The notes: a model not told the origin generated them from the sequence alone. 64,000 nt of DNA from Halioglobus maricola (GCF_009388985.1 NZ_CP036422.1:2804501-2868500); one strand, 5' to 3'; positions 1 through 64,000 are shown, counted from the first letter of the stretch. Numbers and translations: made by a program.

Positions 1-54
1 AAAGTCACTATCACTCAATAGGGTTTCCGCCTAGAGTGACCACATCTTGTAGGG

Positions 55-85
55 AAAGGCTTCGAAAGGCTTCGAAAGGCTTTCG
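55..85. repeat. short 10-bp tandem repeat
   Basis: The unit AAAGGCTTCG occurs twice in direct succession and is followed by a third, slightly altered copy, just ahead of the DUF1254/1214 gene. No function can be assigned. It sits in the probable 5' leader, so it could affect leader structure or be a simple slippage product. Confidence 0.6.
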
Positions 86-116
86 AATATCTCACTGGCG
101 AAAAGGAAACGTCACC

Positions 117-1139
117 ATGAAGACTAACGCATATCCAGCATCACTGATCTCAGCCGCCATAGTAGCGGCAAGCATGGCACTTGCCGGAGCTGCTCATGCC
201 GGGACTGACACTATTGCTATCAACGAGCAGAATTTCTCCCAGGCGGAAACTGCAAAGAACTTCCGCAACTGGGCTGCCCGCGGAGCCAACAAAGGCATTT
301 CTCATATGGACAGGCTGCCCCCTCGCGGCGACAAGGCACCCACCATCCAGATGAACGACGACACTCTTTATTCTGTTGTCATCACCGAGGTTGATGACAA
401 GGGCCAGGTGACATTCACCATTCCAGAGACTGACGTCTATATGGCGGTGCAGGTGGTCAATGAGGGTGGGCATGGACAACACTACATTGTAGAGGACGGC
501 ACTCATACGGTCAGCGTCGATTCAAAGCACGCATTCCTGATCTACCGCTCTGGCACCGAACAAGGTCTCGAGGTCGCCAGGGCTGCACAGCAGCTGATCC
601 CCGACGATAGCTTTATTTTCGGCACCTACGAGGTGAAACCCTACGACTACGATGAAGTTCAGCAGTGGGTAGAGAAGTATCGCGCAGAAACACGTGACTA
701 CGTGCTCGAATACACTTTCCCCAGCAGCGCGGCTGACATCACCGACTTGCATCAGTGGAACCTGGAAAACGCCAATGGCTGGGGCGGTGCCTCTCCGGTC
801 GCCAATGTCGCCAACAAGTACACCAACTCGCTGTTCATGGATGGTGAAACTTGCTACCAGACCACATTTGCAGACCCCAAGTCGCGCTACTTTACCTCGG
901 TCACTCCTTACGATACCGGACGCTACCTGATGGAAGGCGTGAAAAATGTTAACTCGCATACCTGGCAGAAAAACCAGGATGGATCGATCACTGTCTCGTT
1001 TAACTGCGGTGACGACGCTCCCAACAACATAGACACCAAAGGTGAGCGGTTCTCCTTCACCATGCGCTACTACGGCGTTAGCCAGGACGTCATCGACGGT
1101 AAGATTGCGCCCACCCGAAATGTGGTCAAGGGCAGCTAG
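117..1139 (+). CDS. secreted DUF1254/DUF1214 domain protein
   Basis: A 340-residue exported protein. The ATG at 117 follows a purine-rich GGA site and begins a clear signal peptide (charged MKTN, hydrophobic stretch, AHA-type cleavage near residue 29). I prefer it to an in-frame start at 36. The middle part (N-D-D-T-L-Y, later Y-M-A-V-Q-V-V) matches the DUF1254 pattern. The C-terminal part (R-Y-F-T-S-V-T-P-Y-D and F-T-M-R-Y-Y-G) matches DUF1214. These domains are common in environmental proteobacteria and their biochemical role is not established. The gene stands alone between the window edge and a convergent DUF1272 gene. Family assignment is by motif recognition only. Confidence 0.75.
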   Translation: MKTNAYPASLISAAIVAASMALAGAAHAGTDTIAINEQNFSQAETAKNFRNWAARGANKGISHMDRLPPRGDKAPTIQMNDDTLYSVVITEVDDKGQVTFTIPETDVYMAVQVVNEGGHGQHYIVEDGTHTVSVDSKHAFLIYRSGTEQGLEVARAAQQLIPDDSFIFGTYEVKPYDYDEVQQWVEKYRAETRDYVLEYTFPSSAADITDLHQWNLENANGWGGASPVANVANKYTNSLFMDGETCYQTTFADPKSRYFTSVTPYDTGRYLMEGVKNVNSHTWQKNQDGSITVSFNCGDDAPNNIDTKGERFSFTMRYYGVSQDVIDGKIAPTRNVVKGS

Positions 1140-1152
1140 AGAACAGGAGAGG

Positions 1153-1171
1153 AACCGCTGAGACTCAGCGG
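1153..1171. terminator. hairpin between convergent genes
   Basis: ACCGCTGAG, one base, then CTCAGCGGT forms a perfect 9-bp inverted repeat just after the DUF1254/1214 stop, reaching the DUF1272 stop. There is no T-run on either side, so intrinsic termination is uncertain; it may block RNA decay or read-through from both directions. Confidence 0.4.
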
Positions 1172-1473
1172 TGTTCCGGAGCAATATGCTTGGTCGCCGC
1201 TGAAAACCTTTTGATCTCTTCCTGCGAATAACGTGTATTTACCCGGTTTTCAGATGGCGGTTGATACTCGAGACTAACGCCAGGACGCCGTGCAGTTTTA
1301 GGCCGCACTGGTCGAGTGGAAAAGCCACCTGCGCAGTTGGGGCAGACATTATCGAGAACTTCATCAACGCATTGTCGACAGAACGTGCACTCATAGGTGC
1401 AGATCATGGCCTCGACGGAGTCCGGAGGCAGATCTTTATCGCAGCACTCGCAGTTGGGCCTGAGCTCTAACAC
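1165..1473 (-). CDS. DUF1272 zinc-ribbon-like small protein
   Basis: A 102-residue soluble protein with a GTG start. The first 55 residues carry eight cysteines in a tight pattern (C-E-C-C, M-I-C-T-Y-E-C-T-F-C, C-x-N-C-x-x-C-P-N-C), which is the hallmark of DUF1272 and suggests two structural zinc or metal sites. The C-terminal half is basic and proline-rich, with no recognised domain. Function is unknown in the family. It lies 8 bases after the upstream membrane-protein gene and is probably co-transcribed with it. Confidence 0.8.
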   Translation of the reverse strand: MLELRPNCECCDKDLPPDSVEAMICTYECTFCRQCVDEVLDNVCPNCAGGFSTRPVRPKTARRPGVSLEYQPPSENRVNTRYSQEEIKRFSAATKHIAPEHR

Positions 1474-1481
1474 AATACCGC

Positions 1482-2129
1482 CTACTCCCTTCCCAACAGA
1501 TTCAATGAGTAACCCACGGCGAAAAACGCGAAGGCGACGAGGCTAATAGGGGGCAGTCCACCTTGCCAGCCAGCAGGTTTGAGCCAGCCTTCATACCCCA
1601 TAAACACCAGATGAAGACCACCCAGAAGCAACGCAAAAATCAGAAAACGACGCGAAGTAATGAATTCGATGAAAATGGCATCCTCGCTAAGTTTGGTTTG
1701 GAAACTCAGGTTGTAGGCCCAAAGCACCACGAAACCAAGAATACCGGCGAGCATACTCAAGCTGGCTACCGCCGTGAGAGTCCCATCCGGATTGAAGAAC
1801 TTCCCGTAATAGGACGCAGAAAAGAGCATAAAACTTATCAGCGCATGGATGAGAATCAGCAGGAACCCCGTCATACCGAAGGCTTTTCTTGCCAACAACC
1901 ATTTCCTGGGGACAGGTACACCGAGGTTTTTAGCCGGCCCCAGGGCGAAATTAAACGCCAGTAGGATGAATCCGGCCAGGCAGAGCCCCTTGTTCAGAAT
2001 AAACAGCGAGAACTCGCTCCAGGGCACGTCGCCAGCGACATGGTATCGAACAATCGCATAGGCTGTAGCGAGCAGGATGGTACCTGCAATGACGCTCCCG
2101 CCAATACCTTCCGCTTCCGGTTCATTCAT
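1482..2129 (-). CDS. ferric-reductase-like multi-pass membrane protein
   Basis: A 215-residue protein with about six hydrophobic helices. The block around A-R-K-A-F-G-M-x-G-F-L-L-I-L-I-H-A, and a later H in the fifth helix, resemble haem-ligating helices of the ferric-reductase/MsrQ (YedZ) transmembrane domain. No flavin or NAD domain follows, so by analogy it would act as a haem-bearing electron-transfer membrane subunit. No MsrP-like partner is present. The ATG start lies after a short spacer from the membrane-protein gene at 2151-2813. Assignment to the superfamily is moderate; a specific role is not supported. Confidence 0.55.
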   Translation of the reverse strand: MNEPEAEGIGGSVIAGTILLATAYAIVRYHVAGDVPWSEFSLFILNKGLCLAGFILLAFNFALGPAKNLGVPVPRKWLLARKAFGMTGFLLILIHALISFMLFSASYYGKFFNPDGTLTAVASLSMLAGILGFVVLWAYNLSFQTKLSEDAIFIEFITSRRFLIFALLLGGLHLVFMGYEGWLKPAGWQGGLPPISLVAFAFFAVGYSLNLLGRE

Positions 2130-2150
2130 TGAAATTATGCTTCCGATTAT

Positions 2151-2813
2151 TCAAGTCTCTCTGATCTTAGTACAGCGGGCCGAAAATTGCTTTTCTGTGC
2201 CAAGCAGAGTCAATACATAGACGATCTCGGCGAAATTTCCGACTGCAAAGCCCCAGGCTTGCGCGCCGGTTGCACCGTTGACGACAAAAATGAACAGTGT
2301 GCCTAGCAACAACCATCGCCACTGAGCAATGCGCCAGATAGCAAATGCAATCGGTAGCACCAACAGGTTCGTCAGGATAGTAGCGACAGGCGGCAGCGTC
2401 GAAGTACTTCGGAGCTTGTCCACACCGGCAACGGATACGGGCTCCAGTTGCAGAAGCCAAACCTCGTGATATAACCCCCACGCAATCGCTGCGGCAGTAA
2501 ACAGTCTGCAACTCGATATAAAAGCGGGAGTCCTCGCAACACCGACGCCGGCCAGCTGCGCCGTATGAAGCGCGAACAGCATCAGCATTGGCAGTAACAC
2601 TGCGTGCAGGAAAAACCTGACTGTGTTGGCTGCTTCGTACCAGGCTTCGCCGACAAACCATTGTCCGCTCGCTTGCACGAGGTTGTCGTAACACATGCCA
2701 ACCAGCAGTGCGCGCAGCCACCACAAACCAAGAGAGCCGCTATTACCCGCTCGAAACGTCCAGGCCAACAGCATGGCGTGCGTCAGGGCGAACGCCAGCA
2801 GCAGATTGTTCAA
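2151..2813 (-). CDS. multi-pass membrane protein, unrecognised
   Basis: A 220-residue hydrophobic protein with roughly six or seven membrane segments. I do not recognise a family. The reading begins with TTG (2813) preceded by GAGATGG at suitable spacing; an in-frame ATG lies 13 codons further in. It is downstream of aceE on the same strand with a 32-base gap and upstream of the ferric-reductase-like gene, so it may be read through from the aceE transcript. Nothing in the sequence suggests a catalytic role. Confidence 0.5.
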   Translation of the reverse strand: MNNLLLAFALTHAMLLAWTFRAGNSGSLGLWWLRALLVGMCYDNLVQASGQWFVGEAWYEAANTVRFFLHAVLLPMLMLFALHTAQLAGVGVARTPAFISSCRLFTAAAIAWGLYHEVWLLQLEPVSVAGVDKLRSTSTLPPVATILTNLLVLPIAFAIWRIAQWRWLLLGTLFIFVVNGATGAQAWGFAVGNFAEIVYVLTLLGTEKQFSARCTKIRET

Positions 2814-2845
2814 TGCCCATCTCGCTGAATGTGGTCCACGCCTGT

Positions 2846-5530
2846 CTACCGATCAGCCGGAACAGGCTTATCAGGATCGATACCAATCTCGGCCAGGTGT
2901 TCACTGAGCTCAGCTTCGGCCAGCTTGCCGGCGCGATACAACTCTACCAGCGCAGCCTGGATAATGTGGTCCGCACTCACTTCAAAATGGTTGCGTAAAT
3001 CGGAGCGGGATTCACTGACACCAAAGCCGTCAGTGCCCAGTACGGAATACGCACTGGGCATCCAGCGGGCAATGCCGCCGGGCAGGCTCTTCTGGTAGTC
3101 GGTGACCGCGACTATGGGGCCCGCGCAATCAGCAAAGAGCTTCTCTACATAGGGGCGCGGGCATTCACCCAATGGGTTCAGGCGGCCTTCTCGCTCGCAG
3201 GCCTCAGCCTCGCGGGCCAGTTCTATATAGCTGGTCACACTCCAGATTGCGGGAGCATAACCCATCGCCTGCAGGCGTTCAGCAGCCTCAATGACCTGTT
3301 GCATCATAGAGCCACTACCCATGAGATCGATATGTTCGCCATCCCCTACCCGCTCGCGCCAGAGATAAGCGCCCTTGATGACGCCTGCATCGACACCATC
3401 GCGCTGGGGCATAGGCGGCATGGTGTGATTTTCGTTGTACAGGGTGATGTAATAGAAAATATTCTCTCCTTCCTGATACATCCGCCGAATGCCATCGCGC
3501 ACAATGACTGCCAGCTCATAGCCGAACGAGGGGTCGTAGCTTTTGAGATTGGGAAAGGTGCTGGCCAACACGTGGGAGTGGCCATCCTCATGTTGCAGGC
3601 CCTCCCCATTGAGTGTGGTGCGGCCTGCGGTCCCACCGAGAAGGAACCCCCGGGCCATCATGTCGGCACAGGCCCAGATCATGTCGCCCACCCGCTGGAA
3701 CCCGAACATAGAATAGAAAATATAGAAGGGAATGGTGGGCACACCGTGCACCGCGTAGGCCGTTCCGGCAGCAAGAAATGACGCCATTGCACCGGTCTCA
3801 CAGATGCCTTCCTGCATGATCTGACCGTCCACCGCCTCACGGTAGGACATCAGGGAATCAGCATCCACCGGCGTGTAGTTCTGGCCTTCGGGTGAGTAAA
3901 TGCCTGCCACTTTGAACAGCGCATCCATACCGAAAGTTCGCGCCTCGTCGGGCACGATCGGCACCACATACTCGCCGATACTCTTGTCTTTCATCAATTG
4001 CGCGAGCATCCGTACCATGGCCATCGTAGTCGACCCTTCCCGCTCGCCACTGCCTTCCACCTGACTTTTGAACAGTGCCATGTCCGGCGCTGCCAGCGTG
4101 GGAACGTCGACCTTCCGCTCAGGCAGGTAGCCGCCCAGACGTTCGCGATGGTCCTGCAGGTAGCGCATCTCCGCACTGTCTTCCGGCGGGCGATAAAACT
4201 CGGCATTGACTACCTGTTCGTCGCTCAGGGGAATACCGTAGTTGCGCGCACACTCCAAACGTTCTTCCGCATTGAGATCTTTCTTCTGGTGGGCGGTGTT
4301 GCGACCCTGCGCAGCTGAACCCATGCCATCGCCCTTCACCGTTTTCACCAGAATCACCGTGGGCTTGTCGGTGGATTCGCTGGCTCTCTTGAACGCAGCG
4401 AACACCTTCTTCGGATCCTGGCCGCCGCGCTTGATCTGCTTGACCTCTGCGTCAGTAAGCGAGTTCATCATTTTCTCCAGCGCCATATCACCATGCACCC
4501 AGTGTTCCCGCTGGGCGTCACCGTCGAGAATGGAATAGCGCTGATAATCGCCGTCAACACAGTCTTCCATACGCTGGCGGAGTACGCCGTCGGCATCCAT
4601 GGCAAGCAGGGAGTCCCAACCCGAGCCCCAGATGACCTTAATCACATTCCAGTCGGCGCCGCGGAACGTGCGCTCCAGTTCCTGGATAATCTTACCGTTG
4701 CCACGTACCGGGCCATCCAGGCGCTGCAGGTTGCAGTTGACGACAAGAACGAGATTATCCAGTTTCTCCCGCGCCGCGATATTGATGGTCCCCACGACTT
4801 CCGGCTCGTCTGACTCTCCATCGCCTACAAAACACCAGAATTTGCCACCTGTTCTGGGTTTCAGACCACGGTTTTCCAGATACTTGGCAAAGCGAGCCTG
4901 GTATATGGCCGATGGGGTAGAGAGGCCCATGGAAGCGTTTGGCATCTGCCAGAATTCAGGCATGGAACGAGGGTGCGGGTAAGAACACAGTCCACCACCC
5001 GGCTGTAGCTCTCGACGGAAATTCTTCAGGGTCTGCTCGCTGAGCCTACCCTCGACGAAGGCGCGCGCGTAGATGCCCGGTGCCGCGTGCGGCTGTGGCA
5101 TAACCATGTCGCCTCCATACTCCTGAGAGCGAGCACGGAAAAAATGCTGAAAGCCAACTTCCAGCATGGTAGCCGCCGATGCATAGGTGGCGATATGCCC
5201 CCCTACGCCAGTGCCTTCATCCTGGGCCCGAAGCACCATGGCCATGGCGTTCCATCGCACAATGTTTTCAATTTTTTCTTCCAGCGCGATATCACCGGGG
5301 TACACGGGCTGCTCTGACACGGGGATTGTATTGATGTATGGGGTATTGAGCGTGGCTTCACTCAACACCACACCCCGGCCAAGCGCGTGATTCTGCAGCG
5401 AGCGCAAAATGTCACGAACTCCCGCCTCGCCAAACTGGGTCTGAATCGCGTCGAGCGCTTCGGCCCATTCCTGGCGATCTTCAGCGAGGGCGTCGATCAG
5501 GGTAGTCTCAATTTTTTCGCTCATATTCAA
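2846..5530 (-). CDS. aceE: pyruvate dehydrogenase E1, homodimeric type
   Basis: A full-length 894-residue thiamine-diphosphate E1 component, which decarboxylates pyruvate and acetylates the lipoyl domain of E2. The ThDP/Mg motif starts with G-D-G-E-S at residues 236-240 and closes with N-C-N-L-Q-R-L-D-G-P-V-R-G-N at 265-278, both typical of AceE. The length matches the family. The TTG at 5530 has GAGGGG six bases upstream; an ATG two codons later (5524) is the alternative. Unusually, no aceF (E2) or lpd lies beside it. A membrane-protein gene follows and a divergent aldehyde dehydrogenase precedes it. Close paralogues act on 2-oxobutyrate, so substrate is not settled by sequence alone. Confidence 0.9.
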   Translation of the reverse strand: MNMSEKIETTLIDALAEDRQEWAEALDAIQTQFGEAGVRDILRSLQNHALGRGVVLSEATLNTPYINTIPVSEQPVYPGDIALEEKIENIVRWNAMAMVLRAQDEGTGVGGHIATYASAATMLEVGFQHFFRARSQEYGGDMVMPQPHAAPGIYARAFVEGRLSEQTLKNFRRELQPGGGLCSYPHPRSMPEFWQMPNASMGLSTPSAIYQARFAKYLENRGLKPRTGGKFWCFVGDGESDEPEVVGTINIAAREKLDNLVLVVNCNLQRLDGPVRGNGKIIQELERTFRGADWNVIKVIWGSGWDSLLAMDADGVLRQRMEDCVDGDYQRYSILDGDAQREHWVHGDMALEKMMNSLTDAEVKQIKRGGQDPKKVFAAFKRASESTDKPTVILVKTVKGDGMGSAAQGRNTAHQKKDLNAEERLECARNYGIPLSDEQVVNAEFYRPPEDSAEMRYLQDHRERLGGYLPERKVDVPTLAAPDMALFKSQVEGSGEREGSTTMAMVRMLAQLMKDKSIGEYVVPIVPDEARTFGMDALFKVAGIYSPEGQNYTPVDADSLMSYREAVDGQIMQEGICETGAMASFLAAGTAYAVHGVPTIPFYIFYSMFGFQRVGDMIWACADMMARGFLLGGTAGRTTLNGEGLQHEDGHSHVLASTFPNLKSYDPSFGYELAVIVRDGIRRMYQEGENIFYYITLYNENHTMPPMPQRDGVDAGVIKGAYLWRERVGDGEHIDLMGSGSMMQQVIEAAERLQAMGYAPAIWSVTSYIELAREAEACEREGRLNPLGECPRPYVEKLFADCAGPIVAVTDYQKSLPGGIARWMPSAYSVLGTDGFGVSESRSDLRNHFEVSADHIIQAALVELYRAGKLAEAELSEHLAEIGIDPDKPVPADR

Positions 5531-5672
5531 GGTGTGCCCCTCTTACAGGCAGGTCATTACAGCGAGCATGATTGCCCAAGGTGCTTAGATACCAATAGCC
5601 CCTTTCGACAACAATGACAAATATCAAGTGTGCCCAGCCCCCCGGGTTACCACGGGTGGCCCAAAATCAAAA

Positions 5673-5686
5673 TTGACAATCCGCAA
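5673..5686. promoter_or_regulatory. weak FNR/CRP-like palindrome
   Basis: TTGAC-AATC-CGCAA has a perfect left half-site and a degenerate right one. It lies between aceE and the divergent aldehyde dehydrogenase, about 65 bases before the latter. It resembles the stronger sites found at 22.9-37.9 kb but could be chance. Confidence 0.25.
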
Positions 5687-5744
5687 AGCAGCAACGGGGC
5701 CTCTCCCCGAAACTAGGCGCAATTGATCACCAAATCGGGTTTTC

Positions 5745-7223
5745 GTGGAACAAGCAATTAATCAGGGATCGGTTCAGACACTCCCGCCTCTGCTGAGCTA
5801 TATCGACGGTACAGCGGAGACGCCTGCGCTCGCGCGCGGGAATGCCCTGCTCAATCCCAACACTCTGGAGCCACTGCAAGAGCAACTCGCCTGCTCCGAT
5901 GCTCAGGTAGAGCGCGCTCTTGCCGCATCAGAGGCGGCCTTCGAACGAGCGGAGTGGGAAAATACACCGATTTCGGAGCGCGCGGACATACTCGAGGCAA
6001 TCGCCGAGAAATTGAGTGAGCCCGGACTTGCAGCCGAAATCGCCTACGTGGACGCGCTTACCACGGGTGCAGTACTCAAAGTCACCGAAGGCATGTCCGT
6101 TGTAGCGCCTATGACCTTTCGAGCTGCAGCCCAGTATCTGCGTGAAGGGCACCTCGAAAAAACCCTGCCAGGTAAAGTAGGCGACGTAGAGTCCTTCCGT
6201 CGCCCCTGGGGCCCGAGCCTGCTGGTGTCGCCCTGGAACGGCCCTACTGCGATTGGTTGTCATAAGGTGGCAAGCGCACTGGCGGCCGGCGCGCCCTGTA
6301 TAGCCAAGCCTTCTGAGTGGGCGCCCCATTCCGCTGTATTGATCGCCGAAGCCATCAATAGCATGGGGCTACCACGGGGAACGTTCCAGTTGGTATGCGG
6401 TAGCCGTCAAACCGGCAGCACCATGGTGAACGATTCGCGCATCAGGGCTATATCCTTCACTGGCGGCACTGCTGGTGGGCGCGCCATGACCCATGCGGCA
6501 GCCAACGACTTCAAGCGCCTGCAATTGGAACTCGGAGGCAATAACCCACTGATCGTGTTTCCGGACGCGGACATTGAAAATGCCGCCCGCGGCATCGTGT
6601 TCGGCATGACCAACCTCAATGCCCAGTGGTGCAGAGCCCTCGGGCGCGTCATCGTGCATAACTCAGTAAAATCCGCACTGCTCGACCGGGTGATGGCTTT
6701 GTTTGCTGAGGTGACACTTGGCAATTCACTGACTCGCACATCCGACATGGGTCCACAGATCAATCACGGCCAGTACCAGGGCATTCTTGGAGCACTGGAG
6801 CGGCTGGAGTCCTGCGGTGGGTCGCTGCTGAGCAATACGACGATGCCCGACCTACCGGGCTACTTCATCCCACCCACGTTGGTGGACGGCTGCGCACCAG
6901 AACATACGATAGAGGAAATTTTCGGGCCGGTCGCCAGCGTACACAGCTTCGACACTGAGGCAGAGGCACTCACACTGGCCAATGGCACCGACTACGGCCT
7001 GGCCGCCTACGTGTACAGTTCCAACGAAGAAGCCGCCTGGGCCTTTTCCCGCAAGCTGCGCACCGGTGGTGTGAAGATCAATGGATACAACTTGCTGTCA
7101 CTGAGCCCGGATGCGCCCCGTGGTGCCTGGGGATTGTCCGGACTGGGAGAGGAAGGTACCGGCCATACCATCGAGTTCTTTACCGGCGCCCGTGTGGTTG
7201 GAGTGGCGCCGCCGAACAACTGA
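5745..7223 (+). CDS. aldehyde dehydrogenase family protein
   Basis: A 492-residue NAD(P)-dependent aldehyde dehydrogenase with a GTG start. The nucleotide-binding region contains P-W-N-G-P and A-K-P-S-E; the catalytic glutamate is in L-E-L-G-G-N. The nucleophilic cysteine is residue 296 in N-A-Q-W-C-R-A, an atypical surrounding compared with the usual G-Q-x-C. The C-terminal E-E-I-F-G-P-V block is present. It is divergent from aceE and convergent with a DUF2141 gene, whose stop abuts this one. The substrate cannot be read from the sequence; it groups loosely with semialdehyde and aromatic aldehyde oxidisers. Confidence 0.85.
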   Translation: MEQAINQGSVQTLPPLLSYIDGTAETPALARGNALLNPNTLEPLQEQLACSDAQVERALAASEAAFERAEWENTPISERADILEAIAEKLSEPGLAAEIAYVDALTTGAVLKVTEGMSVVAPMTFRAAAQYLREGHLEKTLPGKVGDVESFRRPWGPSLLVSPWNGPTAIGCHKVASALAAGAPCIAKPSEWAPHSAVLIAEAINSMGLPRGTFQLVCGSRQTGSTMVNDSRIRAISFTGGTAGGRAMTHAAANDFKRLQLELGGNNPLIVFPDADIENAARGIVFGMTNLNAQWCRALGRVIVHNSVKSALLDRVMALFAEVTLGNSLTRTSDMGPQINHGQYQGILGALERLESCGGSLLSNTTMPDLPGYFIPPTLVDGCAPEHTIEEIFGPVASVHSFDTEAEALTLANGTDYGLAAYVYSSNEEAAWAFSRKLRTGGVKINGYNLLSLSPDAPRGAWGLSGLGEEGTGHTIEFFTGARVVGVAPPNN

Positions 7224-7676
7224 TCAGTCGACCGTTACCACCACGATATTCTGATTTACCCCTTCAGCGGTAAGGGTGAATACTGCATCTTTATATTTTG
7301 GCGGACCAAAGCGCGCCTTGGCGTTATTGGACATCGCCACTGGTTCCTTGGGAATACCAATAAAATTAGTATCCATCTCACCATTGCCATTGGCATCGAA
7401 GTAAAGGGAAATAGCGTACTCTCCTACCGGTAATTCGACACTGCCCTTCACAATCTCCTCGTCCCGCGATTGCTCTACATCCAGAACCACCCTGGTGACC
7501 GTGGCATCGCCCAGCCAAGTATCTTCAGAATCATAGAAACTGACGTAAACTGAGCCGGATGCTGTAGCGAGCCCACTGAGCTCAAAATCTATTACTCCGG
7601 TCTCTTCGGCCATTGTCGGCAAAGCCGTAGCTGGAAGTATGAGTCCCATTGATATTGCCGCGAACAGTTTTCTCAT
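7224..7676 (-). CDS. secreted DUF2141 domain protein
   Basis: A 150-residue exported protein with a signal peptide of about 23 residues ending near T-M-A-E-E. The body carries the DUF2141 signature: Y-A-I-S-L-Y-F-D-A-N-G-N-G-E-M-D-T, then G-I-P-K-E-P and F-G-P-P-K-Y. The aspartate/asparagine-rich block looks like a calcium-type loop in an all-beta fold. Its stop codon directly abuts that of the convergent aldehyde dehydrogenase. Function is unknown for the family; periplasmic location is inferred. Confidence 0.8.
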   Translation of the reverse strand: MRKLFAAISMGLILPATALPTMAEETGVIDFELSGLATASGSVYVSFYDSEDTWLGDATVTRVVLDVEQSRDEEIVKGSVELPVGEYAISLYFDANGNGEMDTNFIGIPKEPVAMSNNAKARFGPPKYKDAVFTLTAEGVNQNIVVVTVD

Positions 7677-7779
7677 TGTTATTTCCCCGTGCTTGAGCGT
7701 CCAATGTAGCTTAGAGTCTACTCCATTGTATACGGTACTTGTGCCGGCCCGGATGCTCTTTTAATAGACCGTTGTTTGT

Positions 7780-8682
7780 ATGGAATCACAGCTGATAGCC
7801 CCCTGGATCGCTTTCACCCTGCTTGCGGCGTTAATGCAGACAGTGCGCACTGCTGGCCAGAAGCGTATGGCAGGTAGCCTCAGCCCAATGGCAGCCACCA
7901 CAGCGCGCTACCTGTTTGGACTGCCCTTCGCCGTGGCATACCTGCTGCTATTTGCATCTGATGAACCTGTTTCGGCAACCAGGGCGGCCCTTGGCAGCAT
8001 TCGCTTTATTGGCTATGCGGCTCTTGCTGGCCTGGCCCAGATACTCGCCACCTACTGGCTGATTCGCCTGCTAACACTGAGAAACTTCGCTATCGGTACC
8101 GTCTTCTCAAAAACGGAGGTCATCCTCACTGCCGTACTCGGCTCAATTTTCTTCGCTGCTTCGCTGCCGGGCGCCGGATGGATCGCTGTACTCGTTGGCA
8201 CGGCCGGAGTGCTAATGCTTGCGGCTCCCTCAAACTCTCTCAAGCTAGAGCCCCATAGCCTGACTCTTGGCTTGCTAGCAGGGCTTGGGTTCGCTCTCAC
8301 AGCACTGTGGTTGCGAGCAGCGAGCATCTCACTGCAAGGCAGCCCAGTTGAGGCTGCCGCCGTTACCCTGGTGTGCACGGTTGCTCTCCAATCACTGGTA
8401 TGCGTGGTTTATCTTGCCTGGGCCGAGCGCCAGCAATTGGCACGACTGGCAAGGGAGCTTCCTCTCGGGCTATTTATCGGTGTAACCAGCGTGCTGGGTT
8501 CTATCGGCTGGTACACGGCGATGACCTACCAGGAGGCGGCGCTAGTGCGAGCACTCGGCCAGATCGAACTAATCTTCGCGCTTTTACTCGGGCGATTCTG
8601 GTTTGGCGAAAGACTGTCTCCCCGCGAGATCGCTGGCCTCGCCCTCGTCACTGCCTGCGTGGTCACGCTGTTACTACTGTGA
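7780..8682 (+). CDS. EamA/DMT-family transporter
   Basis: A 300-residue integral membrane protein of about ten helices in two homologous halves, the layout of the drug/metabolite transporter (EamA) superfamily. Each half ends with the family's small-residue-rich helix, for example the stretch following L-I-F-A-L-L-L-G-R-F-W-F-G-E-R. Members export amino acids, nucleobases or other metabolites; the substrate here is not evident. It is a single-gene unit reading away from the DUF2141 gene and converging on the DUF2306-like gene. Confidence 0.75.
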   Translation: MESQLIAPWIAFTLLAALMQTVRTAGQKRMAGSLSPMAATTARYLFGLPFAVAYLLLFASDEPVSATRAALGSIRFIGYAALAGLAQILATYWLIRLLTLRNFAIGTVFSKTEVILTAVLGSIFFAASLPGAGWIAVLVGTAGVLMLAAPSNSLKLEPHSLTLGLLAGLGFALTALWLRAASISLQGSPVEAAAVTLVCTVALQSLVCVVYLAWAERQQLARLARELPLGLFIGVTSVLGSIGWYTAMTYQEAALVRALGQIELIFALLLGRFWFGERLSPREIAGLALVTACVVTLLLL

Positions 8683-8701
8683 ACTGTGTTGTCGGATGAC
8701 C

Positions 8702-9154
8702 TTAGGCTCCACCGACGAATTGAGACTGATACCTGGGCAATAGAAACAGCCCCGCGCCAATCAGGACAAGCATCAAATAGGTGTCTAGCGAAGGAACAAC
8801 CGCAAGCATGGCTGTCGCGACCTCTATCTGTGCGAATATCTCACTGATCGTTGCGCAGAGCAGGCCGATATAAGACCAGACCATAAAATAGTAATGGGGA
8901 ACTAGCTTTCTGTAACGTATCGCGACGTAGCCGGCCAGCAAGGTGGTCAGGCTGGCCAACGACATCCAGTGAAAAAAACCCCAGCCATCAAAAAGGCGGT
9001 ACATCCCAAACGAGCTTAAATTCAGCCCGAGCATACTGAAAAAGTAGGCTCGCCCTACTAAGCGATGCCTGCGGTCACCTTTCCTCCAACAAAGAACGAG
9101 CAATCCGAATATCAGTGATGCAAACCCAAGGGCCGTGTGCAGAATCGCCAACAT
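8702..9154 (-). CDS. DUF2306-like four-helix membrane protein
   Basis: A 150-residue membrane protein with about four helices. Several histidines face the ends of the first two helices (I-L-H-T near the start, then D-R-R-H-R-L-V-G-R and F-H-W-M). This matches the pattern of the DUF2306 family of predicted membrane proteins. I choose the ATG at 9154 because the longer reading (from 9223) would overlap the upstream RibD-C gene by 28 bases and adds a non-membrane tail. It is probably co-transcribed with that gene. Function unknown. Confidence 0.6.
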   Translation of the reverse strand: MLAILHTALGFASLIFGLLVLCWRKGDRRHRLVGRAYFFSMLGLNLSSFGMYRLFDGWGFFHWMSLASLTTLLAGYVAIRYRKLVPHYYFMVWSYIGLLCATISEIFAQIEVATAMLAVVPSLDTYLMLVLIGAGLFLLPRYQSQFVGGA

Positions 9155-9195
9155 TTTTTTAATCAATCCACTAAGAGCGCTACCGCCAGCAGCGC

Positions 9196-9762
9196 TTAAG
9201 ACTTGCTGACTTTGTACTTCCACTGAACAAAGTCATTTGAATAGGCAGTGGTCTCCGCATCGAAGAGCGCTATTTTCTCCCGAAGCGGGCCAAATAATGG
9301 CAGGCCATCCCCGAGCAGTACCGGCACCTGGGTTACACATACTTCATCAATCAAGCCCTGCTGGAGAAACGATGTAATCGTGCCACCGCCATCCACATAC
9401 GCGTGCTTGTGTCCATTCTGTTCCAGCGTTGCCAGTAAAGCGGATATGTCACCAGAGTAGATACGGACCGTATCGGGAAGATTCTCCGGCACCTCGGTAA
9501 CGGTTCGGCTAATGGCGAAGATGGGCATGTCGCCGTAGGGCCATTGCTGCGGAGAAAGATTGAAACTGGCGATCTTCTCCATACATTTGCGCCCCATTAT
9601 CATACAGTCGACAGAGCCGAGATAATGCGCGAAGCCGCCATCTTCAAACGCGGGCCGGCTACCAGATTCAGGATTCGCTGCTGTATCAAGCCAATCTACG
9701 CTGCCATCAGCCGTGGCGATAAACCCATCCACGCTCATAGCAATGTAGGCTGAACATTTCAT
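9196..9762 (-). CDS. RibD C-terminal / dihydrofolate reductase-like protein
   Basis: A 188-residue protein of the RibD-C/DHFR-like superfamily, which uses NADPH to reduce pteridine- or pyrimidine-type substrates. Diagnostic features are A-M-S-V-D-G-F-I-A near residue 8, M-I-M-G-R-K near 54 and the Y-V-D-G-G-G-T nucleotide-binding loop near 122. It is a stand-alone domain without the RibD deaminase, so a role in riboflavin synthesis is not implied. It sits upstream of the DUF2306-like gene on the same strand. Confidence 0.75.
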   Translation of the reverse strand: MKCSAYIAMSVDGFIATADGSVDWLDTAANPESGSRPAFEDGGFAHYLGSVDCMIMGRKCMEKIASFNLSPQQWPYGDMPIFAISRTVTEVPENLPDTVRIYSGDISALLATLEQNGHKHAYVDGGGTITSFLQQGLIDEVCVTQVPVLLGDGLPLFGPLREKIALFDAETTAYSNDFVQWKYKVSKS

Positions 9763-9828
9763 GCTTTAACCCTTAAGCGATAGTGCCTGGGCGACGGCCG
9801 CTAGCTCCGCCCCAGGCAAAAAGGGTAC

Positions 9829-11766
9829 TCAAGGTGTATACCAGATGGGTGAGGTATATGCGCGCTCCTGGTGAATCAGCTTGGCGCCCTCAGGAATTTT
9901 GCTCCCGTAACGCAGCCGGTCATAAACCACCCAGCGGGGCGTGGGTATCTCTATTACTCGCGCGTAATAGAACGCCTTGTGTTTGGGGTTGAAGTCTGGA
10001 TCTGACCAAACTGTGGCGAGCTCGGAAGCACCAATAGTATTGGACCAGTTGGCTGCTTCGAGGTCTACCGTGTTTCCTACCGGGGGTAGGTTACCTTTGG
10101 CGTCCGCTTCACGGTTATCTGACCAGGCTACGTTGTAAACCTTCTCATGGGTCTTCCCTTTGGTATCCATCCATCCCTTTACGATTTGGATGCGGTCCAG
10201 ATTGGCACCTACAGGATCACGCAGGGCATACACCATAAAGCTTGGTGACTCGCCCGCAGCCGCAGGAAGGTCTGAACCCATAGGAACGCCTTTTTCATAG
10301 CCGCGAAACGCGGGGGCCCGGCTACGTAAATCTTCATCGGTAAAATTCCAACCGCCAAAGAAACGAACGGGAATGCGCGGGCCTGTTGTGGCATAGGTTT
10401 CCTTGCGCTCCATCGCATCGAAAATCGCTTCACGCGTGTTCTCGTTCGCCCAAACACCCTGATAGCCTGATGCCGCCAGTTCATATCCCTCGATGGCACC
10501 GAGCTTGGATTCTACAAACGGATGTTCCACGCGCGAGGGAGATGGCTCGGCACTGGTAGACTTGCCAAAGAAATTCTCCTCCTCTGCTGTGGATAGGGCT
10601 GTATGGCTGTCGGTAGCGCCAACCATGCCAAACTTGTATGGATTCGTGCCCAGGGACGTTTCCAGCGCCAGGCCGTTCTTCAAGGCTTCGCGTGCGTACT
10701 CGCGCTGCAACATGTCATCCTGCTTCAACTGGGTAAGATCCAGATTTCCCTTGTCCAGAGTCTCGTAATCGGCAAACTCATCATTGGGGGAAAGGAAGGG
10801 GTGGGTTTCTCCATCACCCTTTATCTGGGTTACCTCATAGAGAGGCTCCCATTTTGCGCGCAACTCCACGTAATTCTTGTCCACCTTGCCGCCCGCATAG
10901 GTATCTGTGAGCGGGAAAAGCCAGCCGTTGGACAGATTGCCGTTATGGGAAATCGCCAGCGCCTGCCCTCCCGTGTTGTCCTCGTAATCTTGCAGCCATG
11001 CGTACAGGTCCAGCGGGTCTGTCGTTCCCAGCGGTGGCTGGGTGGTCAATGGTGTTACCTTTCTGGCCTTGTCGCCACCATCACGCAGAATAACGTTGCG
11101 ATGCAGATTGAAACCCTTGGGTACGGATGTCCATTCGTAGCCAATCAAAGCAGTGAATTGCCCTGGTTCATTGTAGGCATCCGCAGTTTCTGTAATGTCG
11201 TACCAGAGATTGTTGTAAACCTCGGAACCGGGCGAATACTGCTCCACCAGCTCTGCGGGCACCTTCATCTGGGCAAAGTGCGTGATCAGATCAAACGCGG
11301 CTTCGCCGGCGGCCTCGCCGCCTTTCTTGAACCCTTCCGCCCACTCCTTGCCTTTTGGGTTGGCCAGAATGTTGGGCGCACCGCTTTGGATGTCAGTTGC
11401 TATTCCCATCATGTCCGAGTGATCGGTGATCACCAGCCAGTCCAGAGGGCGGCCAAGCTTGACCTGGAGGCCGCCGGACGAAGTGATCTGCTCGCCCCGT
11501 GCGAAGCGATAAGCATCTTCATGGCCCAGAATATTGCCGAATAGGCCAGCATCCAGAGACAAGCCCGTATGGAGGTGAGTTTCACCCCAGTAAACGTTAT
11601 TTGGAAATGAGCGATCCGCGTAAGGTGAATACGCCTTGCCCGGGTAGATCCTTGTCAAAAGATCAGGATCGGGAGATCCAATGTCTTGAGATTGCGCGAG
11701 AACACTGGCAAAGAGTGTGGCAGACGCCAGCATAACGACCGTTGAACGTTTACGATTGAAGTACAT
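9829..11766 (-). CDS. secreted DUF3604 protein with PHP-like metal motifs
   Basis: A 645-residue protein with an N-terminal signal peptide (about 25 residues, ending V-L-A-Q-S). G-E-T-H-L-H-T-G at 61-68 and W-L-V-I-T-D-H-S-D at 110-118 form HxH and DH motifs like those of PHP-type metallophosphoesterases and are hallmarks of DUF3604. A later G-A-T-D-S-H-T block supplies further likely metal ligands. The predicted location is periplasmic or surface. It is transcribed alone, divergent from the gene at 12058. DUF3604 has no settled biochemical role; hydrolytic activity is inferred from the metal motifs. Confidence 0.8.
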
Positions 11767-12057
11767 TAAATCTATCCTCTACCTGCATTTAAGCTATTCC
11801 TGGGAAACCGCTGCTGCGATGTGCTCAGCCCAGTTGAATAGCGACTACTTAACTCTAGCCTGCCGGCGCAGTATTACAAGTGCACGACCCGTTTCGTGCG
11901 CACAAAAAAGTTCACATCGTTCGTTCGAGATCTCACCGTTTGCGGTATAAGCACGCTTTCGATTGATCCGGAACCGCATTCCCGCTGCAAACGTCCGCAC
12001 TGGCCCGGAACTTGCCGTTCTATCATTTCCGAGTAAAACTATAACTTTCGTTCCATA

Positions 12058-12729
12058 GTGGACCGGCTGACTAGCGTTAGCGCAAACGAGATTCGATGCA
12101 TGATTGATGACGAACCAGCTTCAGGCGAAGTTAGCTCAGGCGCGGCTCACTCCCTCTTACGCGCCGAGCACCACATAATTCGCCTGACCTTCTGGCAGAC
12201 CATCCTCTCGGTCGTCGGTATCGTGATTGCGGTGCTCGCCCTCTATGCGGCGCTGACAGAATCTGCTGCAGTTCGCGAGCAGACCGCCGCGGCCGTCTGG
12301 CCGTTTGTGCAGCTGATGGTTGAAGATTACGACAAAGGTGAAGAAGCAGGATTCTCGTTATCATTCACGAATGCCGGTGTTGGTCCAGCAAAGATGCAGG
12401 ATGTGCGCGTTAGTATTGATGGCAAAGTCACACGTAACTGGTCCGAACTAGTTGCCAGCGTAGATGGGGAAGCGGGCGCCGCGGTCAACCGAAACTTTAT
12501 TAGTGACCGTGTCATTCGAGCCGATGAAACAGTTGTCATGTTGAGTACAAACAATGCGGATCTGGCGCGAAAACTGATGGGTGCCGTCACCAAGCCGAGA
12601 GGCGTAGTCACTTTTTGCTACTGCTCGATATTCGATGAGTGCTGGCTTGCAGATAGCCGCAAAGAACGGCAGGCAGTGGAATTAGTCGAAGCCTGTCCGG
12701 ATTTTGGCGAAGAGACTTATATCAACTAG
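12058..12729 (+). CDS. single-pass membrane protein, unrecognised
   Basis: A protein of 223 residues from a GTG at 12058, or 209 from the ATG at 12100; neither has a strong ribosome site. One transmembrane helix (roughly residues 46-68) is followed by a beta-rich domain of about 140 residues. The pattern F-S-L-S-F-T-N-A-G-V-G-P-A resembles the N-x-G-x-G-P-A motif of small membrane-anchored bacterial proteins of unknown function. Topology would place the C-terminal domain on one face of the inner membrane. No neighbour suggests a role. Confidence 0.55.
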   Translation: MDRLTSVSANEIRCMIDDEPASGEVSSGAAHSLLRAEHHIIRLTFWQTILSVVGIVIAVLALYAALTESAAVREQTAAAVWPFVQLMVEDYDKGEEAGFSLSFTNAGVGPAKMQDVRVSIDGKVTRNWSELVASVDGEAGAAVNRNFISDRVIRADETVVMLSTNNADLARKLMGAVTKPRGVVTFCYCSIFDECWLADSRKERQAVELVEACPDFGEETYIN

Positions 12730-12822
12730 CTGAAGCAAACTCAGGTGAAAGACCTTCGGCCCTGCCTGATGATGGACAGTGGTCTATGCTTGGTCGATAT
12801 CTAACGGAAAAGGGAAGGCGTA

Positions 12823-13116
12823 ATGACGGCGTATGTAATAGCGAATTATCGAATCACAAATGCGGAAGCCTATGAGGCATACCCTCCAGCGGTGACGGCA
12901 ACGTTACTTGCTTGCGATGCCGAGGTACTGGTCGCAGACTACAAAAGCGAAGTAATGGAAGGTAAAGCTTCGAGCGTAAGTATCGTACTGAGATTTCCCA
13001 GTAAAGAAGCCGCGAAAGCGTGGTACAACTCTAGCGAATATCAAGAGATCGTTCACCACCGAACCGACAACAGCGAGGGATTCATTCTAATTGCTGACGG
13101 ATTCATGGCTCCATGA
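12823..13116 (+). CDS. DUF1330 family protein
   Basis: A 97-residue protein of the dimeric alpha/beta-barrel type. It starts Y-V-I-A-N-Y-R-I-T-N and has the F-P-S-K-E-A-A-K-A-W-Y block followed by S-x-E-Y-Q, which are DUF1330 hallmarks. AAGGGAAGG before the ATG is a good ribosome site. The family is widespread and has no assigned reaction. It lies just upstream of an AraC-family regulator on the same strand, but an 82-base gap argues against tight coupling. Confidence 0.8.
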   Translation: MTAYVIANYRITNAEAYEAYPPAVTATLLACDAEVLVADYKSEVMEGKASSVSIVLRFPSKEAAKAWYNSSEYQEIVHHRTDNSEGFILIADGFMAP

Positions 13117-13198
13117 TAGGTCAATAACAGTTAGCCCAGTTTTTGACCTATCCCATTGAATCTACGCGCTTGTCGTTGTTAATCTGACCTCACCCAAT

Positions 13199-14230
13199 GT
13201 GAGCCATGAAATGACCAAGCTAAACCTGCCGGAACAATCCGTTTTAGGAACACTCATTCTGCCGGTCGCCGAAGTCCTGGAACTGCGGGGGATCAGCGCA
13301 AAGCCATTGATAGAGTCCGTTGGAATCGACCCTGCTCGACTATCTCACCCTGACTATCGTGTGCCTGGCGCCCAGTTTCACCAACTTCTCAAGCTATGCG
13401 TAGAACAGACCAACGACGAAGCCATAGGCCTGGCTTGCGCGGAGGTTATGCAGCCACAGGCTCTACATGGACTTGGGCTTGCCTGGCTCGCCAGCGATAC
13501 GGTGTACGATGGCTTGCGCCGACTCGTGCGATTCGCTCGCATCATTGCTTCGATTGCACGGCTCCATATTGAAGAGGAAGATGATCTCGTTCTTCTTCAT
13601 TTGCAAAGAACCACCGACGCAGACGAATCTTCACCTACCGGCAGAGACTACGGTATCGCACTGGTTGTTCGAATGTGCCAGCTCAACCTCGGGCAGTTTA
13701 TTTCCCCTTATCTCATAGAAATAGAACGGCCCGCCCCGGAATCCCCTGGCACATGGGAATCGAAGCTTGCATGTCGGGTAAAATTTAATGCCTCTCGCAC
13801 CTGCATTAGTTGGGTGCGTGCAGACATCGAAAGCCAGATCGTGACCGGTGATCCTGCCCTTGCCCGAGTGAATGATGAACAAGCTGAGGCGCTGATAAAA
13901 GACTACACCGACGAAAGCCTGTCTAAACAGGTAGTGGACAAAATTCTATTGCGACTTCCTGATGGCCCTCCTGAGCAGGGCCTTATCGCTCAGGATTTGT
14001 GCATGAGCAATAGAACTTTGCAGCGAAAGCTGAAGCAAGAAGACGTCAATTACAGCGACCTTCTCCAGGATTGTCGCATGCGATTGGCCAAAAAATACCT
14101 CCGCCAACACGGCCGCTCCGTATCGGAAACCTCATATATGCTCGGATTTGCCGAGCCAAGTGCTTTCAATCGAGCTTTCAAGCGGTGGACGACAATGACG
14201 CCAGCCCAGTTCAGGAGCCATGGAGACTAA
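13199..14230 (+). CDS. AraC-family transcriptional regulator
   Basis: A 343-residue regulator with a GTG start; an ATG at 13211 is equally possible. The N-terminal part (about residues 20-210) fits the Arabinose_bd/OruR-type ligand domain. The C-terminal 100 residues hold two helix-turn-helix motifs, including C-M-S-N-R-T-L-Q-R-K-L and the closing F-A-E-P-S-A-F-N-R-A-F-K-R-W block typical of AraC. Such regulators often sit beside the catabolic genes they control. Here the nearest candidates are DUF1330 upstream or the island starting downstream, but no operator is evident. Confidence 0.85.
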   Translation: MSHEMTKLNLPEQSVLGTLILPVAEVLELRGISAKPLIESVGIDPARLSHPDYRVPGAQFHQLLKLCVEQTNDEAIGLACAEVMQPQALHGLGLAWLASDTVYDGLRRLVRFARIIASIARLHIEEEDDLVLLHLQRTTDADESSPTGRDYGIALVVRMCQLNLGQFISPYLIEIERPAPESPGTWESKLACRVKFNASRTCISWVRADIESQIVTGDPALARVNDEQAEALIKDYTDESLSKQVVDKILLRLPDGPPEQGLIAQDLCMSNRTLQRKLKQEDVNYSDLLQDCRMRLAKKYLRQHGRSVSETSYMLGFAEPSAFNRAFKRWTTMTPAQFRSHGD

Positions 14231-14233
14231 GCC

Positions 14234-14539
14234 CTAAAGCTCCAGCAGCGCAGCGTTCAATCGGTCCTTGGCCGCCTTTAATCGTAATTCATACTGCTCG
14301 ACGGAGAGAAAATTGTTCTCCGCCAGATGCTTGGCTTTAAAGAGGGCGAAGATACACGTTAGCATCTCCCTGACGTCGTCAGGATTCACCTGTTCCAATC
14401 GCCTGACGTCTACGGTACTCATGATCTTCCCCAGTAGATCGTCGAACACGCAGGAAGCACCTTCGCGATCAAAGCTCTCTTCCTCGATGAACTGAAGAAG
14501 CGTTTGCCGCTCATCAGCTTGCAGGTCCACAGTGAACAT
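14234..14539 (-). CDS. small soluble protein, unrecognised
   Basis: A 101-residue, mostly helical and acidic protein with an ATG start. I recognise no motif. It ends three bases past the stop of the convergent AraC regulator and lies downstream of the nitrilase/VOC operon with a 137-base gap. The codon use looks like a genuine gene and no competing frame is convincing. No function is proposed. Confidence 0.5.
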   Translation of the reverse strand: MFTVDLQADERQTLLQFIEEESFDREGASCVFDDLLGKIMSTVDVRRLEQVNPDDVREMLTCIFALFKAKHLAENNFLSVEQYELRLKAAKDRLNAALLEL

Positions 14540-14676
14540 AGTTTATCTAGCGCCAGCACTGGTTTTTCAGGGATACGTGTGTTCACACGATAGAGAAAAC
14601 CACACAGCAAAGTCATGGCTGAACACGCCAGATTCATGACTGCATACGACAGTAGAAGGAATGCTTACAACAGTTC

Positions 14677-15339
14677 TTACTTGCCCTGTTGCAGCCAGAC
14701 ATCCCAACGCTGCTCAGGGGACTGGTGCCAGGTGTATCGTGCTAGCCGCCCACCTGAATTCAACCAGAACGCGGCATCTTCCGTGTACTGGCCACCGATA
14801 AACTGCCATCGCTCACAGGGAGTTATGCTGCCTGCTGGATTCTGCAAATCTTCTGTGCCCAATAGATGTACTGCGCGCCGACTTATATCGGGTAGAAGCA
14901 GGGTATCGAGCTCCTGTGGGCTGCCGATGGAAGGAACGAGCACCTGTCCCGCGCCCCTTGCTGCCGCGAGCTCGGCGATCACGGATCCGGTGAATATGCG
15001 CATCAATGGGTAGCCTACAAGCTCACTCCCCAGCGGGGTAAAGTCTTCCACATTGCCATCAATCTCACGGCAGCCGCACCAACCACTGTTTACATCCAGG
15101 CGATAGCGCGCGCGAATGGGATTTGCACCATCGGCCTGCCAATCGACGTCAAATTCTGAAAGTTGGCCCCGTACGACCCGCGCAGCAACGCGTATGGCAA
15201 TACCTGGTGCAGCGCGCTCACTGGCGATCGCCAGCGCACCCTCATCCAGCCGGGTAACACTCCATGTTTCCTTGACAGGCACGGGCTCATCGTTAAGTAG
15301 ATACAAATAGCTGCCAATGCCCTCTTCCAATTGCCACAT
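14677..15339 (-). CDS. island protein, unrecognised, beta-rich
   Basis: A 220-residue soluble protein with no recognised family. Alternating polar and hydrophobic residues suggest an all-beta, possibly lipocalin-like fold; this is a guess. Its ATG overlaps the stop of the upstream VOC gene (ATGA), which itself overlaps the nitrilase gene, so the three are translationally coupled. That context makes it part of the nitrilase operon. A small-molecule-binding or accessory role would fit, but nothing catalytic is visible. Confidence 0.55.
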   Translation of the reverse strand: MWQLEEGIGSYLYLLNDEPVPVKETWSVTRLDEGALAIASERAAPGIAIRVAARVVRGQLSEFDVDWQADGANPIRARYRLDVNSGWCGCREIDGNVEDFTPLGSELVGYPLMRIFTGSVIAELAAARGAGQVLVPSIGSPQELDTLLLPDISRRAVHLLGTEDLQNPAGSITPCERWQFIGGQYTEDAAFWLNSGGRLARYTWHQSPEQRWDVWLQQGK

Positions 15340-15797
15340 CAGCGCTGCGATTCCTGGATCAACTCCACCAGCTGACCGCCGGTGGTATTGGGATCGAGAT
15401 AAACCATCAATTTCTCGCCGGTAGAGATCACGCCGTCCGGCGTCACATACCCAGGCCGGACACCGGCCTCAGCGAGCACGGCTACAGCGGCGTGAATGTC
15501 GCTGACACACCAGGCGATATGGTTGATGCCTCCCCCTCCGCTTGGGCTGGCAAATAGCAGTTCTCTAAATTTCTCACTACAAGGCTGAATATACTCAAAG
15601 GCCAGGCCACCCACTTCAAAGAAAGCAAAACGCGTTTCCGCCGGCTGGTCCGGTGATGGCACCTGACGAATGCTGCCCGGCTTGATGCCATACAGTCGCA
15701 TCGCTTCCGTCAAAGCCCCCTGCAAGTCCTCAACCACGTATCCCACGTGCGCAGGGCAAAGGATGTAGTCGCACAGTAGTTGGCGGACATCGTTCAT
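15339..15797 (-). CDS. VOC/glyoxalase-family protein
   Basis: A 152-residue vicinal-oxygen-chelate protein close to methylmalonyl-CoA epimerase in layout. It has two beta-alpha-beta-beta-beta modules, with H-V-G-Y-V-V-E-D at residues 17-24, I-N-H-I-A-W near 90 and G-x-L-V-E-L-I near the C-terminus supplying the metal-binding His/His/Glu set. VOC proteins isomerise, open or epimerise substrates through a bound metal. It is coupled by 4-base overlaps to the nitrilase upstream and the unknown gene downstream. The exact reaction is open. Confidence 0.8.
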   Translation of the reverse strand: MNDVRQLLCDYILCPAHVGYVVEDLQGALTEAMRLYGIKPGSIRQVPSPDQPAETRFAFFEVGGLAFEYIQPCSEKFRELLFASPSGGGGINHIAWCVSDIHAAVAVLAEAGVRPGYVTPDGVISTGEKLMVYLDPNTTGGQLVELIQESQR

Positions 15798-17506
15798 TCC
15801 GCGAGCTCCGCAACAATACCGCCACTCAAATGCCAGGGACGATCGGCGATCAGGTCCGTTTGCTCGGACATCAGTTTGTTGGCTGCCGCGCCCAAATTCA
15901 GCTGCACTTCTGTCACGCTCGCTCGCACCCGGGTAATCAGGGGTTGATTGATATAGCCGTCAAAACTTCGTTCTCGCCACGAGGTCATCAGGGTAAAGTC
16001 GGCGGTAAGGTTCGCTATCTGGCCGTGCTCGCTGCTGTAGACGACACACATCCGATTCTCTGCTGCTCGGCTGGGCAATGCCCATGCGGCCTCCCAATCA
16101 GGATGTGGCACGCCAGGCACGAGGAGCAAGTGCGCACCCTTGATCGCCGCAAGCTTCGCGATTTCCGGGTAGCGCATGTCATCGGCAGTGCAGATACATA
16201 CCCTGCCCCACTCGACTTCGCAAAACTTGAATTCATCGGCCAGACTCAGCCCGGGAAGACGGGCATTAGCGTGAAGCTGATCCTGCCGAAACACCAGGCC
16301 ATCAGCACCTACCAGCACCGCAGCAAGGGCACTGCCGCCTGCCGCGGGCAAAGGGAGCGATGTGCAAAGCAAGAGATCACGGCGTTCCTGTAACGATGCT
16401 GCGAGCGCGTCGATAACATCAACAGCAAAATCTACCTCTTCCCAGGACAGGCAGAACATTTCAGGCAAAACAGCCACGCGCGTTTCGCTGGAGATCCTGC
16501 TGATAAGGTCCGGGAGTTCCGCTAGTGCCGCTTTACCGGAGGACGAGGGCACCAGGGTTGCCACCTGTGCGCTGGCCACGGGCTCTGTCGCCTGTGCCTG
16601 CTCCGGTGCTTCCGCGATCTCTGTGTATATCTCTGGCCGCCTACTGGCAACGATGTCAGTGCCGTCTTCACGTCGCTTGTCGAGCGCCTGCTCCAACTCG
16701 ATATCGGCCCAGACTACCGCTTCCTCATCACGAGGCCCGCGCGCTAACACCTCTCCTGCCGGGGAGACAATCTGGCTCTCACCGGCTCCGTACAAAAACT
16801 TCACCGGGATATGCGTTTCTGCGCTCACCGCTTCCAGTACATTGGCTGGTATGAGTGGCCCCACCTTGTTTGCAGCCACCAGAAAGCAACGGTTCTCAGG
16901 TGCCCGGGCCGGCACGTGCAGGCTGGCCTCATCCAGGGCAAAGGAATTCAGTGAGTCACAAAATAACTGTACGCCCCGCAGTGCGAGGCAGCGCGGAGTC
17001 TCGAAAGTTACCCCATCGCGGCAGGGGAAAATCCCTACCTTGCCAAAAGGCGCATCAACCACATCGCCCACCGTGTCGGCACGCGTAAACCAGGTATTCT
17101 CATGCCCCATCAATGTCTGCTTGTCAGCGCGCGCGAGGCGCGCACCACAGGGGCTATACATCAACGAAGTTACCGTGATCAAACCATCGGTATTGCGCAG
17201 CGAAACATTGATCACGATATAGCAATCGTGTTGCCGGGCACGCGCGGCAACGGCTTCGAGAAAACTGCCTTCAAGCTCCACCGCTACACGCCAGGCGTGG
17301 TCGGCGTCCTCATACCAGGAGATATGGTTACAGAATTCTGGCAGCACCATCACATCCGGACAGTGGACCGCTGCCTCGTCGATCATACGCAAGCACGTGA
17401 CCAGGTTTTCACCGACATCCGTGCCGCTCGCGAACTGCAGAGCAGCTACTCTCGTCTTGCCTTCACTCACCTTTTGATGATCTCTTTCGTTGTTAGCATT
17501 TTGCAT
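15794..17506 (-). CDS. tandem-domain nitrilase-superfamily amidase
   Basis: A 570-residue protein made of two carbon-nitrogen hydrolase domains. The first (about 18-290) has a complete Glu-Lys-Cys triad: E57 in V-L-P-E-F-C-N, K129 in A-D-K-Q-T and C162 in F-P-C-R-D-G. The second (about 315-550) keeps a glutamate (E349) but lacks the lysine and has alanine (441) where the cysteine should be, so it is probably inactive. The family hydrolyses amides, carbamoyl compounds or nitriles. It heads a minus-strand operon with VOC and unknown genes, divergent from the epimerase/SDR/RCCR operon. A paralogue with the same layout is at 30645. Confidence 0.85.
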   Translation of the reverse strand: MQNANNERDHQKVSEGKTRVAALQFASGTDVGENLVTCLRMIDEAAVHCPDVMVLPEFCNHISWYEDADHAWRVAVELEGSFLEAVAARARQHDCYIVINVSLRNTDGLITVTSLMYSPCGARLARADKQTLMGHENTWFTRADTVGDVVDAPFGKVGIFPCRDGVTFETPRCLALRGVQLFCDSLNSFALDEASLHVPARAPENRCFLVAANKVGPLIPANVLEAVSAETHIPVKFLYGAGESQIVSPAGEVLARGPRDEEAVVWADIELEQALDKRREDGTDIVASRRPEIYTEIAEAPEQAQATEPVASAQVATLVPSSSGKAALAELPDLISRISSETRVAVLPEMFCLSWEEVDFAVDVIDALAASLQERRDLLLCTSLPLPAAGGSALAAVLVGADGLVFRQDQLHANARLPGLSLADEFKFCEVEWGRVCICTADDMRYPEIAKLAAIKGAHLLLVPGVPHPDWEAAWALPSRAAENRMCVVYSSEHGQIANLTADFTLMTSWRERSFDGYINQPLITRVRASVTEVQLNLGAAANKLMSEQTDLIADRPWHLSGGIVAELAE

Positions 17507-17579
17507 TAATGATATGGTTTTAAGTCATTATAAACAGAAAAACACGCTCGCCGCACAGCGAGATATCAAAGGGTGATAG
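17507..17579. promoter_or_regulatory. divergent promoter region with two inverted repeats
   Basis: The 73 bases between the divergent nitrilase and epimerase genes hold TAATGA-N12-TCATTA (about 17507-17530) and TATCA-AAGGG-TGATA (about 17564-17578), the latter next to the epimerase ribosome site. TATAAA at 17529-17534 is a possible -10 for the rightward operon. No TTGAY-type palindrome like those at 22.9-37.9 kb is present, so a different regulator may act here. Confidence 0.4.
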
Positions 17580-18431
17580 ATGCACATTTTTGTCCTCGGC
17601 ATGGGTCATGTCGGCAAGGCGCTGGCGGCCCAGTTACGCGCTTCAGGCCACCGTGTTACCGGTTCGACAACCACACCAGGCAAGGTAGACGGCCTACTGG
17701 ACCATGCGGATGATGTTGTCGTCCTGAAGGGTTCCGAAACTGAGAAACTCCATGCGGCAGCCGCTGGCTGCGATGCCATCATCGTCACTGTGGCACCGGA
17801 CGTAAAGAAAACCAAAACGATTGAAGAGCGTCACGAGCACTACCACGAAGTACTGGTAAAGAGCTGCCACAGCGCAAGATTGGCATGTCCGCACGTCATT
17901 TTTCTCTCGTCTTTCTCGGTGTATGGAGATGGCGGCAACGAGGAAGGCCCCGTGTCCGAAACAACGCCCACAGCCAACAAGGAGGAACCTTCTTCTCGCT
18001 ACTACCAGGAGGCGGAACAGGAGGTATTGAGCAACACTGAGGGCTGCGTCCTGCGTTTCCCTGATATGTATGGTGCACCGGGTGACCTGAGCTTCGAGGA
18101 ACGCGTGGCGCTGTGCCACCAGTACTTTGGTGGCAAGGCCATTTTCAGCGCCGATGCCCCGCTGTACGCCATTCACTTTGAAGATGTCGTCAACGCTGTA
18201 CGCCATGCGCTGGTGGAGAACCTCAGGGGTGTGTTCAATGTGTGCGACAACGACAACATCCCCCACTCCAACAAAGAGGTGTTTGACGCGATCTGTGTTG
18301 CCGCAGAAATGGCGCCGCTCGAATTCCTCGACCAGATCAAGGCCCCGCTCAAGAAAATCTCGGCGGCCAGGATCTATGCCACTGGCTACAAGGTCAGCCA
18401 CGCTGATCCCAACGCACACTTGTTCCAATGA
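17580..18431 (+). CDS. NAD-dependent epimerase/dehydratase-like protein
   Basis: A 283-residue extended-SDR-like protein. The Rossmann motif is V-L-G-M-G-H-V-G-K-A near residue 5, S-S-F-S-V-Y-G-D lies near 113 and a conserved tyrosine pair, S-R-Y-Y, near 140. The usual Y-x-x-x-K is replaced by Y-Y-Q-E-A-E, so whether it is an active oxidoreductase is uncertain. It has a good ribosome site (AAAGGG). Its stop overlaps the ATG of the following SDR by four bases. First gene of the rightward operon (epimerase-SDR-RCCR-like-MFS). Confidence 0.7.
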   Translation: MHIFVLGMGHVGKALAAQLRASGHRVTGSTTTPGKVDGLLDHADDVVVLKGSETEKLHAAAAGCDAIIVTVAPDVKKTKTIEERHEHYHEVLVKSCHSARLACPHVIFLSSFSVYGDGGNEEGPVSETTPTANKEEPSSRYYQEAEQEVLSNTEGCVLRFPDMYGAPGDLSFEERVALCHQYFGGKAIFSADAPLYAIHFEDVVNAVRHALVENLRGVFNVCDNDNIPHSNKEVFDAICVAAEMAPLEFLDQIKAPLKKISAARIYATGYKVSHADPNAHLFQ

Positions 18432-19228
18432 CGTTGAACGTTGTCATTACCGGTAGTACCGAAGGCATCGGCCTCGGTCTTGCGGCAGAGTTCGCCAGCC
18501 GCGGCCACAATGTCGCCATCTGCAGCCGCAGCGCTGACAAACTGGAATCAGCCCTGGCGAAACTGGCGGCACAGCCCGGAAAAACGGTGGGCAGGATCTG
18601 CGACGTTGCCGACGTTACTGCCGTTCAGGCGCTGTGGGACAATGCAAAAGAGACGTTTGGCGAAATTGACATCTGGATCAACAATGCCGGTCTTGCCCGC
18701 ACCGTGTGGCCCATCCTGGAGGTACCTCAGGGGGAAGTCGAAACCATGCTACGCACCAACATGCTGGGCACCATCAACGGCTGCCGCGTAGCGGCTAACG
18801 GCATGCGCGCCCAGGGCCAGGGCAAGTTGTTCAATATGCTTGGTGGCGGCAGCAGTGGCGAATACTTCCCAGGGCTAGGCATTTACGGCACGACCAAACG
18901 AGGCCTGGATTACTTCACCGACGCACTTGGAAAGGAACTCGCCGACTGCGACGTTATCATCGGCAAGATTCGTCCCGGCATGGTCATTACCGAGGCCGTG
19001 ATCCGCGAAGCACGGGAGAAGCCCGAGGCGTTCGAAAAATCACGCGCCACGATGAACAAGCTGGTAGACAGGGTCGACACCGTCGCGCCGTACCTGGTCG
19101 ATGGCATTCTCGCTACGCAGAAGAGCGGCACCATGGTCCGCTGGCTCAATGGCGGCAAAATTGCCATGCGCATGACCAAGGGACTTTTTGTCAAACGTCC
19201 TGATCAGTTCGAACCTTTTGGCCTCTAG
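18428..19228 (+). CDS. SDR oxidoreductase resembling chlorophyll b reductase
   Basis: A 266-residue classical SDR. T-G-S-T-E-G-I-G is the cofactor loop (8-15), N-N-A-G is at 85-88 and the catalytic Y-G-T-T-K at 153-157. From memory of plant NYC1/NOL proteins, the L-F-N-M-L-G-G-G-S-S-G stretch before the tyrosine and the R-P-G-M-V-I-T-E-A segment after it look alike. These could equally occur in other SDRs, so the link is tentative. It is coupled to the preceding gene and followed 31 bases later by the RCCR-like gene. A second SDR of the same type is at 34487. Confidence 0.75.
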   Translation: MTLNVVITGSTEGIGLGLAAEFASRGHNVAICSRSADKLESALAKLAAQPGKTVGRICDVADVTAVQALWDNAKETFGEIDIWINNAGLARTVWPILEVPQGEVETMLRTNMLGTINGCRVAANGMRAQGQGKLFNMLGGGSSGEYFPGLGIYGTTKRGLDYFTDALGKELADCDVIIGKIRPGMVITEAVIREAREKPEAFEKSRATMNKLVDRVDTVAPYLVDGILATQKSGTMVRWLNGGKIAMRMTKGLFVKRPDQFEPFGL

Positions 19229-19259
19229 GCCGCCAACACCAAAATAGAAGGAAACAGCT

Positions 19260-20069
19260 GTGACAGCTCACGCCGATACCAAGACTATCGATCAGTTTCT
19301 GGCAGAAAACCCTGACGTAGACGTCAGCCAGGCATGGGAAAAGTGCTGGGGGACACTGGCAGACATCAAAGGCAAAATCGCTGCCCGCTTCCCGGGGTTG
19401 GAGTTTGAAGCCAACTGTGCCGACCGCGAGTACTACACATCGCCCAACGGCGAATTTGAAGGTTCTTTCCAGGCCTGGAGCGGCCCTGGCTGTGAATGGT
19501 TGGTCAACTCGTGGCTGGGCAATCGCAAGGCCAGTATTCTGGACATGAATACGACCGCCTTTCTCGGCCAGGACACCGATGTCCCGCACTTTGTCATGGT
19601 GTTCGGCACGATCCCAAAACTGTTTTTCTACTTCGATTTCACCCCGCGGCGCAATTTGATGGTGGATGCCGATTACCTTGATCGCTACTACACGCCGATC
19701 AACGACGAATATCTCGCCCTGCGCGGCAACCCCGACTTTCAGTGGTCCGTAAGCCATGGCCCCTACATGCGCGCGCTCACCAATCCCTCGACCCAGAGCC
19801 TGACCGCAGAGCTGAACGAGACCAATATCGATCTGCTTTCGGACTACGCCTATCGCATGCTCGATCACTGGACGGGCTGGCTGGATGACGCCAGCATCAT
19901 TCCCGAGGCCGAACAAAGCGCCCTGCGCGTCTACGACCACAAGGTCCGCGAGCTCGGCTATGCCCGCGACCCGATGAACAAGCTTGCCGAGCAGGTCTTC
20001 GGGGCAGACCAGGTCGATTACATGCTCAACTTGCGCATGGGCCGTGAACAGATGAACCGCAATTCATGA
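19260..20069 (+). CDS. RCCR/bilin-reductase superfamily protein 1
   Basis: A 269-residue protein with a GTG start after AGAAGG. By eye it follows plant red chlorophyll catabolite reductase along most of its length. G-E-F-E-G-S-F (64-70) parallels the plant G-T-A-E-A-S-L; V-N-S-W-L-G follows; V-P-H-F (108-111) and F-D-F-T-P-R-R-N-L (125-133) parallel P-N-F and L-D-L-P-H-R-K-D-L; D-Y-L-D-R-Y-Y (138-144) parallels D-Y-L-K-E-Y-Y. A C-terminal R-D-P (D237) may match the plant active-site aspartate, while valine 114 replaces the catalytic glutamate. RCCR uses ferredoxin to reduce a linear tetrapyrrole. Its stop overlaps the MFS start. Confidence 0.7.
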   Translation: MTAHADTKTIDQFLAENPDVDVSQAWEKCWGTLADIKGKIAARFPGLEFEANCADREYYTSPNGEFEGSFQAWSGPGCEWLVNSWLGNRKASILDMNTTAFLGQDTDVPHFVMVFGTIPKLFFYFDFTPRRNLMVDADYLDRYYTPINDEYLALRGNPDFQWSVSHGPYMRALTNPSTQSLTAELNETNIDLLSDYAYRMLDHWTGWLDDASIIPEAEQSALRVYDHKVRELGYARDPMNKLAEQVFGADQVDYMLNLRMGREQMNRNS

Positions 20070-21349
20070 GCACGCCTGTGCGCTTTCTTGGCATAGACCT
20101 CAGCGATGGCGTAAAGAAACATCACCTCCTCGCCTATCTGGTCGCAGCATTTGTGTCTTCGAGCTACGCCGGCGCACTTGCCATGTTACAGCCCGGCTTG
20201 TTGCAGGTCATGGGTATAGAGCGTGCGGCGCAGGCCACTCTCACCGGCAATCTCTCAGCACTACAGGAAGTCGTGCTAATACTGTTCATGGGGCCGATTG
20301 GCGCGCTGGCTGATCGTTATGGACGCAGGCCTGTTTACGCTTTCGGCCTGCTGGCCACTGCGATCGGGTTCGCACTATATCCGCATGCTGACTCCATCAG
20401 TGAACTGGTCGCCTACCGCATCATTGTCGCCTTTGGCGGTGCTGCGATGGTGGGCATGATGGTGACGGTGATCGCCGACTACACCTGTGACTCAACCCGC
20501 GGCAAGGCCAATGGTCTGCAGGCACTGATCGCCACACTTGGCGCTTTCCTGCCACCAATGTTGGGCGCCCTGCCCCAGCTATTCGTAAATCAGGGCTACG
20601 ACCAACTCGCGGCCCAACAGATAACTTTCGCTATTGCCGGTAGCCTGGGCGTATTCGGCACCCTTGTCGTGATCGTCGGCCTGGCACCCCATGTGGGCAA
20701 AGCCACTCACGCCGCTGGCGAATCCATCGCCACCATGATGCGTGAAGGTTTGAAGCATTCGCGTGATCCGGGCATTGCACTTTCCTACGGTGCTGCATTT
20801 ATTTCTCGCGGCGATCTAGCGGTCACCGGTGCATTCCTCAGCTTGTGGTTGGTTCAATTCGGTACAGGCGTGCTTGGCCTGGAACCCAGCCAGGCCATGT
20901 TCGAGCTCGCTGTTCCCCGCGTTCTGATGGTCGTTACTGGAGCCTTGATTGGATCGCTACTCATGGGCTATATCAACGACCGGGTCAGCCGGGTGACAGC
21001 AGTGACGCTGGCTTCAGGCCTCGCCGCCGCAGTATATCTCTCGATTTTCTTTGTCGATGATCCCACGGCACCCTGGGTATTCGGCTTACTCGCTGTGATG
21101 GGCGTGGCGGAAATCAGCGCCTTTGTCAGCAGCCAGGCGCTGGTGGGCGAACGCGCGAACCCAGAACGCCGCGGCGCCATCATCGGCCTGTTCGGTGTCG
21201 CCGGTGCGGTTGGTATTCTGGTGGGCACCGCAGGCGGCGGCTGGCTGTTCGCAACCTTTGGGCCATCTACCCCATTCGTCTTGTTCGGTGTGCTCAACGG
21301 TGTAGTGTTCGTCTGGTCTATGCTGGTGAGGCGCGCAGAAAAGGCCTGA
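20066..21349 (+). CDS. MFS transporter, island copy 1
   Basis: A 427-residue major-facilitator protein with twelve predicted helices. The loop between helices 2 and 3 has G-A-L-A-D-R-Y-G-R-R-P, the family signature. The ATG overlaps the stop of the RCCR-like gene, so the carrier is made together with it and probably moves the pathway substrate or a product across the inner membrane. It is clearly related to the MFS gene at 33185 (shared opening layout and shared D-Y-x-x-x-x-x-R-G-K-A block). The substrate is unknown. Confidence 0.85.
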   Translation: MSTPVRFLGIDLSDGVKKHHLLAYLVAAFVSSSYAGALAMLQPGLLQVMGIERAAQATLTGNLSALQEVVLILFMGPIGALADRYGRRPVYAFGLLATAIGFALYPHADSISELVAYRIIVAFGGAAMVGMMVTVIADYTCDSTRGKANGLQALIATLGAFLPPMLGALPQLFVNQGYDQLAAQQITFAIAGSLGVFGTLVVIVGLAPHVGKATHAAGESIATMMREGLKHSRDPGIALSYGAAFISRGDLAVTGAFLSLWLVQFGTGVLGLEPSQAMFELAVPRVLMVVTGALIGSLLMGYINDRVSRVTAVTLASGLAAAVYLSIFFVDDPTAPWVFGLLAVMGVAEISAFVSSQALVGERANPERRGAIIGLFGVAGAVGILVGTAGGGWLFATFGPSTPFVLFGVLNGVVFVWSMLVRRAEKA

Positions 21350-21441
21350 AAAGTCGATCACTGGAAGCCGTTGTGCCGGCGCCCTGACAACCGTACGTGT
21401 ATAACAGTATCAATCTAGATAACAGCTTACCGAGTCACTAA

Positions 21442-22044
21442 ATGGAATCACTCGCATCAGGTTTTCTGCTCAGTATCTCGCTGATCATGGCCATCGGAGC
21501 ACAGAACGCCTTTGTGCTAAAACAGGGCATCAAGAAACACCATGTGTTTTGGGTGAGCCTCGTCTGTGCGGTTTCCGACGCGCTTCTGATTGCCGCTGGC
21601 ATTGCTGGTTTTGGCGCCGCTGTGGAAGCCTTCCCCACGCTTGAGACTGTTGCGCGCTATGGCGGTGCGGCCTTCCTGATCATCTACGGTATAAAGAGCC
21701 TGATGTCTGCCTTTGGCCCAGATCATTCGCTTGAACCGGAAGGAGAGGAACCCGACTCGCTGGTCAAGATCATCGCCATGACGCTGGCCTTCACATGGCT
21801 CAACCCACACGTCTACCTTGATACAGTCGTATTGTTGGGTGCAGTCGCGACCCAGTACGAAGGGACAGCGCGGACACTCTTCGGTATCGGTGCCATGTCT
21901 GCCTCGGGCGTATTTTTCTTTTCACTGGGCTACGGCGCGCGCTTTCTCGCGCCGCTATTCCACAAACCCGTCGCCTGGAAAATTCTCGACGCGCTGGTGG
22001 CGATGATCATGTTCACTATCGCAGCGTCACTGCTGCTGGGCTAA
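21442..22044 (+). CDS. LysE/ArgO-family exporter
   Basis: A 200-residue six-helix membrane protein. The opening helix ends in I-G-A-Q-N-A-F-V-L-K-Q-G, the LysE family signature, and F-T-W-L-N-P-H-V-Y-L-D is the second conserved block. Closest in pattern to ArgO/LysE basic amino-acid exporters. It is a single gene between the island's first operon and the convergent maleate-isomerase-like gene, 10 bases away stop to stop. It may be unrelated to the island. Confidence 0.85.
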   Translation: MESLASGFLLSISLIMAIGAQNAFVLKQGIKKHHVFWVSLVCAVSDALLIAAGIAGFGAAVEAFPTLETVARYGGAAFLIIYGIKSLMSAFGPDHSLEPEGEEPDSLVKIIAMTLAFTWLNPHVYLDTVVLLGAVATQYEGTARTLFGIGAMSASGVFFFSLGYGARFLAPLFHKPVAWKILDALVAMIMFTIAASLLLG

Positions 22045-22053
22045 GCCAACGCG

Positions 22054-22830
22054 CTAGAACTCTTCCAGCAGACGACCCTTGCCCGTGATCTTGTCATTGA
22101 CGCCGCAGGCGCGCAGGGCGTGCCAAACAGTGGCGACATTGATCGGCACCAGGGGTTTTTCGAGGTAGTGCTCCAGTGTTGGAAACAAGTCGACGGTAGA
22201 GAGATTAGTGCCCGCCTGGATAATAATATCCACGTCGTCGCCATCAACTTCTTTAACAGCATCAATCACATCCTGAATGGGCGTTTCAGCGATCGCCGTC
22301 GCCGAGGGGCGATTTAGACCTTTCACCGCTTTCACTTCATAACCCAGCTCTTCATAGTATTGACGCACATTGACGTCGCCGACGGGTGGATAAGGTGTGA
22401 TAACGGAAACCGTCTTGGCGCCAAATACATCGATGGCCTGCTTGGTCGCTTCCGCACCTGTGGTCAGGCCGAGATCGCCGATATGCTCGCGAATACCCTG
22501 TTCAAACTGGATGCTTCCCTCCACACCGCCCCAGAAAGTCTCTGCAGACATGCCCAACATGATGTGATTGACCTTGGCAGACATCACATAGCGCAGGGAC
22601 TGCGGAATCTCACCGCGCATGATTTCAAGAAAACGTTCAAAGACGGTATCTGCAGATTCGCCTGTGCTATCCACCTCGTCAGCCCAATTGCGCAGCTCGA
22701 TCCAAAAACGGGAAGGATGCCAGGTGACGCCATCCAGGCCGAACTTCTGCAGATCGTACTCCACACCGGTATTGGTTGACGGGATGATCACGCCGATCTG
22801 GGCGCGCTTAGCAATTTGATAGTTATCCAA
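22054..22830 (-). CDS. maleate isomerase/arylmalonate decarboxylase-like protein 1
   Basis: A 258-residue Asp/Glu-racemase-superfamily protein starting at TTG, supported by GGAG eight bases upstream. The V-I-I-P-S-T-N-T opening (residues 14-21) and the I-N-V-A-T-V-W-H-A-L-R block are typical of the maleate isomerase/EutA/AMDase branch. Both catalytic cysteines of that branch are replaced: methionine 94 in L-G-M-S-A-E and glycine 207 in Q-A-G-T-N-L. It therefore cannot use the known two-cysteine or one-cysteine chemistry. It has its own promoter with an FNR-like site. The paralogue at 23562 has the same substitutions. Confidence 0.8.
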   Translation of the reverse strand: MDNYQIAKRAQIGVIIPSTNTGVEYDLQKFGLDGVTWHPSRFWIELRNWADEVDSTGESADTVFERFLEIMRGEIPQSLRYVMSAKVNHIMLGMSAETFWGGVEGSIQFEQGIREHIGDLGLTTGAEATKQAIDVFGAKTVSVITPYPPVGDVNVRQYYEELGYEVKAVKGLNRPSATAIAETPIQDVIDAVKEVDGDDVDIIIQAGTNLSTVDLFPTLEHYLEKPLVPINVATVWHALRACGVNDKITGKGRLLEEF

Positions 22831-22875
22831 GAGACTGACTCCAAAGATCCAATTGTGTCACTGACATAGGTAGCG

Positions 22876-22918
22876 ATTCTAAAGCGCACTGCCCCGAATC
22901 ACGCATGACTTTTATCAA
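22876..22918 (-). promoter_or_regulatory. FNR-like site and -10 for 22830 gene
   Basis: Read on the + strand, ATGAC-TTTT-ATCAA (22905-22918) is a near-perfect TTGAY-N4-RTCAA palindrome. On the minus strand a -10 box TAGAAT (22881-22876) lies so that the palindrome centre is about 42 bases before the expected start of transcription, a class II activator position. Confidence 0.6.
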
Positions 22919-22922
22919 GCGT

Positions 22923-23558
22923 TTATGGGGCAGCCCTGCCCCTGATCAACTGATCGAGATAGGAAGGTGCCACAAGATGACAATAGTAGTTGCCGAGAAA
23001 GCGCTCGGGCATGGGAATCCACCAGGCGTTGGGTGCGTATAGCGCGCGAGTAAGAAGCGTGAATCTACCCCTGGAATGCTCGACAGGTGTGAATGGCCAT
23101 GGCTCCAGCCAGCTGGGGCCCATGTAGGTGACCTCTTCTTCGGTCACCGTCCAGCTTGCACGGGGAATCACCGGCGTTGAATCGCCGAGGTTCGCATAGG
23201 CCTTGTCGAGCATCTGCCGATGGATTTCGTCACAACTACTTTCAGTGCCCGCTGCGCGCGTTTCACTGCCCTCTTCCACGTGAGCGCGATTGATCTGCTC
23301 GGGCGTACGCATCTTGCATGAAACAACGGTAGGGCCGCTTCCTTCTCCAGCCAGGTGACTACTGAAGTACTGATGCACCGTAAACGGATCGTCGAAGGGC
23401 TTGGACTCTACAAAGGCATCGTAATCTTCATACAAGCTAACCGCTGGCTCCAGCGATGTCTCAGCGATAACGCCCTGTGCCCAGGCGCAGAATTTATTAT
23501 CCTCTGCACTCACCGACATCGAGAGTGTGACCGCCAGTATCGCCAGTAAAGCCCTCAC
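22923..23558 (-). CDS. secreted protein, unrecognised
   Basis: A 211-residue protein with a GTG start and an 18-residue signal peptide (ending S-V-S-A-E). Six cysteines in the mature part suggest periplasmic disulphides. I recognise no family. The start follows the upstream maleate-isomerase-like stop by three bases, with a GAGGAG site, so it is the last gene of the long minus-strand operon beginning near 30535. A role in periplasmic handling of the substrate is possible but unsupported. Confidence 0.6.
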   Translation of the reverse strand: MRALLAILAVTLSMSVSAEDNKFCAWAQGVIAETSLEPAVSLYEDYDAFVESKPFDDPFTVHQYFSSHLAGEGSGPTVVSCKMRTPEQINRAHVEEGSETRAAGTESSCDEIHRQMLDKAYANLGDSTPVIPRASWTVTEEEVTYMGPSWLEPWPFTPVEHSRGRFTLLTRALYAPNAWWIPMPERFLGNYYCHLVAPSYLDQLIRGRAAP

Positions 23559-23561
23559 GTT

Positions 23562-24398
23562 TCAGTGCTCCTCGAACAACAAGCCAAGATGGTCATACTG
23601 GTCGCGCACGCCGCAGCTTCGTAAGGCGTGCCAGGCAGTGGCAATATTGATGGGCAATACGGGCTTGCCCAACCATTTCTCGACGATCGGGAAATAGCTC
23701 GCCGTAGAGAGGTTGGTGCCCACCTGGATGATCGCATCGATATCGTCACCGTCCACTTGCTTGACCATGTCCATCACCTGATGCTCTGAAACGAGAGAAA
23801 TCGCATCGTGAGCGTTTTCGCAGCGCAGGCCCAGCACATGCTTCACGTTGTAGCCAGAATCTTCAAAGAAGAGGCGCACATTCTTATCGCCGATAGGCTG
23901 ATAAGGGGTCAGGACGGCGACATTCTTATTGGTATTGCCCGGGACACCCAATGCATCCAAAGCTGCAATCACGGCATTGGCGCCTGTGGTCAGGCCGGTA
24001 TCCTCGCCCACCATTTCCTGAATGCGATCGACAAAGCCATCGTTGCCCTTGATACCGCCCCAGAACGTCTCAGCCGACATACCCATCATCACGTGATCTG
24101 GCTTGCAAGTCATGAGGCTCTCTATCGACAGACCGATAGTCTGGCGCAGCATCTCGAGAAACTGCATAAAATTGTCATCATCGCTCAGGTCGGCGTGTTG
24201 AATCAGAAAACGGCTGAAATGCCAGGTCACACCGCGAGGGATCAGGCGCTGACAGTCGTATTCCACCGAGGTATTGGTAGATGGAATAATTACCCCGATC
24301 TTGGCCCGGTGGCCGATATAATTGTCCAGATGGCCATCGGTACGCTGATCACGTTCGCGGGTCTTGGCCAGATCAATACTTGCGTTCATCAAATCCAT
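23562..24398 (-). CDS. maleate isomerase/arylmalonate decarboxylase-like protein 2
   Basis: A 278-residue paralogue of the protein at 22054, with a 30-residue N-terminal extension. The ATG at 24398 has AGGAG at good spacing; a GTG one codon earlier is less likely. It has the same V-I-I-P-S-T-N-T opening, and both family cysteines are again replaced: methionine 107 in M-G-M-S-A-E and glycine 227 in Q-V-G-T-N-L. In NicE-type enzymes these cysteines isomerise maleate to fumarate. The gene lies in a run with FAD monooxygenase, isochorismatase-like and alpha/beta hydrolase genes, the same classes as the lower nicotinate pathway. Confidence 0.8.
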   Translation of the reverse strand: MDLMNASIDLAKTRERDQRTDGHLDNYIGHRAKIGVIIPSTNTSVEYDCQRLIPRGVTWHFSRFLIQHADLSDDDNFMQFLEMLRQTIGLSIESLMTCKPDHVMMGMSAETFWGGIKGNDGFVDRIQEMVGEDTGLTTGANAVIAALDALGVPGNTNKNVAVLTPYQPIGDKNVRLFFEDSGYNVKHVLGLRCENAHDAISLVSEHQVMDMVKQVDGDDIDAIIQVGTNLSTASYFPIVEKWLGKPVLPINIATAWHALRSCGVRDQYDHLGLLFEEH

Positions 24399-24411
24399 CA
24401 CTCACTCCTAT

Positions 24412-25623
24412 TCAGGCAACAGCCAGGCTGTCCCTGACACAGTTAATCATAGCGCGTTCCAACAGGAAGGCCTTTGCCTTTTCTCTATCGGCGGCCGATT
24501 CCATCAGCATTTTTTGCCTGGCATTCTGGGTTTGCTCGTCGGTAGCTTCCATCAATTTTTTGTTGGCAATCGTGTGGTCCTGCACAAAACGCACGGCAAG
24601 GTCGCGCCGCTGACGATTGTAGAGCTCAAACAACGGCTTATGATCTTCGCCGTCGCGCATAATTCGGACAAGTTTTTCACCGAGGTTGTTGGCATCGTGC
24701 AAGCCGCCATTCATCCCCATACCACCCAGCGGATTATTGATATGACAGGCGTCGCCCGCCAACAGCACCCGGCCCTTGAAGTAAGTCTCAGCGACACGTT
24801 GATTCACGTTGTACAGCGTACGATGCCCAATTTCGTAGTCGCCATCTTTATTCCATAAGTGATGCAGACGTTCCTGGATAAACGCGTCCGAGAGCAACAG
24901 CGCCTCGTCATCCACATTGTCCGGGGTTGTCGGAAACAATACTCGCCAGATTTTTTCGGTGCGCAGAATGACACACCACTCATCGGGGTCAGACACATAG
25001 TTAACCCAGGAGAGATCATCGAAGACATCCTCGAAAGGATAAGGCGTGCTGACTACCAAGAACTTCTCATCGTAGGTAAAGCCCAGATAATCGATATCCG
25101 CAGCCTTGCGGATACTGCTGCGAGCACCCTCCGCACTCACCAGGAAAGCGCCCTGCACTGTTTCCAATTTATCGCCAGAGCTGACTTCAACGGCGACACC
25201 GCTGTCACTCTGGCTGAATCCTGTCACCTCACTACTAAAACGTACTTCGGCACATTCCAGTTGTTCCAGCACCGGCACTACCAGGCGGGTGAACTCGTAC
25301 TGTTCCAATTGCAGGCGAAACGGATAGCGGGTGCTATCGGCGATCAGGCTCATATCAAAGCTGGCTACATCGCCATTGCGCCGATCGCGATACTGATAGC
25401 GATCCGCTACCAGGCCTTGCTCCAACATCTGATCGATGATGCCAAATCCGAGGTCCGCGATCATCTCCAGGCTGGGAGGATGGAACGTGGATGCACGAAG
25501 GTCCACCGGTAATTCAGCTTCCTTCTCGAGCAGCAGCACAGGCACATCGCGCTTGGCCAGATACAACGCCAACAGGCACCCAACCGGCCCGGCGCCCGCG
25601 ATCACAACAGGGCTGGCACTCAC
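24412..25623 (-). CDS. FAD-dependent aromatic-type monooxygenase
   Basis: A 403-residue group A flavoprotein hydroxylase. G-A-G-P-V-G at 10-15 binds the FAD adenosine, A-E-G-A-R-S at 164-169 is the second (DG-like) motif and L-A-G-D-A-C-H at 288-294 the GD motif. Members hydroxylate aromatic or N-heteroaromatic rings using NAD(P)H and O2. The GTG start overlaps the stop of the isochorismatase-like gene (GTGA), so the two are coupled. In this context it may hydroxylate a pyrrole- or pyridine-type ring, as NicC does in nicotinate breakdown. Substrate unproven. Confidence 0.85.
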   Translation of the reverse strand: MSASPVVIAGAGPVGCLLALYLAKRDVPVLLLEKEAELPVDLRASTFHPPSLEMIADLGFGIIDQMLEQGLVADRYQYRDRRNGDVASFDMSLIADSTRYPFRLQLEQYEFTRLVVPVLEQLECAEVRFSSEVTGFSQSDSGVAVEVSSGDKLETVQGAFLVSAEGARSSIRKAADIDYLGFTYDEKFLVVSTPYPFEDVFDDLSWVNYVSDPDEWCVILRTEKIWRVLFPTTPDNVDDEALLLSDAFIQERLHHLWNKDGDYEIGHRTLYNVNQRVAETYFKGRVLLAGDACHINNPLGGMGMNGGLHDANNLGEKLVRIMRDGEDHKPLFELYNRQRRDLAVRFVQDHTIANKKLMEATDEQTQNARQKMLMESAADREKAKAFLLERAMINCVRDSLAVA

Positions 25624-26222
25624 AGCGATTTCCTCATTCTGATATCGGCCAGGACATCGGCCACCGGCCAGACATCAGCATATTTGGCATGCATGTCAAA
25701 CAAATTGGCCTCGTGCGCCTCGGCGTTGCGATCTCCAACAGCCTCCTTCGCCACTACGACGCGATAGTCGTATTGCAGGCCATCCACTACCGTGGCGCGA
25801 ACACAGCCGCTTGTAGTCAGGCCGGTGACGACCAGTGAGTCCACGCCCTGGGCGCGAAGCTGCTCATCGATATCAGTGCCGCGAAATGCACTCGCCCACT
25901 GTTTTTCCACCAGCACTTCGCCTTCGCGCATGGCCAGACGCTCATCCACTTTTACCCAGTTTGACTGGGGGGTGAGCACATTCAGGGCGGGCACTCGCTC
26001 GCGGAAAACGCGAGCCTGTTCGTCTCCATGAAAGACCACAGTGGTATAGAAGATCGGCATTTTTGCTGCGCGAAACGCCTCTAGCACATCCGCGTTGGCC
26101 GCGACTACCTCAGGGCAATCGCAGCCCAGCGGACACTCGGGATTCGTAAAGCCCTCGATCATATCCACCAGCAACAACGCGGGTTTGACCCCCAGCCCCA
26201 AGCTTTCCCTGTCCAGATCCAT
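25620..26222 (-). CDS. isochorismatase-family amidohydrolase
   Basis: A 200-residue cysteine hydrolase. The catalytic triad is visible as D20 (L-L-V-D-M), K107 (V-E-K-Q-W) and C140 (T-S-G-C-V-R-A-T). The T-T-S-G-C-V-R-A-T block resembles N-carbamoylsarcosine amidase and maleamate amidohydrolase more than true isochorismatase. I place the start at the ATG at 26222, which follows the alpha/beta hydrolase by five bases; a longer reading would run into it. It probably hydrolyses an amide to acid and ammonia in the island pathway. Confidence 0.8.
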   Translation of the reverse strand: MDLDRESLGLGVKPALLLVDMIEGFTNPECPLGCDCPEVVAANADVLEAFRAAKMPIFYTTVVFHGDEQARVFRERVPALNVLTPQSNWVKVDERLAMREGEVLVEKQWASAFRGTDIDEQLRAQGVDSLVVTGLTTSGCVRATVVDGLQYDYRVVVAKEAVGDRNAEAHEANLFDMHAKYADVWPVADVLADIRMRKSL

Positions 26223-26227
26223 GTTTC

Positions 26228-27034
26228 CTACTCCTCGTTTCTGGCGGCCCCGAAGAAGTCCGCCAGGATAGTTGCAACTTCCTCCGCATGGCTCTCGCAC
26301 ACATAGGTACGGGCCGCGGCTATCGGCGCACGGGTCTCCCCGCACTGGAGCCGCGCCAGGGTAGGCTCAACGGCGCTCAGCAATGCATCGTCTTCACCAG
26401 CGAACGCCAGTACCGGGCAGTGCAGTGCATCAAGACAGGCCTCATAGTCGTGGTCACACACAGCCTGATAGCTGCCGCGATAATGCTCACCGCAATGCAG
26501 TGCGCTCAACATCTCTCGCTGGCTTAACGCGAGGGGAACACGAGGGTCCTTTGCTCGCAGGCGCTGCCACAGTTCCAGCAGGTGGTTCCCATCCGCATCT
26601 GCAGGCACACCGGCTACAGAGCCGGGTAATACAGCCCGTTGCTCATCCGTCAACAGGGTCGGGCCCGAGAGTGCCAGTGCTGAACAAAGGTCAGGGCGCT
26701 GAGACGCGAGTTCTGTCGCGACGGCGGCCCCGGTGTGGTGCCCGAAAAAACCGCAGCTCGATACTTTCATACCGTCCAGCCAGGCCGACAGATGACCAGC
26801 ATAGGCTGGGATACTATCGCCTCCCTCCAGAGGATCGCTGCCGCCAAAGCCCGGGGAATCAGGGGCCAGAAGATAGAACCGGCCAGTGAGCTTTTCCATT
26901 ATTGACTGGTACATTGCTGACGTACTGGGTGACTGGTGAAACAACACCAGGACAGGCGCACCACGTTCGCCGGCAACGCGATAGTGAACCTGCCTGCCCC
27001 CAACGTCAGCGTAGGCGCGTCGAACGGCGCTCAC
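26228..27034 (-). CDS. alpha/beta hydrolase with His at the nucleophile elbow
   Basis: A 268-residue alpha/beta-hydrolase. The GTG at 27034 overlaps the upstream aldehyde dehydrogenase stop (GTGA) and has GGAAG before it; an ATG at 27061 is the alternative, adding nine residues. The oxyanion region F-H-Q-S-P-S and S-P-G-F-G-G-S are normal. The nucleophile elbow reads G-H-H-T-G, so histidine replaces the usual serine. Either the mechanism differs or a neighbouring residue acts. Its place beside isochorismatase-like and FAD monooxygenase genes recalls NicD (formylmaleamate deformylase), but NicD has a serine. Confidence 0.75.
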   Translation of the reverse strand: MSAVRRAYADVGGRQVHYRVAGERGAPVLVLFHQSPSTSAMYQSIMEKLTGRFYLLAPDSPGFGGSDPLEGGDSIPAYAGHLSAWLDGMKVSSCGFFGHHTGAAVATELASQRPDLCSALALSGPTLLTDEQRAVLPGSVAGVPADADGNHLLELWQRLRAKDPRVPLALSQREMLSALHCGEHYRGSYQAVCDHDYEACLDALHCPVLAFAGEDDALLSAVEPTLARLQCGETRAPIAAARTYVCESHAEEVATILADFFGAARNEE

Positions 27035-28467
27035 TGATCTTCCAACGACAGGCTTATCCATTTCAGCTCAGTAAATTCCTCGGTGCTGTACTTGCCACCA
27101 CTCCGACCAATACCCGACATCCCGTGGCCGCCGATGGGCGCCAGGGCATTACTCTGGAATGCGTGCATCCCGATATGGACGCTGCCGGCCCTGATACTGC
27201 GGGCGGCCTTAAAGCCCCACTGCACATTGTGAGTAAGCACCGCAGCCGAGAGGCCAAAGTCGCTGTCGTTGGCAACGTCAATCGCCTCCTCGAGGTTGTC
27301 GACGGCAACGATGGACGCCAGCGGGCCAAAGCTCTCTTCACGCCAGATCGCAGTGTCGCGCGCCGGATTCAGCACCACTGTGGGCTGCAGCACCAACCCT
27401 TGCACGACCTCACCGCCGGTGAGCAGTGTGGCGCCAGCGTCTAGAGCGCCGCGAATATGGCTTTGCACTTTTTCCAGCGAAGCCCGATTGATCAGCGGCC
27501 CATAGCGAGTATCGTCAGCGCGCAGGTCGCCGAGCTTGATCGCCTCGCAGTTGGCCTTGAGGGCGGCAACAAAATCATCGTAGATATCGCGCTCAACCAC
27601 GATGCGGGAATTGGCCATGCATATCTGTCCGGCGTGGGTAAAGATTCCCTGAGCAGCGACCTCTGCAGCCCGTTTTGGGTCCGCATCGCGCAACACCAGC
27701 AAAGCGCTCTTGCCACCCAGTTCCAACTGACAACGGCGCATGTGTTTCATGGATTCGGCGCCAATGGCAACGCCAGTATTGGTTGAACCGGTCAACGCGA
27801 TACAGTCGACATCAGGGCTATCTACCAGAGGCGCACCACACTCGGCACCAAAGCCCGTAACAACGCTCACAGCGTCAGCAGGCATGCCTGCATCGAGGAG
27901 AACCTGGCCCAGGGCAAGCGCCGTGAGCGGAGTTTCCTCGGAAGGTTTGATAACCACAGCATTACCAGCGGCAATCGGAAACGCGGCCATCTTGGTCAGT
28001 AGAGACAGAGGCGCATTGTAAGGTGAAATAACCGCCACTACGCCCATCGGTTCTCGAAACACCATCGACATTCGGTCAGGACTATCATTGGGGAAAGTAT
28101 CACCGTAGAGACGGCGAGCCTCGCCTGCCGCTGTGCGCAACAGGTCGACGCTATAGGCAATTTCACCCCGCGCCTTCGCGATCACGCTGCCACTCTCATC
28201 GATCAGATTCTCAAGAAAACGCTGCTGGCCTTCCGCTGCAATAATGTCTGCTGCGCGCAGCAGGCAGGCCTCACGCTCTCTGGGCGCAAGTGCCGCCCAG
28301 GTGTTAAAACCGCGCCTAGCGCAGGCCACGGCCTTCTCAGCATCCGCAGCGGACGCCCGGGCCACAAGAGCCATTACCGACTCGGTAGCCGGCGCAAACA
28401 CCTCGAAATACTCGCCACTGGCGGGAGCGACGGTTTCGCCGCCAATAATCAGATCGTATTGCTGCAT
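27031..28467 (-). CDS. aldehyde dehydrogenase family protein
   Basis: A 478-residue NAD(P)-dependent aldehyde dehydrogenase with all standard motifs: S-P-Y-N-A-P near 148, I-K-P-S-E at 173-177, catalytic E249 in L-E-L-G-G-K and nucleophile C283 in G-Q-I-C-M. The pattern is close to benzaldehyde/vanillin-type dehydrogenases. The ATG follows GAGGAAG. It is six bases after the acyl-CoA-dehydrogenase-like gene and overlaps the alpha/beta hydrolase, so it is central to the long minus-strand operon. Confidence 0.88.
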   Translation of the reverse strand: MQQYDLIIGGETVAPASGEYFEVFAPATESVMALVARASAADAEKAVACARRGFNTWAALAPREREACLLRAADIIAAEGQQRFLENLIDESGSVIAKARGEIAYSVDLLRTAAGEARRLYGDTFPNDSPDRMSMVFREPMGVVAVISPYNAPLSLLTKMAAFPIAAGNAVVIKPSEETPLTALALGQVLLDAGMPADAVSVVTGFGAECGAPLVDSPDVDCIALTGSTNTGVAIGAESMKHMRRCQLELGGKSALLVLRDADPKRAAEVAAQGIFTHAGQICMANSRIVVERDIYDDFVAALKANCEAIKLGDLRADDTRYGPLINRASLEKVQSHIRGALDAGATLLTGGEVVQGLVLQPTVVLNPARDTAIWREESFGPLASIVAVDNLEEAIDVANDSDFGLSAAVLTHNVQWGFKAARSIRAGSVHIGMHAFQSNALAPIGGHGMSGIGRSGGKYSTEEFTELKWISLSLEDQ

Positions 28468-28473
28468 ACTTCC

Positions 28474-29745
28474 TCAGCGTGTTCCAAACTGGGCCTGTTC
28501 ACTGCCCTCTATTTCCATCTGCGCGGCCATCAACCGGCCCCGCTCGGCGGGAAATGCCTGCACCAGGCCCATGCACAGGTCGCGCAACGCTCGCGCGGGT
28601 ACCCCGTGATTGCCGGTACCTCCGCCAGTACCGCTCGCTTTTACGCAGTAGGTGCCAAGCTTGAATGCCGACTCCGCGACAACACCCTTGCACAGACGCC
28701 AGCGCTTCACGACCTCGTCCTTGGACATGATCGGCGACTCACTGCTCTCCAAATCCACCTGGCGGCGCAACCAGATGGTGGCTGTTTCCAGCTCGACCAA
28801 CATCTTGCCAATCAACTCCTGCTGATAGGGCGCTGTGCCCACAGGTTTATCACTGTCGGCAAAGGTCTTGGTGCGAAGCTGATTGATAGTGTAGTTGTAG
28901 AGGCTCCAGGCTGCACCGAGATAGCAGGCGATCCCCGCGACCTGGTTACCGACGAAGCTGCCTCGGCTCATCTGCATACAGCGAGTGAACGCGGCCGGAA
29001 TGGCCAGCGCGTCTTCCGCCGCTACAAATACATTGTCCAGGATAATGCCGTGCGTTGCCGTACCGCGCATCCCAATGGCATCCCAGTGCTCGCGTTCACT
29101 GACGCCATCGGCATCGCGATCCACGAAGAAGGTACACAGGCCGGCCGCGGTGTCATGCCCCTCCAGAGAAGCCGTGACCAGGTAGCGGTCAGCGACGCCG
29201 GTGGCACAGCCGAAGGACTTGACGCCGCTTAAGCGATAACCACCCTCTACAGGCTTTGCGGTGGTACTAATCGTGATGGCCGCTTTTTCCGACTTCACTG
29301 ACTCACTGGCAAAATTTGCCAACCACTTTCCTTCCGTGCCCATGGTATGCAGCACTTTGTCAGCAAATGCCTGTACCTGAGGTGCTTCCTGTTCATCGAA
29401 CAGGCCGGCGTCCAACGCTTCCAGCGCGAGCAGACCCCGCGAGGCGCTACTGCAGTGAAAGAAAAACGTCAGCGCAGTTGACGGGCAGGCCGAGGCTATC
29501 GCAAAAGTGGCAGCGCAGAGATCGCGCAGCCCTCCTCCGAGGCCGCCATACGCCTCCGGCACAATCAGGCCCAACAGACCGGCATCGCTCAGGGTCTTGA
29601 TATGGGGCACGTGAAACTCGCCCCGAGCATCGACCTCTGCAGCCTGAGCGGCCAGAGCAGGGAGCACGCTATCGACGCGACGGGCGCGCTCTAGCTCCGC
29701 CTCTGTCATATCTTCAATAAATGCCTGTCCGGTAAACTTGTCCAT
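28474..29745 (-). CDS. acyl-CoA dehydrogenase-like flavoprotein
   Basis: A 423-residue protein with the acyl-CoA dehydrogenase fold: helical N-terminal domain with G-L-L-G-L-I-V-P-E-A-Y-G-G near 52, a beta domain with S-G-V-K-S-F-G near 172, and a helical C-terminal domain. The usual C-terminal flavin-contact motif is replaced by G-T-G-G-G-T-G-N-H-G, so it may be a group D flavin monooxygenase or an unusual dehydrogenase. No CoA ligase is nearby, which weakens a beta-oxidation role. It follows the second RCCR-like gene by 37 bases. Confidence 0.75.
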   Translation of the reverse strand: MDKFTGQAFIEDMTEAELERARRVDSVLPALAAQAAEVDARGEFHVPHIKTLSDAGLLGLIVPEAYGGLGGGLRDLCAATFAIASACPSTALTFFFHCSSASRGLLALEALDAGLFDEQEAPQVQAFADKVLHTMGTEGKWLANFASESVKSEKAAITISTTAKPVEGGYRLSGVKSFGCATGVADRYLVTASLEGHDTAAGLCTFFVDRDADGVSEREHWDAIGMRGTATHGIILDNVFVAAEDALAIPAAFTRCMQMSRGSFVGNQVAGIACYLGAAWSLYNYTINQLRTKTFADSDKPVGTAPYQQELIGKMLVELETATIWLRRQVDLESSESPIMSKDEVVKRWRLCKGVVAESAFKLGTYCVKASGTGGGTGNHGVPARALRDLCMGLVQAFPAERGRLMAAQMEIEGSEQAQFGTR

Positions 29746-29782
29746 GTGCGGCTCCTGTTGTTACTCGAATACTACTCGTCTG

Positions 29783-30535
29783 TTACTCGTCTTCGCCGAT
29801 AAGCAAACCGCGGATGGCGGCGACAGCGTCCTCACCGATCATGCCGGTGATGCGCTCCCATACTGGATCTATTTCAGGATCGAAAATCATGCGCTTATTC
29901 GCCAGGTTGCGAGCGGCCAGTTGCTCTTCAGTGATATCACCAATGGCAGCGGCAGAGACTCCGTCTTCCAGCAATTTGAACCAGTGCTGGGTGTAGGCTT
30001 CTACGCTGACATCGATTGCCGCGAAGGCCTCATCAGTTGCCCGCTTGGCCAGCATCCACGGCGACATAATCGCATTCTGGCGCGGCGACAGGTGCGCAGG
30101 ACTCAGGCCTTCAATCGCATTCCCGGCCTCGAACAGTTCCGTCATCGGCGTAAATACCTCATCCATATAGCTGCGGTTAGCACCGAGATCCAGCCGGGGA
30201 ATCAGGTCCAGGTGAAATGCGTGGTGCTCACCCGCGGACACAGAGTCCAGGGTGAAGTGAGGCACCGCTGAGTTACCCGGGGTAAAGAAGAACACCATGT
30301 GACTGTCGAGCTGGATGGGCTCAACTGCCAGAGAGCATGTAACCACACGAAACAAGGGGCCGCCGGTGAACACTCGCACGTTGCCAACCTCGCCCTGTAC
30401 CATGGGCAACTGGCTGACCAGAGTCATGTATGGGCCGCCATCCTCGCCGTTCTCTTCGGTCAGACCCAGGTGCTCCACTACTCGCTCCAGAGTATTGGTA
30501 AACAAGCGTTTGGGAGGGGAAAGTGTTTCGCTCAT
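29783..30535 (-). CDS. RCCR/bilin-reductase superfamily protein 2
   Basis: A 250-residue protein starting at the ATG at 30535 (GGAG seven bases upstream; longer readings lack this). It is the most divergent of the three RCCR-like proteins but keeps the core: V-P-H-F-T-L-D at 91-97, H-L-D-L-I-P-R-L-D-L at 108-117, and a C-terminal F-D-P region. Asp97 falls where plant RCCR has its catalytic glutamate and where PcyA-type bilin reductases have an aspartate, so this copy is the best candidate for reductase chemistry. It heads a minus-strand operon and has an FNR-like site 78 bases upstream. Confidence 0.6.
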   Translation of the reverse strand: MSETLSPPKRLFTNTLERVVEHLGLTEENGEDGGPYMTLVSQLPMVQGEVGNVRVFTGGPLFRVVTCSLAVEPIQLDSHMVFFFTPGNSAVPHFTLDSVSAGEHHAFHLDLIPRLDLGANRSYMDEVFTPMTELFEAGNAIEGLSPAHLSPRQNAIMSPWMLAKRATDEAFAAIDVSVEAYTQHWFKLLEDGVSAAAIGDITEEQLAARNLANKRMIFDPEIDPVWERITGMIGEDAVAAIRGLLIGEDE

Positions 30536-30584
30536 GGTTTGCTCCATAAAGGGGCCGCCCTGTAAAGGCTGCACGTTCAACGGC

Positions 30585-30626
30585 AGTCTGAACGCGGGAG
30601 GTCCAGACCACCTTGATAAATCTCAA
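30585..30626 (-). promoter_or_regulatory. FNR-like site upstream of RCCR-like gene 2
   Basis: TTGAT-AAAT-CTCAA at 30613-30626 matches TTGAY-N4-RTCAA in 13 of 14 positions. On the minus strand a weak -10 (CAGACT, 30590-30585) is at class II distance. It probably drives the operon from 30535 down to 22923. Confidence 0.5.
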
Positions 30627-30644
30627 AATAGAAATTGCGTCAGA

Positions 30645-32348
30645 TCAGGAAACAATCGCCGTGGCGAGATCCCAGGGGCGGCCCGCCAGCAGATCAGTAT
30701 TCTGTGACACCACTTTGTGAGCCGCGTTGACCGGGCGCAGTGTTGCGTAAAGCTCGCCCGGAGCGCTCGCAGCGCGGTGCCAGATGGGCTGACTCAGCAA
30801 ACCATCGAATTCCCTTTCCTGCCATTCGGTCATCACCGTAAAGTCGGTCTGCAGTTCTGTGCAAAACGCCGGGCCATGCTGCACAGTATCAACGGCCACT
30901 AGCAAGTTGATGCGATTTTCCGCCGAGCGCTCCAATAAGCCGGTCGCCAATTCCCAGTCCTCCAATGGCGCCAGAGGCACGACAGCTACTTCTACGCCGG
31001 CAATTGCCAGCAGACGAAAAGTCTCGGGATAAATAGAATCGTCTGAAGGCACAAGTGCGAGGCGACCAAAGGGGGTTTCCAATGGTTCAAAGCGATCTGC
31101 GAGTTCACTCCAGGCAAAACGCTCCGAGTGGTGCACCTGGCCCTGGCGCTGCAGCAAGCCGGTCTTGTCGACAGCCACAGCGCAGTACTGATACCCCTCT
31201 CCCGCCGGCAACACGATGGCAGTGGTGACTATCGCATCGCTGCAACAGTCCGCTATTCGCGCCAACACAGTGTCGCCATAGGCCGCTGAAGCGGCGGGAT
31301 CAGCCACAACGGGCACCATTGGAGGTAACGCAATCAGCTGCGCTCCCTTTGCCACGGCCCGGGCTATGGCAGCGGCGGCCTCATCGAGATCCGAAGCATC
31401 GGCCAATGTAATCACAGCACCGGCGATTTCAGCAGCGCCCTCCATCGGCGGCAAGGGTTGATCTGCCGGGTCCTGAGCAATGGGGGCATAGAGCTCCGGC
31501 CGCCGGCTGGCAAAAACATCCGTGCCGTCCGGACGGCACTTATCTGTTGCCAGAGAGGGCTCGATATCCGCGTAGACATACTCCTCCTGGTCGAGCGAAG
31601 CCATGGCCAGAACCGTGCCATCTGGCGCGACTATCTGGCTCTCGCCGGCGCCGCTGAGGAATCGCGGTGGAATGCCTGTGGCCGCGCTTATGCCCTCCAC
31701 CATGACTTCGGGCACCAGTGGGCCCACTTTATTTGCAGCGATTACGTAGATTTTGTTTTCCGCAGCGCGCACCGGAATGTGCAGAGAAGCCTCGTCGGTA
31801 GCAAAGGAGTTGAGACTGTTGAGAATCATCTGGGCGCCATTCAACGCCAGACAGCGAGGCGTCTCATTGATCACGCCATCCATACAGGCATACAAGCCTG
31901 CGCGGCCCAGTGCAGTCTCTACCACAGGCCCCTCAGTGGTGGCCCGCTCGAGAAAATCGTTCTCGTGGCCGATATAAATCTGTTTGGTGTTGTCCGCGAG
32001 CAATTCACCGGTTGGGGAGTAAAGCAGGCTGGAGCCTGTTGCCACTCCTCCCTCTCGCTGTACCGTGCAATTCACCACCACGTGCACTGCGAGCTGCTTT
32101 GCCTTGTCGGCAATCGCCGCAAGGAAAGGGCTGTCGAGCGCTACTGATACGTCAAAGCAGTGCTGCTTGTTGTCATACCAGGACAGGTGATTACAGAATT
32201 CGGGCAGGACGATCAGGTCTGGCTGGCACTCGCTCGCCCGGTCCAACCAGTGCAGGCAACTGGCCAGGTTCTGGTCGATATCGGCCCCCGCATGAAACTG
32301 CGCCACCGCTACCCGTATTTTGTCCGCCATACCGCGCCCTTCAGTCAT
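30645..32348 (-). CDS. tandem-domain nitrilase-superfamily amidase, copy 2
   Basis: A 567-residue paralogue of the protein at 15794; an ATG six codons in (32330), with AAGGG upstream, may be the true start. Domain 1 has E50 (V-L-P-E-F-C-N), K122 (N-T-K-Q-I) and C155 (Y-A-C-M-D-G), a complete triad. In domain 2 the glutamate is proline (P343), the lysine is missing and the cysteine is serine (S435), so it is degenerate at all three positions. The second domain may serve dimer-like packing or substrate binding. It is divergent from a membrane-protein/MFS pair across an FNR-like site. Confidence 0.85.
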   Translation of the reverse strand: MTEGRGMADKIRVAVAQFHAGADIDQNLASCLHWLDRASECQPDLIVLPEFCNHLSWYDNKQHCFDVSVALDSPFLAAIADKAKQLAVHVVVNCTVQREGGVATGSSLLYSPTGELLADNTKQIYIGHENDFLERATTEGPVVETALGRAGLYACMDGVINETPRCLALNGAQMILNSLNSFATDEASLHIPVRAAENKIYVIAANKVGPLVPEVMVEGISAATGIPPRFLSGAGESQIVAPDGTVLAMASLDQEEYVYADIEPSLATDKCRPDGTDVFASRRPELYAPIAQDPADQPLPPMEGAAEIAGAVITLADASDLDEAAAAIARAVAKGAQLIALPPMVPVVADPAASAAYGDTVLARIADCCSDAIVTTAIVLPAGEGYQYCAVAVDKTGLLQRQGQVHHSERFAWSELADRFEPLETPFGRLALVPSDDSIYPETFRLLAIAGVEVAVVPLAPLEDWELATGLLERSAENRINLLVAVDTVQHGPAFCTELQTDFTVMTEWQEREFDGLLSQPIWHRAASAPGELYATLRPVNAAHKVVSQNTDLLAGRPWDLATAIVS

Positions 32349-32393
32349 GGAATTTTTCGTGGTGAAGCTTAAAGGTGCCCACCCTCAACACGG

Positions 32394-32433
32394 ATGACAA
32401 TTGTCAAAAGCACCAGCCGCCTGCAGCTATACT
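32394..32433 (+). promoter_or_regulatory. FNR-like site and -10 for 32471 gene
   Basis: ATGAC-AATT-GTCAA (32394-32407) contains the perfect 12-bp palindrome TGACAATTGTCA. The -10 box TATACT (32428-32433) puts the palindrome centre about 40 bases before transcription start. The same site lies between divergent genes and could also serve the nitrilase on the minus strand. Confidence 0.65.
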
Positions 32434-32470
32434 CTGGAGCATCATAATCGGGCCAGGGAACCCCCGCACA

Positions 32471-33133
32471 ATGAACGAATACCTGCTGTTAAAGTTTGCC
32501 CATATTCTCGCCTTCGTCTACTGGCTGGGGGGCGATCTCGGTACTTTTCTGGCGAGTCAGCAGGTAATCAATCGCGACAACGCCCCCGAATCGCGCCACG
32601 TGGCACTAAAAATCATGCTCGCCTGCGACATGGGTCCAAAGCTGGCAATGCCGCTGATCCTCCCGCTAGGGGTTCATATGGCCGCGATCATGGGCACCTT
32701 GCCCCTGAGTGGCATGGCACTCGCGCTCATCTGGGGTTTGTGCCTATATTGGTTCACCGTTGTGTTGGTGCTCTACCTGAACGAGGGCAAGCCCTTCACC
32801 GCCATATTGTCGCGGCTGGACTTCTGGTTCCGCATCGCCTTTGCCAGCGGCCTGGCTGCCTGGGCTATCTATACGTTCATAACACCCGACTACGGTACAC
32901 AGTGGGCGGCGATCAAACTGCTGGTCTTCGTGGCCATGGTGGGCTGCGGCGTGCTTATTCGCGTGAACCTTGCGCCATTCGTGCCCGCCTTCGGAGACCT
33001 CATGGCCAACGGCCCCACGGATGCCAACAACAGCGCCATGGAGCGTTCCATCGGCCGCTGCCGTCCCTGGGTCTGGTGCATCTGGGCCGGACTCTTCTTC
33101 AATGCTGCGATGGGACTTCACCTCTTTGGATGA
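32471..33133 (+). CDS. multi-pass membrane protein, unrecognised
   Basis: A 220-residue hydrophobic protein with six or seven helices. I start it at the ATG at 32471; an upstream extension in the same frame is non-hydrophobic and crosses the promoter. A histidine in the first helix (K-F-A-H-I-L-A) and another in the third (G-V-H-M) could bind haem or metal, as in DUF2269/CopD-like membrane proteins, but the family is not certain. It is followed after 51 bases by the second MFS carrier, so a transport- or electron-transfer-related role is possible. Confidence 0.55.
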   Translation: MNEYLLLKFAHILAFVYWLGGDLGTFLASQQVINRDNAPESRHVALKIMLACDMGPKLAMPLILPLGVHMAAIMGTLPLSGMALALIWGLCLYWFTVVLVLYLNEGKPFTAILSRLDFWFRIAFASGLAAWAIYTFITPDYGTQWAAIKLLVFVAMVGCGVLIRVNLAPFVPAFGDLMANGPTDANNSAMERSIGRCRPWVWCIWAGLFFNAAMGLHLFG

Positions 33134-33184
33134 TCCAGCGATTGGTCACCTGCGTACCGACATTAACAACTTCTGGACAATAAT

Positions 33185-34486
33185 ATGACAACACCCCCAC
33201 TTGCTGCCGTTGCACCCATCCCCTTCCTGGGCATGAAACTCAATGAGGGCGTCGTTCGCGGCCACATGCTCACATTTTACCTGGCCTGCTATGCGACCAT
33301 CATGCTGGCCACCTTTGTGCCGGCAACTCAGCCCTTCCTGCTCGATCAGGTACTGGGAATGGAGCGAAGCCGCCAGGGCGTAGCCAGCGGCAACCTCAAC
33401 TTCTGGGGTGAAATCGTGATCATCGTCACCGTGGGACTGTGGGGAGGACTGTCGGATCGCTTCGGTCGCCGCGCTGTCACTTCTATGGGGTTTGCGCTTA
33501 TTGCAGCCGGCGCCCTGCTATACGGTCTCGCGCGGGACATCGGCGGGCTCTATCTCGCTCGCGGGGTTTACGCCGCCGGTATCGCTGCAGTGAGCACCAT
33601 GCTGATTACGTTGATGGCCGACTATGTCAGCAATAACAGCCGCGGCAAGGCCACCGGATTGCTGGGCGTGATGAACGGGCTGGGCGCAATGACCGCCGCC
33701 TTGTTTCTGCTCAGGCTGCCGGCAATCTTTCAGGGTCGTGGCTTCAGCGCCGAGCAATCCGCGATCGCCACCTACGGCCTGATGGCTGCGATTACTGCGC
33801 TTATTGCCCTCGCCATGTACTTTGGCCTGCGTCGAGGCCAGGCCCACAGCTCAGACGAGCGCGCCCCAATACTGCGCCAGCTGCGGGAGGGTATAGCCGA
33901 GGCACGCCGCCCACTGATTGCACTGGCCTACGCTTCTTCTTTCGTGGCTCGAGGTAATCTGGCTGTCGTGGGCACGTTCTTCACGCTATGGGCCTCGGTG
34001 TATGGCACACAGGAGTTGGGGATGAGTGCAGCGGAGGCCGTCAGTAAAGGTGGTGCCGTGGTCGCGATCTCCTATGCCGCGTCACTTATCTCAGCACCTG
34101 TATTCGGCATCATGACCGACCGGCTTAATCGCACCACCGCATTGGCAGTCACGCTGGCGATCGGAGCCGTGGGCTATGGCTCAACCTATTTTGTAGATGA
34201 TCCCTTCAGTCTGGGCACCATCGCCTGCCTGATATTGATCGGCATGGCGGAGGTTGGCTGCATTATCACCAGCGGTGTGCTGATCGCCGAGCAGGCGCCG
34301 GACCGCCTGCGTGGGTCCATTGTGGGTTTGTTCACCCTGTCCGGCGCTATCGGTATTCTGATTGCGTCAGTGGTAGGTGGCTACCTCTTTGATCACTGGC
34401 TCAAGACAGGGCCCTTTGTCTTCTTCGGCGCAATCTCAGCGCTGGTTTGCGTGTGGGCCATCGCCGTGCGCATGCGACACGCCTGA
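33185..34486 (+). CDS. MFS transporter, island copy 2
   Basis: A 433-residue twelve-helix major facilitator. G-G-L-S-D-R-F-G-R-R-A between helices 2 and 3 is the signature motif. It shares the overall layout and the D-Y-V-S-N-N-S-R-G-K-A block with the carrier at 20066. It is co-oriented with the membrane protein at 32471. Its stop and that of the convergent SDR form a shared TGATCA palindrome with no gap between the genes. Substrate unknown; carrying an island substrate or product is the natural guess. Confidence 0.85.
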   Translation: MTTPPLAAVAPIPFLGMKLNEGVVRGHMLTFYLACYATIMLATFVPATQPFLLDQVLGMERSRQGVASGNLNFWGEIVIIVTVGLWGGLSDRFGRRAVTSMGFALIAAGALLYGLARDIGGLYLARGVYAAGIAAVSTMLITLMADYVSNNSRGKATGLLGVMNGLGAMTAALFLLRLPAIFQGRGFSAEQSAIATYGLMAAITALIALAMYFGLRRGQAHSSDERAPILRQLREGIAEARRPLIALAYASSFVARGNLAVVGTFFTLWASVYGTQELGMSAAEAVSKGGAVVAISYAASLISAPVFGIMTDRLNRTTALAVTLAIGAVGYGSTYFVDDPFSLGTIACLILIGMAEVGCIITSGVLIAEQAPDRLRGSIVGLFTLSGAIGILIASVVGGYLFDHWLKTGPFVFFGAISALVCVWAIAVRMRHA

Positions 34487-35290
34487 TCAGGCGCCCTCAA
34501 TGTCGGCGAACAGGTCGCGCTTGTTGAAGGCGGCAGTCATAAAGCGACCAAATGCCTTGGGGCCGGTCAGCCAGGCAACGGTGGCCCCAGACTTGTTGGT
34601 CTTGAGAATGCCGTCGGCCAGGTAAGGGGTAACCGTTTCGACCTTGTCGCCCAGGATATTGAAGATTTTCTTGCTCTTGGCCCACTCTGGCGACGAGGTA
34701 TCGTAGTCGCCAATCAGCAGATCGGTCACCACAATACCCGGGCTCAGGACACACACCTGAACAGGCGTTCCCTTGACCTCCTTCTGCAGTGACTCGCTCA
34801 TGTAGTGCACTCCGCGCTTGGTAGCGCCATAGGGAGTCATTCCCGGTTGCATCTGGTCCCCTGAACCAAAACCCTCCATATTCCAGATCTGGCCACTGCC
34901 CTGGGCGAGCATACCCGCGAGCGCCACCCGATTGGCCAGCAACATTCCGGTGAGATTAATATTCACTATGGCAGCAATATCGCCAGGGTCGGCGTCAGCC
35001 AGATTGAGCCGCGGCAGGCTTACGCCCGCGTTGTTGATCCAGATATCTACCGTGCCGAATGCCTCTGCGGCCTTGTCCCAGAGATTCTGGAGCTGATCAG
35101 CATCGGTAATCTCACAGGCCACACCGGCGACATTCTGTGCCCCGAATTCCGCACCGAGTTCCGCGACAACGGTATCGACGGCACCCTGGCTGCGGCCAGA
35201 AACAACAACCCTGCAATCCCGCGCAAGGAATTCGCGCGCCAAGCCGCGACCTATGCCGCGGGTACTACCGGTGATAACCACTGACTTCAT
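34487..35290 (-). CDS. SDR oxidoreductase resembling NOL/NYC1
   Basis: A 267-residue SDR from the ATG at 35290, preceded by GGGGAG; seven extra residues upstream are unlikely. T-G-S-T-R-G-I-G is at 7-14, N-N-A-G at 86-89 and Y-G-A-T-K at 154-158. The Q-I-W-N-M-E-G-F-G-S-G segment before the tyrosine and L-S-P-G-I-V-V-T-D-L-L after it are strikingly like plant NOL chlorophyll b reductase as I remember it (F-N-M-D-G-A-G-S-G and S-P-G-M-V-L-T-E-L-L). It is a paralogue of the SDR at 18428. Reducing a formyl or keto group of a tetrapyrrole is an inference. Confidence 0.75.
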   Translation of the reverse strand: MKSVVITGSTRGIGRGLAREFLARDCRVVVSGRSQGAVDTVVAELGAEFGAQNVAGVACEITDADQLQNLWDKAAEAFGTVDIWINNAGVSLPRLNLADADPGDIAAIVNINLTGMLLANRVALAGMLAQGSGQIWNMEGFGSGDQMQPGMTPYGATKRGVHYMSESLQKEVKGTPVQVCVLSPGIVVTDLLIGDYDTSSPEWAKSKKIFNILGDKVETVTPYLADGILKTNKSGATVAWLTGPKAFGRFMTAAFNKRDLFADIEGA

Positions 35291-35304
35291 TATTTTCTCC
35301 CCAC

Positions 35305-35345
35305 ATGACAATTGTCGGTTGGCGATCAGCCCATGCTGATATGAT
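35305..35345 (+). promoter_or_regulatory. FNR-like site and -10 for 35382 gene
   Basis: ATGAC-AATT-GTCGG (35305-35318) shares its first ten bases with the site at 32394. TATGAT (35340-35345) is a 5/6 -10 box that places the palindrome about 41 bases before transcription start of the rightward gene. It is only about 20 bases from the leftward SDR start, so it may repress rather than activate that gene. Confidence 0.6.
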
Positions 35346-35381
35346 CAGGACCTGCTCAGACAAACTACAGGACCACATCGC

Positions 35382-36026
35382 ATGGCCAACCCCTACCCTG
35401 TTTTTCCCGTCGGCTCGGTGGGCTATAACCTGATGCTGCTGCGCGGCACCTGGCACGACCACATCGAACTCTATAATCTGGATGGCACACCACTGGACGA
35501 CGATTCCGCCGCCGGCAGTGGCACACCCGGTCCCGGGCCCTTCGACAACCTCGTCTATATCGACTTCGACGGTGAGAATTTCTCCCTCACCAATGTCCAT
35601 TTCCGCGGTCGTGATCCGGCGGCCAAAACGTTCACCGGCAAGCTTAAAGACAATCTGCTGGTGTTCGATCCCCTCGGACCCGGCGCCTATGAAAACGTCG
35701 GCGTCTCGGGCGGACCGGGTATTCTCACCTTCAACGCACGCCAATTGGGCCCTGCCAGCGATGTCTATATGGAACCCGACTTCATCGTGCTGACTGCGCC
35801 CGGCGAGCGGATACGTCACACCGTGCTATATCGCGACGGCGTCGCCCTACGAACACTGACTGCCAAGGGCACTCGCTTGAGCCCCACTTGCGACAGCCGA
35901 CATGAACTCGACCCCAGGGGACCCGGCAACCATGTTCACGAAGCGCCCTTCCGTTCGCCGATCTGGTCTCATCTTGTCGATGACCACACGGATGCCCGAA
36001 CCGATAACAATAATGTAGAGGAATGA
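35382..36026 (+). CDS. island protein, possibly calycin/DUF3598-like
   Basis: A 214-residue soluble protein, acidic and glycine-rich, apparently all-beta. L-R-G-T-W-H-D-H-I-E-L-Y near residue 20 resembles the first strand of lipocalin-like folds, and the closing R-H-T-V-L-Y-R-D-G-V segment resembles DUF3598. Calycins often bind pigments or bilins, and CpcS-type lyases share the fold, so a carrier or lyase role for a tetrapyrrole would fit. The family call is weak. It has its own FNR-like promoter and precedes the third RCCR-like gene. Confidence 0.5.
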   Translation: MANPYPVFPVGSVGYNLMLLRGTWHDHIELYNLDGTPLDDDSAAGSGTPGPGPFDNLVYIDFDGENFSLTNVHFRGRDPAAKTFTGKLKDNLLVFDPLGPGAYENVGVSGGPGILTFNARQLGPASDVYMEPDFIVLTAPGERIRHTVLYRDGVALRTLTAKGTRLSPTCDSRHELDPRGPGNHVHEAPFRSPIWSHLVDDHTDARTDNNNVEE

Positions 36027-36039
36027 GATCACGGCCTAT

Positions 36040-36081
36040 TTGATTTTAGTCAAGCAGCCCCCGCAGGGGCTCAACCATAAT
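36040..36081 (+). promoter_or_regulatory. FNR-like site and -10 for RCCR-like gene 3
   Basis: TTGAT-TTTA-GTCAA (36040-36053) is a full match to TTGAY-N4-RTCAA. CATAAT (36076-36081) is a 5/6 -10 box; with a start seven bases later the palindrome centre falls at -41.5, exactly the class II activator position of FNR-type regulators. Confidence 0.7.
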
Positions 36082-36126
36082 GCTGCGATAGACGCCTAAC
36101 TAGCAGCGGGAATTCCGGAGACCAGC

Positions 36127-36948
36127 ATGAGCGAACGCATTCTCACACCGATTATTGACCTGGTGGAAGCATCACCCGATGTCGACAACCGTGAGACTTT
36201 TGAACACCTTTGGGCCATTCTCGCCGAGATGAACGAGAAAATTCAGGCCCGCTTCGAATTGCACCTGGATCCTTGCAGTGAACGCTTCGCAGACTACAGT
36301 AACATCTCGGGCAGCGCGGAAGGTGCCGAGGGATCGCTGAAAACCTACACAGGCCCGGAGGTCGACTGGTATGTGCACTCGTTCATAGGGTCACCGGAAT
36401 CCAGCTTCACCAACATGCACATCACCCTCAGCCTTGGGCCGCAGTATGATGTGCCTAACTTCGGCTTTGCGCTGGGCACCGTACCCGACCTGTTCATGTA
36501 CATGGACTACATCCCGCGCGTTGACCTGCTCGCCAATCCAGAGTACGTCGACAGATACTACACCGCTGTGAACGAGGAGTTCCTCGACCTCCAGGAGGAC
36601 GCGCGGTTTAACCCCTTTATCAGCCGCGACCTGTGGACCCGTGTCGCCATGACGCCCACAGCTGTCGGCTACACCGCCGGCAAAGATCCCGCGATTCTGG
36701 AGAAGGTCAAGGGCATCTCACTGTCTCGCCTGGATCGGTGGCTGAAGTGGGTTGACGAGGCCGAGCCAACAGCCCCTGCCGACCGCCCAGCTATTGCAGC
36801 GCGCGACCAACTTATCCGCAAGACCACCTGTGAACGCGACCCTGCCAACAACCTGGGAGACCGGCTATTTGGCAAGGAAGCAGCGGAGGCCATGGTAGCC
36901 ACACTGTGGGGCGGAGCCCGCACCCTGCCACGCCCGACAGGAGAGTGA
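36127..36948 (+). CDS. RCCR/bilin-reductase superfamily protein 3
   Basis: A 273-residue protein; GGAG precedes the ATG. It is close to the protein at 19260 and follows plant RCCR from G-S-A-E-G-A-E-G-S-L (62-71) through V-P-N-F (109-112), M-D-Y-I-P-R-V-D-L (126-134) and E-Y-V-D-R-Y-Y (139-145) to T-P-T-A near 176 and the C-terminal E-R-D-P (D238). Alanine 115 stands where RCCR has its catalytic glutamate. No ferredoxin gene is nearby, so either a general ferredoxin serves it or it binds rather than reduces the pigment. It is followed by a lipoprotein gene with a separate promoter. Confidence 0.7.
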   Translation: MSERILTPIIDLVEASPDVDNRETFEHLWAILAEMNEKIQARFELHLDPCSERFADYSNISGSAEGAEGSLKTYTGPEVDWYVHSFIGSPESSFTNMHITLSLGPQYDVPNFGFALGTVPDLFMYMDYIPRVDLLANPEYVDRYYTAVNEEFLDLQEDARFNPFISRDLWTRVAMTPTAVGYTAGKDPAILEKVKGISLSRLDRWLKWVDEAEPTAPADRPAIAARDQLIRKTTCERDPANNLGDRLFGKEAAEAMVATLWGGARTLPRPTGE

Positions 36949-36986
36949 ACCAGGTCCCGATTTCTCAACTGGACAGGTCGTCAAAA

Positions 36987-37027
36987 TTGACTTTTGGCAA
37001 TCTTTTGCGGTAGTAGTGTGGCATTCT
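36987..37027 (+). promoter_or_regulatory. FNR-like site upstream of lipoprotein gene
   Basis: TTGAC-TTTT-GGCAA (36987-37000) has a perfect left half and a one-base-off right half. A weak -10 (CATTCT, 37022-37027) lies at class II distance; the resulting leader to the gene at 37151 would be about 115 bases. Confidence 0.45.
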
Positions 37028-37150
37028 GGTTACAAAGGGCAGTCGCTTCAGGGAGCAACACCGTCAGGACCCACTCAAAAATAAGGCGTCCGACACTGCG
37101 ATTGGTAATCCCCCCAGGATTTCGTGTGTATTTTTTTGAGGTGACAAGCA

Positions 37151-37789
37151 ATGGAAATAAAAAAACTGATAGCGGCCGCCGCCGCTGCGCTGGCTCTAGC
37201 TGGTTGTAAGATTCAAATCGTCGTCCCCGAGGGCGGCAGAGTCGTCACTGAGTCGGGCTCAATGGTCTGCGAAGCGGGTGAAACCTGTGTCGTTGATGTT
37301 TCCGATTTCTTCTTTGACGAAACCTTCATACCCGAACCCGATGAAGGCATGATGTTTGCTGGTTGGGAAAAGCGCCATCGCGGCTTCTGTGGCAACAGCA
37401 AAGACCCCTGCCGTCTGCTGACCACGCAAGGCTTTGAGGGCGACCCCAACCTGACCGCGGTACTGGAAAGTGCCGAACAGGAATTCCACCTGAATCCCAC
37501 CTGGGCTGTAGATGACGGCAGCGGCGACACCGTTGGCTGTGAATTCACCCAATCTACCCCCGGCGGCGAGTTCCCGGTATGTGCCATCACGGCGCTCGGC
37601 GATCAGGCCAGCTGCGACTCCGTTGCCGGCGCTTCGTTCGGAGACGCAGGCGTATTGACGGACGCCGACTGCACAGAAGGCGCGATAGGTTACTGTGAGA
37701 CCAGCTTTGGTGATCTCTACTATCACGAGGGCGACCAGGAAACCATGGCCATGGGCTGCAACTTCCTCGGCACCTGGCACGAATTGTAA
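37151..37789 (+). CDS. lipoprotein with InlB-type repeat domain
   Basis: A 212-residue lipoprotein. The signal ends in a lipobox L-A-G-C with lipidated cysteine 19, and the ribosome site GAGGTGA is strong. Residues 25-90 (V-V-P-E-G-G, M-V-C-E-A-G-E-T-C, M-M-F-A-G-W, paired cysteines) follow the divergent InlB B-repeat pattern. The remaining 110 residues are cysteine-rich and acidic, with no family I know. It should be anchored on the outer membrane. A strong terminator follows it. A role in capture of a hydrophobic pigment at the cell surface is speculative. Confidence 0.65.
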   Translation: MEIKKLIAAAAAALALAGCKIQIVVPEGGRVVTESGSMVCEAGETCVVDVSDFFFDETFIPEPDEGMMFAGWEKRHRGFCGNSKDPCRLLTTQGFEGDPNLTAVLESAEQEFHLNPTWAVDDGSGDTVGCEFTQSTPGGEFPVCAITALGDQASCDSVAGASFGDAGVLTDADCTEGAIGYCETSFGDLYYHEGDQETMAMGCNFLGTWHEL

Positions 37790-37806
37790 GCGTCATCTGC
37801 AATAAC

Positions 37807-37834
37807 AAAAAACCGGGCACTGCCCGGTTTTTTT
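37807..37834 (+). terminator. intrinsic terminator after lipoprotein gene
   Basis: AAAAAACCGGGC, loop ACT, GCCCGGTTTTTTT: a six-base GC stem extended by A/T pairs and a run of seven T. It separates the lipoprotein unit from the next operon. Confidence 0.9.
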
Positions 37835-37838
37835 ATAT

Positions 37839-37880
37839 TTGATAATTGGCAAGGTTCGCAGTTCAAGTCCAAGCGAAGAT
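37839..37880 (+). promoter_or_regulatory. FNR-like site for 37911-regulator operon
   Basis: TTGAT-AATT-GGCAA (37839-37852) lies directly after the terminator and 59 bases before the ATG at 37911. A weak -10 candidate (GAAGAT, 37875-37880) sits at class II distance. As the operon includes the CRP/FNR-family gene, this would be an autoregulatory site. Confidence 0.5.
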
Positions 37881-37910
37881 ACCACTCTCCAGAGAATCCA
37901 AGGAAACATC

Positions 37911-38885
37911 ATGTCCGACAAACAACCGAGCAACTGGCAAAAAGCGATCGAAGGCGAGTGGCACGGCTGCCCCTCCCTGTTCGAAAGCGACGGCACCTGG
38001 GTGGGTACCAATAAGGTGAATCGTGCCAGCGAGTTCAAGGATGGCCGCACCACCTACTGGATGGAGACGCGCTTCGATGCCACAGGCCCATTGATGGACC
38101 GTTTTGAGATCGGCGCGCGAATGGAATTTGGCGTGGTGGATTCTGACCAGGACCGCATCTACACCGGACCGGACTTTATTGGCTCAGGCCGCCCATACGG
38201 CCTGCTGGTTGACTCCAACTATTACTCGCCGGGCTGGAACGTAAACCTGCGCACCGTCAACCATGTGGTGCCCGAACTCGGCATGCAGGTGTATTCCTCC
38301 CAGCTCTTCGAAGGAGACACTATTGTCGGTGTCTTCAATGGGCTGTACATCGTCACCCAGGACCACGAATCCAACCCGGCCACCCAGCAGCAAGTCAGCG
38401 ACTGGCTGGAGAAGGAAAAGATGGACGGCAAGAAGCCGTTTAACTTGTCCGTAAAACACGAGGGTGTCTATCGCGGGGAGTTCGAGGTTTACGACGCCAA
38501 TCAGCAACTGGTCGGCACCAACAAAGTCACGATCACCCACCGCCCCATCAATCTGCTGCACTCAGAGCAGACCATCGAACTGGAGGGTGTGGTCAATCAT
38601 AAATGGACGGCCATGCGCACGCGCAATGGCAACACCCAGCAGTTTCACGGCCCCGACATGTTCGGCAACGGCAAGTCCTATGGCCGCTACCTGTACTCTA
38701 TCCGCCATGTTTATGGAGAGCCGCTCAAGCTGTGGTCTCGCGAAACCGTGGTTGACGAAGACAACACGCTGGTCTGTGCCTGGCAATTGATCGAGTCGCA
38801 AAAAGAAAAGTACACACTGTTCGGCGTACTGCGCTTTGAGGCCGGTGAAAACGTACTTGCACCTACCTACGTAGACCGAGGATGA
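37911..38885 (+). CDS. island protein with two internally repeated halves
   Basis: A 324-residue soluble protein with ATG at 37911 after AAGGAA. The two halves share clear landmarks: V-G-T-N-K-V occurs in both, and G-P-D-F-I-G-S-G-R-P-Y-G in the first matches G-P-D-M-F-G-N-G-K-S-Y-G in the second. The strands and spacing suggest two lipocalin-like beta domains. I do not recognise a named family. The ATGA overlap couples it to the downstream CRP/FNR regulator, so it may relate to ligand sensing or pigment binding. Nothing catalytic is visible. Confidence 0.6.
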   Translation: MSDKQPSNWQKAIEGEWHGCPSLFESDGTWVGTNKVNRASEFKDGRTTYWMETRFDATGPLMDRFEIGARMEFGVVDSDQDRIYTGPDFIGSGRPYGLLVDSNYYSPGWNVNLRTVNHVVPELGMQVYSSQLFEGDTIVGVFNGLYIVTQDHESNPATQQQVSDWLEKEKMDGKKPFNLSVKHEGVYRGEFEVYDANQQLVGTNKVTITHRPINLLHSEQTIELEGVVNHKWTAMRTRNGNTQQFHGPDMFGNGKSYGRYLYSIRHVYGEPLKLWSRETVVDEDNTLVCAWQLIESQKEKYTLFGVLRFEAGENVLAPTYVDRG

Positions 38886-39637
38886 CCGCCATTCAGCAGG
38901 GGCTGGCCAGCAGCCGTCGAACTCATTACCATGCTGGGGTCAAAACCGCCGTGGGATCACCCCTTTTGAGCATCGAGACAAACACGCCTCTTACCATTTA
39001 TTCCGGCCTCAACCAGAAGGACGCTGGCCAGTTGGACGAGCTGGTGACCCACCGTCTGCTGGATTCAGGCGACTACTTGTTTCACCAACACACGCCGGCA
39101 AAATCTGTCTATATGCTGGAAGAAGGCATGCTGATGATGGAGCGATCATCCTCGACCGGCCGGCGTCAGGTCATGGCGTTCATGCAGCCGGGGAATTTCA
39201 TCGGCATTCCACACAACCAACACTACGACTATACGGTGTCTTCGCTACAGCAGTCGAAAGTGAGGGAAATACCGCTCAAGCCCTTTGTGGCGCTGCAGGA
39301 TAAATGCCCTCAGTTAATGGAAAACGTGCGTGGTATCGGCGGTAATATTCTCGCCCATACACTCGACCAGGTGTTCGCCCTGGGTCAGAAAAAAGCTCAT
39401 GAACGTGTGTGCTTCCTGCTCAAGCAACTGTCAGATCGGGCACCAGTACCCAACTGCCGGACGGTAGATCTGGTGATGACCCGCCAGGATATCGCTGACT
39501 ATCTCGGATTAACGATCGAAACTGTGAGCCGTGCATTCGGCAAGCTCAAGCGCGAAAAGCTGATTGATATCTACTCTGCGCACACTGTCGAAATTATCGA
39601 CATGGACGCGGTTGCCGAACTCGCCCTGGCGGACTAG
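38882..39637 (+). CDS. CRP/FNR-family regulator
   Basis: A 251-residue regulator with a cyclic-nucleotide-type beta-barrel (about 45-130), dimer helix and C-terminal winged helix (195-245). The recognition helix T-I-E-T-V-S-R-A-F has E213, S216 and R217, the E-x-x-S-R arrangement FNR uses to read TTGAT. The N-terminal cysteines that hold the FNR iron-sulphur cluster are absent, so oxygen sensing of that kind is unlikely; a FixK/DNR-like or small-molecule (possibly haem or bilin) signal fits better. The matching palindromes at 22905, 30613, 32394, 35305, 36040, 36987 and 37839 are its probable targets. Confidence 0.85.
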   Translation: MTAIQQGLASSRRTHYHAGVKTAVGSPLLSIETNTPLTIYSGLNQKDAGQLDELVTHRLLDSGDYLFHQHTPAKSVYMLEEGMLMMERSSSTGRRQVMAFMQPGNFIGIPHNQHYDYTVSSLQQSKVREIPLKPFVALQDKCPQLMENVRGIGGNILAHTLDQVFALGQKKAHERVCFLLKQLSDRAPVPNCRTVDLVMTRQDIADYLGLTIETVSRAFGKLKREKLIDIYSAHTVEIIDMDAVAELALAD

Positions 39638-40272
39638 CCAAAGAATGCTGCTACGGCCTGCTTCATCTCTGCCGTGCAGGCTTGCACATCCTCATCCCCA
39701 CTCACCCAATGCTGCCAACGCTCTGCGGCGGGATATTCAGCAAGCGGCTCTGCCCGACCGAACATGGGCGCGAGCATGAGCACGTACTCCATATTGGTAG
39801 CCAACACCATGTCACCTGCATGCACTGCGCGATCGGCAAAATCTGGCAGCATGTTCAACAAGCGATCCAATCGGGCCAGCTCCTTGTCCAGCGCTTCCAG
39901 CACTTCTTCTGCATTTTCAGTGCCGCCAGGCTGCACCACGCGCTGGAACATCGGAAACAATGCCAACGGGCCCAGATATGTATCAGCATACCGCGCCAGA
40001 AGTTGCATATGCGCTCGTGCGAGAGGCTCTGCCGGAATCAATTGGGTGCCGGACAGGGCATCCAGATACTCCATAATCACCCAGGAATCGGGTAACTGGC
40101 TGCCATCATCCAATTCCAAAACCGGAATTTTACCCAGCGGAAACTGCTCTATGAACTCGGGCGTTCCCGTGGGCGCAGGAGGGTCGAGAATCTCTACTGC
40201 CAGACCCTTTTTGCGAATCAACATGCGTACGCGAGTGGCATAGGGAGAGTGATTCATGTTGTACAGTTTCAT
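39634..40272 (-). CDS. glutathione S-transferase-like protein
   Basis: A 212-residue GST. I take the ATG at 40272, preceded by AAAGGCGG. The thioredoxin-like N-domain opens M-K-L-Y-N-M-N-H-S-P-Y-A-T-R-V and has the cis-proline block G-K-I-P-V-L-E-L-D-D-G; the helical C-domain follows from about residue 85. In ring-cleavage pathways such proteins act as maleylpyruvate isomerases or detoxify electrophiles. It converges on the regulator gene with a four-base overlap and is divergent from the lyase operon at 40357. Confidence 0.8.
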   Translation of the reverse strand: MKLYNMNHSPYATRVRMLIRKKGLAVEILDPPAPTGTPEFIEQFPLGKIPVLELDDGSQLPDSWVIMEYLDALSGTQLIPAEPLARAHMQLLARYADTYLGPLALFPMFQRVVQPGGTENAEEVLEALDKELARLDRLLNMLPDFADRAVHAGDMVLATNMEYVLMLAPMFGRAEPLAEYPAAERWQHWVSGDEDVQACTAEMKQAVAAFFG

Positions 40273-40356
40273 CGTGCCGCCTTTCTTGGGTGGAATACAA
40301 TATCGGTTCGCTAGAATGGAGCGGCCCGAAAACAAACACAAGCCCCGGGGAAAAAG

Positions 40357-41232
40357 ATGAGCAATCCACAAGGCAAGATTCTCCGTGAGCGACTGCGCCA
40401 GCCCGAGCTGCTAAAGGTGCCGGGAGTTTACGATGGCTTGTCCTCGTTGCTGGTGGAGCAGGCCGGGTTCGAGGCGGCCTTCCTCTCCGGAGCCTGCCTG
40501 TCCTTCGCCCGTTTCGGCAGGCCCGACATGGGCCTGGTGACCGCATCAGAAGTCGCAGAAACCGTGGCAATCCTCCGCGATCGCGTGGCTCTTCCTCTGA
40601 TCATCGATATCGACACTGGCTTTGGCAACGCTCTCAACGTGCAGCGCACAGTGCGCGATCTGGAACGCGCCGGCGCCAGCGCACTCCAGTTGGAAGACCA
40701 GGTAGCGCCAAAACGCTGCGGTCACATGGTCGGTAAGAACGTGATTCCAACCGAGGAAATGGTCGGCAAGATCAAAGCCGCGCTCGACGCGCGTGAGTCC
40801 GCAGATACCCTGCTGTTTGCCCGCACCGACGCACTCGGCGTGAATGGTTTCGAAGACGCGCTGGAGCGCGCCGAGCGCTATCTGGAAGCCGGCGCCGATG
40901 CACTGTTCATCGAGGCGCCGCAAACGACGGACCAGATGCGTGAGATCGGCGCGCAATTCGGCAAGCGCGCAGCTCTTATCCACAACCTGGTTGAGGGAGG
41001 TAATACGCCAGTGGAGCAAGCCGACGAACTGGCATCGCTGGGGTATCGCATAGCCCTTTATCCAGCGGCCCTCTTGCACGGATTCACCCCGCTTGCTCAG
41101 GATCTTCTCGCTCACATCAGCGAGAAAGGTGACACCATGGCCAGACGCAAAGAGATGCTCCAACTCGACGACATGAACCGTATTCTCGGAGCTGGCGAAC
41201 TTCTGGAAACTGGCGATAGCTACGGAGAATAA
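40357..41232 (+). CDS. PEP mutase/isocitrate lyase family lyase
   Basis: A 291-residue TIM-barrel lyase. It has G-A-C-L-S near 45, the metal-binding D84-I-D86 in I-D-I-D-T-G-F-G, E113 and the catalytic loop K119-R-C-G-H. K-R-C-G-H is the version found in methylisocitrate lyase and 2,3-dimethylmalate lyase, which split C-C bonds of substituted malates into pyruvate or succinate plus a second acid. It heads a plus-strand operon with two alpha/beta hydrolases and a membrane protein. A role in splitting alkyl-malates from maleimide-type fragments would fit the island, by inference. Confidence 0.85.
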   Translation: MSNPQGKILRERLRQPELLKVPGVYDGLSSLLVEQAGFEAAFLSGACLSFARFGRPDMGLVTASEVAETVAILRDRVALPLIIDIDTGFGNALNVQRTVRDLERAGASALQLEDQVAPKRCGHMVGKNVIPTEEMVGKIKAALDARESADTLLFARTDALGVNGFEDALERAERYLEAGADALFIEAPQTTDQMREIGAQFGKRAALIHNLVEGGNTPVEQADELASLGYRIALYPAALLHGFTPLAQDLLAHISEKGDTMARRKEMLQLDDMNRILGAGELLETGDSYGE

Positions 41233-41236
41233 GGCG

Positions 41237-42187
41237 ATGAGGCAATTAGTGACTCTGCTGGGCAAACTATTTCTGTTAGTGATGCTGGCGCTGGCTCTCG
41301 GAATCGCCTGGCTGGCCTGGAGCAATCGCGACCTGCCGGTGGCGGTCCTGGAAGCACGTTACGGCGGTGACGGACTGCAGCAAGTCAAGATCGATGGCGT
41401 CGAGCTGCGCTACAAGCTCGAAGGACAGGGCCCGCCCGTGGTGCTACTGCACTCTCACTTTTATACCATGCGCATGTGGCAGCCCTGGGTGGACGCACTC
41501 AGCGAAGAATTCACTGTTGTTCGCTACGACCTCACCAGCCACGGCCTCACAGGCCCGGATCCCAGTGAAGACTACTCCCGCGAGCGCGGTACCGATCTAT
41601 TGGATGGCCTGCTCAAACACCTGAATATAGAGCGTACTGCTCTCGCGGGTTCGAGCACAGGCGGTGCCCTCGCCTGGTACTACGCTGCCCGCTTCCCGAA
41701 CAAAGTGAATGCGCTGGTACTTGTGAATGCCCCGGGCATGCCACGCGTCACCAACAAGTATATGGAAAAAGAATTGCCTGGGTGGTTCGGCCACCTGCTG
41801 TACCTGCTGCCGGAATCACTGTTTCGTCCCTTCCTCGAAGCCCCGGTTGTCGACAAGTCACTCATCACCGATGAATTGCTACACGAGTTTCACAGCATGT
41901 ATCGCAGGGAAGGCAACCGCATGGCCGAGTACCATCGTTTACTGGCCTGGGAACGAGGTGACATCCGCCCTACCCTTGCCCGCATTACGGCCCCCACACT
42001 CGTCATGTGGGGCGAGGACAATCCTCAACTGCCTGTCGAACACGTCGCCCAATACGCCGATGCCCTGACCGGGGCCGCGTCAGTAAACACAGTGATTTAT
42101 CCAGATATCGGCCACGTGATTCCGTTAGAAATCCCGACCGAGTCGGCGCGCGATACCCGCACGTTCCTGCGGGAGGCACTGCAATGA
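41237..42187 (+). CDS. membrane-anchored alpha/beta hydrolase
   Basis: A 316-residue alpha/beta hydrolase with an N-terminal membrane helix (about 7-28). Motifs: oxyanion region L-L-H-S-H, nucleophile elbow G-S-S-T-G with Ser140, aspartate in W-G-E-D-N and a terminal histidine in D-I-G-H-V. The triad is complete. It is four bases after the lyase gene and its stop overlaps the start of the chlorophyllase-like gene. The substrate may be an ester such as the phytyl or methyl ester of a pigment, but many alpha/beta hydrolases look alike. Confidence 0.8.
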   Translation: MRQLVTLLGKLFLLVMLALALGIAWLAWSNRDLPVAVLEARYGGDGLQQVKIDGVELRYKLEGQGPPVVLLHSHFYTMRMWQPWVDALSEEFTVVRYDLTSHGLTGPDPSEDYSRERGTDLLDGLLKHLNIERTALAGSSTGGALAWYYAARFPNKVNALVLVNAPGMPRVTNKYMEKELPGWFGHLLYLLPESLFRPFLEAPVVDKSLITDELLHEFHSMYRREGNRMAEYHRLLAWERGDIRPTLARITAPTLVMWGEDNPQLPVEHVAQYADALTGAASVNTVIYPDIGHVIPLEIPTESARDTRTFLREALQ

Positions 42188-43221
42188 ACGTACTTACCGC
42201 TCGGCTTATGTCTCCGCTTTTAGCCCTGTTTCTGACAACATTGTTGGCCGCCTGTGGTGAAGATCCCGTGCTACCCCCTGCCAAGCCCCTCTCAGCACCG
42301 GCAGCTGCTATAGACGCGCTGTATGGCGCCCAGCCCGGTGAACACGAGGTACGTATTGCACGTGATCTGGTGCTGCCGGAGACAGCGCTGCGTCGTGAGC
42401 TGACATTTAACCTCGTTTATCCCGCACACGGTGGCGACTATCCTTTGCTGGTCTTCTCCCACGGCAACTTCTCCAGCAAAGACAGTTACGATCGGGTCAT
42501 TGAACACCTTGTGAGCCATGGCTACGCAGTTATTGCGCCCAACCATCTCGACTGCTGTTCAATGGTGGGCGGCATCGTGGCGAGCCTGCGCCTGGGCCAG
42601 TACGGGCAGATTGAAGCGCGCCAGCAGGATGTCATTGCCTTGCTGGACGCCTTGACCGAGATTGACTCTTTGGCACCGGCATTTGCCGGCAAGTATGACA
42701 TCGACAAACTGGCCATGGCCGGCCACTCCTTTGGCGCCTTCAGTGCGCAACAATTCGGCGGCGCGGCGGCATATAACCCCGATCAGGAAGCCTATATCGA
42801 TGCTTTCGATGCTCGGGTGAAGGCCATTTTTGCCCTGTCTCCGCCGGGCCCTATGTTCGATACCATCACCGCAGACAGCTGGACCCAACTGCGGCTCCCC
42901 ACACTGGTGACCACCGGCACATGGGACGTGCAGAAAGGCTTCTGGACGGACTACCGAATGCACTTGATGTCGCATGATCGGTCGCCGGCTGGCGACAAAT
43001 ACGCGCTCGTGATCGACGGTGCAGACCACTATCTGGGAAATTTGATATGCCGACCTGAACGCGAGGCGGAGCCGCAGCATGACGCTCTCCGGATGGTCAA
43101 CGCGATGGGCGTGGCATTCCTCGATGCCTATCTGAAGAATCTGCCGTTAGCATGGGCCGCATTGCAGAAAGACCGGATGGCCGAGGTAAGCGACGGCTTC
43201 GCTCGGCTAGACCGACGCTGA
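42184..43221 (+). CDS. chlorophyllase-like lipoprotein hydrolase
   Basis: A 345-residue lipoprotein; the ATG at 42184 overlaps the previous stop and begins a signal with lipobox L-A-A-C (cysteine 24). Y-P-L-L-V-F-S-H-G-N (86-95), S-H-G-Y-A-V-I-A-P-N-H (111-121) and nucleophile G-H-S-F-G with Ser182 follow the chlorophyllase/PAF-acetylhydrolase/dienelactone-hydrolase layout; plant chlorophyllase has G-H-S-R-G at the elbow. The enzyme would act in the periplasm or at the outer membrane, where it could cleave a long-chain ester before uptake. The chlorophyllase link is tentative. Confidence 0.75.
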   Translation: MNVLTARLMSPLLALFLTTLLAACGEDPVLPPAKPLSAPAAAIDALYGAQPGEHEVRIARDLVLPETALRRELTFNLVYPAHGGDYPLLVFSHGNFSSKDSYDRVIEHLVSHGYAVIAPNHLDCCSMVGGIVASLRLGQYGQIEARQQDVIALLDALTEIDSLAPAFAGKYDIDKLAMAGHSFGAFSAQQFGGAAAYNPDQEAYIDAFDARVKAIFALSPPGPMFDTITADSWTQLRLPTLVTTGTWDVQKGFWTDYRMHLMSHDRSPAGDKYALVIDGADHYLGNLICRPEREAEPQHDALRMVNAMGVAFLDAYLKNLPLAWAALQKDRMAEVSDGFARLDRR

Positions 43222-43228
43222 TCTGGCC

Positions 43229-44236
43229 ATGTCCAACTTGCGTACAGATTCCATGCGGTGGATATACATAACAGGGCTGGGCGGTTGCATAGCGATCATG
43301 GGGCTTATTCTGGCTCTGGCGCCCTTCAGCACGCCGGACATGTTTGTGCCGGATCAGGGCGTTCACTGGTATTACTGGAAGCTGCAACACCCTGATTTCT
43401 GGTCGCGTTTCTCAGCCTGGAGCCTGTACGCCCTGCACCAGCTGGGCCTATGGAGCGTGATTGCCTGGGCCCAGGCGAAACGACCTGGCTATACCGCTGC
43501 TCTCCATCCTGTAAACATCGCCGCCCTGACACTTAATCTGGTTTTCGTACTACTGCACATCGGCCAGACGAAGTTCTTTTACGACGGCCTCGCCCAGGAC
43601 ACCCATGTGATGTCCTCGCAATTCTCAGTCATCTTTATGCTGGTCTTTATCCTGCTGATGGAAAACAGCCGGCGAGGGCTGTTCTTTGGACTAAAACTGA
43701 ACTTTCTTAACGGGCCGGGAGGGTTCCTGCGAAAGTACCACGGCTATTACTTCTCCTGGGCAATCGTCTACACCTTCTGGTTCCATCCCATCGAGGACAC
43801 CCTCGGCCATCTGCTGGGCACGTTCTACACGCTGATGCTCCTGATGCAGGGCAGCCTGTTTTTCACCCGCGCACATCGCAATCGCTACTGGACCTTACTG
43901 CTCGAGGCCTTTGTCGTCTTGCATGGCGCGATGGTGGCCTACCTGTCGATCCAGGGCGAAATGTGGCCGATGTTCCTGTTCGGGTTTTTGGCGATCTTCG
44001 TCATCACCCAGATACATGGTATCGGGCTCGGCAATCGCACCCGGTGGCTACTCGCTATCGGCTACATCGCCGCTGTAGTGGCACACTATTGGGGGAAGGG
44101 ATCTGAATGGATAGAGGTGTTGCGTATCCCTGGCGCGGAATACGCACTCGTCTTCATCTGCGCGGGCGTAATCTGGCTGCTACTCATGCTGGCTCGCCGG
44201 CTCAAACCACCGCGCCCGGATACTAGCCCTCGCTGA
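43229..44236 (+). CDS. multi-pass membrane protein, unrecognised
   Basis: A 335-residue protein with about nine hydrophobic helices. Several histidines lie near helix ends (L-H-Q-L-G near 70, L-L-H-I-G near 110, W-F-H-P-I-E-D near 190, L-H-G-A-M near 230, I-H-G-I-G near 265), a pattern compatible with haem or metal binding, though I recognise no family. It follows the chlorophyllase-like gene by seven bases. Its last 14 bases overlap the end of the convergent Rieske gene. Confidence 0.6.
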   Translation: MSNLRTDSMRWIYITGLGGCIAIMGLILALAPFSTPDMFVPDQGVHWYYWKLQHPDFWSRFSAWSLYALHQLGLWSVIAWAQAKRPGYTAALHPVNIAALTLNLVFVLLHIGQTKFFYDGLAQDTHVMSSQFSVIFMLVFILLMENSRRGLFFGLKLNFLNGPGGFLRKYHGYYFSWAIVYTFWFHPIEDTLGHLLGTFYTLMLLMQGSLFFTRAHRNRYWTLLLEAFVVLHGAMVAYLSIQGEMWPMFLFGFLAIFVITQIHGIGLGNRTRWLLAIGYIAAVVAHYWGKGSEWIEVLRIPGAEYALVFICAGVIWLLLMLARRLKPPRPDTSPR

Positions 44237-45392
44237 TACTGACTAAATTGTCCGGGCCAGAAGGCGCGTTGGTAGCGGGCACCAATGGCACCGTTTCCAA
44301 TGCCCAGCGCAACTCGGGATTGCGCCGCCTGGCGGGCGAAGGAATAGTGAAAATCTTTTCGCCTTCGTAGGGCTGCATCGCCTTGTGATCGATTTTCCAA
44401 CCCTTTTCTTCGACATGCACCTTGCGCACCTTGCGCCAGGCGCCCATGAACTTGTCCTGCTCCACTGAGACTTCGCTCTCTAGTGACTCCGGAAGATAAT
44501 GCGGCGACAGTGCTTCGACAATATCGGCGTCTTCCTGAAATACCTTTAAGGTACGCTTGACCGAACCGCCATCGAACATGCCCCATTTGAAGAAATTGCG
44601 AACCTGCACCACGAACGACCGTGTCGTGTGCTCATCTATCGGCGTATTGCAGTCAAAAATGATCATCGACATCCAGGAATTCACCTGGATGTGTAAGCGC
44701 ACTGTGTGTCCTGGCAGGTAGAAAGACGGGTGTACGTGGGTCTCTGCTTTGTCCTTGCGGAAGAATTTATTCAGGCCCATCCCCCCTTCCAGTGGAGGAG
44801 GATAGAGTACGCAGGACGATGTACCGGAGTACTCAGTACGCTCCATTTTGGTGATGTGATTTTTATCGGCCATCTCCCGGTAGCCGAATCCTGGATGCAC
44901 AAAAGACGTGTGGGCAATGTCGATACCATTTTCTACGACCCGATTCACCTCGGCATTCCAGCTGAACTCGGTATAAATGGGCCGCCAATTGGCGCGGTCT
45001 TCATACTCCGGAAATGGGGGAATGGGATAGCGATCCGCTTCATCCAGGTCGCCCATAAACACCCAGATCATGCCGTAGCGTTCCTCGGTAGGATAGGCAT
45101 CGATACGGGCGCGTTCAGGCACGTCGCCCCCTTCGCCACGGGAAGGGATAAACTGAACTTTACCCTCAGGATCGAACTCCCACCCGTGATAGGGGCAGGC
45201 AACGCAATCGCGCTCGGTAGTCCAACCCCCGGAAAGGGCGCCGCCGCGGTGAATACACACATCACTCAGGCAGTGAGCTTTACCCTGGCTATCGCGAAAG
45301 AGAACAAAATTCTGACCCAGCAATTTTGCTCTCACCGGCTTATCCTTCACCTTGTCGGACCATTCGGCCACGTACCACAGATTTACCAGCAT
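44223..45392 (-). CDS. Rieske non-haem iron oxygenase, alpha subunit
   Basis: A 389-residue oxygenase. The Rieske cluster ligands are C46-x-H48 and C66-x-x-H69 (17 residues between). The catalytic iron set N-G-I-D-I-A-H-x4-H gives D158, H161 and H166. This is the phthalate/vanillate-demethylase/pheophorbide a oxygenase class. The C-terminal C-x-x-C typical of plant PaO is absent, so it is not a clear PaO orthologue. No reductase or ferredoxin gene is adjacent. In the island it is the best candidate for oxidative macrocycle or ring attack. Confidence 0.9.
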   Translation of the reverse strand: MLVNLWYVAEWSDKVKDKPVRAKLLGQNFVLFRDSQGKAHCLSDVCIHRGGALSGGWTTERDCVACPYHGWEFDPEGKVQFIPSRGEGGDVPERARIDAYPTEERYGMIWVFMGDLDEADRYPIPPFPEYEDRANWRPIYTEFSWNAEVNRVVENGIDIAHTSFVHPGFGYREMADKNHITKMERTEYSGTSSCVLYPPPLEGGMGLNKFFRKDKAETHVHPSFYLPGHTVRLHIQVNSWMSMIIFDCNTPIDEHTTRSFVVQVRNFFKWGMFDGGSVKRTLKVFQEDADIVEALSPHYLPESLESEVSVEQDKFMGAWRKVRKVHVEEKGWKIDHKAMQPYEGEKIFTIPSPARRRNPELRWALETVPLVPATNAPSGPDNLVSISEG

Positions 45393-45550
45393 CGGTTATT
45401 CCCCTCTTTATTATAAACCCTACGTGTTCGCGTCACCATTGGATCACTGTACGCAGCTATATTCATTGAAGCAGCAATTTTTTTCCCCGCAAGTGAACCG
45501 ATACTCGTCGACAACCCGTATCTCTGGCAAACCAACACGGAGATGCTCCA

Positions 45551-45970
45551 ATGAAAACACTTCTGGCCCTACTGACAGCAACTATCGGACTCACCTGCGC
45601 CCAGCTGTCTACCGCCGCTACTGACACCGCTGCAGCTGAGGGTGCAGAAACCGCTACCGTCATCGTGTACCGCAACGATGACAGCGTCCGCAGCCGTGGC
45701 ATCAAATTTGATGTTCGCGCAGAACAGCGCAATCAGGGACGGATCGCCGCGGGCGAAGCCATCGTGATCAAACGCGAGGCTGGTACCTTCGTGCTCTCCT
45801 CCAGCTTGCAAGGCTCCCCCTCCCTTGAACTCAACCTCAAGCCAGGCCAGGTGCACTATGTCGAATACGATCTCACTGTGCGCAACAATCGCACGGATCT
45901 CGAACTGAACGAAGTTGGCGAGCAGGTAGCTAAAGTACGCAACAACGAAATCGCTGAACTGACTATTTAA
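45551..45970 (+). CDS. secreted DUF2846-like small protein
   Basis: A 139-residue exported protein with a signal peptide of about 22 residues (ending S-T-A-A-T). The mature part has V-I-V-Y-R-N-D-D-S-V, G-E-A-I-V-I-K-R-E-A-G-T and L-K-P-G-Q-V-H-Y-V-E-Y, a pattern close to DUF2846. It is a small beta domain of unknown role. It is monocistronic, divergent from the Rieske gene and followed by a strong terminator. Confidence 0.65.
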   Translation: MKTLLALLTATIGLTCAQLSTAATDTAAAEGAETATVIVYRNDDSVRSRGIKFDVRAEQRNQGRIAAGEAIVIKREAGTFVLSSSLQGSPSLELNLKPGQVHYVEYDLTVRNNRTDLELNEVGEQVAKVRNNEIAELTI

Positions 45971-45992
45971 CCCGGGTCCTATATCCCCTCTT

Positions 45993-46019
45993 AGCCGCCC
46001 CCCCTGGGCGGCTTTTTTT
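45993..46019 (+). terminator. intrinsic terminator
   Basis: AGCCGCCC, five-base loop, GGGCGGCT and seven T: a classic rho-independent terminator closing the DUF2846-like gene and marking the right end of the accessory region. Confidence 0.92.
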
Positions 46020-46056
46020 CAGGTAAAATCGCCGCTCTTGGACCTTGAGAGCACAT

Positions 46057-47103
46057 ATGCCCGCAGTACCCAACAAACTTGATCGCCGCATCTCGATAGC
46101 GCCGATGCTCGACTGGAGCGATCGTCACTGCCGCTACTTCTGGCGCCTGATGAGCCGTCAGGCTTTGCTCTATACCGAGATGGTCACTACCGGCGCTCTG
46201 ATCCATGGTGAACGCGATCGATTTCTGGATTTCGACACCGCAGAGCACCCTGTCGCACTGCAGCTCGGAGGTTCCAATCCGGCAGACCTCGCACAATGTG
46301 CAAAATGGGCCGAGGAATGGGGCTACGACGAGGTCAACCTGAACTGCGGCTGCCCCTCCGACAGGGTGCAGTCAGGCATGTTCGGCGCCTGCCTCATGGC
46401 CCAGCCGCAGCTGGTAGCCGATGGTGTCAAGGCCATGCTTGACGCCTGCGACCTCCCGGTCACGGTAAAACACCGGATTGGCATTGACGACATGGAATCG
46501 TATCAAGAGCTGCTGGACTTTGTTGGCCCCATCGCAGACGCCGGCTGCGAAGTGTTTATCGTGCACGCCCGCAAAGCCTGGTTACAGGGCCTGTCGCCCA
46601 AGGAAAACCGCGAAATCCCGCCGCTCAACTACCCCTGGGTGTATCAGCTGAAACAAGACCTGCCGCAGTTGGACATTGTCATTAATGGCGGCATCAAAAG
46701 CCTGACTGAGTGCGCTGAGCACCTGCAGCATGTCGACGGGGTAATGATCGGCCGCGAGGCCTACCAGAACCCCTGGATGCTGGCGGAAGTGGACGCCGCC
46801 CTATACGGGATGGACAAACCGGCCCAATCCCGCGATGATGTCGTCGCTGGTTTGCTGTCCTACGTGGCTGATCAGCTCGAAGGCGGCGCCCATCTGAATC
46901 ACATCACCCGGCACATTCTCGGCCTCTACCAGGGGGTACCGGGAGCGAGGAAGTTCAGGCGTCATCTCAGTGAAAACGCTTACAAACCACAAGCGGGACT
47001 TGAGGTACTAACCGAGGCACACAGACTGGTACAGGCGGCGGAAGCTTACGCCGCCACCCGAAACCGGCAGCCAACTGCAATCGAGTTCAGCACAGACCGA
47101 TAG
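46057..47103 (+). CDS. dusA: tRNA-dihydrouridine(20/20a) synthase DusA
   Basis: A 348-residue FMN enzyme that reduces uridine 20/20a of tRNAs. The ATG at 46057 gives the family-typical start; a TTG 12 bases earlier is unlikely. [12 protein letters not shown] near residue 14, [11 protein letters not shown] with the catalytic cysteine near 100, and V-K-H-R-I-G-I-D are DusA-specific. It is followed by the transaldolase gene after ten bases, probably one transcript. Confidence 0.93.
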
Positions 47104-47113
47104 GAACTCATCG

Positions 47114-48067
47114 ATGACCAGTAAACTGGACCAACTAAAGGCCATGACCGACGTCGTGGCTGACACCGGCGATATCGAAGCTATCAAGCGCTTCGCGCCG
47201 CTTGACGCTACCACCAATCCGTCCCTGCTTCTCAAAGCAGCTGCCCTGCCCCATTACGCGGATCTGCTCGACCAGGCCAAGGCATGGGCGACGAGCCAGG
47301 GAGGCTCTAACAGTGAACAGCTCAGCAATTGCTGCGACCGTTTCGCCGTAGACGTGGGCAAGGAAATCCTCGCGATCATTCCAGGCCGCATCTCCACCGA
47401 AGTGGATGCACGACTCTCCTTTGACGCCGAAGCGACCAAAAACAAAGCCCGCAAACTGATCGGCATGTACGAAGAGGCCGGCATCGGCCGCGAGCGCATC
47501 CTGATCAAAGCTGCCTCTACCTGGGAAGGGATTCGCGCTGCAGCGGAACTTGAGAAGGAAGGCATCAACTGCAACCTCACTCTGCTGTTCGGCTTCGGCC
47601 AGGCCGTCGCTTGTGCCGATGCTGGCGTCTTTCTGATTTCACCCTTTGTGGGGCGCATTCTGGATTGGTACAAAGCGAACACCGATGTCGTCATCGAGAA
47701 ACCACAAGACGATCCCGGCGTGCAGTCGGTGAGCCGCATCTACGACTACTACAAGCAGCATGGTTACGATACCGTGGTAATGGGCGCCAGTTTCCGCAAC
47801 ACCGGCGAAATTGAAGCACTGGCCGGCTGTGACCGCCTCACTATCAGCCCCGCGCTACTGGAAGAGCTGGCTGCTGACAACGGCGAACTGCCTCGCCAGC
47901 TGTCCGCCGACGGCGCCAGCTCCGATGTCGCCAAACACAGCCCCTCTGAAGCCGGCTTCCGTTTCGACTTGAACGCCGATGCCATGGCCACAGAAAAACT
48001 CGCCGACGGTATCCGCAACTTCGTTGCAGATCAGATCAAGCTCGAGCAGCTGATCGCCGCGCGGTAG
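47114..48067 (+). CDS. tal: transaldolase
   Basis: A 317-residue transaldolase of the TalB type. The Schiff-base lysine is K132 in [11 protein letters not shown], the same position as in E. coli TalB. D-A-T-T-N-P-S at 31-37 is the substrate loop. It exchanges dihydroxyacetone units between pentose-phosphate sugars. GGAAC precedes the ATG. It is converging on trpS across a hairpin. Confidence 0.95.
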
Positions 48068-48084
48068 CCTCTGAGTGGAAAAGA

Positions 48085-48128
48085 GCTGCTTCGGGCGCGA
48101 GGAAACCCCGAACCGCCATCGAAGCAGC
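48085..48128. terminator. inverted repeat between tal and trpS
   Basis: GCTGCTTCG (48085-48093) and CGAAGCAGC (48120-48128) form a nine-base stem around a GC-rich 26-base loop. It lies between convergent genes and has no T-run; a bidirectional transcription or decay barrier is likely. Confidence 0.5.
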
Positions 48129-48145
48129 GATTAGACCGAAAATAT

Positions 48146-49153
48146 CTAGCGTATGGCCGAGATACCTACAGCCTCACGAACCTTTGCAATAAGCGCCGAA
48201 GAATGCTCTCTCGCACGCTCGGCGCCCTTGAGCAGAGTCTCCTCAATGTACCCAGGATCATCCATCAACTGGGTATAACGCTCCCGAGCCTCCCCAATTT
48301 CAGCATTAACCAACTCAAACAGCTGTTTCTTCGCCTCTCCCCAGGCAATACCCTTCTCAAACTCACCACGCATGCGCGCAGTCTCGGCCTCATCCGCAAA
48401 GGCCGACCAGACCTGGAACACTGTTGAGTCATCCGGATCTTTCGGTTCACCCGGCTCAAGCAGATTGGTCTTGATCTTGTTGATGTGCTTTTTCAACTGC
48501 TTTTCAGTGAGGAACAGCGGAATCGTATTGCTATAGCTCTTGGACATCTTGCGTCCATCAAGACCCTGAAGCACAGCCACGCTGTCATCGACCACGGCCT
48601 CGGGCAGGGTAAATACATCAGCAAAGTTATGATTAAACCGGCCCGCAATATCGCGCGCCATTTCTACATGCTGGATCTGGTCCTTGCCCACGGGAATATG
48701 GTGCGCATTGAACATCAGAATGTCCGCTGCCATCAGCACCGGATAACTGAACAAGCCCATGGTCACCGCGAAATCAGGGTCTTCCCCCGCTTCTTCGTTG
48801 GCCTGGACTGCCGCTTTATAGGCATGGGCGCGGTTCATCAGCCCCTTGGCGGCGTTGCAGTTAAGGACCCAGGTAAGCTCGGGAATCTCGGGGATATCCG
48901 ACTGGCGATAGAACACTGCCTTGTCGGTATCCAGACCTAGCGCGAGCCAGGTAGCGGCGATTTCCTTGGTCGACTGGCGCACAAGGGCCGGGTCCTGGCA
49001 CTTGATAAGGGCGTGATAGTCGGCCAGAAAGAAGAACGACTCCATGGACGCGTCCCGGGATGCCTCGATGGCCGGACGAATGGCGCCGACATAGTTACCC
49101 AGGTGGGGGGTACCGGTCGTAGTGATGCCAGTGAGAACCCGCTGTTTGGCCAT
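48146..49153 (-). CDS. trpS: tryptophanyl-tRNA synthetase
   Basis: A 335-residue class I synthetase that charges tRNA-Trp. T-G-T-P-H-L-G-N-Y near residue 15 is the HIGH-type motif and G-R-K-M-S-K-S-Y the KMSKS loop near 195. Length and motifs fit bacterial TrpRS. The ATG start overlaps nothing; the glycosyltransferase gene ends 54 bases upstream. Confidence 0.95.
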
Positions 49154-49207
49154 GGAGAATGCCCCTTGAGAAAAAGGCGCAATGATACCGACTGTGGCTG
49201 CGGCTGG

Positions 49208-50311
49208 CTATCCTGCCGTGGCTGCGAGGGACTGGAAAATACGTCGGTAGCGCGGCTGCAATGCATGCTGTTGATAGGCATCCAGATCACAGGCCCGCAC
49301 GGCCCCGGAGCGCATCTCCGCCGCCAACTGCAGGGTCAGGGCGATGGCGTCTTCGATCGAACCGTAGCAAAGTTCGGCCGGATAAATCTCCGGATAGGCC
49401 AAGCTGTTCGGCACCACCGGGACACATCCCGCCGCCGCTGCCTCCATCACCGCAAGGCCCTGAAACTCATGTTGTGCCGTCGACAACACGATATCGGCGT
49501 TGCGCTGCAGAGTATGAAACTCAGCTAGCGACTCGACATAACCAAAACTCACCAAACGGTGGGCAAAATCCACCGCTATCTGCTCGAACACCGCGGGTGA
49601 ATTGCGGAACTGCTGGCCGGTTAGCGCCAGCTCATAATCCAGTTCTGCCACCTCGAGTCCAGCCAGTATTGCCGCCAGCTCCTCGCCACCCTTGTCGTGC
49701 TCAAAGCGCGCGCTCCACAGCAACCGTAAAGGCCGCTGGGGATAAACGCCCTCACGCCCCGGCCACTCCCCTGGTTCAATAATTTCCGGCCCGGCCAGCA
49801 GCGGCACTGGCAACACTTCGGCGCGCGTTGCCAACTGACCTGGGATACCACTGGGCACATGATCTGGCATGCGACTGAGCAAGGTATCGACACCTGCCAG
49901 AAACGTGTCCCGGTTGTAGCCAGAGTTAAACAACAGGCAGTCTGCCGCAAGCGCAGCGTAAAGGCTGACCATCTGTGCTTCCAACAAATTGTGCTGCTGC
50001 CGATCCTGCGGATACTCAAACTGGTTTTCGTGAAAATAGAGCACCGTAGGAATGCGGGTAAGCGCGGGCACCAGACCACGGAGAGTCGCTAGATCAACCA
50101 TGGACGTTGCTACCAGTAAATCGTAACCCTGCTCCAGGGTGGCGCGCTCAGTCTGGGACCAGGTGAGCGGGTTTCCACGCATCCTCCAACTGAAGTAGCG
50201 AGGCGGTAGTTCCAGTTCGGTCCAGGCCCAGTCGGTAAACATCTGCTTCAGCCCACGCTGCCAGTAACGATGGCTTTGGGCGGCATAGGCCGAAAGCAGT
50301 AAGACTCGCAT
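49208..50311 (-). CDS. DUF3524 glycosyltransferase, QTMAN-like
   Basis: A 367-residue GT4-type glycosyltransferase. The N-domain carries the DUF3524 signature S-W-R-M-R-G-N-P near 47 and Y-F-H-E-N-Q-F-E-Y-P near 92. The C-domain has the GT-B donor site with E-F-Q-G-L-A-V-M-E-A-A-A. This is the family of animal GTDC1/QTMAN, which mannosylates queuosine in tRNA-Asp; the bacterial role is inferred from that. The ATG directly follows the aminopeptidase stop with no gap, and trpS lies downstream, a translation-linked setting. Confidence 0.8.
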   Translation of the reverse strand: MRVLLLSAYAAQSHRYWQRGLKQMFTDWAWTELELPPRYFSWRMRGNPLTWSQTERATLEQGYDLLVATSMVDLATLRGLVPALTRIPTVLYFHENQFEYPQDRQQHNLLEAQMVSLYAALAADCLLFNSGYNRDTFLAGVDTLLSRMPDHVPSGIPGQLATRAEVLPVPLLAGPEIIEPGEWPGREGVYPQRPLRLLWSARFEHDKGGEELAAILAGLEVAELDYELALTGQQFRNSPAVFEQIAVDFAHRLVSFGYVESLAEFHTLQRNADIVLSTAQHEFQGLAVMEAAAAGCVPVVPNSLAYPEIYPAELCYGSIEDAIALTLQLAAEMRSGAVRACDLDAYQQHALQPRYRRIFQSLAATAG

Positions 50312-51622
50312 CTAACTTGCGGCCAAAGGCCCCGCAAAGTTGTAGTAGCGGCGCAGCACGCGCGAAAGATTGTAGGCATCCTGGGTACCGGCGAGCTCCC
50401 GAATGGAATGCATACCGAAGGTGGGTACACCAATATCAAGCGTGCGGACGCCTACTTCGCCGGCAGTGATCGGACCGATCGTACTGCCGCAGGCCATATC
50501 TGTCCGCACCACGAATGACTGCACGGGCACGCCCTCTGCCGCCGCGAGCATTCGGTACATACCGGTCGTCTCACTATTGGAAGCGTAGCGCTGATTGCTG
50601 TTGATCTTGATTACCGGGCCCGCATTGAGCAGCGGCCCGTGATTCTCGTCATGACGATCGGCGTAGTTGGGATGAATACCGTGAGCATTATCTGCGGAAA
50701 TCATCATTGAACGCTCGGTAAGCGCGCTGTAACCCGCCAAATCGCCGGCAATGCGTTTCAACACACTCCCCAGCATCGGCCCCTGGGCACCGGCAGCGGA
50801 CAGGCTACCCACCTCCTCGTGATCGTTACACACCAACAGCACCGTTGCCTTGCCGTCCCACTGAAGCAGCGCCTGCAGTCCGGTATAGCAGCTCAACAGG
50901 TTGTCGAGCCGCGCGGACGCCAGAAAATCTCCCTGAAGACCGATAACAGCGGCCGCCTGGGTATCGTAAAAACAAAGCTCATAGTCCAATACCTTGTCCA
51001 CGGCGCAATCCGGGTGCTCCTCCAGCAGCTGCGCGCGCAGAATGTCGCGGAAATCGGCTTTCTCACCCTCTCCCAGTTGGCACAACAGAGGGGGAATGTC
51101 TTTCTGCGGATTCACGCTGCGGCTCTTGTTCGCCTCACGATCCAGATGAATAGCCAGACTGGGCACGGTAGCGATGGCCCGGCGAAAATCGATCAGTGCG
51201 GTGCGCAAGGCGCCACCGGCACACTGGAACGACACACGTCCCGCCAGCGACAGGTCCCTGTCAAACCAGGGATTCAGAAGCGCCCCGCCGTAAACCTCCA
51301 CACCGAGCTGGAAGTAGCCGTGAGACTGCCGCTCAGGCGCCGGCTTAACCATCAGGCAGGGACTGTCAGTGTGAGCGCCAACCATGCGTACCCCTTCTAC
51401 GGGGCCAGCATCGGTCCCGATGCCGAAGGCGATAATGGAGCTGCCATTGCGAATTACGTAGTAGCGACCACCGGCTTTGAGCGACCAGTCAGCGTCTTCA
51501 GCCAGTGGGCTGTAACCCGCTGCCTGCAAGCGCCTGGCCATCTCAGCGACGGCGTGAAACGGTGTGGTGGCCACTGTCAGAAACTGGCAGAGATCGTCAT
51601 TAAACTGTTGCGCGTTTTCCAT
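50312..51622 (-). CDS. apeB: M18 family aminopeptidase
   Basis: A 436-residue zinc aminopeptidase of the M18 (aspartyl aminopeptidase) family. G-A-H-T-D-S-P-C near 85 supplies a zinc histidine and aspartate, D-H-E-E-V-G-S near 265 the catalytic glutamates, and the late H-S-I-R-E-L a further histidine. GAGGA precedes the ATG at 51622; a TTG one codon earlier is less likely. It cleaves N-terminal acidic residues in the cytoplasm. Its stop abuts the glycosyltransferase start. Confidence 0.92.
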
Positions 51623-51637
51623 CAAAAATTCCTCGGT

Positions 51638-52510
51638 CTACTTACTGCGTTGGCGCATTCTGGCGAACAGGCTGGACGTATCCCAGCGACCACCGCCCAT
51701 CGTCTGCACGTCGGCATAATAACTGTCGACCAACTCGGTCACTGGCAAATCCAACCCCAGCCTGCCTGCCTCGGCCAGCACCATACCGAGATCCTTGCGC
51801 ATCCAATCGACGGCAAATCCGTGCTCGTATTCGCCAGCGAGCATAGTCTGGTAGCGATTCTCCATTTGCCAGGATTGCGCAGCACCCTGGGAAATCACCT
51901 CGACGACGCCGGCGGAATCCAGGCCCGCTTGTTCAGAAAATTCAAGCGCCTCGGCGAGGCCCTGAACCACACCGGCGATACAAATCTGATTCACCATCTT
52001 GGCCAATTGACCACTGCCGCAGGGGCCTAGTAAGCGAGCGCAGCGCGCGTAGCACTGGAGTACAGGCTCAGCATCGGTAAACGTCTCGGCCTCACCACCC
52101 ACCATAATCGTCAGAGCACCGTTCTCTGCCCCCGCTTGCCCCCCTGAGACCGGCGCATCCAAAAAGCCAATACCGGCTGTGGCCGCCGCGTTTGCCAGGT
52201 CGCGCGCCAGTTCTGCTGATGCGGTGGTGTGATCCACGATGCTTGCGCCAGCCCTAAGACCCGCCATCACGCCTTCATCGCCCAGCACCACGCTGCGGAC
52301 ATCATCGTCGTTGCCGACGCAGATAAAGGCAATGCTGGCGCCGGTAGCCGCGGCTGCCGGTGTGGTTGCCATGGCGCCATGGTATTCCTTCACCCAGGCC
52401 TCCGCCTTACTGCTCGTGCGGTTGTAAACCGTCACATCGTGCCCAGCCTGTTGCAGGTGGCCGGCCATCGGATAGCCCATAACACCCAGGCCGATAAATG
52501 CGAGCTTCAT
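51638..52510 (-). CDS. 3-hydroxyisobutyrate dehydrogenase-family oxidoreductase
   Basis: A 290-residue beta-hydroxyacid dehydrogenase. F-I-G-L-G-V-M-G-Y-P-M at 5-15 is the NAD(P) motif, D-A-P-V-S-G-G-Q-A-G-A near 117 the substrate motif and L-A-K-M-V-N-Q near 167 holds the catalytic lysine. I start it at the ATG at 52510; the longer reading runs into uppP. Members oxidise 3-hydroxyisobutyrate or reduce tartronate semialdehyde; which applies here is not clear. It is ten bases after uppP. Confidence 0.85.
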   Translation of the reverse strand: MKLAFIGLGVMGYPMAGHLQQAGHDVTVYNRTSSKAEAWVKEYHGAMATTPAAAATGASIAFICVGNDDDVRSVVLGDEGVMAGLRAGASIVDHTTASAELARDLANAAATAGIGFLDAPVSGGQAGAENGALTIMVGGEAETFTDAEPVLQCYARCARLLGPCGSGQLAKMVNQICIAGVVQGLAEALEFSEQAGLDSAGVVEVISQGAAQSWQMENRYQTMLAGEYEHGFAVDWMRKDLGMVLAEAGRLGLDLPVTELVDSYYADVQTMGGGRWDTSSLFARMRQRSK

Positions 52511-52520
52511 AGGTAGTCCT

Positions 52521-53327
52521 CTAGCTGGTGGCCCAAACGCCATAAAGCAGAAGTGCCAGCGCAATTCGATAGTAAACAAAAGGCATCATGCCCACCCGGT
52601 CAAGCAAACGCAGAAACAGCGCGATGCAGGCATAGGCAGCCAGACCCGATACCACCGTGCCCAGGGCCATCATCTGCCAGTCAAAAGGCTCTCCCAGGCC
52701 GATCAGCTCCCAGGTTTTCAATGCACCGGCACTGGCAATGATCGGTATAGATAGCAGAAAAGAGAAACGAGCCGCGTCCTGCCGGCTCATATTGAGCCAG
52801 AGCGCTGCGGTGATGGTGACACCTGAGCGAGATACGCCCGGAACGAGCGCCATCGCCTGCGCCAGTCCAATACACATACCACGGCCGAAAGTGATTGGAT
52901 TATCGCCGGGGATGCGCGTTGCATGGCGATCGGCCAGGCCCAGCAATACACCGAAGATCAAAGTGGTGCTCGCAATCACCAGCAGGTTGCGCGCATGCTG
53001 CTCTATAAACTGCTCCAGAAAAATACCGGCAAGGCCAGCCGGTACCGTGGCGAAGCCCAGGTACCAGACCAGGCGACTGTTCGCAGTCACACCACCTCCG
53101 GCCAATGATGAAAACCAGTCTCTCGCCAGAGCACACAGCGTGTGGCGATAGTAGAACACAACGGCAGTTAATGAACCTACGTGCACAGCCACATCGAACG
53201 CCAGCCCCTGATCGGGCCATTCCAGAATCAGCGAGGGAATCACCAGGTGCGCCGAACTGGAAATCGGCAGGAACTCGGTCAAACCCTGCACCAGTGCCAG
53301 CACTATGGCTTGGATTGCGTCGATCAC
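52521..53327 (-). CDS. uppP: undecaprenyl-diphosphatase
   Basis: A 268-residue membrane phosphatase with about eight helices that recycles undecaprenyl diphosphate for cell-wall synthesis. G-L-T-E-F-L-P-I-S-S-S-A-H at 15-27 and V-P-G-V-S-R-S-G-V-T near 165 are the two active-site motifs of the BacA/UppP family. The GTG start overlaps the tsaB stop (GTGA), so translation is coupled. Confidence 0.95.
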   Translation of the reverse strand: MIDAIQAIVLALVQGLTEFLPISSSAHLVIPSLILEWPDQGLAFDVAVHVGSLTAVVFYYRHTLCALARDWFSSLAGGGVTANSRLVWYLGFATVPAGLAGIFLEQFIEQHARNLLVIASTTLIFGVLLGLADRHATRIPGDNPITFGRGMCIGLAQAMALVPGVSRSGVTITAALWLNMSRQDAARFSFLLSIPIIASAGALKTWELIGLGEPFDWQMMALGTVVSGLAAYACIALFLRLLDRVGMMPFVYYRIALALLLYGVWATS

Positions 53328-54037
53328 GATTTTTTACCCTGCGCTTTACCTTGATCTGGCAGCTTTTTCCAGTTGACCTCATCGCGCACGTACACTGGCT
53401 GCACGTCGAGAGCCCGCTGGACATCCCCAGCGGCCAGCGCTTTTTGCGCCAGAGGCAGCAAGTCGCGAGCCTCGGGGAGTAAATTCGGGTGCACTTGGGT
53501 CAATGCAGAACTGACACGATCAGGAAATTGCTCGATAAAATTGCAGCCGCTACCCAGGCCAATCATTGCCTCTGGCATGCTCGCCTGGACGATTTTCGCA
53601 GGAGCATCACCGCGAGCGGCCTGCACCTCAACTGCGACACCGTTTTCAATACGATACAAGGCGAAATAGATTTCCCTGATGCGTGCATCCAGACTGGAGA
53701 AGACGTAATCGCCTTCGCTGACCAGCCCCAACCGCAAAGCCGTATGCACCTGACAGGCCAGAGTTGAAACTGGCAGCGCCGGCAAGTCGGCGGCATAAGC
53801 CAGCCCCTGGACTGCACTGGCGGCTATGCGTAGCCCTGTAAAAGAACCCGGACCACTGCCGTATGCAATGGCATCGACGCCATCGAGCCCTGCCGGCATC
53901 AAATCTTGCAACATAGCGAAAATGCGCTGGTTGTGTTGACGCGCCGCCAATTCGTACCTGTGCTCGATATCGCCATCGCGCCACAAGGCCACGGAGCATG
54001 CTTCGGTAGCGGTTTCAATGGCGAGGATGCCAGTCAT
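53324..54037 (-). CDS. tsaB: tRNA threonylcarbamoyladenosine protein TsaB
   Basis: A 237-residue actin-like protein. L-A-I-E-T-A-T-E-A-C-S-V-A-L near the N-terminus and G-P-G-S-F-T-G-L-R-I-A near 60 are TsaB signatures. It partners TsaD and TsaE to install t6A37 on ANN-decoding tRNAs and lacks metal-binding histidines, as expected. The stop overlaps uppP. The upstream region to mobA is a short divergent promoter. Confidence 0.93.
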   Translation of the reverse strand: MTGILAIETATEACSVALWRDGDIEHRYELAARQHNQRIFAMLQDLMPAGLDGVDAIAYGSGPGSFTGLRIAASAVQGLAYAADLPALPVSTLACQVHTALRLGLVSEGDYVFSSLDARIREIYFALYRIENGVAVEVQAARGDAPAKIVQASMPEAMIGLGSGCNFIEQFPDRVSSALTQVHPNLLPEARDLLPLAQKALAAGDVQRALDVQPVYVRDEVNWKKLPDQGKAQGKKS

Positions 54038-54135
54038 GAATTCTCAGTGTGATGCTGTGAGTGATAAACTGGAATTATCCCACAGGCAAACACGAGTAAG
54101 AACCGTTGGCAGGCGAAAACCTGATACCGAGAAAC

Positions 54136-54693
54136 ATGATCACCGGGCTACTCCTCGCCGGTGGTGCAGGTCGACGAGTCGGCTATCGTGACAAAGGAAC
54201 GCTGCCCTGGCAGGGTGAACCTCTCGCTGCGCACAGTTTTGCGCGTATGGCACCACAGGTTGGCAAGGTCATGATCAGCTGCAATCGCAACCGGGGTTTT
54301 TATCTGCGCTTCGGCTGCGAACTGATTGCGGACTTGCGCGAAGACTACCAGGGACCGCTCGCTGGCCTGGAGGCAGCCGCCGTTCATTGCAATACCGACT
54401 ACCTGCTATTGGCTCCCTGCGATACACCGCGATTACCCGAGAATCTCGGCCAACGCCTCGCGGCAGCGTTAGCTGATACACCCTCGGCAAATATCAGCTA
54501 TGCCCGTGCCGCGGGGCGCGACCACTTTCTATGCGCGCTGCTAAGACAACACTGCCTGCACTCGCTCGGCCCCTTTCTCGACAACGGCGGGCGCGCCGTG
54601 CGCCACTGGTTTGCGGAACAGTGTGCGATCGCTGTCGATTTTCCGGATGAGGACAATGCATTCCTGAATATCAATAGCGAGGCCAGCCCATAA
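54136..54693 (+). CDS. mobA: molybdenum cofactor guanylyltransferase
   Basis: A 185-residue nucleotidyltransferase that adds GMP to molybdopterin. L-L-A-G-G-A-G-R-R-V-G-Y-R-D-K-G (5-20) is the family's nucleotide loop, slightly off the usual G-G-x-D-K. L-A-P-C-D-T-P near 95 holds the metal aspartate. The ATG at 54136 fits the family start; the longer TTG reading is unlikely. It implies that the organism makes Mo-bisMGD enzymes. Confidence 0.85.
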   Translation: MITGLLLAGGAGRRVGYRDKGTLPWQGEPLAAHSFARMAPQVGKVMISCNRNRGFYLRFGCELIADLREDYQGPLAGLEAAAVHCNTDYLLLAPCDTPRLPENLGQRLAAALADTPSANISYARAAGRDHFLCALLRQHCLHSLGPFLDNGGRAVRHWFAEQCAIAVDFPDEDNAFLNINSEASP

Positions 54694-54695
54694 AA

Positions 54696-54725
54696 AAACC
54701 CGCGGCCGTTTCCGGCAGCGGGTTT
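54696..54725. terminator. bidirectional terminator mobA / H1-like gene
   Basis: AAACCCGC and GCGGGTTT flank a nested GCCG-TTTC-CGGC hairpin. Seven A on the left side give a strong T-run for the minus-strand H1-like gene; the right side gives a weaker TTTAT for mobA. Confidence 0.85.
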
Positions 54726-54745
54726 ATCGCTTAAGCCTCTGGGGC

Positions 54746-55531
54746 TTACTTTTTCTTCGCTGCGGCCTTTTTCTTAGGCGCTGCCTTTTTCTTCGCTGCT
54801 ACCTTTTTCTTTGGCGCCGCTTTTTTGGTTGCCGCTTTTTTGGGGGCCGCCTTTTTGGCTGCAGCTTTTTTCTTCGGCGCAGCCTTGCGCTTGGTAGCCT
54901 TGGTCGCTTTTTTAGCAGCCGCTTTCACTTTGGCTGCAGATTTCTTCTCGGCAGCACTCAACTGCTTAGCGAGTTTCTTCTCAAGGGCAGCCAGCTTTTT
55001 CGCGTCGGCCTTGGCGCGGGCCTTCACCCACTTCTCGGCATGGCTGGCCAGCGCTTTGGCTTTGTCCACTTCCGCCTTGGCGGCAAGTTCAGCCTTTTGC
55101 GCCAGCACCTTCTCCTGAGCTGCCACTTTCATTGCTTTCAAGCGCGCTGCGTCAGCAGTGTCTGCCAAACGCTGCTTGGCATCGTTCAGCTTGCCGCGCA
55201 TGCTCTTTATACGCGCGCTATTCTTAGCCGACGCAGTTCGTGCAGCCTTAACCGTACGCTTGTTTGCTGCAGTTGCTTTCTTGGCGGCTTGCTTGCGAGC
55301 AGCCTCCAGTTTCTTGCGAGCAGCTGCAAGTGACTTCTTTTCTGCATCCAGCGCTTTTTGAACTTTCGCCAGTGCATCATTAGCCTTTGCTACCGCGGGA
55401 GACACTGCCTGTTTCTTCGCAGGTTTCCTCTTTGCAGCAGTTTTCTTCGCTGCAGGCCGTTTCTTGGCCGGGGCTTTTTTACGGGAAGCCGGCGCTTTTT
55501 TCGCTGTGGTTTTCTTCTTAGCCGTTGCCAT
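54746..55531 (-). CDS. histone H1-like / AlgP-like Lys-Ala-rich protein
   Basis: A 261-residue, very basic, low-complexity protein. I start it at the ATG at 55531, nine bases after GGAG; longer readings add a cysteine-rich stretch that is not credible. Residues 1-45 and the last 80 are repeats of K-K-A-A, P-K-K-K and A-A-K-K, like eukaryotic H1 tails and Pseudomonas AlgP. The middle (50-190) is a long coiled coil rich in A, K and E. It probably binds DNA non-specifically or polyphosphate. Repeat tracts of this kind vary in length between strains. Confidence 0.85.
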   Translation of the reverse strand: MATAKKKTTAKKAPASRKKAPAKKRPAAKKTAAKRKPAKKQAVSPAVAKANDALAKVQKALDAEKKSLAAARKKLEAARKQAAKKATAANKRTVKAARTASAKNSARIKSMRGKLNDAKQRLADTADAARLKAMKVAAQEKVLAQKAELAAKAEVDKAKALASHAEKWVKARAKADAKKLAALEKKLAKQLSAAEKKSAAKVKAAAKKATKATKRKAAPKKKAAAKKAAPKKAATKKAAPKKKVAAKKKAAPKKKAAAKKK

Positions 55532-55628
55532 TACGTTCATCTCCAGGGAAGTTATTAAGGTAACGCAAGTCAAAAATAGCAATAAAGGTAAAGGCTTACA
55601 ACAAATGCAACATCTTTTTACACGACAC

Positions 55629-55653
55629 AAAAAAGGAGCCAATGGCTCCTTTT
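55629..55653 (-). terminator. intrinsic terminator after adk
   Basis: On the minus strand AAAGGAGCC, loop ATT, GGCTCCTTT leads into a run of T (TTTTTTG). It lies 26 bases after the adk stop. Confidence 0.9.
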
Positions 55654-55678
55654 CGAATTTGCGAGTGTAATTTTGTGG

Positions 55679-56356
<678 letters not shown>

Positions 56357-56439
56357 CTAGGACGGTTTTAAAAGATTGGTAATATGAGAGGGCAGTAACC
56401 ATACACAGCGGTTTGCGAGGTGACAACCCCTACCTTTGG

Positions 56440-57252
56440 CTAGGTCAACTGCGCTTTGGCACGTTCCCAAAGGGCATCCAGAGCTGCATCATCCAGCTCG
56501 GTCAAATGCTCTCCTGTATCCGCAGCCAATTGCTCCATACGCCGAAAACGATGCTCGAATTTACTCGACGCGCGACGCAAACTGGTTTCTGCATCGACTT
56601 TCAGGTGGCGAGCGAGGTTCACTCCGGAGAAAAGCACATCGCCCATTTCCTCTTCTATTTCAGCGCGACGATCAGCCTCCAGTGCTGAGCGCAACTCTCG
56701 GATCTCTTCTTCAAGTTTGGCAATCACCGGCTCAACGTCCGGCCAGTCAAATCCAACAGTTGATGCGCGCTTTTGTAGTTTTTGGGCGCGGGGTAATGCC
56801 GGCAGAGCGACAGGCACGTCCGCGAGAATGCCGTGCTGGTCTCGCTCACCTCGCTCCTGCTGCTTGATCGCTTCCCAATTGGCATTAACATCGTCCTCGC
56901 TGATATCCCCATCGACAATGCCCTCTATCTCACCGCGAGCGAATACGTGCGGATGCCGGCGGACCAACTTCTCCACCAATGTGTCGACAACCTGTTCGAA
57001 TTCGAACAGGTTCTGCTCTCGCCCCAACTGGCTGTAGAAAATCACCTGAAAAAGCACATCGCCAAGTTCTTCGGCCACGTGCTCAAAATCCTGCTCCTCT
57101 ATCGCATGGGCAAGTTCATAACACTCCTCCAGCGTGGAGGGCACGATGGTAGCGAAGCTCTGCTTCAGGTCCCAGGGGCAGCCATGTTCGGGGTCGCGCA
57201 GGCGCTCCATCACCCGCAACAGGTCGTTGATGCTATAGCGCTGCCGGGTCAT
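56440..57252 (-). CDS. mazG: nucleoside triphosphate pyrophosphohydrolase MazG
   Basis: A 270-residue MazG with two all-alpha NTP-PPase domains. D-P-E-H-G-C-P-W-D near residue 16 opens the first; E-E-C-Y-E-L-A and E-E-L-G-D-V-L-F-Q hold its metal-binding glutamates. The second repeats them as E-E-I-R-E-L and E-E-E-M-G-D-V-L-F-S. It hydrolyses non-canonical NTPs. The ATG overlaps the relA stop by four bases, a common pairing that may tie it to (p)ppGpp levels. Confidence 0.95.
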   Translation of the reverse strand: MTRQRYSINDLLRVMERLRDPEHGCPWDLKQSFATIVPSTLEECYELAHAIEEQDFEHVAEELGDVLFQVIFYSQLGREQNLFEFEQVVDTLVEKLVRRHPHVFARGEIEGIVDGDISEDDVNANWEAIKQQERGERDQHGILADVPVALPALPRAQKLQKRASTVGFDWPDVEPVIAKLEEEIRELRSALEADRRAEIEEEMGDVLFSGVNLARHLKVDAETSLRRASSKFEHRFRRMEQLAADTGEHLTELDDAALDALWERAKAQLT

Positions 57253-59483
57253 TCAGACGTACACCGATTTGCCGAGATGACATTATTCAGACTGTTGATA
57301 CGTTCCAGCATTTTTGACAGTGACGCGAGATTAGGAACTTCCACGCGCAGTCGCATAGTCGCCGTGTGTGACTTCTTGTTGGTCTGGGTATTGATCGACA
57401 GCACATTGATATGAGCGTTGGCGAATAAGCCGGTGATATCACGCAGCAGTCCGTGCCTGTCGTAGGCTTCGATCGCCACATCCACCACGTAATTGTCCGT
57501 TGGGGCACCGCCCCACTCCACCCCAATAACGCGCTCCGCCGCAGACTCCTGTAATTTCACCAGCCGGGCACAGTCTGTGCGGTGGATACTCACCCCTCTG
57601 CCCTGGGTGATAAAGCCGGTAATAGCGTCACCCGGCACCGGTTTGCAACAACCGGCCATGTGGTTGAGCAGATTACCTACGCCGTGCACCTGCACTTCGC
57701 TGCGGTAGCGTGTAGCCCCGGGCCGCGCCAGTTTCAATGCCGGTTCTGCCCGACGTTCTACAAGGCCCTGGGCGGCATTCAATACCTGGCTCGAAGCCAA
57801 CTCGCCAGAGCCGACCGAGGCGAACATATCCTCTACCGATTTGGCACTGACTTTACGCGTGATGCGCTGGTAATCGATGCTGGTCAGGGCGAGGCGCCGG
57901 AACTCGCGCTCCAACAACTGGCGGCCAGCGGCGATATTCTCTTCTCTGGCCTGGGAGCGAAACCAGTGCTGCACCTTGGCGCGAGCGCGTGAAGTGCGCA
58001 AATATCCCAGGCCGGGCTGCAACCAGTCGCGTTTAGGAACGCCCTCTTTGCTGGTGAGGATTTCCACTCGCTCGCCGGTCCCAAGCTCGTAAGTCAGGGG
58101 CACTATGGAACCGTTGACTTTAGCCCCGCGGCAACGATGCCCCACTTCGGTGTGAACGTGGTACGCAAAATCCAGCGGCGTGGCCCCGTGCGCTAGGTTG
58201 ACCACATCGCCATCCGGGGTAAACACGTACACTCTGTCCTGGGCGACATTGAAACTGAACTGCTCTGCCACTTCGTCGGCGTCACCGGTTTCTTCATGCC
58301 AGTCGAGCACCTGTCGCAACCAGGCAATTTTTTCCTCGTAGGTGCTGGCCATGCCATCACCGTGATCCGACCCCTTATAGCGCCAGTGCGCGCAGACACC
58401 CAGCTCCGCTTCCTCGTGCATCTGTCGGGTGCGAATCTGCACCTCCAGAATCTTGCCCTCAGGGCCAATCACGGCCGTGTGCAGCGAGCGGTAGCCATTC
58501 TCCTTGGGGTTGGCGATATAGTCGTCGAATTCATTGGGAATGTTGCGCCACAAGCCGTGGACCAGGCCCAGGGTCGCATAGCAATCCTTGACCTCCGGCA
58601 CCAGAATACGCACCGCACGTATATCGTAGACCTGGGAGAAACCGATGCCCTTGCGCTGCATTTTGCGCCAGATGCTGTAGATGTGTTTGGCCCGACCTTC
58701 TATTTCAAACTCGAGCCCGGCACCCCCCAACACATTGCTGAGCAATTCGGTTACTTCGACAATGAACTGGTCCCGTTCCAGGCGCTTGCCATCCAGCAGG
58801 CGTGCAATTTTTCGGTAAGCGTCGGTATAAATGTAGCGGAAGGACAGGTCTTCCAGTTCCCATTTCAAGTGACCAATGCCGAGACGATGGGCCAACGGCG
58901 CATAGACATCGAAAACCTCGCGCGCGACAAACTCCCGGCGTTCCTCGTCATTCTTCACCGCGCGAATGGCGCAGGTACGCTCCGCCAATTTGATCAGGGC
59001 CACCCTAACGTCATCAACCAGCGCGATGAGCATCTTGCGAATATTATCTTTCTGGGCGTGGGCCTGGCCGAGCACAGGTTGCTCCTGATGCAGGCGTAAC
59101 TCGCCGATGGCGGCCATCCGCAATACGCCCTGCAGCAGACCCTGTACCTCGTCGCCAAACTCTGCGCCGATTTCGTCGAGCGAAATACGTTTCTCACGCA
59201 CGGCTCGATACAGTAGCCCGGCGACCAGACAGGCGACGCCTACATGCAACTCCGCCAGGATCAGGGCGGTATCCAGGCCGGCGGTAAAGCAATCGCTCTC
59301 AATAGCCCAATCACCGGGGTCTTCACCTTCACCCTTGGACCGTTGCTGGAGCAATTCGCAGGCGCGCAGCAGTTGCCCTCCCTCCTCGTCATCGAGGCTG
59401 ATGGCAAGATGTCGGACCCACTCCTCAAGGTCGATGACATCGCCACTGGCGGGATCGGGAAGCTGTTTACGAACCTGGACCAT
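57249..59483 (-). CDS. relA: (p)ppGpp synthetase I RelA
   Basis: A 744-residue RelA/SpoT-family synthetase. The N-terminal hydrolase-like domain lacks the catalytic HD pair (L-H-V-G-V-A-C-L-V in its place), so this is RelA, not SpoT. The synthetase domain has Y-D-I-R-A-V-R-I-L and E-V-Q-I-R-T-R-Q-M-H; a TGS domain (D-F-A-Y-H-V-H-T-E) and a C-terminal ACT domain follow. It makes ppGpp on starved ribosomes. It lies between cysM (six-base gap) and mazG (overlap). Confidence 0.95.
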   Translation of the reverse strand: MVQVRKQLPDPASGDVIDLEEWVRHLAISLDDEEGGQLLRACELLQQRSKGEGEDPGDWAIESDCFTAGLDTALILAELHVGVACLVAGLLYRAVREKRISLDEIGAEFGDEVQGLLQGVLRMAAIGELRLHQEQPVLGQAHAQKDNIRKMLIALVDDVRVALIKLAERTCAIRAVKNDEERREFVAREVFDVYAPLAHRLGIGHLKWELEDLSFRYIYTDAYRKIARLLDGKRLERDQFIVEVTELLSNVLGGAGLEFEIEGRAKHIYSIWRKMQRKGIGFSQVYDIRAVRILVPEVKDCYATLGLVHGLWRNIPNEFDDYIANPKENGYRSLHTAVIGPEGKILEVQIRTRQMHEEAELGVCAHWRYKGSDHGDGMASTYEEKIAWLRQVLDWHEETGDADEVAEQFSFNVAQDRVYVFTPDGDVVNLAHGATPLDFAYHVHTEVGHRCRGAKVNGSIVPLTYELGTGERVEILTSKEGVPKRDWLQPGLGYLRTSRARAKVQHWFRSQAREENIAAGRQLLEREFRRLALTSIDYQRITRKVSAKSVEDMFASVGSGELASSQVLNAAQGLVERRAEPALKLARPGATRYRSEVQVHGVGNLLNHMAGCCKPVPGDAITGFITQGRGVSIHRTDCARLVKLQESAAERVIGVEWGGAPTDNYVVDVAIEAYDRHGLLRDITGLFANAHINVLSINTQTNKKSHTATMRLRVEVPNLASLSKMLERINSLNNVISANRCTSE

Positions 59484-59489
59484 CGCTTG

Positions 59490-60386
59490 TCAGGCCCCCG
59501 CGAATACGCCGGTTGAAAGGTAGCGATCGCCGCGGTCGCAGACAATAGCGACGATCACGGCATTTTCAAGCGTATGTGACAGGCGCAGGGCTGCAGCCAC
59601 CGCACCGCCGGACGAGACACCACAGAAGATGCCCTCCTCCGCAGCCATCCGGCGCATAACATGCTCGGACTCTTGCTGGGATATATCCATTACCCGGTCC
59701 ACCCGCGCAGCATCGTAGATAGCCGGCAGATAAGCGGCAGACCAACGACGGATGCCGGGAATGCTGGAGCCGTCTTCCGGCTGCAGGCCCACGATCTCAA
59801 TCGACGGGTTCTGCTGCTTCAAGTAGGCAGACGTTCCCATGATGGTCCCGGTGGTCCCCATGGAGCTGACAAAGTGGGTAAGAGTGCCATTAGTCTGCTG
59901 CCAGAGTTCCGGCCCAGTGCCGGTCAAATGTGCCTTGGGATTGTCCGAATTGGCGAACTGGTCGAGGACGGTGCCCTCGCCACGGGCCTGCATGGCCATG
60001 GCCAGGTCGCGCGCGCCTTCCATGCCCTCTTGCTGTGAGACTTCGAGCAGATTCGCGCCATACGCAGACATGGCTTGCTTGCGCTCATCGCTCATATGAG
60101 ACGGCATGATAAGGGTCAATTTGTAGCCGCGGATCGCTGCTGCCATCGCCAGCGCGATACCCGTGTTACCGCTGGTGGCCTCGATCAGGCTATCACCAGG
60201 TTTGATGTCTCCTCGCGCCTCAGCCTCAGCGATCATGCTGATAGCCGGGCGGTCCTTGACCGAGCCCGCCGGGTTCGTACCTTCCAGCTTTACCAGAACA
60301 GTATTGGTGGTATCGCCAGGCAGGCGCTGCAGGCGAACAAGAGGGGTATTGCCTATACAGGCTTCTATCGTTGGATAGTCAGGCAT
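59490..60386 (-). CDS. cysM: cysteine synthase B
   Basis: A 298-residue PLP enzyme. The Schiff-base lysine is in N-P-A-G-S-V-K-D-R-P near 40, T-S-G-N-T-G-I-A-L near 67 binds the substrate carboxylate and G-T-T-G-T-I-M-G the phosphate. Length and the Q-P-E-D-G-S-S block match CysM (O-acetylserine sulfhydrylase B, also able to use thiosulphate). It precedes relA in the same transcript. Confidence 0.93.
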   Translation of the reverse strand: MPDYPTIEACIGNTPLVRLQRLPGDTTNTVLVKLEGTNPAGSVKDRPAISMIAEAEARGDIKPGDSLIEATSGNTGIALAMAAAIRGYKLTLIMPSHMSDERKQAMSAYGANLLEVSQQEGMEGARDLAMAMQARGEGTVLDQFANSDNPKAHLTGTGPELWQQTNGTLTHFVSSMGTTGTIMGTSAYLKQQNPSIEIVGLQPEDGSSIPGIRRWSAAYLPAIYDAARVDRVMDISQQESEHVMRRMAAEEGIFCGVSSGGAVAAALRLSHTLENAVIVAIVCDRGDRYLSTGVFAGA

Positions 60387-60457
60387 TGCTTCTCAAACTC
60401 TGTTTTGCACGCGCAGTGTACAGGCTCAGGCGAGTACCGCAAAGGCGACGACCGCGA

Positions 60458-61213
60458 TCACGTGTCTGACGCCTGTGAGGGCTCATGGGAGGGCGAGGAT
60501 GGCGCCTGCTGCGCGCGAAACAGCTCCCGGCTGCGCAATGGAGCATCGCCCAGATGTACCGCGAGCGCCTGGCGCATCAACCTGCGGGCGGTCAGGCGCG
60601 CACTGCCAGCCAAATCGCCGCGACCGATTTGTAACAGGTCAGCCCCTTGATACGCCGGCCGGTCTGGTTTTGCACTGGCAGGACAAGGTATCAAGCCCAA
60701 CTCGGGGTCGTAGTGGTACCAGATATCCTGCTGCAGTTCCTCGCCCCGGCTGCCATCGGTAGTGAGATCCAGACGATAGCCAAGCTCGTCGAGCAGTTGC
60801 AACTCAAACCCTCGCAGGGTCACTTCGATATCATCGCCATGTTGCAAGCCCTCTACCGCACGCGCGTAACGCGCAAAAAGTGTCGGATGGGGGTCATTGC
60901 GGTGCAGCAGACGCACCAGCAGCTCATTCAAATAGAGACCGCTATACAGGCGCTCGCCACGCAAATTCGTCGCAGTACCCGCCGCTTCAACCTGGGTGAG
61001 CGTTTTCAACTCTGCGCGGCCGCTGAAGGTTAACAACAGGGGGGTGAACGGCTGTAACAGAGCCACCTGACTCCCACCGCGACTGCGTCTACGAGCCCCT
61101 TTCCCAACCAGACTGACCCGGCCGTGTTCGGCGGTGAATACTTCCAGCAGGCTGCTGGTGTCTTTGTAGGGGCGGCTGTGAAGTACATAGCCCGGCTGTA
61201 GCGAGATTCGCAT
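60458..61213 (-). CDS. recO: DNA repair protein RecO
   Basis: A 251-residue RecO with an N-terminal OB-fold (opening Q-P-G-Y-V-L-H-S-R-P-Y-K-D-T-S) and a helical C-domain with L-N-E-L-L-V-R-L-L near 92. It loads RecA on SSB-coated DNA with RecR. The zinc cysteines of some RecO proteins are absent, as usual in gammaproteobacteria. It directly follows era, the standard gene order. Confidence 0.93.
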   Translation of the reverse strand: MRISLQPGYVLHSRPYKDTSSLLEVFTAEHGRVSLVGKGARRRSRGGSQVALLQPFTPLLLTFSGRAELKTLTQVEAAGTATNLRGERLYSGLYLNELLVRLLHRNDPHPTLFARYARAVEGLQHGDDIEVTLRGFELQLLDELGYRLDLTTDGSRGEELQQDIWYHYDPELGLIPCPASAKPDRPAYQGADLLQIGRGDLAGSARLTARRLMRQALAVHLGDAPLRSRELFRAQQAPSSPSHEPSQASDT

Positions 61214-61234
61214 AAGCTACCCTGGGCCGCCCTG

Positions 61235-62134
61235 TCAGATATCGTCGTAGCCGAGGCTGCGCAAGGCTCGCTCGTCGTCCGACCAGCCAGACTTCACCTT
61301 CACCCAGAGACGCAACATCACCTTGTTGTCGAAAAGGCGTTCCATGTCCTGTCTTGCTTCGGTACCGATAGATCGCAGGCGGCTGCCCTTCTCGCCGATA
61401 ATGATTTTCTTCTGCCCGTCGCGCTCCACCAGAATCAATGCTGAGATATGGATAATTCCATTGTCAAACGCGAACTCCTCGATCTCGACATTGACCGCAT
61501 AGGGAAGCTCATCACCGAGTTGGCGGGTAATCTTCTCGCGCACAATTTCCGCTGCCAGGAAACGCTGGCTGCGATTGGTAATCTGATCCTCGGGGAAAAA
61601 GTGCTCCGATTCAGGCAGGTACTTGATCACTTCCGACTCGAGGGACTCCACATTGTGCTGTCGCAGCGCTGACAGCGGGATCACAGCCTTGAAATCCGCC
61701 TTCTCTGTCAGGCTTTGCAGATGAGGCAGAAGCACCGCCTTGTCCTCCAGCAAGTCCACTTTGTTGACGACCAGAATGGCGGGGAGACCAGACTGCACTA
61801 CTTGCTGCAGCACCATCTCGTCTTCCTCGGTCCACGCCGTGCGGTCAACCAGGAATAACACCAGATCCACGTCGCGGATAGCCGAGCTCGCTGCCTTGTT
61901 CATATAGCGATTAATCGCCTTCTCCGCGGCCTTGTGCAATCCCGGAGTGTCGACAAATATAATCTGGTGGTCGTTCTCAGTCTTGATACCCAGCACCTGG
62001 TGGCGCGTGGTCTGGGGTTTGCGCGAGGTAATACTGATCTTCTGCCCGAGAATGTGATTGAGCAGTGTGGACTTGCCAACGTTAGGCCGCCCCACGATCG
62101 CGACATAACCGCAGTGTTTGGCCTCATTTTTCAT
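61235..62134 (-). CDS. era: GTPase Era
   Basis: A 299-residue GTPase. G-R-P-N-V-G-K-S (G1), D-T-P-G (G3) and N-K-V-D (G4) form the G domain. The C-terminal KH domain has the [13 protein letters not shown]-binding loop. It matures the 3' end of 16S rRNA and the small subunit. Its start overlaps the rnc stop by 11 bases. Confidence 0.97.
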
Positions 62135-62816
62135 CCGGGTTCAACCTCTCAAGAGCTGTGCGTGCCGCGGCCTGTTCCGCCTTGCGCCGGCTGGAACCTG
62201 AACCCTCTACAGTGAGGGCAGGCTTGGTCAGGCGGCAGACCACCCGGAATTGCTGGCTGTGATCGTCGCCCTGCACTCCGAGCAATTCATACTCGGGGAG
62301 CGGCTTGCCATGACCCTGCAGGAACTCCTGCAGGCTGGTCTTGGCATCCTTGTCGGCGCCGCCCAGAGACAGGGTGTCGAGGCGCCCGACAAACCAATTG
62401 AGAACACAGCCGCGACAGGTTTCGACATTACTGTCGAGAAGAATCGCCCCGGTCACCGCCTCAAGTGCATCTGCCAAAATCGAAGTGCGACGACGACCAC
62501 CACTCTTGCGCTCGCCGGCTCCCAGAATGAGATGCTCACCGAGCTCGAGCTCACGGGCAACTTCGGCCAGCGTGTCACCCTTAACCAGGGCAGCGCGCAT
62601 GCGGCTCATATCACCTTCACTGGCGCTTGGGAATTTGTGGTAGAGAGTCTCGGCAATGATGTGATTAACGATGGAATCGCCGAGAAATTCCAGCCGTTCA
62701 TTGTTGCGATTGCCGGCACTGCGGTGGGTCAGCGCCAGCTCAAGCAGAGCCTTGTCTGCAAATTCGTACCCGAGAGCGCGCTGCAGGCGCGCGGCCTTTA
62801 GCTCGCAGTCGGTCAC
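62124..62816 (-). CDS. rnc: ribonuclease III
   Basis: A 230-residue dsRNA endonuclease. [12 protein letters not shown] is the RNase III signature near 38, with a second catalytic aspartate/glutamate pair near 115. A dsRNA-binding domain ends the protein. It processes rRNA precursors. The GTG start overlaps the DUF4845 stop (GTGA). Confidence 0.97.
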
Positions 62817-63199
62817 TTGATATTGGGTTGTCCTGCCACAAACAGCAGGTCATCAAATCGCAGAGCCAGATCCATATTGGCGATGATGTTGACGCGACCT
62901 TCATAGCGCCCGTCGATATACATCTTGCCGCCCTTGCGGTAGAACTGCACATCTTTAACTTTGATGGCTTTGATCTGGTTTGAGTTGAATAGGTTTGCCA
63001 GACGACGACGCATCTCACCGATGGTAGTGACGTTCGGTTTATGCTCGTCCGAAATGGTCGTAAGAATATGCTTGATGGACTCATATTCTGAATACACTGG
63101 AACGACCTTTACTATGCAGAGCACATAGAAGCCGGCCATCATGGCGATAATCAGGCCCCCGAAAAGACCTATACCTGTTTGGCGTTGACGTTGACGCAT
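62813..63199 (-). CDS. DUF4845 membrane protein
   Basis: A 128-residue protein with one N-terminal membrane helix (about 11-35) and a small periplasmic domain. It occupies the slot between lepB and rnc where DUF4845 proteins are found in many gammaproteobacteria. Function is unknown; the position suggests a link to protein export. It is coupled to rnc. Confidence 0.85.
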   Translation of the reverse strand: MRQRQRQTGIGLFGGLIIAMMAGFYVLCIVKVVPVYSEYESIKHILTTISDEHKPNVTTIGEMRRRLANLFNSNQIKAIKVKDVQFYRKGGKMYIDGRYEGRVNIIANMDLALRFDDLLFVAGQPNIK

Positions 63200-63240
63200 A
63201 TCTCGATCCCCTCAGCTAATCCATTCGCTGTTCATTATGA

Positions 63241-64000
63241 TCATTCGATCAGGCCGACGCGGCTGAAGCCTGGAACACTCAGGAATGAATCCCAGTGCAT
63301 CCATATTGCGAAAGCCTTCCCTACTATATCCTTTTCTGGCACCTGACCCCAAACCCGACTATCGGAGCTGTTGTCGCGGTTATCGCCCATCATAAAGTAG
63401 TGACCGGGGCGCACAAGCACCGTAAAGTCTCGAGGTACCCGCCCCTCGTCTACCTGCATCAGGTGGCGTGCTTCTCCCAACTGTTCGAGACCCACGCGCT
63501 GTCGCACATTCGGGCCTGGCATAATCGCCACTTCTTCCCTGCTCACCTGCTTGCCATTCACAAACAGCCGCTTCTTACGATATGTCACTGTGTCGCCCGG
63601 TAAACCGACCACACGCTTGATGTAGTAGGTGTCATTCATATGGGGCGGAAAAAACACCATCACATCACCGCGCTCAGGCTCGTTAAGATCGAAAACCTTG
63701 GCGCGGCTCACGGGCAGGCGAATGCCGTAGGTGAATTTATTAACCAGAATATAATCGCCAACCTGAAGGGTGGGCACCATCGACGACGACGGGATCTGGA
63801 ACGGCTCTACAAGGAACGAACGCAGCACGAAGACGACGAACAACACCGGGAAAAACGAGCGCGAGTACTCCACCACAACAGGTTCTGATGCCTGGCGTTC
63901 CACACTGGCGTTAAACTGCTGATGCTGTGGGCTCTCTTCCTTGTCCCACTCGGGATACCTGGCCTGCAAGCCGGCAATCTCCCGACGGCGCCCAGGCGCC
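63241..64000 (-). CDS. lepB: signal peptidase I, 5' end beyond window
   Basis: The C-terminal 252 residues of a type I signal peptidase; the frame stays open to the window edge, where a basic stretch (G-R-R-R-E) continues upstream, so the start and the first membrane helix are missing. A second helix (F-P-V-L-F-V-V-F-V-L-R) is followed by I-P-S-S-S-M-V-P-T-L with the catalytic serine and Y-Y-I-K-R-V-V-G-L-P-G-D with the lysine. G-D-N-R-D-N-S-S-D-S-R is the last conserved box. It removes signal peptides at the periplasmic face. Confidence 0.95.
   Translation of the reverse strand, partial: APGRRREIAGLQARYPEWDKEESPQHQQFNASVERQASEPVVVEYSRSFFPVLFVVFVLRSFLVEPFQIPSSSMVPTLQVGDYILVNKFTYGIRLPVSRAKVFDLNEPERGDVMVFFPPHMNDTYYIKRVVGLPGDTVTYRKKRLFVNGKQVSREEVAIMPGPNVRQRVGLEQLGEARHLMQVDEGRVPRDFTVLVRPGHYFMMGDNRDNSSDSRVWGQVPEKDIVGKAFAIWMHWDSFLSVPGFSRVGLIE

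Follow-up and report, generated by a model that had tools for sequence, protein, structure and literature searches.

Plant chlorophyll breakdown proceeds through the PaO/phyllobilin pathway (chlorophyllase or PPH, PaO, RCCR and methylesterases), and plants store the resulting phyllobilins; chlorophyll turnover amounts to roughly a billion tons each year (PMC12930011). In nicotinate fermentation, the dimethylmaleate/dimethylmalate branch handles alkylmalates with a LeuCD-type hydratase and a PEP-mutase-family lyase; maleamate-type amidase and maleate-isomerase families occur in the lower part of the aerobic nic pathway. Bacterial members of the RCCR fold superfamily have been described as FDBRs in the pre-PcyA/BBAG clusters of heterotrophic bacteria (PMC10151467), and as cyanobacterial RCCR homologues, including Nostoc punctiforme Npun_R3277/R3279 (PMC2716323). 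No described bacterial RCCR/Rieske cluster, and no bacterial gene set taking a tetrapyrrole to central metabolites, was found in the open-access literature searched, where absence is no proof.

The island described here, from a 64,000-nt window of the Halioglobus maricola genome (the whole stretch of DNA that was analysed), is probably an undescribed bacterial route consuming chlorophyll- or bilin-type pigments. It has in common with the plant pathway a Rieske oxygenase, RCCR-family reductases, ester hydrolases and SDRs, but is a bacterial gene cluster with a VanA-type Rieske enzyme, three RCCR-fold proteins (one without a Pfam match), and additional genes for uptake and for a lower pathway to central metabolites. 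Like the pre-PcyA/BBAG clusters, it groups bacterial proteins of this fold superfamily in a conserved cluster; in contrast to these, heme oxygenase was found in none of the genomes tested, the island genes scanned have no V4R or globin match, RCCR1 and RCCR2 score as RCC_reductase, and RCCR3 falls outside both Pfam families. RCCR2 is about 40-45% identical to homologues from Nostoc and Leptolyngbyaceae, although no Rieske, RCCR3 or B25 gene lies nearby in the cyanobacterial loci examined. With the nicotinate routes the lower pathway shares the LeuCD-type hydratase, PEP-mutase-family lyase, maleamate-type amidase and maleate-isomerase families; unlike them, it is joined to bilin-reductase-fold enzymes, with no nicotinate ring-cleaving enzyme seen, and its enzymes would be specific for alkyl substrates.

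The initial annotation had placed a tetrapyrrole-degradation island at 14677-45392, and every gene class that it named was recovered in place, including two MFS carriers, two further alpha/beta hydrolases, two double-domain CN_hydrolases and the maleamate/maleate-type lower-pathway classes (an isochorismatase, two Amdase/maleate-isomerase-family proteins and a PEP-mutase-family lyase). The unit extends beyond that interval, with ALDH1 and genes at at least three further loci of the same genome (C1:190 kb, 1.611-1.615 Mb and 1.918-1.921 Mb) also belonging to it. The features are as follows:

5745..7223, + strand: ALDH1, aldehyde dehydrogenase (Pfam Aldedh E 2e-113), outside the earlier interval; homologue adjoins the island in five relatives, and ALDHs with ALDH1 as best-matching query lie beside RCCR2 in 31/36 actinomycete loci
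14677..15339, - strand: B01, uncharacterised 220-aa protein, no Pfam match; 31-41% identity in loci L012, L018, L029 and L030; kept beside NitA/Glyox in relatives
15339..15797, - strand: glyoxalase/VOC-family protein (Glyox; Pfam Glyoxalase_4 49 bits; 53-64% in relatives)
15794..17506, - strand: NitA, double CN_hydrolase, nitrilase/amidase (Pfam CN_hydrolase in 2 stretches; 51-61% in relatives)
17580..18431, + strand: NAD-dependent epimerase/dehydratase-like protein (Pfam Epimerase), operon partner of RCCR1; synteny in L016, L018, L024 and L027
18428..19228, + strand: SDR1, classical short-chain dehydrogenase (Pfam adh_short 132 bits)
19260..20069, + strand: RCCR1, RCC_reductase/FDBR superfamily
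20066..21349, + strand: MFS carrier 1 (Pfam MFS_1; 66-83% in relatives' islands)
22054..22830, - strand: Amdase1, maleate isomerase/arylmalonate decarboxylase family (Pfam Amdase 51.5 bits; 80-85% in relatives)
23562..24401, - strand: Amdase2, maleate cis-trans isomerase-like (Pfam Amdase 47 bits; PDB 2xed, putative maleate isomerase, E 1e-7; in 33/36 actinomycete loci)
24412..25623, - strand: class A FAD monooxygenase (FAD_binding_3 177 bits; 30/36 actinomycete loci)
25620..26222, - strand: isochorismatase-family amidohydrolase (129 bits), with a putative maleamate-amidase-like role
26228..27061, - strand: alpha/beta hydrolase 1 (Pfam Abhydrolase_1; nearest NCBIfam PcaD, below cut-off)
27031..28467, - strand: ALDH2, aldehyde dehydrogenase (498 bits; 67-81% in relatives)
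28474..29745, - strand: AcadFMO, probable two-component flavin monooxygenase with the acyl-CoA-dehydrogenase fold (Pfam Acyl-CoA_dh N/M; DszC and HsaA among its NCBIfam neighbours, under the cut-off)
29783..30547, - strand: RCCR3, bilin-reductase-fold protein, no Pfam family (hhalign and predicted fold)
30645..32348, - strand: NitB, double CN_hydrolase (153 bits; 35/36 actinomycete loci)
32471..33133, + strand: conserved membrane protein, no Pfam match (56-71% in relatives)
33185..34486, + strand: MFS carrier 2 (149 bits; 74-78% in relatives)
34487..35290, - strand: SDR2, classical short-chain dehydrogenase, cross-phylum core gene (143 bits; 35/36 actinomycete loci)
35382..36026, + strand: B22, uncharacterised 214-aa protein upstream of RCCR2, no Pfam match (71-84% in relatives)
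36127..36948, + strand: RCCR2, RCC_reductase family, cross-phylum core gene
37911..38885, + strand: B25, double beta-barrel, highly conserved within the cluster (predicted model pLDDT 92; 77-85% in Halieaceae)
38882..39637, + strand: Crp/Fnr-family regulator (60-81% in relatives)
39634..40272, - strand: glutathione S-transferase family protein
40357..41232, + strand: PEP-mutase/isocitrate-lyase family C-C lyase (Pfam 143 bits)
41237..42187, + strand: alpha/beta hydrolase 2 (ABH2; profile match), probably exported given an N-terminal hydrophobic segment seen by eye
42184..43221, + strand: Chlorophyllase-Pfam/PAF-AH-like lipoprotein (partial match)
43229..44236, + strand: conserved membrane protein, no Pfam match (52-66% in relatives)
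44223..45392, - strand: Rieske oxygenase 1, VanA_C type (Rieske 74.7 bits, VanA_C 73.5 bits)

Two of the three reductase-like proteins exceed the Pfam RCC_reductase cut-off of 24.9 bits: RCCR2 scores 72.6 bits, compared with 19.5 bits for Fe_bilin_red, and RCCR1 scores 43.3 bits with no other family matched. Profile matches link RCCR1 to AtRCCR (E 5e-12) and the bilin reductase 2x9o (E 0.009), and RCCR2 to AtRCCR 3agb (E 4.8e-15). RCCR3 of the window has no Pfam match in profile search, and an actinomycete RCCR3 reaches only 15.3 bits; a PDB sequence search with the RCCR3 profile returned chance-level matches only, and fold comparison was therefore used. RCCR3 aligns with RCCR2 (hhalign E 2.4e-7), and its AlphaFold2 model (pLDDT 76) matches RCCR 2zxk in Foldseek (E 1.7e-7) and superposes on RCCR, PebB, HY2 and PcyA with VIA-align Z of 18-19 over 216-229 residues, with unrelated rows at 4. 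All three proteins annotated initially as RCCR-like are thereby placed in the bilin-reductase superfamily, RCCR1 and RCCR2 by Pfam and RCCR3 by predicted fold, the last forming a third branch that has no Pfam model. An Asp invariant in 43/43 aligned sequences corresponds to AtRCCR Asp290/291 (one residue apart between the HMMER and MAFFT alignments), Asp291 of AtRCCR having a catalytic role. The position of AtRCCR Glu154 is Ala in 16/17 RCCR2 sequences, Val/Ile in RCCR1 and Asp in all RCCR3, so that activity may differ from that of plant RCCR. Linear tetrapyrroles are the substrates of the characterised superfamily members, RCCR and FDBRs; a fold in common with bilin reductases is not proof of a tetrapyrrole substrate.

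A one-to-one match between island genes and plant chlorophyll-breakdown enzymes, as suggested initially, lacks support at the Rieske enzyme and the conserved hydrolase. Rieske 1, its paralogue Rieske 2 and their actinomycete and Chloroflexi homologues match VanA_C and, weakly, KshA_C, with the PaO C-terminal Pfam domain found in none of them, which removes the proposed PaO-type assignment; the motifs C-x-H/C-x2-H and D-x2-H-x4-H are intact in 70/71 homologues. The hydrolase conserved across phyla is ABH3, encoded outside the window, with short local matches only to PET-hydrolase/cutinase structures in the PDB. The chlorophyllase-like lipoprotein retains its Pfam match, which is partial (profile 33-130 of 301; 49.3 bits, 112 aa), and an N-terminus that reads as a lipoprotein signal, with orthologues in Halieaceae only among the relatives compared. 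Both SDRs belong, as annotated, to the generic adh_short class, SDR2 has no PDB match at E 1e-25, and their putative NOL/NYC1 identity is unproven beyond 'classical SDR'. The B25 model resembles BFA1 (Z 19.8), DUF3598 2o62 (Z 19.5), nitrobindin (Z 13) and CpeS (Z 11).

The cluster is common to marine proteobacteria, Nocardia-type soil actinobacteria and Chloroflexi. RCCR2, RCCR3, Rieske, alpha/beta hydrolase, double beta-barrel, SDR and double nitrilase recur together in about 35 actinomycetes, and likewise in Gammaproteobacteria, Chloroflexi, Acidimicrobiia and a single deltaproteobacterial MAG; they mostly share a strand, the cross-phylum block being RCCR2-ABH3-Rieske-RCCR3-B25-SDR2, usually with NitB and often with FAD monooxygenase/ALDH. 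Rieske, RCCR3 and B25 lie at most 10 kb from RCCR2 in 35/36 actinomycetes and in all 11 of the Acidimicrobiia-type MAGs; within 10 kb in Chloroflexi, Rieske and RCCR3 are each found in 4/5 and B25 in 3/5. A chance pile-up of catabolic genes is ruled out by this cross-phylum conservation. Pairwise identities of seven core proteins at 40 loci correlate with r 0.92-0.97 in a mirror-tree comparison, values inflated by host relatedness and many Nocardia, and alone supporting linkage weakly. Redox partners adjoin several loci: rubredoxin-rubredoxin reductase and flavin reductase beside the core in L052, flavin reductase in L065 (directly upstream of the AcadFMO homologue), and a [2Fe-2S] thioredoxin-like protein in the RCCR1-like L118. 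No tetrapyrrole importer was obvious in the actinomycete loci examined, and RCCR2 had no match in the plasmid collection searched.

The lower pathway is tied to the core block by gene position and by co-occurrence across genomes. Islands of relatives also hold a TonB receptor (kept in four relatives), PuuE-like amidohydrolases, a second isochorismatase, a LeuCD-type hydratase, a CoA-transferase and an HMGL-type lyase; HMGL-LeuCD-CoA-transferase directly follows the core block in Chloroflexi L062/L112, and Parahaliea maris L039 has the order Isoch2-PuuE1-PuuE2-PEPm, the last being the PEP-mutase-family lyase gene. In the genome of the window, hydrolase, hydratase and lyase genes occupy three loci apart from the island and are missing from RCCR-negative congeners: ABH3 is found in 8/8 RCCR-positive and 0/4 RCCR-negative congeners, PuuE1 orthologues above 80% identity in 7/8 and 0/5, and intact LeuC2 (59-78% or identical) in 8/8 and 0/5, with one broken relic. 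The PEP-mutase-family protein is, from its sequence, a C-C lyase of the superfamily, with petal death protein 1zlp (E 2e-57), PrpB and 2,3-dimethylmalate lyase 3fa3 (E 1e-43) as nearest solved structures.

Heme oxygenase PF01126 was found in 0/12 genomes, with positive controls detected, ruling out the canonical heme-to-biliverdin route, and photosynthetic reaction centre genes were found in none of the genomes tested, ruling out self-degradation of bacteriochlorophyll; the substrate is therefore external and not opened by canonical heme oxygenase. The proposal of tetrapyrrole degradation, shorn of its plant-enzyme equivalences, is strengthened by superfamily membership, the missing heme oxygenase, the conserved bilin-lyase/nitrobindin-like barrel and the co-occurring maleimide/alkylmaleate-type lower pathway. 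We consider it likely that the island makes up the greater part of a regulon for catabolising a tetrapyrrole of external origin, with a chlorophyll-derived macrocycle (pheophorbide/chlorophyllide type) or its opened product as the likeliest candidate; from sequence, the actual substrate could be a chlorophyll-type pigment, a phyllobilin, a heme-derived bilin or a phycobilin.

Gene content, folds, superfamily membership, conservation and co-occurrence are established, and from these we infer substrate, enzyme activities and the following step order. Uptake by the TonB-dependent receptor and MFS carriers would accompany loss of ester side groups, removed at the surface or in the periplasm by the Chlorophyllase-Pfam lipoprotein, ABH2 and ABH3; the two VanA-type Rieske enzymes would then oxygenate or open the substrate. 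The linear tetrapyrrole would be reduced stepwise by the three RCCR/bilin-reductase-fold enzymes, with SDRs, B25 serving as putative bilin holder, and then cleaved oxidatively to maleimide-like monopyrroles, a step for which the two flavin monooxygenases (class A FAD and two-component) are the candidates, with formyl products oxidised by ALDHs. Nitrilases, PuuE-like amidohydrolases and isochorismatases could open amide/imide rings to dialkylmaleates; isomerisation (Amdase/maleate-isomerase family) or hydration (LeuCD-like) would yield dialkylmalates; and the PEP-mutase-family lyase, or else CoA-transferase with HMGL-type lyase, would break a C-C bond, releasing a 2-keto acid together with a short acid or acyl-CoA. 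That these steps form a complete, widespread bacterial pathway mineralising chlorophyll-type tetrapyrroles, with non-PaO Rieske opening, three successive RCCR-fold reductions, a bilin-binding double barrel and maleimide-to-keto-acid steps, is advanced tentatively, at somewhat short of an even chance.

A sub-case of tetrapyrrole catabolism, with a probability overlapping that of the preferred explanation, is that the substrate is already an open bilin (heme-derived biliverdin/bilirubin, phycobilins or plant phyllobilins), the Rieske enzymes trimming side chains or attacking single rings and opening no macrocycle. The VanA/NdmA/DdmC-like class of Rieske 1 (nearest solved structures NdmA, SxtT and DdmC) comprises demethylases and hydroxylases, two Rieske paralogues are present, open bilins are the classical substrates of FDBR-fold enzymes, and no Mg-dechelatase candidate was identified; however, RCC_reductase fits RCCR1 and RCCR2 far better than Fe_bilin_red, and heme oxygenase is missing from the 12 genomes, though an external bilin would need none. 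We take this seriously while holding it somewhat doubtful. Recruitment of the fold for an N-heterocycle other than a tetrapyrrole (of pyridine, pyrrole, indole or hydantoin type), in a cluster related to the nicotinate lower pathway, is improbable: there is a likeness to NicC-NicD-NicF-NicE in the FAD monooxygenase, alpha/beta hydrolase, isochorismatase and maleate-isomerase family, with profile matches below curated cut-offs, but no 2,5-dihydroxypyridine dioxygenase (NicX) candidate occurs among the island proteins scanned, and such a role would not readily account for three different RCCR/FDBR members and a CpeS/nitrobindin-like barrel. Biosynthesis of a modified linear tetrapyrrole as pigment or signal is very improbable, since despite the use of bilin reductases, oxygenases, SDRs and binding proteins in pigment synthesis, the many carriers among natural-product-rich actinomycetes and the biosynthetic type of known bacterial FDBR clusters (PMC10151467), heme oxygenase is absent from the genomes tested, the TonB receptor is conserved in four relatives, and the linked amidohydrolases, maleate isomerase-like proteins, hydratase, CoA-transferase and C-C lyases are typical of catabolism.

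Catabolism of an external tetrapyrrole, if complete as proposed, would be the microbial equivalent of chlorophyll breakdown in plants, directed at one of Earth's most abundant pigments. The cluster also sets bacterial kin of plant RCCR within a heterotrophic pathway, bearing on the origin of the plant enzyme. The question is directly testable, as the cluster gives candidate genes in isolated strains, including HTCC2148, Pseudohalioglobus sediminis, Parahaliea maris and many actinomycetes. Separately, in one Leptolyngbyaceae locus RCCR2 adjoins ABH3.

The three RCCR-like proteins of the island and the protein B25, in window coordinates, are as follows:

19260-20069: RCCR1, RCCR/bilin-reductase-like protein
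29783-30547: RCCR3, RCCR/bilin-reductase-like protein
36127-36948: RCCR2, RCCR/bilin-reductase-like protein
37911-38885: B25, double beta-barrel protein

All three RCCR-like proteins lie within the bilin-reductase superfamily, as the initial annotation had supposed, because RCCR1 and RCCR2 match RCC_reductase (PF06405) in Pfam above the curated cut-off, and RCCR3 is linked to RCCR2 by hhalign (E 2.4e-7) and to the superfamily by its predicted fold. Arabidopsis RCCR is matched by profiles of RCCR2 and RCCR1 orthologues (E 4.8e-15 and 5e-12, respectively); RCCR3 has no match in Pfam and none by sequence in the PDB, and its predicted model compares with RCCR, PebB, HY2 and PcyA structures at Z 18-19. 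Where plant RCCR has Glu154, the three bacterial groups have Ala, Val/Ile or Asp, respectively or in part, while an Asp near Asp291 does not vary among the aligned sequences. Those RCCR and FDBR enzymes that have been characterised work on linear tetrapyrroles, and coproporphyrinogen oxidase, of a related fold, has a cyclic substrate (PMC10151467).

The recurrence of the same neighbours across phyla makes a single functional unit by far the most reasonable reading of the island genes. A single scan of named genomes yielded 80 loci; since the cross-phylum counts come from loci found via RCCR2, the neighbours are unselected, with Nocardia over-represented. Among 36 actinomycete RCCR2 loci, mostly from Nocardia but also from Micromonospora, Actinoplanes, Nonomuraea and Nocardioides, the Rieske oxygenase, RCCR3, B25, ABH3 (a third alpha/beta hydrolase), SDR2 (a short-chain dehydrogenase) and NitB (a double CN_hydrolase) each occur near RCCR2 in 35, mostly on one strand, alongside the maleate-isomerase-like Amdase2 (33/36) and an FAD monooxygenase (30/36). 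Acidimicrobiia-type MAGs carry the Rieske, RCCR3 and B25 genes in 11/11 cases, Chloroflexi loci carry Rieske and RCCR3 (4/5 each), ABH3 (5/5) and B25 (3/5), and the sole deltaproteobacterial locus holds nearly all of the cluster genes. In two Chloroflexi loci, an RCCR2-ABH3-Rieske-RCCR3-B25-SDR2 block is followed directly by HMGL, LeuCD and CoA-transferase genes. Upstream of RCCR2 in Chloroflexi L112 (6938-9969) and L054 are small unannotated proteins, lipocalin-like by eye and with no Pfam match.

Within the family, PF06405 is present in 8/98 relatives; in an even, phylum-wide sample of 398 genomes it was found in the window's own genome only. Where a family genome has PF06405, much of the island accompanies it; identities are mostly 50-90%, and gene order is often preserved. 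G034 has the most fragmentary island. Additional genes in relatives encode ABH3, a TonB receptor and a protein combining DUF169 with PCP_red; a further block there encodes isochorismatase 2, two PuuE-like proteins of the polysaccharide-deacetylase family, a GntR regulator, a CoA-transferase III, an HMGL-type lyase and a LeuCD-type hydratase. In the window's genome (a single contig of 4.31 Mb, with the window at 2.80-2.87 Mb), counterparts lie at 190 kb (Rieske2-ABH3 adjoining a TonB receptor), 1.611-1.615 Mb (LeuCD-CoA-transferase-HMGL) and 1.918-1.921 Mb (GntR-PuuE2-PuuE1-isochorismatase 2). ABH3 is found in 8/8 congeners with an RCC_reductase gene versus 0/4 without, intact LeuC2 in 8/8 versus 0/5, and PuuE1 at >80% identity in 7/8 versus 0/5, the exception being the fragmented draft G034. 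One genome lacking RCC_reductase (G002, L035:14803-15513) retains a broken LeuC2 fragment of half length (83% identical) that is interrupted by an in-frame stop; this apparent relic suggests pathway loss in that lineage. The observed gene cluster is confirmed and much enlarged.

B25, among the most conserved proteins of the cluster, is a confident double beta-barrel (model pLDDT 92) whose closest full-length matches are BFA1 and a Nostoc DUF3598 protein; the first half of the model resembles nitrobindin and the phycobiliprotein lyase CpeS, making a putative role in bilin or porphyrin binding plausible. Candidate redox partners include a double rubredoxin fused to a rubredoxin-reductase-type protein, with a flavin reductase, beside the core in L052; a flavin reductase adjoining AcadFMO (an acyl-CoA-dehydrogenase-fold probable flavin monooxygenase) in L065; and a [2Fe-2S] thioredoxin-like protein beside an RCCR1-like gene in L118.

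The proposed correspondence with plant chlorophyll-breakdown enzymes is only partly supported. In Rieske 1, Rieske 2 and the homologues tested, the domain matched is VanA_C, with no PaO match. Among enzymes of solved structure, the closest are NdmA, SxtT and DdmC, and the metal-site motifs are intact in 70/71 homologues. The lipoprotein has a partial chlorophyllase match; orthologues of it turned up in Halieaceae only.

For the lower pathway, the closest relatives of the PEP-mutase-family lyase are petal death protein, PrpB and dimethylmalate lyase, and in Parahaliea maris a 63% homologue adjoins the two PuuE genes. PuuE allantoinase is the closest match of PuuE1, and a putative maleate isomerase that of Amdase2. 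From this kinship, imide or amide opening would be followed by alkylmaleate isomerisation or hydration and then C-C cleavage. Chlorophyll rings are expected to give ethylmethyl-, methylvinyl- and carboxyethyl-methyl-maleimides, which would fit the alkylmalate enzymes of the cluster. Neither heme oxygenase nor a photosynthetic reaction centre was found in the genomes tested; this suggests a substrate of external origin whose opening does not involve heme oxygenase, and is compatible with a chlorophyll-type substrate and an imported bilin alike. Tetrapyrrole degradation is a well-supported and probable function, with the case for chlorophyll as the substrate about evenly balanced. Knowledge of RCCR homologues in cyanobacteria dates from 2009 (PMC2716323), and that of bilin reductases in heterotrophs, partnered by heme oxygenase, V4R and globin proteins, from 2023 (PMC10151467). 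The open-access literature searched yielded no description of this cluster.

Stand-alone RCCR1-like proteins (48-57%) occur in Gammaproteobacteria (L115-L120 and L123); in the four loci inspected, the gene is followed by an OmpR-type two-component pair, with the rest of the island absent, and in two it is preceded by a [2Fe-2S] thioredoxin-like gene. Nostoc-type cyanobacteria (L063, L064, L066) carry RCCR2-like genes in tandem with no Rieske gene nearby, and the one inspected Nostoc copy retains Glu at the Glu154 position. In a Leptolyngbyaceae MAG (L081:533-2376), RCCR2-like and ABH3-like genes adjoin on opposite strands. A DUF3604 protein (819 bits) adjoins the island at 9829-11766 of the window. 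The PCP_red domain is named after protochlorophyllide reductase; a DUF169 protein with this domain at its C-terminus lies beside NitA and B01, a 220-aa protein, at L018:2457-3485 and L029:1183-2223, the architecture being shown by Pfam for the L018 copy, to which the L029 copy is 68% identical.
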